Source of the DNA: a virus
Reading direction: 5' to 3' (one strand)
IMG/VR virus record: IMGVR_UViG_3300021170_000069
Location: 1-23,756 of that record
DNA length: 23,756 bases
Numbering within the stretch: position 1 is the stretch's first letter; every line of letters begins with the position of its first letter. A program made the translations under genes and the position numbers. The notes below the pieces were generated by a model. It was given only the letters and a program-made list of their open reading frames with translations. It was not told the origin of the DNA and did not search any database. Of this stretch, positions 1 through 23,756 are shown in pieces.

Positions 1-248
1 GGTGTTGGTCGGTCGCGCACTCCAAAGTTCTGCGCCGGTTGGTATGCTTGGCTACTTTTGGGGATCAACGGCTCTTGTACGGCAGCGGTGGATTATAACT
101 GGTATTTGGTCGTGGCCATGAACGGAGGGCAGCAAATGCCTTGGGGTATCCACCGAATTTCCGATATCTATGCGCCTGGCAATCCATGGCTAAATCAGTG
201 TAGGCAAACTTCGGAGTCTTCCAACTGCCCATCGTCCTCACCCACGAG
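1..248 (+). other. Unassigned stretch upstream of the DNA polymerase
   Basis: No recognisable gene lies here. One plus-strand frame is open from base 1 to a TGA at 250-252, but its product is Trp-rich at the start and Ser-rich at the end and resembles nothing I know. The polymerase frame is open only from 204, after a TAA near 96 and a TAG at 201-203. The three Exo motifs of family A polymerases are not all present, so the missing part of the exonuclease domain could have been expected here, but I cannot find Exo I or Exo II in any plus frame. No tRNA-like fold or clear promoter was seen. It may be the tail of an upstream gene, a leader, or the remains of an interrupted polymerase 5' end. Confidence 0.3.
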
Positions 249-1736
249 TTGAAGCAGGGCGAATTTCGCCCGGATAACCATCAGGTTTACTGTGGACTCG
301 ATTCAGCTATCACTCTTGAGGTCTTCGAGGAACTAAGCACGCTCAGCAACGCGCCGCCACTCGTGTATTCGTTCTCGCGTGCGCTGCAGGCGCCAATCTT
401 GGAGATGACCCTAAGGGGATTTCGAATAGACGAGTATGAGCGGCAGAGCAGCCTAGCACAGCTAAGAGAGAAGCGAAGAAAGCTAGACTCTGCCCTGCAA
501 CTAATGGCATATGCTGTGTGGGATAAGCCACTCAACCCGCGAAGCCCAGAGCAACTAAAGGTGTTCTTCTACAAGGTCATGAAGTTGCCAGAAGTCTGGT
601 CTTCGTTGAAAGGCGAGCGGAAGACCCGGATGAACCGAGAGTCGTTGGAGAAGTTGGAGATATACCTTTATGCTCGACCAATCATCGCGTGTATCTTCGC
701 CATTCGAGATCTCAGCAAGCAGATCGAATTCTTTGAAACTGAGCTTGACAACGATGGACGATTCAGGACAAGCTATAACATTGGTGGAACTGAATCTTGG
801 CGTCTGTCGTCTAGCAAGTCTTCTACTGGCACCGGAGGAAATGCGCAGAATCTTAAGCGAGACGACGATATTTCTAAGGGCGAATTATCTGTCAGGAAGC
901 CATTCATCGCTGACCAGGGAATGAAGCTATGTGTGATAGACCTCGAACAGGCAGAATCGCGGGAGGTCGGATGGCTATTCGGCATATTATTCAACGATTG
1001 GAACTACCTAGATGCTTGTGAGCAGCGCGACCTTCACACTTATACTGCGAGTCTAATATGGCCCTCCGTTGTCACCGACCGAAAGAGTGCCGAGATGCCA
1101 TTCTATCGCCACTTCACTTACCGGGATATGAGCAAACGCGGTGGACACCTCACTTCATACATGGGTACTGCCTGGACTGCGGCGCGGTCCTTGAAAGTTC
1201 CATTAAAGCTAATGGAGCAGTTTCAACTAGCATTCGCGACGGGGCCAAAGGCCGCATTTCCCTCCTTTCCGCGCTGGTGGCGCTATTGCGCGCAGCAATT
1301 ACAGGTAAAGCAGCAAATTACCAATTCCTTTGGCGTTACCCGCACGTTCTTTGGCAGACCAAACGACGAAACTACGTTACGAGAGGCTATAGCACATAGC
1401 CCACAAAGTAGCACCGCGATGCGGACGAACTTGGCCCTCTGGCGCATTTGGCGTTTCATGCCCTACGTGCAGCTTCTCGCTCAGACCCACGACTCGGTCA
1501 CGTTCCAGTACCGAGACAGAGACACAAAGCACGCGAGGGAGATCATCCGCGATGCGATGGCACTCATTTCCACGCCGCTATTCGCTCCCAATGGCCGCAA
1601 GTTCGATGTTCCGGGGGAGGCGAAGGTGGGATGGAATTGGGGCGCTTGGGACGCCAAGTACAACCCGAACGGGCTGCGGAAGTGGAAGGGGGAAGACGAT
1701 AGGAAGAGGCTAGAGGGAATGGATAGAGTGCTTTGA
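249..1736 (+). CDS. Family A DNA polymerase, exonuclease domain mostly absent
   Basis: Template-directed DNA synthesis for phage replication in the cytoplasm. Counting from the TTG at 249, the Exo III-like motif YCGLD is at residues 14-18. TESWRLSSS (181-189) and GGNAQNLKR (196-204) match the conserved blocks before the palm. Motif A is IDLEQAESR with Asp231. Motif B is R292-x3-K296-x7-Y304, with His where E. coli Pol I has Phe762. Motif C is QTHDSV with His414-Asp415. At about 495 residues it is much shorter than Pol I, and no Exo I or Exo II motif is visible, so proofreading is doubtful. The start is uncertain: the frame is open from 204 with no ATG. TTG at 249 lacks a good ribosome site, while GGAG at 213-216 lies 8 nt before an in-frame CTG at 225. 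Its stop overlaps the next start (TGATG). The family is certain; the 5' end is not. Confidence 0.88.
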   Translation: MKQGEFRPDNHQVYCGLDSAITLEVFEELSTLSNAPPLVYSFSRALQAPILEMTLRGFRIDEYERQSSLAQLREKRRKLDSALQLMAYAVWDKPLNPRSPEQLKVFFYKVMKLPEVWSSLKGERKTRMNRESLEKLEIYLYARPIIACIFAIRDLSKQIEFFETELDNDGRFRTSYNIGGTESWRLSSSKSSTGTGGNAQNLKRDDDISKGELSVRKPFIADQGMKLCVIDLEQAESREVGWLFGILFNDWNYLDACEQRDLHTYTASLIWPSVVTDRKSAEMPFYRHFTYRDMSKRGGHLTSYMGTAWTAARSLKVPLKLMEQFQLAFATGPKAAFPSFPRWWRYCAQQLQVKQQITNSFGVTRTFFGRPNDETTLREAIAHSPQSSTAMRTNLALWRIWRFMPYVQLLAQTHDSVTFQYRDRDTKHAREIIRDAMALISTPLFAPNGRKFDVPGEAKVGWNWGAWDAKYNPNGLRKWKGEDDRKRLEGMDRVL

Positions 1737-2083
1737 TGCGGGCAGTCGTGTTCGGCGGAAGGGACTACCAGGACCGAGTTAGGCTCTTCTACGAGCTAGA
1801 TCGAATTGGCGAACTATTCGATATATCCTGCGTTATAAGCGGCATGGCTGCTGGCGCAGATTCTCTCGCGATTAGCTGGGCCTCGAAGTGGGACTTACAA
1901 GTGGTACTATTCCCAGCTGATTGGAAGAAGCACGGCGGCAGCGCGGGAGCAATTCGCAACCAGCAGATGATAGACGAAGGGAAGCCAGACTTGGCAGTGG
2001 CCTTCCCAGGCGGCAACGGTACCGCCGATATGCTTCGAAGGTGCAAGAAGGCTAGCATTCGCACGATAATCATCGAGAAGTAG
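1736..2083 (+). CDS. SLOG-family protein (DUF2493-like)
   Basis: A 115-residue single-domain Rossmann-like protein of the SLOG superfamily, which is thought to bind nucleotides or nucleotide-derived ligands; the exact role in phages is not known. Visible family marks are FGGRDY at residues 6-11, the VISGMAAGADSLAISWA block in the middle, FPADWKK, AGAIRNQQM and AFPGGNGTADM. The ATG at 1736 overlaps the polymerase stop by one base (TGATG), implying translational coupling. A TTG three bases earlier is the less likely start. It sits between the polymerase and a P-loop ATPase, so a role tied to nucleotide pools or replication is plausible, but this is inference from position. Confidence 0.85.
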   Translation: MRAVVFGGRDYQDRVRLFYELDRIGELFDISCVISGMAAGADSLAISWASKWDLQVVLFPADWKKHGGSAGAIRNQQMIDEGKPDLAVAFPGGNGTADMLRRCKKASIRTIIIEK

Positions 2084-2093
2084 GCGGGGCAAT

Positions 2094-3275
2094 GTGGCAC
2101 AAGACTTCGTGGACCTCTTTCTCGATTACACAGAGCAGACTCCATCTCCGTACATCTTCCGTTTGTGGAGTGCGATTGCCGGCGTAGCCGGCGCGCTGGA
2201 GCGCCGCGTTTGGGTCAAGGCCCTGCCGCAAGCCACGTATGCTAACTTGTATGTCTTGCTAGTCGCCGCCCCTGGCGTTGGGAAAGGTGTCATTGATGAG
2301 ATCACGAGGATTTGGCGTAAGGTTCCGCGTTTACATCTTGCTCCGGACAGCGTTACTTCTGCCTCGCTGCTTGATAGCCTTATGGAGGCAGACAGGAAAG
2401 TTGTCTACAATGGAAGCATTGCTTTCGAGTATCACTCCCTCATTGTTCCAAGTGAGGAGTTTGGGGTACTCGTGCCAGCTCATGATCTCGAGTTTCTCTC
2501 CCGACTCAACAGGATATTCACAAATCCCGACGTACTGCGTGTACGCCGCAAGTACCTCAAGGAAGAGATCCAGATCATCAACCCGCAGATGACAATCCTT
2601 GCAGGCACGCAGCCGGGGTACTTGGGCAGTTTGCTGCCAGAAGAAGCATGGAGCATGGGCTTCACACAGAGACTCTTGCTCATCCACGCCGGCAGCGGAG
2701 TGAAAGTGGACCTCTTCGGTGACTACAGCACCCACGCCGTGCAGGAGGCGAAGCTAGTGCGAAGTATGGAGGCGCTTTCGATGATTTCCGGCCAACTCCA
2801 ATGGGAGCCAAAGGCGGCACAGACGTTCTCTAACTGGCACGCAGCCGGCGGCCCGCCAGCACCAGACCACCCACGGCTTACACACTACGTCAACCGCCGA
2901 ACGCAATTCATGCTGAAGCTAATGCTAATCTCTGCCTGCAGCAGGGGGGCAGAACGAATAGTCACTGAGTTCGACTACCAGCGCGCCCTCGCCTGGCTCC
3001 TCGCAGCCGAGTCCGTCATGCCTGACGTATTCCGCGAGATGGTGCAGAAGAATGACTCGAACGTGATCGATGAACTTGTTCGCTTCGCGTGGCAACTCTT
3101 CCTCAAGGGGAAGAAGCCAATTCACGAGGCGCGATTGCACGCATTCTTGAGCGAGAAAGTGCCGAGCGAGAAGGTGCCACACATTCTCGCGCTGGCGATC
3201 CGCAGCGGATTCCTGGAACAGGATAACAAGGACCCGAAATGCTACAAACCGAGATCGAAGGACAGACTGCAGTGA
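2094..3275 (+). CDS. P-loop ATPase, DUF3987/primase-helicase-like
   Basis: Probable replication ATPase or helicase-like protein of 393 residues. The GTG start at 2094 follows a purine-rich GGCGGGG and lies 10 bases after the previous stop. A Walker A-like APGVGKG is at about residues 59-65, with Gly in place of the usual final Ser/Thr. LIVPSEEFG at 116-124 would be the Walker B region with Glu121-Glu122. ILAGTQPGYL (168-177) resembles sensor 1, and GFTQR (189-193) offers an arginine finger. These features match DUF3987-type proteins, often annotated as phage primase/helicase. No primase (Toprim or zinc) domain is visible, so this is the ATPase part alone. The atypical Walker A deserves care: nucleotide binding is likely, robust helicase activity is not shown. 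The end overlaps the next start by four bases. Confidence 0.72.
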   Translation: MAQDFVDLFLDYTEQTPSPYIFRLWSAIAGVAGALERRVWVKALPQATYANLYVLLVAAPGVGKGVIDEITRIWRKVPRLHLAPDSVTSASLLDSLMEADRKVVYNGSIAFEYHSLIVPSEEFGVLVPAHDLEFLSRLNRIFTNPDVLRVRRKYLKEEIQIINPQMTILAGTQPGYLGSLLPEEAWSMGFTQRLLLIHAGSGVKVDLFGDYSTHAVQEAKLVRSMEALSMISGQLQWEPKAAQTFSNWHAAGGPPAPDHPRLTHYVNRRTQFMLKLMLISACSRGAERIVTEFDYQRALAWLLAAESVMPDVFREMVQKNDSNVIDELVRFAWQLFLKGKKPIHEARLHAFLSEKVPSEKVPHILALAIRSGFLEQDNKDPKCYKPRSKDRLQ

Positions 3276-3493
3276 CCATACCCTTGGTAATGCACTTCAC
3301 CATCCGCCACGCCAGCTTCCGCCGACGGCTCACAAACGCTCGGAAGCTCGCCAGCGGCGAAGTCCATGAAGTTTTCGAGCCCGTGGGCTACTTCGTCGTC
3401 CTCGACCCCGGCGGCATCGCCTTCCGCCTCGGCGACGAGGATATGGGCATCAAGCCTGGCCAGCTGGTGCGCCTACGGCTGGAATTTCTTTGA
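3272..3493 (+). CDS. Small unknown protein, end of the replication block
   Basis: Not recognised. I place the start at the GTG at 3272, which overlaps the preceding TGA (GTGA) and has GAAGGA about 9 nt upstream. This gives 73 residues. An ATG at 3239 would add 11 residues but lies inside the ATPase gene. The product is basic at the N terminus (HFTIRHASFRRRLTNARK) and then appears as a short beta-rich domain with a GYFVVLDPGGIAFRLGDED stretch and an alternating hydrophobic C terminus. Its last 44 bases overlap the 3' end of the endolysin gene on the opposite strand. It is the last plus-strand gene in the window. Confidence 0.55.
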   Translation: MTIPLVMHFTIRHASFRRRLTNARKLASGEVHEVFEPVGYFVVLDPGGIAFRLGDEDMGIKPGQLVRLRLEFL

Positions 3494-4043
3494 AGCCCAA
3501 GGTAATCTCAGGATCGAGGTCTGCAATTGCCTTCGCAATCGCTACGCAGCCCAGCTGATGATCTATCGTGCCGCGGCTCCACACGCCGTCCGCAACGTAC
3601 TTCCCGCCCTGGTAAATCGAGGTTCCGGCCCAAACGTACCCGCTTGGCCTCCCATGGTTCCGGGGGCCAAAGCCGTTCCATAGCTCCCACTCATAGCACG
3701 CCATTGGCCAGGTCCACTCGGAAACCTTCGTGATGTGGTCGAGTGCAAGCGCATCGGCAGCGCCAGACTCCCAAGAGTCAAACGGCCCGCGACCTCTTGG
3801 AACATGAGTAGTGCGGTGCGACAGCGTGTCGCCGTTCCCGAGATACGAATCAAACGACGGATTCTCCCGCTCAAACACTGGCATGACCCAAAGAGCTGGC
3901 ACACTGCACCTTGCTTGTAAGGCTAGGAATCTGTCTCGGTGGAGTAGAAGGCGCTTGGCGACTAATGCCGCTTCATGCGTGCGAATAAGCTGCATGGAGG
4001 ACAAATCTGCTGCGTACTCCGACTCAAGCTTCGAAAAATCCAT
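3450..4043 (-). CDS. Endolysin, lysozyme-like
   Basis: Likely the peptidoglycan hydrolase that lyses the host at the end of infection. Its 197 residues include FERENPSFDSYLGNGD (57-72), TTHVPRGRGPF (78-88), a WESGAADAL helix, YEWELWNGFG (117-126), YVWAGT and GGKYVADGVW (146-155). This series matches a lysozyme-like family found in phages and cyanobacteria, recalled from memory. The Glu in FERE is the candidate catalytic acid. There is no signal peptide, so release would need a holin. A strong AGGAGG precedes the ATG by about 8 nt. It is the last late gene and overlaps the opposing plus-strand gene by 44 bp. The membrane-protein cassette with holin candidates is about 13 kb upstream, so lysis genes are not clustered. 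Confidence 0.75.
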   Translation of the reverse strand: MDFSKLESEYAADLSSMQLIRTHEAALVAKRLLLHRDRFLALQARCSVPALWVMPVFERENPSFDSYLGNGDTLSHRTTHVPRGRGPFDSWESGAADALALDHITKVSEWTWPMACYEWELWNGFGPRNHGRPSGYVWAGTSIYQGGKYVADGVWSRGTIDHQLGCVAIAKAIADLDPEITLGFKEIPAVGAPAGQA

Positions 4044-4054
4044 TTCCAGTCCTC

Positions 4055-4870
4055 CTATGGAAGCCCATTCATGTTGGTGAGCATCGTCGCATTACCATCA
4101 TGCGGAAAATGCACGTTGTCAAGCGTTGATCCTACCGTTGCGTAGCACGAATGGCCATTCCACGGTACACTTGACGCCTCGCATGTGCTCATTCGCATTA
4201 GATAGTATTGATCGACAAACGTGAGCGAGCCACCAATCGAGGTCACGTTCTGCGGCGGCAGCGCGCCGGTCCAACCAAAGTCTTGCGCCCACCGACAGGT
4301 TCCGGCGCTGCCGCAGTTGGCTGGCGTACCAGAGTTTTGCGCCACATAGAACACCATCCTCGATGCCGATTGCAGCGTGAGACCGTCTATGCCTACCGCG
4401 CTTTCCGGCGGCGGATCAGTCCCGACGCTTGGCCACTTTCCATTGCTAAGCGCACCGTGGGCATTGACGACAGCCTGCATGATTGTATAGGCATAGCTGA
4501 GCGTTCCATAGCCATTGCTGCAACACTGCCCGCTTACTGCGTCATTTACGCTGGATTGCAAATGGATGCTCGATGGCGATTTAGCCCCTATCGCCGACCA
4601 TGGAAAGCAGTCCCGAAATGTCTGCCACGTCGCACCGGCCGATCCGAGAATAACAACCGGGTGACCGTTGATGTATTGCGAGCGCTGAGCGTAGGTCTTT
4701 TCAAGGCCCTCGCCGTGACTGTCGGCCCCAAGAATAAAATCGTTAGCTTGGATCAGCGCCACCGCAGCATTGACTCGGCTCGCCGCCGTCGAGTTATAGT
4801 AAGCATCTCCGCACGACGCATGGGCTGGCGTCAACAGCAGCAGACTAAGAAGTGTTATAAGTAATCGCAT
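4055..4870 (-). CDS. Secreted SGNH/GDSL-like hydrolase
   Basis: A 271-residue protein that starts with a clear Sec signal peptide (MRLLITLLSLLLLTPAHA, cut before SCG). The mature part has GADSHGE with candidate nucleophile Ser51, a GSAGAT block near 76-81, an Asn-Asp at 109-110 as possible block III, and DNVH near the C terminus with Asp251 and His254. This is the order of an SGNH hydrolase, a fold often used as an esterase or polysaccharide deacetylase. The mature part has eight cysteines, suggesting disulfides in the periplasm. I chose ATG 4870 over TTG 4888 because GAGG sits just upstream and the gap to the fibre gene is 5 bp. A role in trimming O-acetyl groups on the host surface polysaccharide is inferred from its place beside the fibre genes. 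Confidence 0.6.
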   Translation of the reverse strand: MRLLITLLSLLLLTPAHASCGDAYYNSTAASRVNAAVALIQANDFILGADSHGEGLEKTYAQRSQYINGHPVVILGSAGATWQTFRDCFPWSAIGAKSPSSIHLQSSVNDAVSGQCCSNGYGTLSYAYTIMQAVVNAHGALSNGKWPSVGTDPPPESAVGIDGLTLQSASRMVFYVAQNSGTPANCGSAGTCRWAQDFGWTGALPPQNVTSIGGSLTFVDQYYLMRMSTCEASSVPWNGHSCYATVGSTLDNVHFPHDGNATMLTNMNGLP

Positions 4871-4875
4871 AATCC

Positions 4876-7221
4876 TCAAAGCCTCCAATTGAAGAAGTAT
4901 CCGCCGAACCCCGGCGCATTTGAACCCTCCAGCGTGGAGTTAGCCGCCACTGAGACTGCGCGCTCAAGCGCAGAGTAGAATTGCAACCCAACCCCTGCCG
5001 GCATTCCGAAAAATGCCGAAGTTGTGCCGATTGAGACGTTGTTGTTCGGAATGACCCCCGTTGATCCACTCGGAGTAGTAGTGCTATTCACGCCAATCCC
5101 AATGTAGGCTCCGCTACTACTAAAGCCGAATCCATTATGATTGATGACTACTCCATCTTCCACTTGCCCAACTACAATCGTCGCTCGGCATGTTGCCGAG
5201 TTGTGCAAGGCTTCCCATACATCAGCGGCAGCTGGATTCCATGAAGCTGTGCTGTCGGTTATAGTAGTCGAAACGCTAACTCGGTTATAATTATTCCAAA
5301 CACCAAATCGCGCAGCGCCGCAAGAGCCCGCGCTCGACCCAAATGTGAAGTCGATCTGACCCTGCGCATTCGTCAGCACAGTACCAACGTATGTGCATTG
5401 GTTCTGTGAGCAGGAGAATGTCTGCGTGTTGGAATAGCGGCAGGTCGCGGCGGCACTATTCGTCAGCAGTCCATTGAACATCGCGAGTGTTGTCGCCCGC
5501 GTAGTTGTATTAGTCCATGCAACTGTGCAGAGCGTTACCGTGCTGCCGTTTACGCCAACGTAAACGTCATGGACCGAAGCTGCTGCCCAATTGCTCCCCA
5601 GGACGACGGAGAGCCCCACCGCATCGGTAGTATTTGCCGTGAACTGGAACATGCGCGTGCTTGTCCCATCATAGATGGGAATGAGCGAGTTCTTATACGG
5701 AGCGTAGTAGAGCGTGGTTTGAGCGCTCTGCGTGGAAGTCATAACTGGGACGCCGCTTTGCAGCGTCAGCCGGCCACCAGGATCGCCGCATTGCACGTAG
5801 ATGTTCGAGCCAGTGACTGGCAGGCACGGACCAAGGCCAACGGTTCCACTCAAGCCGCCAATGGTTGAGACGCCAGCAGCAGCTGTGGAACCGAGAGCCT
5901 GAGCGCTCCATTTGGAAGTTCCATCAGACAGTAGGATATACCCGCCGTTGGCGGAGCTAATCGTCACACTCGTCCCACCGTTGATTGTATCTGCCCCGGC
6001 ACGGGCAATGACGAGCGTATTCACTGCCGTGACTGTGCCCTGCAAGTCCAGTACGCAAATCATGTAGGGAGCGCCGGTGACATTTGCTGCCGGCAGCGTC
6101 CAAGTACGCGAGGCCGTGAAGGCAGCGTTTGTGAAGGCGCAGCGATCGGTGTTGAGGATCGTATAGATGCTGTCGCCGTGACCAGTGCCCTGATCACCAA
6201 AGATATTAAGACCCGAAGACTGCCGTGCGGCATTCGCAGAGGTCTGCCCGGTGCAACCCTGGGAGATAAGACACGGCACAGCCTGAGTCGCGAAGGCTGT
6301 AAAGGCAACATTGTTGGTCTTCGTGCAAGTTATGACTCCTGCATTTGTCACAGTGCAGTCCTGGGATAGGGTCGCCATCTGTGGCGCAGCGCCAGTGACG
6401 CCGAATACCATCTGCCCATTGGTGCCGACGCCTATGACCGATGGGCAAGCCCCCGCGCCGCCACCAATGACAATACCGTTCGCGGTAAGCGCGGCCGAAG
6501 ACCCAATCGCCGATGCCGCTGTCCAGCACGGCACGCCGCCCGACGTGCCGCTCGCCACGGTCGCAAAGGGACCGAACAGGACGTTGTTGGTCTTGGTACA
6601 CGTGATCACACCAGCGTTGGTGACCGTGCAGTCCTGCGACATTGTCGCAAAGACCGCCGCGCTGCCAGTCACCCCCAGGAACACCTGCCCGTTCGTGCCT
6701 GTCGGCAGCGCTGTACGGCCCTGGAAGACCTCATAATTTGTCCCAAGCGCGCCGTCGGAGCGCACCTCGATGCTGGAGTTTTGCGCTACCTGGAAATTTG
6801 CCGCGCCGTTGATCGTGATCCCGCCGCTGGGCGTGATTATCACTAGACCGGCGCCGAGGTTAAGCACCTCGAAGTTGAACGCTCCCGTAGCCCACGTGGA
6901 TGGCACCGGCAGCGTGACGGCGACCGCCCCCGCATTGTTGAAGGTGATCATCTGTCCGTAGTCGGACGCCGCGATCGTGTACGACGTACCAACCTGCGGA
7001 TTGACGCCGGGGAACTGACCCCACGAGGCCAGGAAATCCTGCATGCAGGAACGCACCGATGCCGGCGTGATGGTACCTACTAGGTTGTCAGGGAAACACG
7101 TCGCGATCTCGGCGCTCAGGACAGCCTTGCTCTTGGCGGCGCCCGTTTGAGCGCACGCCAGTCCCGCCGAAACGGCGAGGGCCAGGAGCGCTGCTATGAC
7201 TGATCGGATGCTAGTTCGCAT
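4876..7221 (-). CDS. Large tail-fibre-like protein with signal peptide
   Basis: A 781-residue beta-rich protein with phage fibre modules. The N terminus MRTSIRSVIAALLALAVSAG is a signal-peptide-like segment cut near ACAQ. Then follow a short helical part, beta modules of the kind seen in fibres, two copies of a 48-residue repeat containing QDCTVTNAGVITCTKTNNV, an AGADTINGGTSVTISS module, and a C-terminal half with LYYAPYKNSLIPIYDG and FGVWNNYNR that I recall from Rhizobiales prophage fibres. It contains roughly twenty cysteines, which is unusual for a cytoplasmically assembled fibre. The ATG at 7221 has AAGG just upstream and overlaps the previous gene by 11 bp; an ATG at 7242 is possible but has a worse ribosome site. 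Likely host recognition; whether it is really exported is open. Confidence 0.7.
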   Translation of the reverse strand: MRTSIRSVIAALLALAVSAGLACAQTGAAKSKAVLSAEIATCFPDNLVGTITPASVRSCMQDFLASWGQFPGVNPQVGTSYTIAASDYGQMITFNNAGAVAVTLPVPSTWATGAFNFEVLNLGAGLVIITPSGGITINGAANFQVAQNSSIEVRSDGALGTNYEVFQGRTALPTGTNGQVFLGVTGSAAVFATMSQDCTVTNAGVITCTKTNNVLFGPFATVASGTSGGVPCWTAASAIGSSAALTANGIVIGGGAGACPSVIGVGTNGQMVFGVTGAAPQMATLSQDCTVTNAGVITCTKTNNVAFTAFATQAVPCLISQGCTGQTSANAARQSSGLNIFGDQGTGHGDSIYTILNTDRCAFTNAAFTASRTWTLPAANVTGAPYMICVLDLQGTVTAVNTLVIARAGADTINGGTSVTISSANGGYILLSDGTSKWSAQALGSTAAAGVSTIGGLSGTVGLGPCLPVTGSNIYVQCGDPGGRLTLQSGVPVMTSTQSAQTTLYYAPYKNSLIPIYDGTSTRMFQFTANTTDAVGLSVVLGSNWAAASVHDVYVGVNGSTVTLCTVAWTNTTTRATTLAMFNGLLTNSAAATCRYSNTQTFSCSQNQCTYVGTVLTNAQGQIDFTFGSSAGSCGAARFGVWNNYNRVSVSTTITDSTASWNPAAADVWEALHNSATCRATIVVGQVEDGVVINHNGFGFSSSGAYIGIGVNSTTTPSGSTGVIPNNNVSIGTTSAFFGMPAGVGLQFYSALERAVSVAANSTLEGSNAPGFGGYFFNWRL
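6283..6699 (-). repeat. Two-copy internal repeat in the large fibre gene
   Basis: The two copies lie at 6556-6699 and 6283-6426, about 273 bases apart from start to start. Each encodes GTNGQ, a GVTG turn, then the 19 identical residues QDCTVTNAGVITCTKTNNV and a final FAT. The protein is identical across the core, so this is a recent or constrained duplication of one beta unit with two cysteines per copy. The spacer between them also holds a GVPCW and GGAGACPS cysteine pair. Confidence 0.85.
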
Positions 7222-8692
7222 TGACCTTATCCGTCCAACCATCGCACATCAGTGCTCCGCCGGTTCCATCGCTCGCCCACGCAATGGACATGGCCTCCAG
7301 GATTACCGACGCTGACACGTTATTCGCGGTAGTTGCTGGGATTGCGATTATCGGCTGCGCCAACCCTCCAGCCGCCCCGTTGTAGGCATTCGTAGGAGCC
7401 ACGATCACATTGGCAGCGCCGCCGGCATTGCGAGTGTTCCCGGCGGTTATTTGGACCTGCGTGGCCGTCGGAGGAATGAATGTAGATAAGCTTGGTACCG
7501 ACCAAGTCGGATTAGTGGTGCTATATGTCCCCTTCACGCCAATCTCGATAAGCGGTTGGAATAGCGTATTTGAACCGGCAACAACCGTGTATTGGGCGCG
7601 CGCGCCAAGTTGAAGCGTTCGCATCAAGTTTCCGGAGCCATCCACGCGCATTGCGCCGAGGCGGCATTTGTAGGAGTATCCACTCGGCAGCGTCGGCGCG
7701 GCGGCGCTAAGTGCGCCGAGCGAGGCCCCTGTCGTACCATTGTCAATGGCCCAGATATTAATCCACGCGCTTGTCCCTGGTGCCTCGCCATCCATTCCAT
7801 TCGCAGTAGCAGTGACAGTACCCAACGTGATATTGATCGTGTAGCTCACATTCGTCCGTGAGACGACCTGAAAGGAGGGATTGACAGTAGTAACTTGATC
7901 GGCGGTGATCGTAACCTGCGTATTCGGCGTTCCGACAGAGTTGACGATCTTCAGCCCTGTCGCCCCACAGAGGGTCTGCTGCGTCTGCGGCGCAGCATTG
8001 TTCACAAGGTTTAGTAAGTGGAAGTTGTTTTGACTCGCGCTATAGACCATACTGACAACATTTGATGGCGACCCGATAACGATCTCCCCGCCGGAAAGGG
8101 CCACTGCACCGCTGGCGGTATCCTTCACGATGCTAATCGCGCCGAAGGCACTCGGATTCAGCGTCGTCGCGCCGGTGTTATTCGCAACAGGGATGAATTG
8201 GATCACACTCCCATCTGTCCCGTTGAAACCCGCGTCAGTGACTGTGATCGCATTCGGCGTTCCGCCGGCTTGCCCGGCCCAGAAGACACTATTACTTGCG
8301 CTGGTGTCCGTGGTAACTTGGTCCCACTGCAGCAAGCCGGTTAGGTTATCACACTGCGTCGGCGGCGTGGCGCAAGCGTAGACCTGCTGCCGATACGTTC
8401 CAGTGCCGTAGATCAGCGCCTCGCCATTTGCGTCGAGGACAATAGGGCAGGCGTTCAAGGTGGTCTGCGCCGCGTCCTGCCAAGTGTTCTTGCAAACAGT
8501 GGTGTTCACGTTATACATGTAGACTGTGCCGTTGGCAAGTGGCACACCCGCGCCGCTTATGAATTGCTGCTTGCCATTCGGCAGAAGGGTCGCAGAGTGA
8601 ACGTTAGCGATGCATAGGAGGGCAAGCAAGGCGACAATGGCCGTGCCGAAGACCCACCGTTGTAATTCCAAACGTGTGACGGAAGACCACAT
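7211..8692 (-). CDS. Tail fibre/tailspike-like protein with head-binding motif and signal peptide
   Basis: A 493-residue protein. After a hydrophobic N-terminal segment (FGTAIVALLALLCIANVHS, likely cut before ATLLPNG), residues from about 34 to 105 read GKQQFISGAGVPLANGTVYMY, NACPIVLDANGEALIYGTGTYRQQVY. This is the G-x-PLA-x-G-x-VY and VLD-x-x-G-x-A pattern of tailspike head-binding domains. The remainder is repetitive beta fibre with ITVTDAGFNG and TQVQITAGNT modules. In P22 this domain attaches the spike to the portal side of the tail, in the cytoplasm, so a signal peptide in front of it is unexpected. ATG 8692 has GAGG 6 nt upstream; a GTG at 8704 overlapping the previous stop (GTGA) is the alternative. 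It overlaps the next fibre gene by 11 bp. Confidence 0.68.
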   Translation of the reverse strand: MWSSVTRLELQRWVFGTAIVALLALLCIANVHSATLLPNGKQQFISGAGVPLANGTVYMYNVNTTVCKNTWQDAAQTTLNACPIVLDANGEALIYGTGTYRQQVYACATPPTQCDNLTGLLQWDQVTTDTSASNSVFWAGQAGGTPNAITVTDAGFNGTDGSVIQFIPVANNTGATTLNPSAFGAISIVKDTASGAVALSGGEIVIGSPSNVVSMVYSASQNNFHLLNLVNNAAPQTQQTLCGATGLKIVNSVGTPNTQVTITADQVTTVNPSFQVVSRTNVSYTINITLGTVTATANGMDGEAPGTSAWINIWAIDNGTTGASLGALSAAAPTLPSGYSYKCRLGAMRVDGSGNLMRTLQLGARAQYTVVAGSNTLFQPLIEIGVKGTYSTTNPTWSVPSLSTFIPPTATQVQITAGNTRNAGGAANVIVAPTNAYNGAAGGLAQPIIAIPATTANNVSASVILEAMSIAWASDGTGGALMCDGWTDKVNAN

Positions 8693-8700
8693 ATCCTGCC

Positions 8701-10521
8701 TCACTGCCCTGTCCCAATCTGCCTATGCGTAGCTAAGTCACTTCCAACCGGAATTGCTGGGTTCACGCCGCGCAGCCAAGGCTTCGTCCCCTGCGCAATG
8801 TCTAGCAAGTGCTTCGTGTAAAGCGGACTATTCACGAAGCTCGCGAGGCTCTTGCCAATAGCGCCGATCCCAAGTGCCCCACTGCCAGCTATCGCCGCCG
8901 ACTCCCACGGATTCTCCGCAATGTGACTTGCGAATCCGCCGAAGGAGTGCTCTATCATCGGGCTAAGTGTTGAGCCGGCTAGCGCACCTGCACCAGTTGC
9001 TGCAATAGGATGTGCGCCAGCTTTCGCTATAAGACTGCTGCTTTTCGCCGGCGGCGCTTCTGGCTTACTAATGAACTGTCCAGTGATAGCAAGGTCTCCA
9101 AGTTCCCCCGCCTTCATCGCACTTCCATATCGCTTCTGCACCGCAGGGAGTAGTTTCTGCGGATTATAATCCCCAGCTTCATTCAACGTATCATCTATAA
9201 TTCGAGTATTCTTATATTGCTTCCGCGCCTGTTGCCACGCTGCATAGTCTTGTTGTGCAGTTGGAGAAGGACTACTAGCAATACTTCGCTCCCATCCATT
9301 GTCAATAATGTCTCGCAACCCGCCAGGGCCAGTTACAAACGGCCGCAGATTCGGGTCTTTCGCATAGTTGCTAATCAATCCACCCTGCTGCGTCCATCCC
9401 TGGTAGACAGACCCGGGGACTGATCCGGCCGCCAACGCGTTATCGATCTTCTTCTTTAATCCAGCAAACTTCTCATAGTTCTCTGGTGAAAGATTTCCCT
9501 GCGCTCTTGCGTCCAAGCTAGCCAAGTCTCCATTCGTCTTCGGATCAAGGCCATCAAACTCATACCTCCCTGCAACTCGTCCCATTGTCCCACTATTCAG
9601 TGCGTCTGCCTTCGCTACCCACGCTTGGTTGATTGAGTCTGCTGGAACGCCTGCATGAGTCGTCAGTGCTTTGTCGAATCCTCGGCGAACTTCCTGCTCA
9701 TTCCCGGCGTTAAAGAGTTGATCCAGCGAAGTTACCGGCGAGGCCACTCCTGGAACTCTCCCCGCGCGCATCGGCACGCCCTGCTTAATCGCACCCTGCA
9801 CCGCACTTGCAATTTCCGGCGAGATCGCCGACTTCGGCGCGAAACGGCCAAGTAGGGGATTTAGAACTGCTCCCGCACGCGCACCGCCTTCAACCTGATC
9901 ACCAGTCGGTTCATTCCCAAGTCCACTCTGCAAAAGTCCTGCTGCTGCGCCTTCGCCAGCGCCACGAGTTGCAAGTGACCCAGTGCGAAGTAACGCCGGG
10001 CCAACACCCTTGTTAAAAGCGCCAGCTGTGCCGCCAGCGAAGTCGAGAGCTGGAGCTAACTTCGGCACAGCTGCTGCAAGCCGCGCGGCAGCCGGCGCAG
10101 CAAGATACTCCTGCCCTAGCGCCATCGCGCCAATAGTGCCAAGTGCCCCGCCGGCGACCTCTGTCCCCATTGCAGAGATCGGATTCTCCTTCGACCACTC
10201 ATTCCGCGCAGCATTAAGCGCATCGAGACGCTTCTGGTAGGCTCCCATAATATTCCCCGCAGGGGATATAAGCGGTGCGACAGCGTGAGGGAAACCGAGA
10301 AGCGTCGCATCGAGGGTGTTATACCCCGCGTTCCAGCCGCTCGGGATAGTGCCCTGTTGCAGAGTCTGCCCAGAGGGGGCAAGGGCGGCATTAAGCCTTG
10401 GCAGGAACTCCGCCTCAAAGGGGTCAACAGATGACGGAGCAGAAGGTGCAGCAGAGCCGTGCAGTGCGCCGGAAACACGCGGGCCAAATTCAGCTTCGAA
10501 CGGATCAACTTGCTCAGCCAC
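8701..10521 (-). CDS. Ejection-type internal virion protein (P22 gp16 position)
   Basis: A 606-residue protein in the place of P22 gp16, which is packaged in the virion and enters the cell with the DNA. I do not see a diagnostic motif, so the role is from position and composition. The N terminus has a duplicated VDPFEAEF followed by x-PR (residues 5-12 and 32-39). There are Ala/Gly-rich hydrophobic stretches at about 115-170 (VAGGALGTIGAMALG) and near 500-560 (ATGAGALAGSTLSPMI, SAAIAGSGALGIGAIG) that could insert in membranes. It has no cysteines that I can see. The GTG at 10521 has GGGGAA about 7 nt upstream and starts 2 nt from the previous stop. A transglycosylase motif was looked for and not seen. 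Confidence 0.62.
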   Translation of the reverse strand: MAEQVDPFEAEFGPRVSGALHGSAAPSAPSSVDPFEAEFLPRLNAALAPSGQTLQQGTIPSGWNAGYNTLDATLLGFPHAVAPLISPAGNIMGAYQKRLDALNAARNEWSKENPISAMGTEVAGGALGTIGAMALGQEYLAAPAAARLAAAVPKLAPALDFAGGTAGAFNKGVGPALLRTGSLATRGAGEGAAAGLLQSGLGNEPTGDQVEGGARAGAVLNPLLGRFAPKSAISPEIASAVQGAIKQGVPMRAGRVPGVASPVTSLDQLFNAGNEQEVRRGFDKALTTHAGVPADSINQAWVAKADALNSGTMGRVAGRYEFDGLDPKTNGDLASLDARAQGNLSPENYEKFAGLKKKIDNALAAGSVPGSVYQGWTQQGGLISNYAKDPNLRPFVTGPGGLRDIIDNGWERSIASSPSPTAQQDYAAWQQARKQYKNTRIIDDTLNEAGDYNPQKLLPAVQKRYGSAMKAGELGDLAITGQFISKPEAPPAKSSSLIAKAGAHPIAATGAGALAGSTLSPMIEHSFGGFASHIAENPWESAAIAGSGALGIGAIGKSLASFVNSPLYTKHLLDIAQGTKPWLRGVNPAIPVGSDLATHRQIGTGQ

Positions 10522-10522
10522 C

Positions 10523-12121
10523 TTACTTCCCCTTTGGCAGCGCGTCGATCTGCCTTCGCAGCGAGCTATCGATAAGCGGGCTCAAGTCCTTCGAAGGGTC
10601 CTGTGTATCAAGCGAACCTCCGGACTTTCGCATTATGTTATTCCAGGAACTCCGGAACTGAACTGGGTCACGTCCGTAGCCACCCTGCGCAGCCGGCGCA
10701 GACCACTTTTCGTAGCCATTCAGTTCCTCGGAATTGAGGTTGTAAATGCGCTGCGTGAAGTCGAATATTTTCTGCGTCGCTTCGCGAGTCATATTCACAT
10801 TCGGATTGTTCTTCAGCGAAGCTATGAACTCCGCCACGGCGAGCCTTCCTTGCCCTTTGAGCAAGTTAATCATCTGCTGCGTAGCGTTCTGCATCGAGAG
10901 CTTTTGGAACTCCTGCGCAGCATTGAGGGCCTCCTTCGGATCGCCGCCAACTACGGCGTTGTAGACCTCTGGCGAGGCTCCCAATGTCCGCAGATAGCCC
11001 GCCATATTCATCCTAGCCTCTGTCCCTGCATTCGGATCGAACTTCGCAAGCGCACCCTTCATCTCTCCAATCTGCTGCATCTGATCCTTCATGCTTGACA
11101 CAGTGTTGCGAAGGTTATCTATGTAGTCTGCTGTTCCCTTCAGCTGCCCACTTTGAACAGGACTCAGCGCGGTTGTCTGACTTGGCACGCCGTAGGGCGC
11201 AGCAGGATTAGGTGGACCCCCCGAGCCTCCACCTGGTGCAACTCGACTTTGATCCTTTCCAGGAAGCATAAGGGACTCAATGCCTGGCCTACCAGGAGTA
11301 GGTGGAAGCGGCTGCCCAACAGTCGTCTTCTGCTGTTGCCCCGCATTTGCACCAGTCGTGGTAGTGGTTTCGAATCCCGGCCCAGCCGTCTCTGGCACCA
11401 CGCCGCCCGGCTGGATACCAGGGCCAGTGCTCGGCGTGACCTGCCCAGTGAACTTATTCCTCGTTCCAACTTGCGTTCCGCCACCGAACTTCGTTGTGTA
11501 GTCCTCGCGAGTTTGACCTAGGGTCTCCGCGGCAGTTTGCTGCGCAATTTGCATTTGAGTTAGTTGCTTGTGCGCGAGCTTGGGATCATAGGGCGTAGAG
11601 TAGTCAGGCTGGCCATCCTTCCCAGGGGGATGCCCGATAGTCGCCGCCCACTTTATCACGTCGCTTGGATCGCCCCCGCCGTCGAGATGCAGCGCGTGGA
11701 TTTGCGCCGCTACGCCCATGACTTCATTCTGCGGCAAGGAACCATTCGGATTATTTGCAACTGCTGCACCGGCATAGTTTCCTAGTGCCCCGGCCTTTGT
11801 CTTAGCTATGTCTAGGTTCTTCGCAACGGTTTCAGATTGCACCAATTGCCGCTGCACAATCCCATTGATGATGTCCGGTGCCATCCAAGCAGTATCCGGA
11901 TGGGAGGAAATGAGAACGGAGAACTTATTATAATCCATCTGCCCATCTGGGCCGATGCTCTGCTGCGCGAGCGGTCCTAGTGCCTGCCGGGCCTTGAAGG
12001 TCTGCTGGAAGAGCGCATTCTGATTGAGTGCGTTCTGCGCCTGGGCAAACTGCCCCACCATGCCGAGGAGGTTACCCGGCGGCGCAGCAGTGGGGTACAT
12101 CCCAGTTTGTATCTCAGCCAT
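10523..12121 (-). CDS. Ejection-type internal virion protein (P22 gp20 position)
   Basis: A 532-residue, Gln/Ala-rich, cysteine-free protein in the place of P22 gp20. The first 190 residues and the last 210 are predicted by eye to be helical (QLTQMQIAQQTAAETLGQT, NTVSSMKDQMQQIGEMKGAL). They flank a low-complexity linker rich in Gly, Pro and Thr at about 210-320 (GPGIQPGGVVPETAGPG, PPTPGRPGIE, PGGGSGGPPNP). This helix-linker-helix plan suits a protein that must unfold to pass the portal. No catalytic motif was found. ATG 12121 has AGGGG about 8 nt upstream. A small Cys-containing frame overlaps its first bases. Confidence 0.6.
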   Translation of the reverse strand: MAEIQTGMYPTAAPPGNLLGMVGQFAQAQNALNQNALFQQTFKARQALGPLAQQSIGPDGQMDYNKFSVLISSHPDTAWMAPDIINGIVQRQLVQSETVAKNLDIAKTKAGALGNYAGAAVANNPNGSLPQNEVMGVAAQIHALHLDGGGDPSDVIKWAATIGHPPGKDGQPDYSTPYDPKLAHKQLTQMQIAQQTAAETLGQTREDYTTKFGGGTQVGTRNKFTGQVTPSTGPGIQPGGVVPETAGPGFETTTTTGANAGQQQKTTVGQPLPPTPGRPGIESLMLPGKDQSRVAPGGGSGGPPNPAAPYGVPSQTTALSPVQSGQLKGTADYIDNLRNTVSSMKDQMQQIGEMKGALAKFDPNAGTEARMNMAGYLRTLGASPEVYNAVVGGDPKEALNAAQEFQKLSMQNATQQMINLLKGQGRLAVAEFIASLKNNPNVNMTREATQKIFDFTQRIYNLNSEELNGYEKWSAPAAQGGYGRDPVQFRSSWNNIMRKSGGSLDTQDPSKDLSPLIDSSLRRQIDALPKGK

Positions 12122-12206
12122 CTAAAGCCCCTGACGCTACTGCAAACCAAGCAGGGTGCGAAGCGCCTTTACTGCAATTACAAGTTGGACAAAGTAACTC
12201 AGGCAT
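12114..12206 (-). CDS. Possible 30-residue Cys-knuckle protein
   Basis: A tiny frame filling the 89-bp gap between two ejection genes and overlapping the next start by 8 bp. The product begins MPELLCPTCNCSKGASHPAW and ends FAVASGALDG. The CPTCNC plus His spacing could bind zinc. No good ribosome site is present before the ATG at 12206, but the frame begins only 5 bases after the previous stop, so coupling is possible. It is unlike the neighbouring ejection proteins, which lack cysteine. It could be chance; conservation in relatives would decide. Confidence 0.4.
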   Translation of the reverse strand: MPELLCPTCNCSKGASHPAWFAVASGALDG

Positions 12207-12210
12207 CGCA

Positions 12211-12993
12211 CTACGCCGCCGCATCTAGGAAGTTATACCCACCGGAGCCCCAGGGAGCCTGATTATTTCCAACTAGTTGCCCTAAATCCCCTGGCGATCC
12301 AGCGTTATTCTGCCCTCCGCCAGTAAGCCGCTGCAGCATCATATACTGCATATATTGGTTCATTGCATTGGAGCCAGACCCAGCTACGCCGAGGGCCCCC
12401 GCCGCGCCTGCATTCCCCGCGCCAATAAGATTGCTGCCGACTTGCCCACCAGTCTGAATCCCGCCGCCCATCAGGCTTTCTGCCCCACCTAGATTCACCC
12501 CCGCTGCGCTCACTCCAAGCTGCGTCGGACCCATGAGCATGTTGTACTTCTGCTGATTCTGCTTCAGGTAGTTCTCAAATTGCTGCTGGAAAGTCGTTGA
12601 TGCAAGCCCTTCGGCGTAGTTCGCTATGCCCTTCCCCTGCACGCCGGAGTCTGCAAGTCCCATCGCGCTATTCGCATTCGTGACGGCTTTCTCGCCCTGA
12701 CCCAGCGTGAACTGATAGCCAGGAGTATTCTCTAAGTCCTGCATCGTCGGATTGAACGACTTCGTAAGCCCTGGCAGCGCGTTTATCAGCTGCCCTCCTG
12801 CCTGCCCACCCATCGAGATAAAGGGGGAGAGGTTCCCTTGCGCAGCTTGCACCGCGTCCTTACCCTGCCCGAACATGGCGAGTTCGGCGTTGGTAGCTTG
12901 CTGCGTGCTCTTCTGCTGCAATTGCGATCCGTAGATGCTCGCACCCGCGCCGAGTATTGCACTTCCCGCTATTGCCGTGGCTACCCAGGACAT
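12211..12993 (-). CDS. Ejection-type protein (P22 gp7 position)
   Basis: A 260-residue protein with N-terminal hydrophobic helix MSWVATAIAGSAILGAGASIYG, followed by a Gln-rich helical part, a conserved-looking FNPTMQDLENTPGYQFTLGQG segment (residues 84-104) and a Gly/Asn/Met-rich C-terminal half. The pattern of N-terminal Gly-rich helix and ENTPGYQF-like motif is typical of small phage DNA-transfer proteins recalled from memory, and position matches P22 gp7. The longer frame back to 13188 is rejected, since the 65 extra residues (Cys- and Arg-rich) come from the other frame of the cupin gene. The ATG at 12993 overlaps the cupin 3' end by 13 bp. No cysteine. Confidence 0.7.
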   Translation of the reverse strand: MSWVATAIAGSAILGAGASIYGSQLQQKSTQQATNAELAMFGQGKDAVQAAQGNLSPFISMGGQAGGQLINALPGLTKSFNPTMQDLENTPGYQFTLGQGEKAVTNANSAMGLADSGVQGKGIANYAEGLASTTFQQQFENYLKQNQQKYNMLMGPTQLGVSAAGVNLGGAESLMGGGIQTGGQVGSNLIGAGNAGAAGALGVAGSGSNAMNQYMQYMMLQRLTGGGQNNAGSPGDLGQLVGNNQAPWGSGGYNFLDAAA

Positions 12994-13424
12994 GGAAGTA
13001 GCTCCAGTTGCTTCGTGAAGAGCAGGTATTCTTCCTCGCTCTTCGCAATATAGTGCGCTTCGATCTTCACGAGATCTCTTTCTTCCGTGCCGTGGATGGT
13101 AGTCCAAACAGTGTCCTCGTGCGCATACGCAATTCGCTTCGTTCCAGGCGGCGAGACAACATGGAAGGGGGCTCGGCAGCGTTTCCACTCCCCATTAATG
13201 AGCACTGACAACTCGCCCTTGGACATAATGTTGAGTTGTTCATACTTGTGAATCTGGCCAGTTAGAAGTGTGCCCTTGGGAATGAAGAGTTCCCTCGCAT
13301 AGACCCCTTGTGAGAAGTGATGCTTCACTGGCAGGTCCAGTTGTGGAAACCTGCGCATCTCTTCCTCGATGCCCAGTACCTTACTCCTGTCCCATACTAG
13401 GGGAAGCGCGGCTACATCGCCCAT
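12981..13424 (-). CDS. Cupin-like protein in the gp14 position
   Basis: A 147-residue protein with a single cupin-like beta barrel. Visible are YARELFIPKGTLLTGQIHKY (about 40-59), which is the GxxxxxHxH-type first motif with one His, NIMSKGELSVLINGEW, and PGTKRIAYAHEDTVWTTIHG for the second. Metal ligands could be the His residues in QIHKY, YAHED and TIHG. Its function is unknown; in P22 the gp14 slot lies just before the ejection genes. ATG 13424 has AAGGGG about 9 nt upstream, better than the frame's 5' end at 13457, which overlaps the previous gene. Cupins in phage tail blocks may be structural rather than enzymatic. Confidence 0.65.
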   Translation of the reverse strand: MGDVAALPLVWDRSKVLGIEEEMRRFPQLDLPVKHHFSQGVYARELFIPKGTLLTGQIHKYEQLNIMSKGELSVLINGEWKRCRAPFHVVSPPGTKRIAYAHEDTVWTTIHGTEERDLVKIEAHYIAKSEEEYLLFTKQLELLPCPG

Positions 13425-13449
13425 TGGCGAAACCCCTTCAATGTGTACC

Positions 13450-13890
13450 CTATGCAAACGTCATAGTGCGTATCTGGGTCACACTCTGGAACCAGAAGAT
13501 TTGACACTTCAACGTGGGGACAGGGAACGCTGCATTCACCGCAAGGGCATTAATCCCCGCACCTGCCGGTGGGTAGACATTGGTGCCTCCCGCGCCGACA
13601 TTAAACACCACCATGAATTGCCCCGCTTGCATTGCCGGCAGCGCTACGCCAGCCCCAGTGCCAGTCACGAAGGCAACGCCAGGAATCAAGGCCGCAGCGG
13701 AAGCTTGCGAGGCTCCCGTATCTGCAGTGTTCTGTGACAGCGCATTCGGCGCTCCAGTACCACCTCCGGTGCGGGCGAAGAGGGAGCGCAGGAACAAGTA
13801 CCAGGGTGTAGTGCATTTCTGCTCCGCGTCAACAAGAGCACTTTCCAGCGGAGGGAAGGAAACACTGTTACCTTGGACAGGGTTGGCCAC
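13450..13890 (-). CDS. Small structural-type protein with fibre beta module
   Basis: A 146-residue protein, GTG start at 13890, 18 bases after the gp10-like stop. The N terminus (FPPLESALVDAEQKCTTPWYLFLRSLFARTGGG) is helical and is a common phage start, and the C terminus is a beta module: MVVFNVGAGGTNVYPPAGAG, then NAAF and IFWFQSVTQIRTM. The same module appears in the 147-residue protein encoded at 19379-19822. It occupies the slot of the P22 tail needle gp26, but it is not a long trimeric coiled coil, so I do not call it a needle. Role unknown, likely virion part. Confidence 0.55.
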   Translation of the reverse strand: MANPVQGNSVSFPPLESALVDAEQKCTTPWYLFLRSLFARTGGGTGAPNALSQNTADTGASQASAAALIPGVAFVTGTGAGVALPAMQAGQFMVVFNVGAGGTNVYPPAGAGINALAVNAAFPVPTLKCQIFWFQSVTQIRTMTFA

Positions 13891-13908
13891 GGAAGGGGTC
13901 CCTTGTTA

Positions 13909-15393
13909 CTACGAGCCTGCTGGCGTTGGGTCCACCCACGCACCCATCAGCGCGGTGTCCACCGGCGCGGCCCAGAAGAGTTCAAATACCCTGTCCCTCG
14001 CCATGCCGAGCTTCGTCCACTGCATCTGCCTGATGTAATTCCCGGTATTCCCGAGGCTCTGCGCAACAGGGTTGCCGAAGGAGTGCCCTCGATCGTCGCT
14101 CCATCGCAGGTAGCATTCATCGAATGCCCTCTGCACTGGCGGACCGAAGCCAGAACTGAAGCCATCACTCCACGCTCCCGCCGGGATTGCGAAGACATTG
14201 CCGCAGTCCATATCGGCTCGGAAGAAGGAATAAGAGACTCGCTTGCCATCCAGCAGAAGGTGCGGAAAGGAGCGCCTGCGCACAATGGGATTGCCGAAGT
14301 CGGTGAAGGCGTTGATGTCAAGCGAATACAACTGCCCGTTGGCGAAGTCGCCGCAGACAACAGTGCCATACGCCTGTGCCATGCAGTTCGCCCGATGTCG
14401 GTGTTCGACGCCATTCACATCGTTGAAAGCCCGAGTATGCCACAAGTTCTCCGTAGTATCATAGACAACTGTAAGGTCCCCACTTGGAAATGTGAGCATA
14501 TAGAACACATGGTCCTGCTGCTTATACGTCATGCCGATGGCATCATCGATACGAGGGAGCTTGGAAATAAGTGAACTAATCGCGGGAGTGGAGATCTTCC
14601 TCGCCGCATAATTCGCTCCCATAAACACCGTGCCCTTGCCGTCTTTGTCCCGCCCAAGCCAGAATATCATGAGGTCATGCTTCGCAACGCTGTAGGGCGC
14701 AGCGCAACCCTGCTCGATGAATACCCCCGGCGTAATCGCGAATGGAAATGCCGCTGCGCCGGAGTTGTACCAAATCTCACTCGTCCTCTGTGCGCCGAGG
14801 AGCCAAACCTCCCGGTGCATCACAGCAATGGCGGCGAGTTTGTCAGGGTAGCCAGACTTCGCCGCGAAGTACGTCGGGTCGAAGTTAACCACGCCACTCA
14901 GGGAGGAATAGAAGTTCCTGGTTCCTGGCTGGTTGTAGAGAAGGAATGTGTCGAGGATGCCCGAGCTAACACTGCCGAGGAAGTTAGGGTCCCCAATCTG
15001 TGCAAAGGCATTAGTCGCAAGTGTGATCTGATAGCCCTGTGGGGAGCCATCGACAAGCGTGGCGATGGTGCCGTTGTCAGCAAAGGAGACTGGCGAGAGG
15101 ACGTTGCTGACAAGCGGCCCGCCGATCTGCGTGAAGGTCCAATTCGGATCGATGTAGTAGACATTTTGGTTCAGCACACCGTAGAGGGAGCCGTTAGTAG
15201 CTTCATATAAGCCCCTCCAAGTCCCCCCGGCCGGTGTGTTGCCAAGCACCGTGAGTCCTGGCGTCTGATACATCGTGAACGGCTGCGGAGAGTCCTCGGG
15301 GTTCTTCTCGGGGTAGAGATTCGTGCAACGCTGCGCATTCGCGATGAGGTTCCTCGCGGTGTAGAAGCCACCTTTCAGCGGGAGCGGGGCCAT
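13909..15393 (-). CDS. P22 gp10-like packaged-DNA stabilization protein
   Basis: A 494-residue tail-hub protein that closes the portal after DNA packaging. The N terminus MAPLPLKGGFYTARNLIANA then QRCTNLYPEKNPEDSPQP matches the conserved start of gp10-like proteins. Further markers are YQTPGLTVLG, TWRGLYEATNGSLYGVL, YIDPNWTFTQIG, EIWYNSG, GCAAPYSV and DGKGTVFMG, consistent with a beta-propeller-like body. It lies two structural steps downstream of the gp4-like gene, as in P22, but separated from it by about 4.6 kb of accessory genes instead of lying next to it. The ribosome site before ATG 15393 is weak. Identification rests on the N-terminal signature and order. Confidence 0.82.
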   Translation of the reverse strand: MAPLPLKGGFYTARNLIANAQRCTNLYPEKNPEDSPQPFTMYQTPGLTVLGNTPAGGTWRGLYEATNGSLYGVLNQNVYYIDPNWTFTQIGGPLVSNVLSPVSFADNGTIATLVDGSPQGYQITLATNAFAQIGDPNFLGSVSSGILDTFLLYNQPGTRNFYSSLSGVVNFDPTYFAAKSGYPDKLAAIAVMHREVWLLGAQRTSEIWYNSGAAAFPFAITPGVFIEQGCAAPYSVAKHDLMIFWLGRDKDGKGTVFMGANYAARKISTPAISSLISKLPRIDDAIGMTYKQQDHVFYMLTFPSGDLTVVYDTTENLWHTRAFNDVNGVEHRHRANCMAQAYGTVVCGDFANGQLYSLDINAFTDFGNPIVRRRSFPHLLLDGKRVSYSFFRADMDCGNVFAIPAGAWSDGFSSGFGPPVQRAFDECYLRWSDDRGHSFGNPVAQSLGNTGNYIRQMQWTKLGMARDRVFELFWAAPVDTALMGAWVDPTPAGS

Positions 15394-15420
15394 CGCAAGG
15401 GTATTACCTTCGGCGAGCGC

Positions 15421-16179
15421 CTATCGGCTATTATACTCAGTAATCAACACACATCCGTTTCCGCCCTGGGCACCCGCAGCTGTCGAGGCGCTTCCTTGGC
15501 TCTGCCCGCCAGAGGCCCCACCGCCACAAATCGTCCCAGCCACGCCGCCTACGGCAGTCGCTGCACCTTCCACTCCTGGCGCTCCACCGCCCCAGGGACC
15601 GGAGCCTCCCGCGCCAGACTCGCCCGTCGGCGTTGCGATGCTTGCGCCGAAACCACGCTGCCCCGGCATTCCAGCAGGCACGAAATCGCCGGTGCCAGCC
15701 ACGCCACCAGCACCGGAAGTACCACCAGCATTTGCTGCTGCACCACCACCGCCGCTTCCACCTTTGCCAATACACAGTGTGCCAAGTGACGTATCATTCC
15801 CGGCGGTGCCAGGGTTATTCCCCGTTGCGCCGGCATTCGCCGCAGCGGTATTAGTTACCGCCTGCGAAGCACCAATCTGTGCCGCAGTAAGACGAACGCG
15901 GGAGTAAGAACCGGCGCCCCCACCGCCCCCAGACGAGACGCCAGTGGCGCTTGCTGCTGCGCCGCCCGAGCCGCCGCCTTGCCCAACGCATTCCACAACT
16001 GCGAACTGCAAGTTCGCGTTCGGAGTGTAAGTTCCGTTCGCAGAGGTTGTGAAGTACTGCGTTGTAACGCTGCCGAAGAGCGTCGAGACGCCGCCGGTGA
16101 CTAGCTGTGGAGCAGCAGGACCACTTGCAAGCAGCGCGAGGACGGACGCAAGAGCGAAGCTACGAAGCCACTTATTCAT
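15421..16179 (-). CDS. Secreted glycine-rich fibre-like protein
   Basis: A 252-residue protein with signal peptide (WLRSFALASVLALLASGPAA). Next is FTTSANGTYTPNANLQFAVV, the usual entry strand of glycine-rich phage fibre domains, and then a region dominated by Gly and Ala (GQGGGSGGAAAS, GKGGSGGGGAAA, CGGGASGGQSQGS) that ends NGCVLITEY. Four cysteines are present in the mature part. Such Gly-rich domains form polyglycine-type or beta structures in tail adhesins. A GAGG sits about 8 nt before ATG 16179. Export to the periplasm or outer surface is suggested by the signal peptide. It is the last gene of the accessory cassette before the gp10-like gene. Confidence 0.62.
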   Translation of the reverse strand: MNKWLRSFALASVLALLASGPAAPQLVTGGVSTLFGSVTTQYFTTSANGTYTPNANLQFAVVECVGQGGGSGGAAASATGVSSGGGGGAGSYSRVRLTAAQIGASQAVTNTAAANAGATGNNPGTAGNDTSLGTLCIGKGGSGGGGAAANAGGTSGAGGVAGTGDFVPAGMPGQRGFGASIATPTGESGAGGSGPWGGGAPGVEGAATAVGGVAGTICGGGASGGQSQGSASTAAGAQGGNGCVLITEYNSR

Positions 16180-16189
16180 CTGCTAGTCC

Positions 16190-16720
16190 TCACTGAATCA
16201 GGCCGTGGATGAATCCGACGGTACTAAGGGTAAGTGTCGCGCAGGAAGTGGAGCTAACTGCAACGGTAATTCCAGTGGAGTATACTGCCGGCGGACCAGA
16301 CCCGTAGGAAATGCCACCGATTCCGCCAGCGGCGATAGAAATGCACTCCACCATATTATTCGCGGCAACTCCTGCCGTCGTCGCACCGTTCACCGGCGCA
16401 GCGACAGCGTTGAATACCTGGAGCCAGCAGGCCGCTGTGCAGTCAGCATATACTGAGTATAGGTTCCCTGGTGTAGCTTTCAAGACGCAGCTAGATACTG
16501 CAGAACCGCAGACTACTGGGGTAATGCCGGCACTTGCTGCCGCGCTCGGCGATGGGGCGACAGGAAGCGGGAACGTTGTAGAAATATCCTGGCAGGACGG
16601 GGCAAGTTGCCCCGTTGCAGCAGCTACCGGAACGCAGACTTTCGTCGTCTGCTGGGCATTCGCAGGCAGCGGAAGCAGGAAAGCAAGAACGGCAAAAGCA
16701 AGTGCGAATTTCCTAGTCAT
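16190..16720 (-). CDS. Secreted Cys-rich beta-module protein
   Basis: A 176-residue protein with signal peptide MTRKFALAFAVLAFLLPLPANA, cut before QQTTKV. The mature part has eight cysteines, including SSCVLKATPG and ADCTAACWL. The C-terminal domain (LKATPGNLYSVYAD, WLQVFNAVAAPVNG, YSTGITVAVSS) looks like a small beta module that I know from phage virion proteins without cysteines. I chose ATG 16720, one base after the upstream stop, over the longer frame at 16756, because the signal peptide then begins properly. The function is unknown. The disulfide-compatible cysteines fit a location outside the cytoplasm. Confidence 0.6.
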   Translation of the reverse strand: MTRKFALAFAVLAFLLPLPANAQQTTKVCVPVAAATGQLAPSCQDISTTFPLPVAPSPSAAASAGITPVVCGSAVSSCVLKATPGNLYSVYADCTAACWLQVFNAVAAPVNGATTAGVAANNMVECISIAAGGIGGISYGSGPPAVYSTGITVAVSSTSCATLTLSTVGFIHGLIQ

Positions 16721-16721
16721 C

Positions 16722-16994
16722 TTACTTCTTCCCCTTGCCTTCGGCAAGCTTCTCAATGCTTACCTTCACCTCTGCAATTGTCTTCATGATCGTTCCCTGG
16801 CCTTCCCAGAGTGCCTCCACTCTGCTTCCCTGCGCATCGACTTTATTCCCGAGGGTTTCCACCTTCGAGTAGAACTGAAAGGCGTACCACAGCGCGCCGA
16901 CTGTGAAGCACACCGCAGTAATCCCCCGCTTAGTCCACACCCACAGCGCGTCGGTGACAACAATTTGACTCCCTGCAGTACGTTTCCTTGACAT
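16722..16994 (-). CDS. Single-pass membrane protein with coiled coil
   Basis: A 90-residue protein: basic N terminus (MSRKRTAGSQ), a membrane segment around 33-51 (ITAVCFTVGALWYAFQFY), then a heptad-like helix (VETLGNKVDAQGSRVEALWE) and a Lys-rich end. This plan resembles an inner-membrane spanin, but it is short and has no proven partner, so the call is descriptive. The ATG at 16994 shares one base with the stop of the 35-residue gene upstream (TGATG), so the pair is probably translated together. GGAAG lies about 6 nt upstream. A start at 17084 is rejected since it would run through the small gene in another frame. Confidence 0.62.
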   Translation of the reverse strand: MSRKRTAGSQIVVTDALWVWTKRGITAVCFTVGALWYAFQFYSKVETLGNKVDAQGSRVEALWEGQGTIMKTIAEVKVSIEKLAEGKGKK

Positions 16995-17101
16995 CACGGA
17001 CTTCCGCAGGTGTACAGGAGCAACAACACGCCTAGCAAGAGGGCGAGAACTAGTGCTGCGCCCTTTTGGTCCTTTTGCCACCATTCGCGCTTACGAATCA
17101 T
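16994..17101 (-). CDS. Tiny 35-residue membrane protein
   Basis: A short gene easily missed. Residues 1-14 are charged and contain two Trp (MIRKREWWQKDQKG), followed by a single Leu/Val-rich membrane helix of about 18 residues and an end in YTCGSP. The stop overlaps the next ATG by one base, and the start is 5 bases after the previous stop, so it fits exactly in the operon. A GGG-containing purine run about 8 nt upstream is a weak ribosome site. The C near the membrane end does not fit a lipobox well. It could be a lysis-related or holin-accessory peptide, but that is a guess. Confidence 0.55.
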   Translation of the reverse strand: MIRKREWWQKDQKGAALVLALLLGVLLLLYTCGSP

Positions 17102-17106
17102 CAACG

Positions 17107-17319
17107 CTACCCTACATTCCACCAGTTTACATTATCGAACCGGCCGCTGAGAATCGCAATCGCCATCATCAGGCCGATAATCACGAAGATAACTGTAAGG
17201 ATGTGCGCGGGAATGACGACGCCAAGAAGGGCAAGCACCCAGATAACTACGTAGTACGCTAGGACCACGAAGGCGATGCCAAGCAGGATCGCTAAGATTT
17301 TCACAAGGACGTTACCCAT
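17107..17319 (-). CDS. Two-pass small membrane protein, holin candidate
   Basis: A 70-residue very hydrophobic protein with two predicted membrane helices, about 5-29 (LVKILAILLGIAFVVLAYYV) and 37-59 (GVVIPAHILTVIFVIIGLMM), and a short polar C terminus (SGRFDNVNWWNVG). The size and two helices would suit a class II holin, but similar small membrane proteins of unknown role are common in Rhizobiales prophages. AAGGAG lies about 9 nt before ATG 17319. The frame extends to a TTG at 17403, but that part overlaps the preceding small gene and is rejected. Confidence 0.6.
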   Translation of the reverse strand: MGNVLVKILAILLGIAFVVLAYYVVIWVLALLGVVIPAHILTVIFVIIGLMMAIAILSGRFDNVNWWNVG

Positions 17320-17333
17320 TGGGAGACTCCTTC

Positions 17334-17516
17334 CTATAGTACCCGCAAGTCCGATTCTGGAAACACCATAATGATCCCAGTCGTGAGTAGTTTCACTCTC
17401 CAAAATCCGACTTCCTCCGCCGGACCAATGACTGTACCGAGAATTTCCCGCGTTCTGCCATCTGATCCCTTGTGCGTTACTTCCACTCGATCGAATTACT
17501 TGAACTTCTCTGGCAT
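17334..17516 (-). pseudogene. Small gene with in-frame TAA at codon 7
   Basis: On the minus strand an ATG at 17516 opens MPEKFK, followed by TAA at 17496-17498, after which the same frame continues for 53 codons to a TAG at 17334-17336. The part after the stop, FDRVEVTHKGSDGRTREILG, TVIGPAEEVGFWRVKLL, IIMVFPESDLRVL, reads as a normal small beta-barrel or SH3-like protein, and the first six codons fit as its beginning. A GTG at 17486 could start a 50-residue version, but it lacks a clear ribosome site. Either the gene has been broken by a nonsense change, or it starts at the GTG, or there is a sequencing error. The protein is not recognised. Confidence 0.5.
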
Positions 17517-17530
17517 CGGCAAGGCACTCT

Positions 17531-18127
17531 TTAATGGCTTATTTTCTGGATCATTTCATATATTAGAACAACTAAGCCAGCGCCGCCAACAAGATATGCC
17601 CAACTATCGCCCACCCCCTTCGAATGTCCCACCGCAGTATCTTTCGATACGCTGAGTGCCTGGATTGTCGCTGCCATTTCCTTAAGCGTTCCAGCTAACT
17701 GCGGGTCGCTCACGCTAGTTTCTCCGCCCCTTACATATTGGTTCTTCTCGACAGCCGAAATTCGCTCGTTAGTGGTGGCGCCAAGTTTGTCCACCGTACC
17801 GGAAAGCAGAATTGCGCTCTTGTCCGACTGCCGCTCCAGGATGTCGGCGATGCGCTTGTCAAAGTCCGTCCTGACAGCTGCTAGGCGGTCCTCATTCGTG
17901 GTTCTCAGCGCCTCGATCCGCGCCTCGTACATATCTCGCTGATCGCTGAGTTCCTTGTGCCGCCTGTCCTGGGCTTCCCTAAGATCATCCTGCCTCAAAG
18001 TGTCGCAGGCACGCAGTTTGTCCTGCGTTTCCTCCAGCGCCTTTACAAGCGCCTCAACGTTCTTCGTGGGATCGATGACAGCGTTGCCCTTGGCATCGAT
18101 CCCAATTCCAGCGCGAGATTCAGCCAT
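17531..18127 (-). CDS. Tail-anchored coiled-coil protein
   Basis: A 198-residue protein with a long charged helical region from about 20 to 165 (EALVKALEETQDKLRACDTL, RRHKELSDQRDMYEARIEAL, DFDKRIADILERQSDKSA) and a C-terminal membrane segment (WAYLVGGAGLVVLIYEMIQ), leaving only about five residues outside. It would therefore be inserted after translation with the coiled coil in the cytoplasm. Function unknown. No clear Shine-Dalgarno precedes ATG 18127; instead a GC-rich hairpin lies 10 bases upstream. The next downstream frame is the interrupted small gene. Confidence 0.62.
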   Translation of the reverse strand: MAESRAGIGIDAKGNAVIDPTKNVEALVKALEETQDKLRACDTLRQDDLREAQDRRHKELSDQRDMYEARIEALRTTNEDRLAAVRTDFDKRIADILERQSDKSAILLSGTVDKLGATTNERISAVEKNQYVRGGETSVSDPQLAGTLKEMAATIQALSVSKDTAVGHSKGVGDSWAYLVGGAGLVVLIYEMIQKISH

Positions 18128-18136
18128 CGCAAGTCA

Positions 18137-18161
18137 AGGGCAGCGTTGCGTTCGCTGCCCT
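18137..18161. repeat. 9-bp inverted repeat between OMP and coiled-coil genes
   Basis: AGGGCAGCG and CGCTGCCCT form a perfect stem with a 7-base loop, in the 42-bp gap between two minus-strand genes. There is no U-run after it on either strand, so it is not a standard intrinsic terminator. It could protect the upstream message end or limit read-through into the coiled-coil gene, which lacks a good ribosome site. Confidence 0.7.
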
Positions 18162-18169
18162 CCTTCCTT

Positions 18170-18898
18170 CTACCACTTCAGCGCAAGCCCAGCAAGGTAC
18201 GTCGTGCCGACGCCTCCGCAAGCAACGCCAGAAGGCAGCCCACTGCCGACGCAGATGCCTTTCTGCGGGAACTTCGTCATCGCGAACACATCGACGACAG
18301 AGCCGCTCGTAAGTTGCCCGAGCATCCCAATGCCCATGCCAGGGGACAGTCGCCAGTCGCGATTGCTCGCCATGCCGAAGTCCAGCGAGATGTCTTCCTC
18401 AGTTAGCGACCCAAAGAGATATGGCTTGATATTCGTCGCAACCTGGCCACCGGGAAGCGGCGGGAACGGCGGCGGCGCAAGGTTCCAAGTGGGGAAGAGC
18501 GCCGCGATGTCTTGCAGAGGCGCTCCGACCATGACCCGCTGCGTGAACGTCGCAGGACCGGAGAAGGAGAAGCCTTGCGAAGCACCGTTGAAGTTCGTCC
18601 AGCCGAACCAGCCCTCTGCAGCGGCGAAGTACTGCGAGTTAGGCAGGTTCCAAACGTAGCCAACAATGCCGGCTACGCCGATCTCGTTGGAAATAAGGGA
18701 GTTCGAGTTAACTCCCGGCACACTTGCCGCGACCTTCCCACCGCCGCCAAGTGTCCCCACTCCGAAGTAGAAGCCCTGAGTGGTGGGATAGGCTGCGAGG
18801 CTCAGCTTTGGCGGGGCTTTCAGCGGAACCATATCGGCAGCAGGGGCCGCCGTTGCAAGCAGCGTGCTTGCAAGCAACGCGATTGTGAGCTTCTTCAT
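18170..18898 (-). CDS. Outer-membrane beta-barrel protein
   Basis: A 242-residue protein with signal peptide MKKLTIALLASTLLATAAPA cut before ADM. The mature protein starts ADMVPLKAPPKL, a Pro-rich start known from Rhizobiales outer-membrane proteins, followed by alternating aromatic and small strands (QGFYFGVGTLGGGG, IGVAGIVGYVWNL, YFAAAEGWFGW) and ends in TYLAGLALKW with a terminal aromatic residue, the usual BAM recognition feature. One cysteine pair (ICVGSG, VACGG) is near the end. A strong AGGAG precedes ATG 18898. The longer frame to 18988 is rejected. Encoded within the late block of a phage, it may alter the host surface, for example to block superinfection, but no function is proven. 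Confidence 0.68.
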   Translation of the reverse strand: MKKLTIALLASTLLATAAPAADMVPLKAPPKLSLAAYPTTQGFYFGVGTLGGGGKVAASVPGVNSNSLISNEIGVAGIVGYVWNLPNSQYFAAAEGWFGWTNFNGASQGFSFSGPATFTQRVMVGAPLQDIAALFPTWNLAPPPFPPLPGGQVATNIKPYLFGSLTEEDISLDFGMASNRDWRLSPGMGIGMLGQLTSGSVVDVFAMTKFPQKGICVGSGLPSGVACGGVGTTYLAGLALKW

Positions 18899-18965
18899 GT
18901 TCCTGATCTCCTGTTGGCGGTATTGCCAAACGTGCAGCATAGCACGAAAGGGAGTCTCTAAAATG

Positions 18966-19355
18966 TCACACTCCAGGGGAATTTGCACCCGGTTGCGGGG
19001 CCGGTGGGACTACAACCGCCGGCTTCGCCACAGCATCCTGGATCGCCTTCTGCGCCGCTTGCGCCTTCGCATACGCCTCCGCAGCGGCTTGCTTCTTCGC
19101 CTCCAGCTGCGCAGCTATCTCCACAACCCTCGCTTGCGCCTGGGCAGAGCCTGTCTTTTCCCACCAAGACCACGCAGCGCCCAGCAGCGCAATGGCAACG
19201 CCACTTCCCATCTCGACAAACTTCCCCTGGGAAGTCGCATCGCCGGCAAGCAGGCCGTGGGAGGCCAATGCCGTCCCAGCGATGGTAATGTAGTGGCGAA
19301 GCTGCCCAAGGGCGACATCTTTCATCAGTGCAGTGGTCTGTGGATCGATCTGCAT
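18966..19355 (-). CDS. Holin-like membrane protein with Ala/Lys-rich tail
   Basis: A 129-residue protein. The first 60 residues (QLRHYITIAGTALASHGLLA, then GSGVAIALLGAAWSWWEKTG) fit the pattern of a phage holin family in which an R-H motif precedes a first helix and W-S-W ends the second. A Lys/Ala-rich coiled segment (EAKKQAAAEAYAKAQAAQ) and a Pro-rich end follow, which are not standard for that family. The ATG at 19355 is preceded by AAGGAG with a spacing of about 9. I rejected the frame start at 19442. It is the best holin candidate in the window, with the 70-residue protein as the second. Endolysin lies far downstream. Confidence 0.62.
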   Translation of the reverse strand: MQIDPQTTALMKDVALGQLRHYITIAGTALASHGLLAGDATSQGKFVEMGSGVAIALLGAAWSWWEKTGSAQAQARVVEIAAQLEAKKQAAAEAYAKAQAAQKAIQDAVAKPAVVVPPAPQPGANSPGV

Positions 19356-19378
19356 CGGCGGTGCTCCTTGCGCTGTTA

Positions 19379-19822
19379 CTACGATGAAACTGCCATTCGG
19401 CCGGAGGCCCATAGGCGAACGCCGCCCACGTCGCTGTAGCACCAGTAGACCCCTCGGAAGGCGTTACTCAGATTCACCGCGGCTCCAACTGCTCCACCGT
19501 CGATCTTGTCGTTCGCTCCGGCGGGGAACACCTGTACTGTCTGCCCGCCGTCATTCAAGATGAAGACGAGGTTCGGATTCGGAATGCCATTAGCGTTCGC
19601 ACCGCTGCCGGGGAGCTTCACCGCATCACTGGCGTTAGCCGCAGCGATTTGCGTGATACCGAGCGTGATTGCCTTCGCACCTGCTCGTGTCTGCACCGTG
19701 CTCGGCACGAGGGCCGAGGCAGTACTCAGCAGGAACTGCGATAGCAGCGCGTTGAGCAGCGAACCATCGACGAGACGGAAGCCCGATTGAAAGGGCTGCG
19801 GGGTATTGTCAACTTCGGCCAT
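19379..19822 (-). CDS. Small protein with fibre beta module
   Basis: A 147-residue protein not recognised by family. It starts MAEVDNTPQPFQSGFRLVDG, has a mixed central region (AGAKAITLGITQIAAANASDA) and ends with a beta module LVFILNDGGQTVQVFPAG, KIDGGAVGAAVNLSNAFRGV, YWCYSDVGGVRLWASG. This module resembles that of the 146-residue protein at 13450-13890. No signal peptide. AAGGAG lies about 9 nt before ATG 19822. It begins the accessory cassette, directly after the intergenic region downstream of the gp4-like gene. Likely a virion or fibre-associated part, low certainty. Confidence 0.55.
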   Translation of the reverse strand: MAEVDNTPQPFQSGFRLVDGSLLNALLSQFLLSTASALVPSTVQTRAGAKAITLGITQIAAANASDAVKLPGSGANANGIPNPNLVFILNDGGQTVQVFPAGANDKIDGGAVGAAVNLSNAFRGVYWCYSDVGGVRLWASGRMAVSS

Positions 19823-19997
19823 AGTAGGGGCTCCTTAGTTAGCAGCGGGATTGCTGCTGTTCCGATCGTCCGTAGGGCCACCATTGGAAGTACAATAGTG
19901 GGTCGTTAATCGTCTAAGCCAAGATCAGCTAAAGTTGTTGAACCCAAGCTTTCTTCATGACTTCTAGAGGCTAAAACATTCATTTTATCGACATCAT
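19823..19997 (-). other. Intergenic region between gp4-like gene and cassette
   Basis: The longest gene-free gap in the minus-strand block, and AT-rich in its right half compared with neighbours. It includes a 6-bp inverted repeat (AGCAGC, GCTGCT at 19841-19858) just before the ribosome site of the next gene. A 25-codon minus-strand frame at 19906-19983 lacks a ribosome site and looks like chance. I saw no convincing -35/-10 pair. The place would suit a promoter for the accessory cassette. Confidence 0.45.
19841..19858. repeat. 6-bp inverted repeat upstream of the 147-residue gene
   Basis: AGCAGC, a 6-base loop GGGATT, then GCTGCT. It is just upstream of AAGGAG for the gene starting at 19822. 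Too weak to be a terminator by itself and with no U-run. Confidence 0.5.
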
Positions 19998-20720
19998 TTA
20001 TCTGATTTGATCTGAATAAACATTATAAACTCCCGGCCGAACGAGTGCCTTCGGCATCTGCAAGCGCGCAATCTGCGTATTTGCCTTCCTCATCGCGTTC
20101 AAGGACGCCTTCGCGAGTTGCACATCCATCGGTTTCACTGGCAAGTCGTAGGCACTTCGAAGCCTGACGACCATATTATAGTGCAGCGCATTGAAGTAGA
20201 CAAGTGGCAGATTCAGTGTCGCTGCGAGATTCGCGACCTGCGAGAGAATTGCCTTCAGCGTCAAGTGCATCTCGTAGATCGCCGCTTGCGGAACGGGCCA
20301 GAAGTACACGACACCCAGTGGAAAGTCACTATCCAGGAACACGACCTCGGGAAAGGATTGCATCTTCTTCAGCGCGATGCGATTGTAGTCCTCCCTCGCT
20401 TGCAGCACCTCCACTGGGTAGTCAATTTGGTTTGGTTGACTCTGCACGGTCTGCCGAATGAAGGCGGCCTCAAGCCTGTCCGGCGCAGCAGTTACGTTGA
20501 AGTCTCCGCCAGGGCCAACGGTGTAGCTCTGCGCTCCGGTGGCTAGTTTACTCGTATCAACTGTGTGGTAAACTAGCCACCTTTCGTCCTGCCACTGCGC
20601 AAGTAGGAAGTTGAGCCGAGTCAGGAAGAGTGCGCTGTCCTGGCCACTCGCGGCCTGCCCAGTGCCGACAACTCCGGCATCGAATAGGCACAGGTTAGCT
20701 AGGTCCAGCGCAGTAGTCAT
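19998..20720 (-). CDS. P22 gp4-like head-completion/tail accessory protein
   Basis: A 240-residue protein that would bind the portal ring after packaging. Family marks are MTTALDLANLCLFDAGVVG at the N terminus, the LTRLNFLLAQWQDERWLVYH segment (31-50), SKLATGAQSYTVGPGGDFNV, RLEAAFIRQ, FLDSDFPLGVVYFWPVP, YEMHLTLK, and LPLVYFNALHYNMVVRLRSA near the C terminus. P22 gp4 also has peptidoglycan-cleaving activity, but no catalytic residue can be assigned here. It follows the upstream gene by 6 bp. Position after coat and before gp10 agrees with P22 order. Confidence 0.82.
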   Translation of the reverse strand: MTTALDLANLCLFDAGVVGTGQAASGQDSALFLTRLNFLLAQWQDERWLVYHTVDTSKLATGAQSYTVGPGGDFNVTAAPDRLEAAFIRQTVQSQPNQIDYPVEVLQAREDYNRIALKKMQSFPEVVFLDSDFPLGVVYFWPVPQAAIYEMHLTLKAILSQVANLAATLNLPLVYFNALHYNMVVRLRSAYDLPVKPMDVQLAKASLNAMRKANTQIARLQMPKALVRPGVYNVYSDQIR

Positions 20721-20726
20721 TCAATT

Positions 20727-21380
20727 CTACACCGCAGCGGGAGCGCCGGGGCCGGTAGAAGGCGCAACTGCAGGCGCCGGGGGAGGCGGAGCAGGGGCCT
20801 TTGGCGGAGCAGGAGGCGCAGCGGGCTTCGCTCCCGGAGCAGCGCCGAGGCTCTTCAAGAGCGCGTCCTCTTCCACCTTGCTCTTCACCACCACTCCATC
20901 ATGCCCCGCACCGATCCACTTGGGATACTCGGTAGCTGGGGCGGCGGCAAGTACAGCAGGGTGAGCCTTCACATAGGCGATAACGATGGTAGTGCGCCCT
21001 TTCTTCGGCTCACCATCGCGATGGAGCCACAGTTCGGTATCACTTCCAACTGCCGGCACGATGTGCGCGACTTGACCATCCACCTTCACGAGGCTTTCCG
21101 GCCTCGCGTCATCTTGCGATGTAGCAAGTGCGAATGTGCCACCCTCCCAGGGCTCATCCTGCACCACGACACAGAGCAGAACGAAGGTGCCCTTCGGCAA
21201 GATCGCAACTCTCGCCGCGCGCTTCTTGCTCGCCCTCGCCGCATCGCTGCGCGTCTTGAAGGCTGCCGGGGCTTCGCCCGGCTTCTGCACCGGGGGTGGA
21301 AGCTCGCCAAAAGTGCCATCGTCAAAGTTGAACGAGGCGCGGTGCGCGAGCACAGTCTCGTATTCGTTGTAGTCAGTCAT
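20727..21380 (-). CDS. Unknown late protein with Pro/Ala-rich tail
   Basis: A 217-residue protein of unknown family. The N-terminal half contains ASFNFDDGTFGELPPPVQKPGEA and a basic stretch (RASKKRAARVAILPKGTF), then a globular beta-rich part (VLLCVVVQDEPWEGGTFALA, HIVPAVGSDTELWLHRDGEP). The final 45 residues are almost only Pro, Ala, Gly and Lys (PAAPPAPPKAPAPPPPAP). A GGAG lies 8 nt before ATG 21380. It sits between the coat region and gp4-like gene, a place often used for scaffold, decoration or neck proteins; which one is not clear. Confidence 0.6.
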   Translation of the reverse strand: MTDYNEYETVLAHRASFNFDDGTFGELPPPVQKPGEAPAAFKTRSDAARASKKRAARVAILPKGTFVLLCVVVQDEPWEGGTFALATSQDDARPESLVKVDGQVAHIVPAVGSDTELWLHRDGEPKKGRTTIVIAYVKAHPAVLAAAPATEYPKWIGAGHDGVVVKSKVEEDALLKSLGAAPGAKPAAPPAPPKAPAPPPPAPAVAPSTGPGAPAAV

Positions 21381-21412
21381 CTTTCAGACTCCACTTGTGG
21401 CGCGCGAGCGCG

Positions 21413-21808
21413 CTATGTGGGAGGCGACGCCTCCACAGGGGTATTCGCAGGAACTTTCGGTGACAGGGCCTTCGGAACTTGCACAGAGGAAGTCTTCGCA
21501 GAAGTGCCGCTCAGGGCAGCCAACTGTGCGCGAAGCTCCGCAAGTTCATCCCTCTGACTTGCGACCTCCGCGGCGAGCTTATTCTTCTCCACGAGCACAG
21601 GGTCGCTTTCGAGACTTACACCGGGGACAGACTCACTTAGCAATGCGAGTTCCTCCCGCTGGTTCCCGACGATCTTATCGAGCTTGGAGCCATCCGCACC
21701 GAGCACTGTGATGCGCTTCGGATACTCCATGTAGGGGCGCGGCCGGCCCTCTGGATCGAAGGGGCCAATTTTGCCTTCGCTCGTGAGTCGTTCGTAGATT
21801 TTCAACAT
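21413..21808 (-). CDS. Small coiled-coil late protein
   Basis: A 131-residue protein. The first 35 residues hold a compact KIGPFDPEGRPRPYMEYPKR segment, followed by a helix with heptad spacing (PVLVEKNKLAAEVASQRDEL, AELRAQLAALSG) and a disordered Ser/Thr/Pro-rich end. Not recognised. The ATG at 21808 overlaps the stop of the 52-residue gene (TGATG), and AAGGAG lies about 9 nt before it. The leader shares GCGGTGCTCCTT (plus-strand sense) with that of the holin-like gene. Confidence 0.6.
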   Translation of the reverse strand: MLKIYERLTSEGKIGPFDPEGRPRPYMEYPKRITVLGADGSKLDKIVGNQREELALLSESVPGVSLESDPVLVEKNKLAAEVASQRDELAELRAQLAALSGTSAKTSSVQVPKALSPKVPANTPVEASPPT

Positions 21809-21966
21809 CAGCGGTGCTCCTTATGTTTGGCGGCGCGCTTCGGCAACTTGCCGCCCTTGTCAGCCTTCAAGAATTCCCTCCCGACCTTCTTCGGAATGCC
21901 CAGGGTAGACTTCCCGCCCGCCGCCGCTCCCATTGCTCTCCGCTGTGCTTCACTTCTTGGCGGCAT
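21808..21966 (-). CDS. 52-residue basic protein
   Basis: A small gene with AAGGAG 7 nt before ATG 21966. The product [52 protein letters not shown] is strongly basic and resembles small phage proteins of unknown role that begin S-x-AQ-RAMGAA, recalled from memory. Its stop overlaps the next start by one base (TGATG) and its start overlaps the previous stop (TAATG), so it is one of three coupled genes. Nucleic-acid binding is conceivable from the charge. Confidence 0.65.
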
Positions 21967-22052
21967 TATTCGTCTCCTTCGAGTTCCTCATTATGTTTCC
22001 TGTGCTTGGCAGCAACAGGGACTCGGGAGGAACCCAGTCCCTGTTGCGCCAC
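21966..22052 (-). CDS. Possible 28-residue protein downstream of HNH
   Basis: Reading from GTG 22052: [20 protein letters not shown] then NEELEGDE, with a TAA that overlaps the next ATG (TAATG) and contains the next gene's AAGGAG in its last codons. The frame continues upstream without a stop to the HNH stop codon (TAG at 22098-22100), through FGGGGLGV, and is in frame with HNH. So it may be the end of a longer ancestral gene that the HNH gene interrupted, or a product of TAG read-through. A 12-bp inverted repeat lies within it. The start codon is uncertain (TTG 22058 is another option). Confidence 0.42.
22012..22047. repeat. 12-bp perfect inverted repeat downstream of the HNH gene
   Basis: GCAACAGGGACT at 22012-22023 pairs fully with AGTCCCTGTTGC at 22036-22047. 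The 12-base loop can add a GGG/CCC pair. No U-run follows on either strand, so this is not a plain terminator. It lies 50 bases after the HNH stop and directly after the candidate GTG of the 28-residue gene. Confidence 0.9.
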
Positions 22053-22097
22053 GCCCAAGCCCCCACCGCCGAAGTCAGGGCAGAGCGAGGGGAGGAA

Positions 22098-22700
22098 CTA
22101 TGTTCGTCGTGGCCCAAATATGTCCTCAAGGCAAGTTGGTTGTTTCAACTTGTTGATCTTTGTCCAAACTGGTGGAGGTGGCGGTGTTCCTTCTCCTACT
22201 CCATCTCCGGTGCTAGAAAACTTCCCGTAGTATTTCCTAGCACCTTCCTCGTATGCAGAAGCAGCTTCTTCCTTGGTATTGAAGTGACCTAGCGAAACTG
22301 GCCGGCCATCGACTTGAATGCGCGCTTGCCACTTCAAGTTATCCCTTCGCTGCCTAACTCCCTTAATTCCAGCTTCGTTGTTTGCGTTTGTCTTCGCGTT
22401 ATGGCGGTTCTGAGCGCGAGTACAAGGGCGAATGTTTGTCAAGCAATCGTTAGTTGGGTTCCTGTCCTCATGGTCCATTCGTCTCGGATATTCGCCGTGA
22501 ACATAGTACCAGATAAGTCCAGTGTTACAGTACTTTATTCCGTCGATCTCAACGTAGCGGTAGCCTTTCAAGTTGACTGTTCCAGCAATTGCACCAGGAG
22601 CTACATTTCGACTATTACCCTTGATCCAGTACAAAAGCCCCTTTTCTGGATCGCATCGAAACAGTTCCTTCAACTTCTCATGCGAGATGTGTATTCCCAC
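22098..22700 (-). CDS. HNH homing-type endonuclease with AP2 domain
   Basis: A free-standing nuclease, 200 residues from the GTG at 22700, which has GGAGG 5 nt upstream. The region GLIWYYVHGEYPRRMDHEDR, NPTNDCLTNIRPCTRAQNRH (about 60-100) matches the HNH_3 pattern. The usual first His of H-R-L-I-W is Thr here (NTGLIW); the D-H pair and the Asn are kept. The AP2-type DNA-binding domain follows (AGIKGVRQRRDNLKWQARIQ, GHFNTKEEAASAYEEGARKY). A C-terminal tail with a five-Pro run and KINKLKQP is extra. ATG 22712 or GTG 22736 would add residues but lie in or before the inverted repeat and lack good ribosome sites. It splits the coat gene from the head-completion genes, a usual place for such selfish genes. 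Confidence 0.85.
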   Translation of the reverse strand: MGIHISHEKLKELFRCDPEKGLLYWIKGNSRNVAPGAIAGTVNLKGYRYVEIDGIKYCNTGLIWYYVHGEYPRRMDHEDRNPTNDCLTNIRPCTRAQNRHNAKTNANNEAGIKGVRQRRDNLKWQARIQVDGRPVSLGHFNTKEEAASAYEEGARKYYGKFSSTGDGVGEGTPPPPPVWTKINKLKQPTCLEDIFGPRRT

Positions 22701-22708
22701 TGCATCCT

Positions 22709-22752
22709 CCATTATAACGGGATTGCACTTTCGCACGCGCCCGTTATAATGG
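22709..22752. repeat. 13-bp perfect inverted repeat in the HNH leader
   Basis: CCATTATAACGGG at 22709-22721 is the exact inverse complement of CCCGTTATAATGG at 22740-22752, with an 18-base loop. On the minus strand the 3' arm ends in GG, the first two bases of the GGAGG that serves the HNH GTG start. Folding of the leader would therefore partly hide the ribosome site. The 3' arm also contains TATAAT on the minus strand, with no good -35 box. No U-run follows. Confidence 0.9.
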
Positions 22753-22777
22753 CAACATCAAAATTGGACCCACCACC

Positions 22778-23756
22778 TTACAACAGGTCAGGTATGGCCA
22801 CTGCCCATTCTGGCCTAACGTAAAGTACACCCCAGAGCACATCTAATCTGGTTATAAATTGATCGCTCTTGATGTCGTAGGCAGAAATCATCCTCATGGA
22901 GATTCCATCGTAGGACTCCCTCGCCGCCTCATGCACGCCCCTCGGCAACTCCAAGTCCGCCGTCGCCATCGTGATGGCCTCGGGCACGAAAGCGAAGTTC
23001 TTCCGATAGACCGCGCTCGCGAGTGTGGCCGGGATGATATTCGCCGCGTTGGCAGGCGACACGTCCACGGTCTGGTACTGCACAGGTGTTGGGCCGGCAG
23101 CTGCGGGAATGAGTGCCGGGTAGATATTCATCGTCGTGCCGCCATTCGCAACAGCGGTCGTGAGGACGAATTGCATAGCGGTTTGCGTGCTGACCTTCGT
23201 GATCCGGTTCACGGAGTTCACACCTGAGATCGTTACAATGTCGCCGAGGGCATACGTGCCAGCCAGGGCATTAATCGTGATCTGCAGGCCCGTTTGCGCC
23301 GCGCCATTTACAGTCGCAGAGGTAGCCTGGGCAGACGTGTATGCGCCAGTGGTGTGCTTGATAACTGTTTGATCCGAGTACCAGTCGAAGCCCAGGGTAT
23401 CTTCGGCAAGCTGGCCCTTCTTGTACTGGTCGCCGATCTTCTGGCCAGGATTCAGGAGCCCGGCGAGGCTCGCGACGCTGCGCGCCATCGTGATCGGGTC
23501 GATGATGATCTTGCGGCGACCTCGGGGCGCAGAGTTGAGGTCCAGGATCGCTCCGGCAGTCAGCCAAGTCTGGGCAACTGGCGTCAGAACGTTCCCTGCG
23601 CCGTCGAAATTCCCGGCAAGCCTCGCAACACCCCCTTCCACCCCCGCCATGATGTTCGCTGCCACGTCGCCGCAGAGGTTATTCACCATCGGGGCAAGCA
23701 CTCGGCGGGAGAAGTCATCCAGGGACATTGTACGATCGACGCTGGAGTACGCAACG
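22778..23756 (-). CDS. P22-type major coat protein, 5' end outside the window
   Basis: Capsid shell protein. The ATG at 23728 is internal: the frame stays open to the window edge with VAYSSVDRT just before MSLDDFSRRVLAPMVNNLC, which matches an internal part of P22-like coat proteins. No ribosome site is seen before it. Further marks are IDPITMARSVASLAGLLNPG, KKGQLAEDTLGFDWYSDQTV, a beta insertion (GTYALGDIVTISGVNSVNRI) comparable with the P22 I-domain region, and FAFVPEAITMATADLELPRG and YDIKSDQFITRLDVLWGVLY at the C terminus. About 100 residues at the N terminus are missing, judged by the family's size. It heads the visible part of the late block. Confidence 0.85.
   Translation of the reverse strand, partial: VAYSSVDRTMSLDDFSRRVLAPMVNNLCGDVAANIMAGVEGGVARLAGNFDGAGNVLTPVAQTWLTAGAILDLNSAPRGRRKIIIDPITMARSVASLAGLLNPGQKIGDQYKKGQLAEDTLGFDWYSDQTVIKHTTGAYTSAQATSATVNGAAQTGLQITINALAGTYALGDIVTISGVNSVNRITKVSTQTAMQFVLTTAVANGGTTMNIYPALIPAAAGPTPVQYQTVDVSPANAANIIPATLASAVYRKNFAFVPEAITMATADLELPRGVHEAARESYDGISMRMISAYDIKSDQFITRLDVLWGVLYVRPEWAVAIPDLL

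Follow-up and report, generated by a model that had tools for sequence, protein, structure and literature searches.

Phages normally build their receptor-binding tail spikes inside the cell, and the virions of tailed phages are taken to assemble wholly in the cytoplasm. The virus record IMGVR_UViG_3300021170_000069 raises the question of why a phage of this kind should provide fibre-like late proteins with signal peptides. The window, i.e. the whole stretch of DNA that we analyzed (23.8 kb), carries on its minus strand a P22-like podovirus late region encoding a major capsid protein, a gp4-type adaptor, an Hc3/gp10-type hub and a gp7-type ejection protein, and on its plus strand a family A DNA polymerase. 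The initial annotation had pointed to six late proteins with Sec-type signal peptides, here called A to F, two of them tail-fibre-like, and had suggested either an unusual assembly route or a secreted arsenal acting on the host envelope.

Signal peptides and cysteines in the late region

All six starts indeed show a K/R-containing n-region, an uncharged hydrophobic core and an SPI-type c-region, and the rule-based caller likewise recognized a charged n-region, an h-region and an AxA-like c-region in every one of them (Table 1). At the working threshold, 0.6% of shuffled N-termini and 0.15% of internal segments trigger this caller; among the other 17 minus-strand proteins checked it made a single call, for a short multi-transmembrane protein at 17107-17319. 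Start codons are predicted, by simple ORF calling, as are the cleavage sites, which were read by hand (for C, the script picked a site four residues upstream). The cysteine counts given at the outset were also right: five of the mature proteins contain at least four cysteines, the large fibre as many as twenty, and none occurs in the three ejection-type proteins. Overall, cysteines account for 49 of the 2075 residues of the six exported mature parts (2.36%) versus 16 of 3662 residues in the other late proteins (0.44%; Fisher p=1e-10). Their number is even in five of the six mature proteins, the exception being C.

Table 1. Positions of the exported proteins, their domains and the tail proteins encoded around them (a slash marks the predicted cleavage site; HBD, head-binding domain)
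Feature	Position	Strand	Mature Cys	Basis
Gene A, exported orphan protein, 271 aa	4055..4870	-	8	signal peptide
Signal peptide of A	start 4870	-		MRLLITLLSLLLLTPAHA/SC
Gene B, exported fibre/spike, 781 aa	4876..7221	-	20	signal peptide; Pam5-type C-terminal domain
B Pam5-type tail-spike domain, residues 342-757	4951..6198	-		Pam5 tail spike homology
B second Cys-paired fibre repeat	6322..6360	-		repeat comparison
B first Cys-paired fibre repeat, DCTVTNAGVITC	6595..6633	-		repeat comparison
Signal peptide of B	start 7221	-		MRTSIRSVIAALLALAVSAGLACA/QT
Gene C, exported tailspike/receptor-binding protein, 493-aa precursor	7211..8692	-	7	signal peptide, HBD profile, model pLDDT 77
C residues 136-487, receptor-binding-like folds	7232..8287	-		VIA-align matches, Cys columns
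C P22/Pam1-type HBD, residues 34-135; Cys67, 82, 107, 114	8288..8593	-		profile and structure matches, homologues
Signal peptide of C, residues 1-33	8594..8692 (start 8692)	-		MWSSVTRLELQRWVFGTAIVALLALLCIANVHS/AT; n/h/c regions; mature domain from A34
Three ejection-type proteins	8701..12993 (8701-10521, 10523-12121, 12211-12993)	-	0	no signal peptide, no Cys
Head closure protein Hc3, P22 gp10-type hub, cytoplasmic	13909..15393	-		phrog_578 E=2e-92
Gene D, exported glycine-rich tail-fibre-type protein, 252 aa	15421..16179	-	4	phrog_863 E=8e-25; Gly_rich_2 20.5 bits, below Pfam cut-off
Signal peptide of D, weakest of the six	start 16179	-		MNKWLRSFALASVLALLASGPA/AP
Gene E, exported small protein, 176 aa	16190..16720	-	8	signal peptide
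Signal peptide of E	start 16720	-		MTRKFALAFAVLAFLLPLPANA/QQ
Gene F, exported protein, 2 invariant Cys	18170..18898	-	2	six-phage alignment
Signal peptide of F	start 18898	-		MKKLTIALLASTLLATAAPA/AD
P22 gp4-type head-tail adaptor, cytoplasmic	19998..20720	-		phrog_12985 8e-26, phrog_637 8e-5

A and F show no tail homology. A has no relatives in IMG/VR, and Pfam, PHROG and NCBIfam gave no family match with a meaningful score; its candidacy as an SGNH esterase was a motif impression that gained no support from Pfam or from BLASTP against Rivra gp21, and was dropped. F is probably a small outer-membrane beta-barrel: it combines an MKKL...APA signal peptide with a C-terminal aromatic beta-signal, LALKW, which reads L[AS]LKW in six phages, and in the alignment of these phages the mature part is conserved while the signal peptide diverges. 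No barrel family of Pfam or NCBIfam matched F, and its predicted model (8 strands; weak matches to OprH, AlkL and OprG, OprH at E=0.17) was too poor (pLDDT 40) and was set aside as a guide to the fold. F relatives also give a weak Pfam Ntox22 match, most likely by chance (best E 0.006, below cut-off).

Among deposited phages, PAE2, phiAX1 and Rhodoferax phage P26218 have the hubs closest to that of the window (38-45% identity). A much closer relative is known from a metagenome only: the 62-kb contig IMGVR_UViG_3300021432_000009, whose major capsid protein is 94% and whose Hc3 is 84% identical. Signal-bearing genes occupy the same slots there, and F and C both keep their signal peptides, while at the E/D position, between a holin-like gene and Hc3, the contig carries a run of different signal-bearing genes, one of them encoding a 58-aa protein with the N terminus MMLRATIVVAWLALAVGSADA (signal peptide read by hand, caller silent). 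Export thus appears to be kept in these slots while the sequences turn over. The relatives yielded no tyrosine integrase, a result that is consistent with a lytic life style without proving it.

The slot held by E and D in the window is also used for export in a cultured P22-like phage, Acetobacter phage phiAX1, in which a fibre-like protein and a GH66 enzyme, both with signal peptides, are encoded just upstream of Hc3 (genes 440 and 450). Gene 450 (LC644973.1; L004:12388-14313) specifies a glucanotransferase/dextranase-like protein (Pfam 3e-84) whose annotated start lies 35 codons too late: an upstream ATG adds the signal peptide MKKIIILALLLLAPCVHA. Export of this pair had gone unrecognized, and gene callers that pick downstream starts will hide such signal peptides in the same way.

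Evidence for export and disulfide bonding across related phages

In bacteria with a disulfide system, exported proteins favor even numbers of cysteines, as is typical of DsbA substrates (PMC7678975). We therefore compared cysteine parity among the ORFs called in the loci that we had collected, reduced to 50% identity. The number was even in 110 of 141 signal-bearing mature proteins (78%, p=1e-11) versus 743 of 1626 proteins without a signal peptide (46%; Fisher p=7e-14), and among ORFs with fibre hallmarks in 37/39 exported versus 71/146 non-exported ones. Both sets were drawn from the same loci, which controls for host and base composition. Even parity dropped from 78% to 61% when the signal peptide was included in the count, which is what its removal in the cell would predict. 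Many of these loci had been retrieved with signal-bearing or cysteine-paired queries, so that the set does not show how frequent export is among phages in general; whole-protein parity was part of no query, although the cysteine-paired pattern query (18 loci) favors pairs locally. Throughout the phage set, these statistics speak for proteins that are exported, cleaved and oxidized, and the proposal that the fibre-like proteins are exported and disulfide-bonded is well borne out by them and by the comparison of exported with cytoplasmic copies.

This comparison could be made for three elements. A DNA pattern for the cysteine-paired hairpin of the fibre repeat (DCTx4GxxTCT) found 18 contigs, in which the caller recognized a signal peptide in 11 of the 15 ORFs with a complete N terminus; one more ORF (L127) showed one by eye from another start. 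Among the 62 complete ORFs with the cysteine-free version of the hairpin, no more than 4 had a signal peptide, only one of these ORFs being convincing and itself cysteine-rich. The C-terminal domain of B is homologous to the Pam5 tail spike (E=5e-40), which has no cysteine in 536 aa and no signal peptide; the homologue in Agrobacterium phage Rivra, gp20, has one cysteine and no signal peptide either, and the B sequence gave no match in the PDB. The domain contains on average about 4.5 cysteines in 13 exported ORFs (15 called, L317 and L333 being set aside as false calls by inspection) versus 1.35 in the rest (Mann-Whitney p=2.5e-4 with the window and reference spikes added), one clade of exported domains having 0-2. 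For the HBD, with signal status assigned by inspection (two missed by the caller were added, one weak call was dropped), at least two cysteines were present in 10/24 exported versus 4/51 cytoplasmic copies (Fisher p=0.001), and odd counts numbered 1 versus 15. The per-domain tests are not phylogenetically secure, since well-supported independent pairs are too few: three in the spike-domain tree, for eight changes of state, and one for the HBD.

The comparison with homologues, which the initial annotation had proposed as a check, came out divided: exported copies of the repeat, the B spike domain and the HBD contain more cysteines, but full-length HBD spikes do not differ (p=0.40), and the cysteines of D were rejected as evidence of export because glycine-rich homologues without a signal peptide have them too. 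A Rhizobium phage, RHph_N3_19, has a fibre without a signal peptide. A scan of genome contigs yielded five loci, four of them from named betaproteobacteria; no HBD ORF in them was accepted as signal-bearing (L342, ambiguous, was treated as lacking one), so the scan gave no host information on exported spikes. Among 101 exported proteins, most families are annotated as tail or tail fibre in PHROGs, and a small number of carbohydrate-active domains turned up in Pfam; exported sets elsewhere contain SASA esterase, pectate-lyase-like, ConA-lectin and collar domains.

Gene C and a proposed assembly of exported spikes

C is a tailspike with a P22/Pam1-type HBD. The profile of its first mature domain matched the Pam1 tailspike head-binding domain (PDB 7eeq_A, E=4.5e-12) and the Pan3 tail spike (9vyg, 6e-8), and its predicted structure gave HBD matches with VIA-align Z scores of 9.9 and 8.7, residues 35-130 superposing on the P22 and Sf6 HBDs (Z 8.7, rmsd about 2). 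In the same predicted structure, residues 136-230 match the Pa193 tail fibre (Z 9.5), residues 234-405 the Bordetella phage tropism determinant Mtd (Z 8.7) and residues 361-487 the tip of the Bdellovibrio Bd2133 fibre (a Z of 7.4, within the range of common arrangements). Cys242 and Cys343 are present in all eight closest family members. As in P22-type tailspikes, the HBD lies at the N terminus of the mature protein, and hub proteins of the gp4/gp10 type, the latter presumably the docking partner of the spikes, are encoded in the same genome (phrog_578, phrog_637/12985). Because of its signal peptide, which is at odds with cytoplasmic assembly, C is nevertheless a variant rather than an ordinary member of this class.

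What precedes the HBD varies among relatives. In three of them (L051, L062 and L034), unrelated signal peptides are joined at the same domain boundary, whereas the cytoplasmic homologues in PAE2, P26218, MW202557 and MW202483 begin at the HBD, have no cysteine in it and lack a signal peptide; in PAE2 and P26218 this cytoplasmic version occupies the same slot as C, after the last ejection gene. Compared with its counterpart in the close relative (L107), C is 30% identical in the signal peptide, 79% in the HBD and 56% in the rest; the HBD, with a dN of 0.19 (dS about 1.8) versus 0.40 for the rest, is the most conserved part. One HBD copy, the C counterpart, was found in the window and in each of three related records, which may be incomplete and so may leave out a further, unexported HBD; the signal peptide is visible in two of these (L111 of G005, L107 of G001) and ambiguous in the third (L109 of G006). 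Since the HBD is better conserved than any other part of C and no second copy was found in these sequences, C probably still docks to the tail. We read the conservation of the HBD as selection for this docking, and C would then be present in virions.

Periplasmic folding of the exported spikes followed by docking at lysis is, in our estimate, the best explanation of these data (probability about 0.5). In such a scheme, the variable proteins at the periphery of the tail (spike C at least, and probably B, D and E) would be made as Sec precursors that cross the inner membrane, lose their signal peptide and fold, trimerization of the spikes included, into disulfide-bonded spikes and fibres in the periplasm, while capsid, tail hub and ejection proteins would be assembled in the cytoplasm. 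Once the lysis proteins open the inner membrane, the finished spikes would dock via the HBD onto the gp4/gp10-type hub as the virions leave; in parallel, F would be made as an outer-membrane barrel. Docking of P22 tailspikes to finished particles in vitro is classical. Somewhat more tentatively, at slightly less than even odds, we extend this to a widespread class of uncultured phages that would build their spikes outside the inner membrane and join them to virions only at lysis, which would keep adhesin folding apart from head and tail assembly and make disulfides accessible.

The premise of export itself could be mistaken: the hydrophobic N termini might serve as membrane anchors or result from a chance choice of start, and the cysteines might bind metal or be neutral. 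Starts and cleavage sites are, after all, predictions, and the signal peptide of C is long (33 aa). That reading is very improbable, however, given a cysteine parity that sharpens after cleavage, the different signal peptides that precede one and the same domain boundary in many phages, the divergence of the F signal peptide ahead of a conserved mature part, and fibre repeats that gain their cysteine pair together with the signal.

If export is accepted, the spikes, lectin-like fibres and enzymes might target the envelope of the infected cell itself, either from the periplasm or from the surface, and not serve, or not mainly, as virion parts; they could mask or trap receptors, trim exopolysaccharide against re-adsorption of progeny or bring about superinfection exclusion. 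The exported pair of phiAX1, the enzyme, lectin and collar domains of exported sets, the resemblance of F to an outer-membrane barrel and the turnover of slots that stay exported all speak for such a role. Although this is the main rival, we consider it unlikely, since receptor masking has no need of an HBD, whereas that of C is under the strongest constraint of the protein and is the sole HBD found in the window and the three, possibly incomplete, related records. Both roles might also be combined, with a virion pool docking at lysis and the excess acting on the envelope, C and B being virion spikes and A, F and the enzymes purely envelope proteins; the mixed content of the exported set and the absence of tail homology in A and F fit this idea, which we find less probable again. 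The two suggestions of the initial annotation therefore fare differently: the unusual assembly route is the one we favor, given that the HBD of the tailspike C is intact and constrained, whereas the envelope-acting arsenal is, for the window's own proteins, a possibility suggested by the GH66 enzyme of phiAX1 and by the enzyme and lectin domains of exported sets elsewhere.

The P22 gp9, Sf6 gp14, Pam1 and Pan3 tailspikes share with C the fold of the N-terminal HBD (PDB 1lkt, 7sg7, 7eeq, 9vyg), the surrounding P22-type head and tail genes and C-terminal receptor-binding parts; unlike them, the window's spikes have a signal peptide and cysteine pairs in domain and repeats. Exported proteins resembling phage tail fibres are known from Bdellovibrio, whose MAT fibres (Bd2133, Bd3182), like C, have a beta-rich domain right after the signal peptide (PMC10769870). 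While the Bd2133 tip resembles that of C, MAT fibres are bacterial genes used by the predator in vesicles, whereas C belongs to a phage late operon and has a P22-type, virion-docking HBD at this position. F is comparable to lambda Lom, a phage-encoded outer-membrane beta-barrel with a signal peptide from the tail gene region (PMC12309495), except that F has no Pfam match and that Lom is a single protein rather than part of a set with exported spikes. In the literature searched, with partial coverage, we found no published description of signal-bearing tail fibres or tailspikes in phages. If correct, export of the spikes would amount to a novel mode of tail construction, or of tail use, shared by the window virus and many of its uncultured relatives. 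Such receptor-binding proteins, when expressed, would have to fold in the periplasm, and spikes exported, oxidized and docked late would change both textbook accounts of assembly and virion proteomics, in which mature N termini would be expected.

Neighboring genes

E and D form a conserved two-gene cassette (15421-16720, minus strand) that also occurs in L008, L009, L010 and L011. In the close relative, L353:3905-5143 (minus strand) encodes an additional exported fibre-like protein of 412 aa (signal peptide by eye), with several cysteines around a NYLDNGAMAVQQRGT...YGADRW motif reminiscent of cytoplasmic fibres. The small unexported protein encoded at 12981-13424 (minus strand), conserved in many relatives, matches phrog_12032 'short tail fiber' and phrog_24280 'tail fiber adhesin'. 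An ORF at 22098-22736 (minus strand), flanked by the capsid gene and the gene at 21413, has the look of an HNH/AP2-type homing endonuclease, with six cysteines (GHFNTKEEAASAYEEGARKYYGKF); related ORFs sit elsewhere in phages L007, L048 and L075. Finally, the 70-aa protein encoded at 17107-17319 (minus strand), which adjoins the exported slot, contains two or three transmembrane segments, is 87% identical in the close relative and is possibly a holin.
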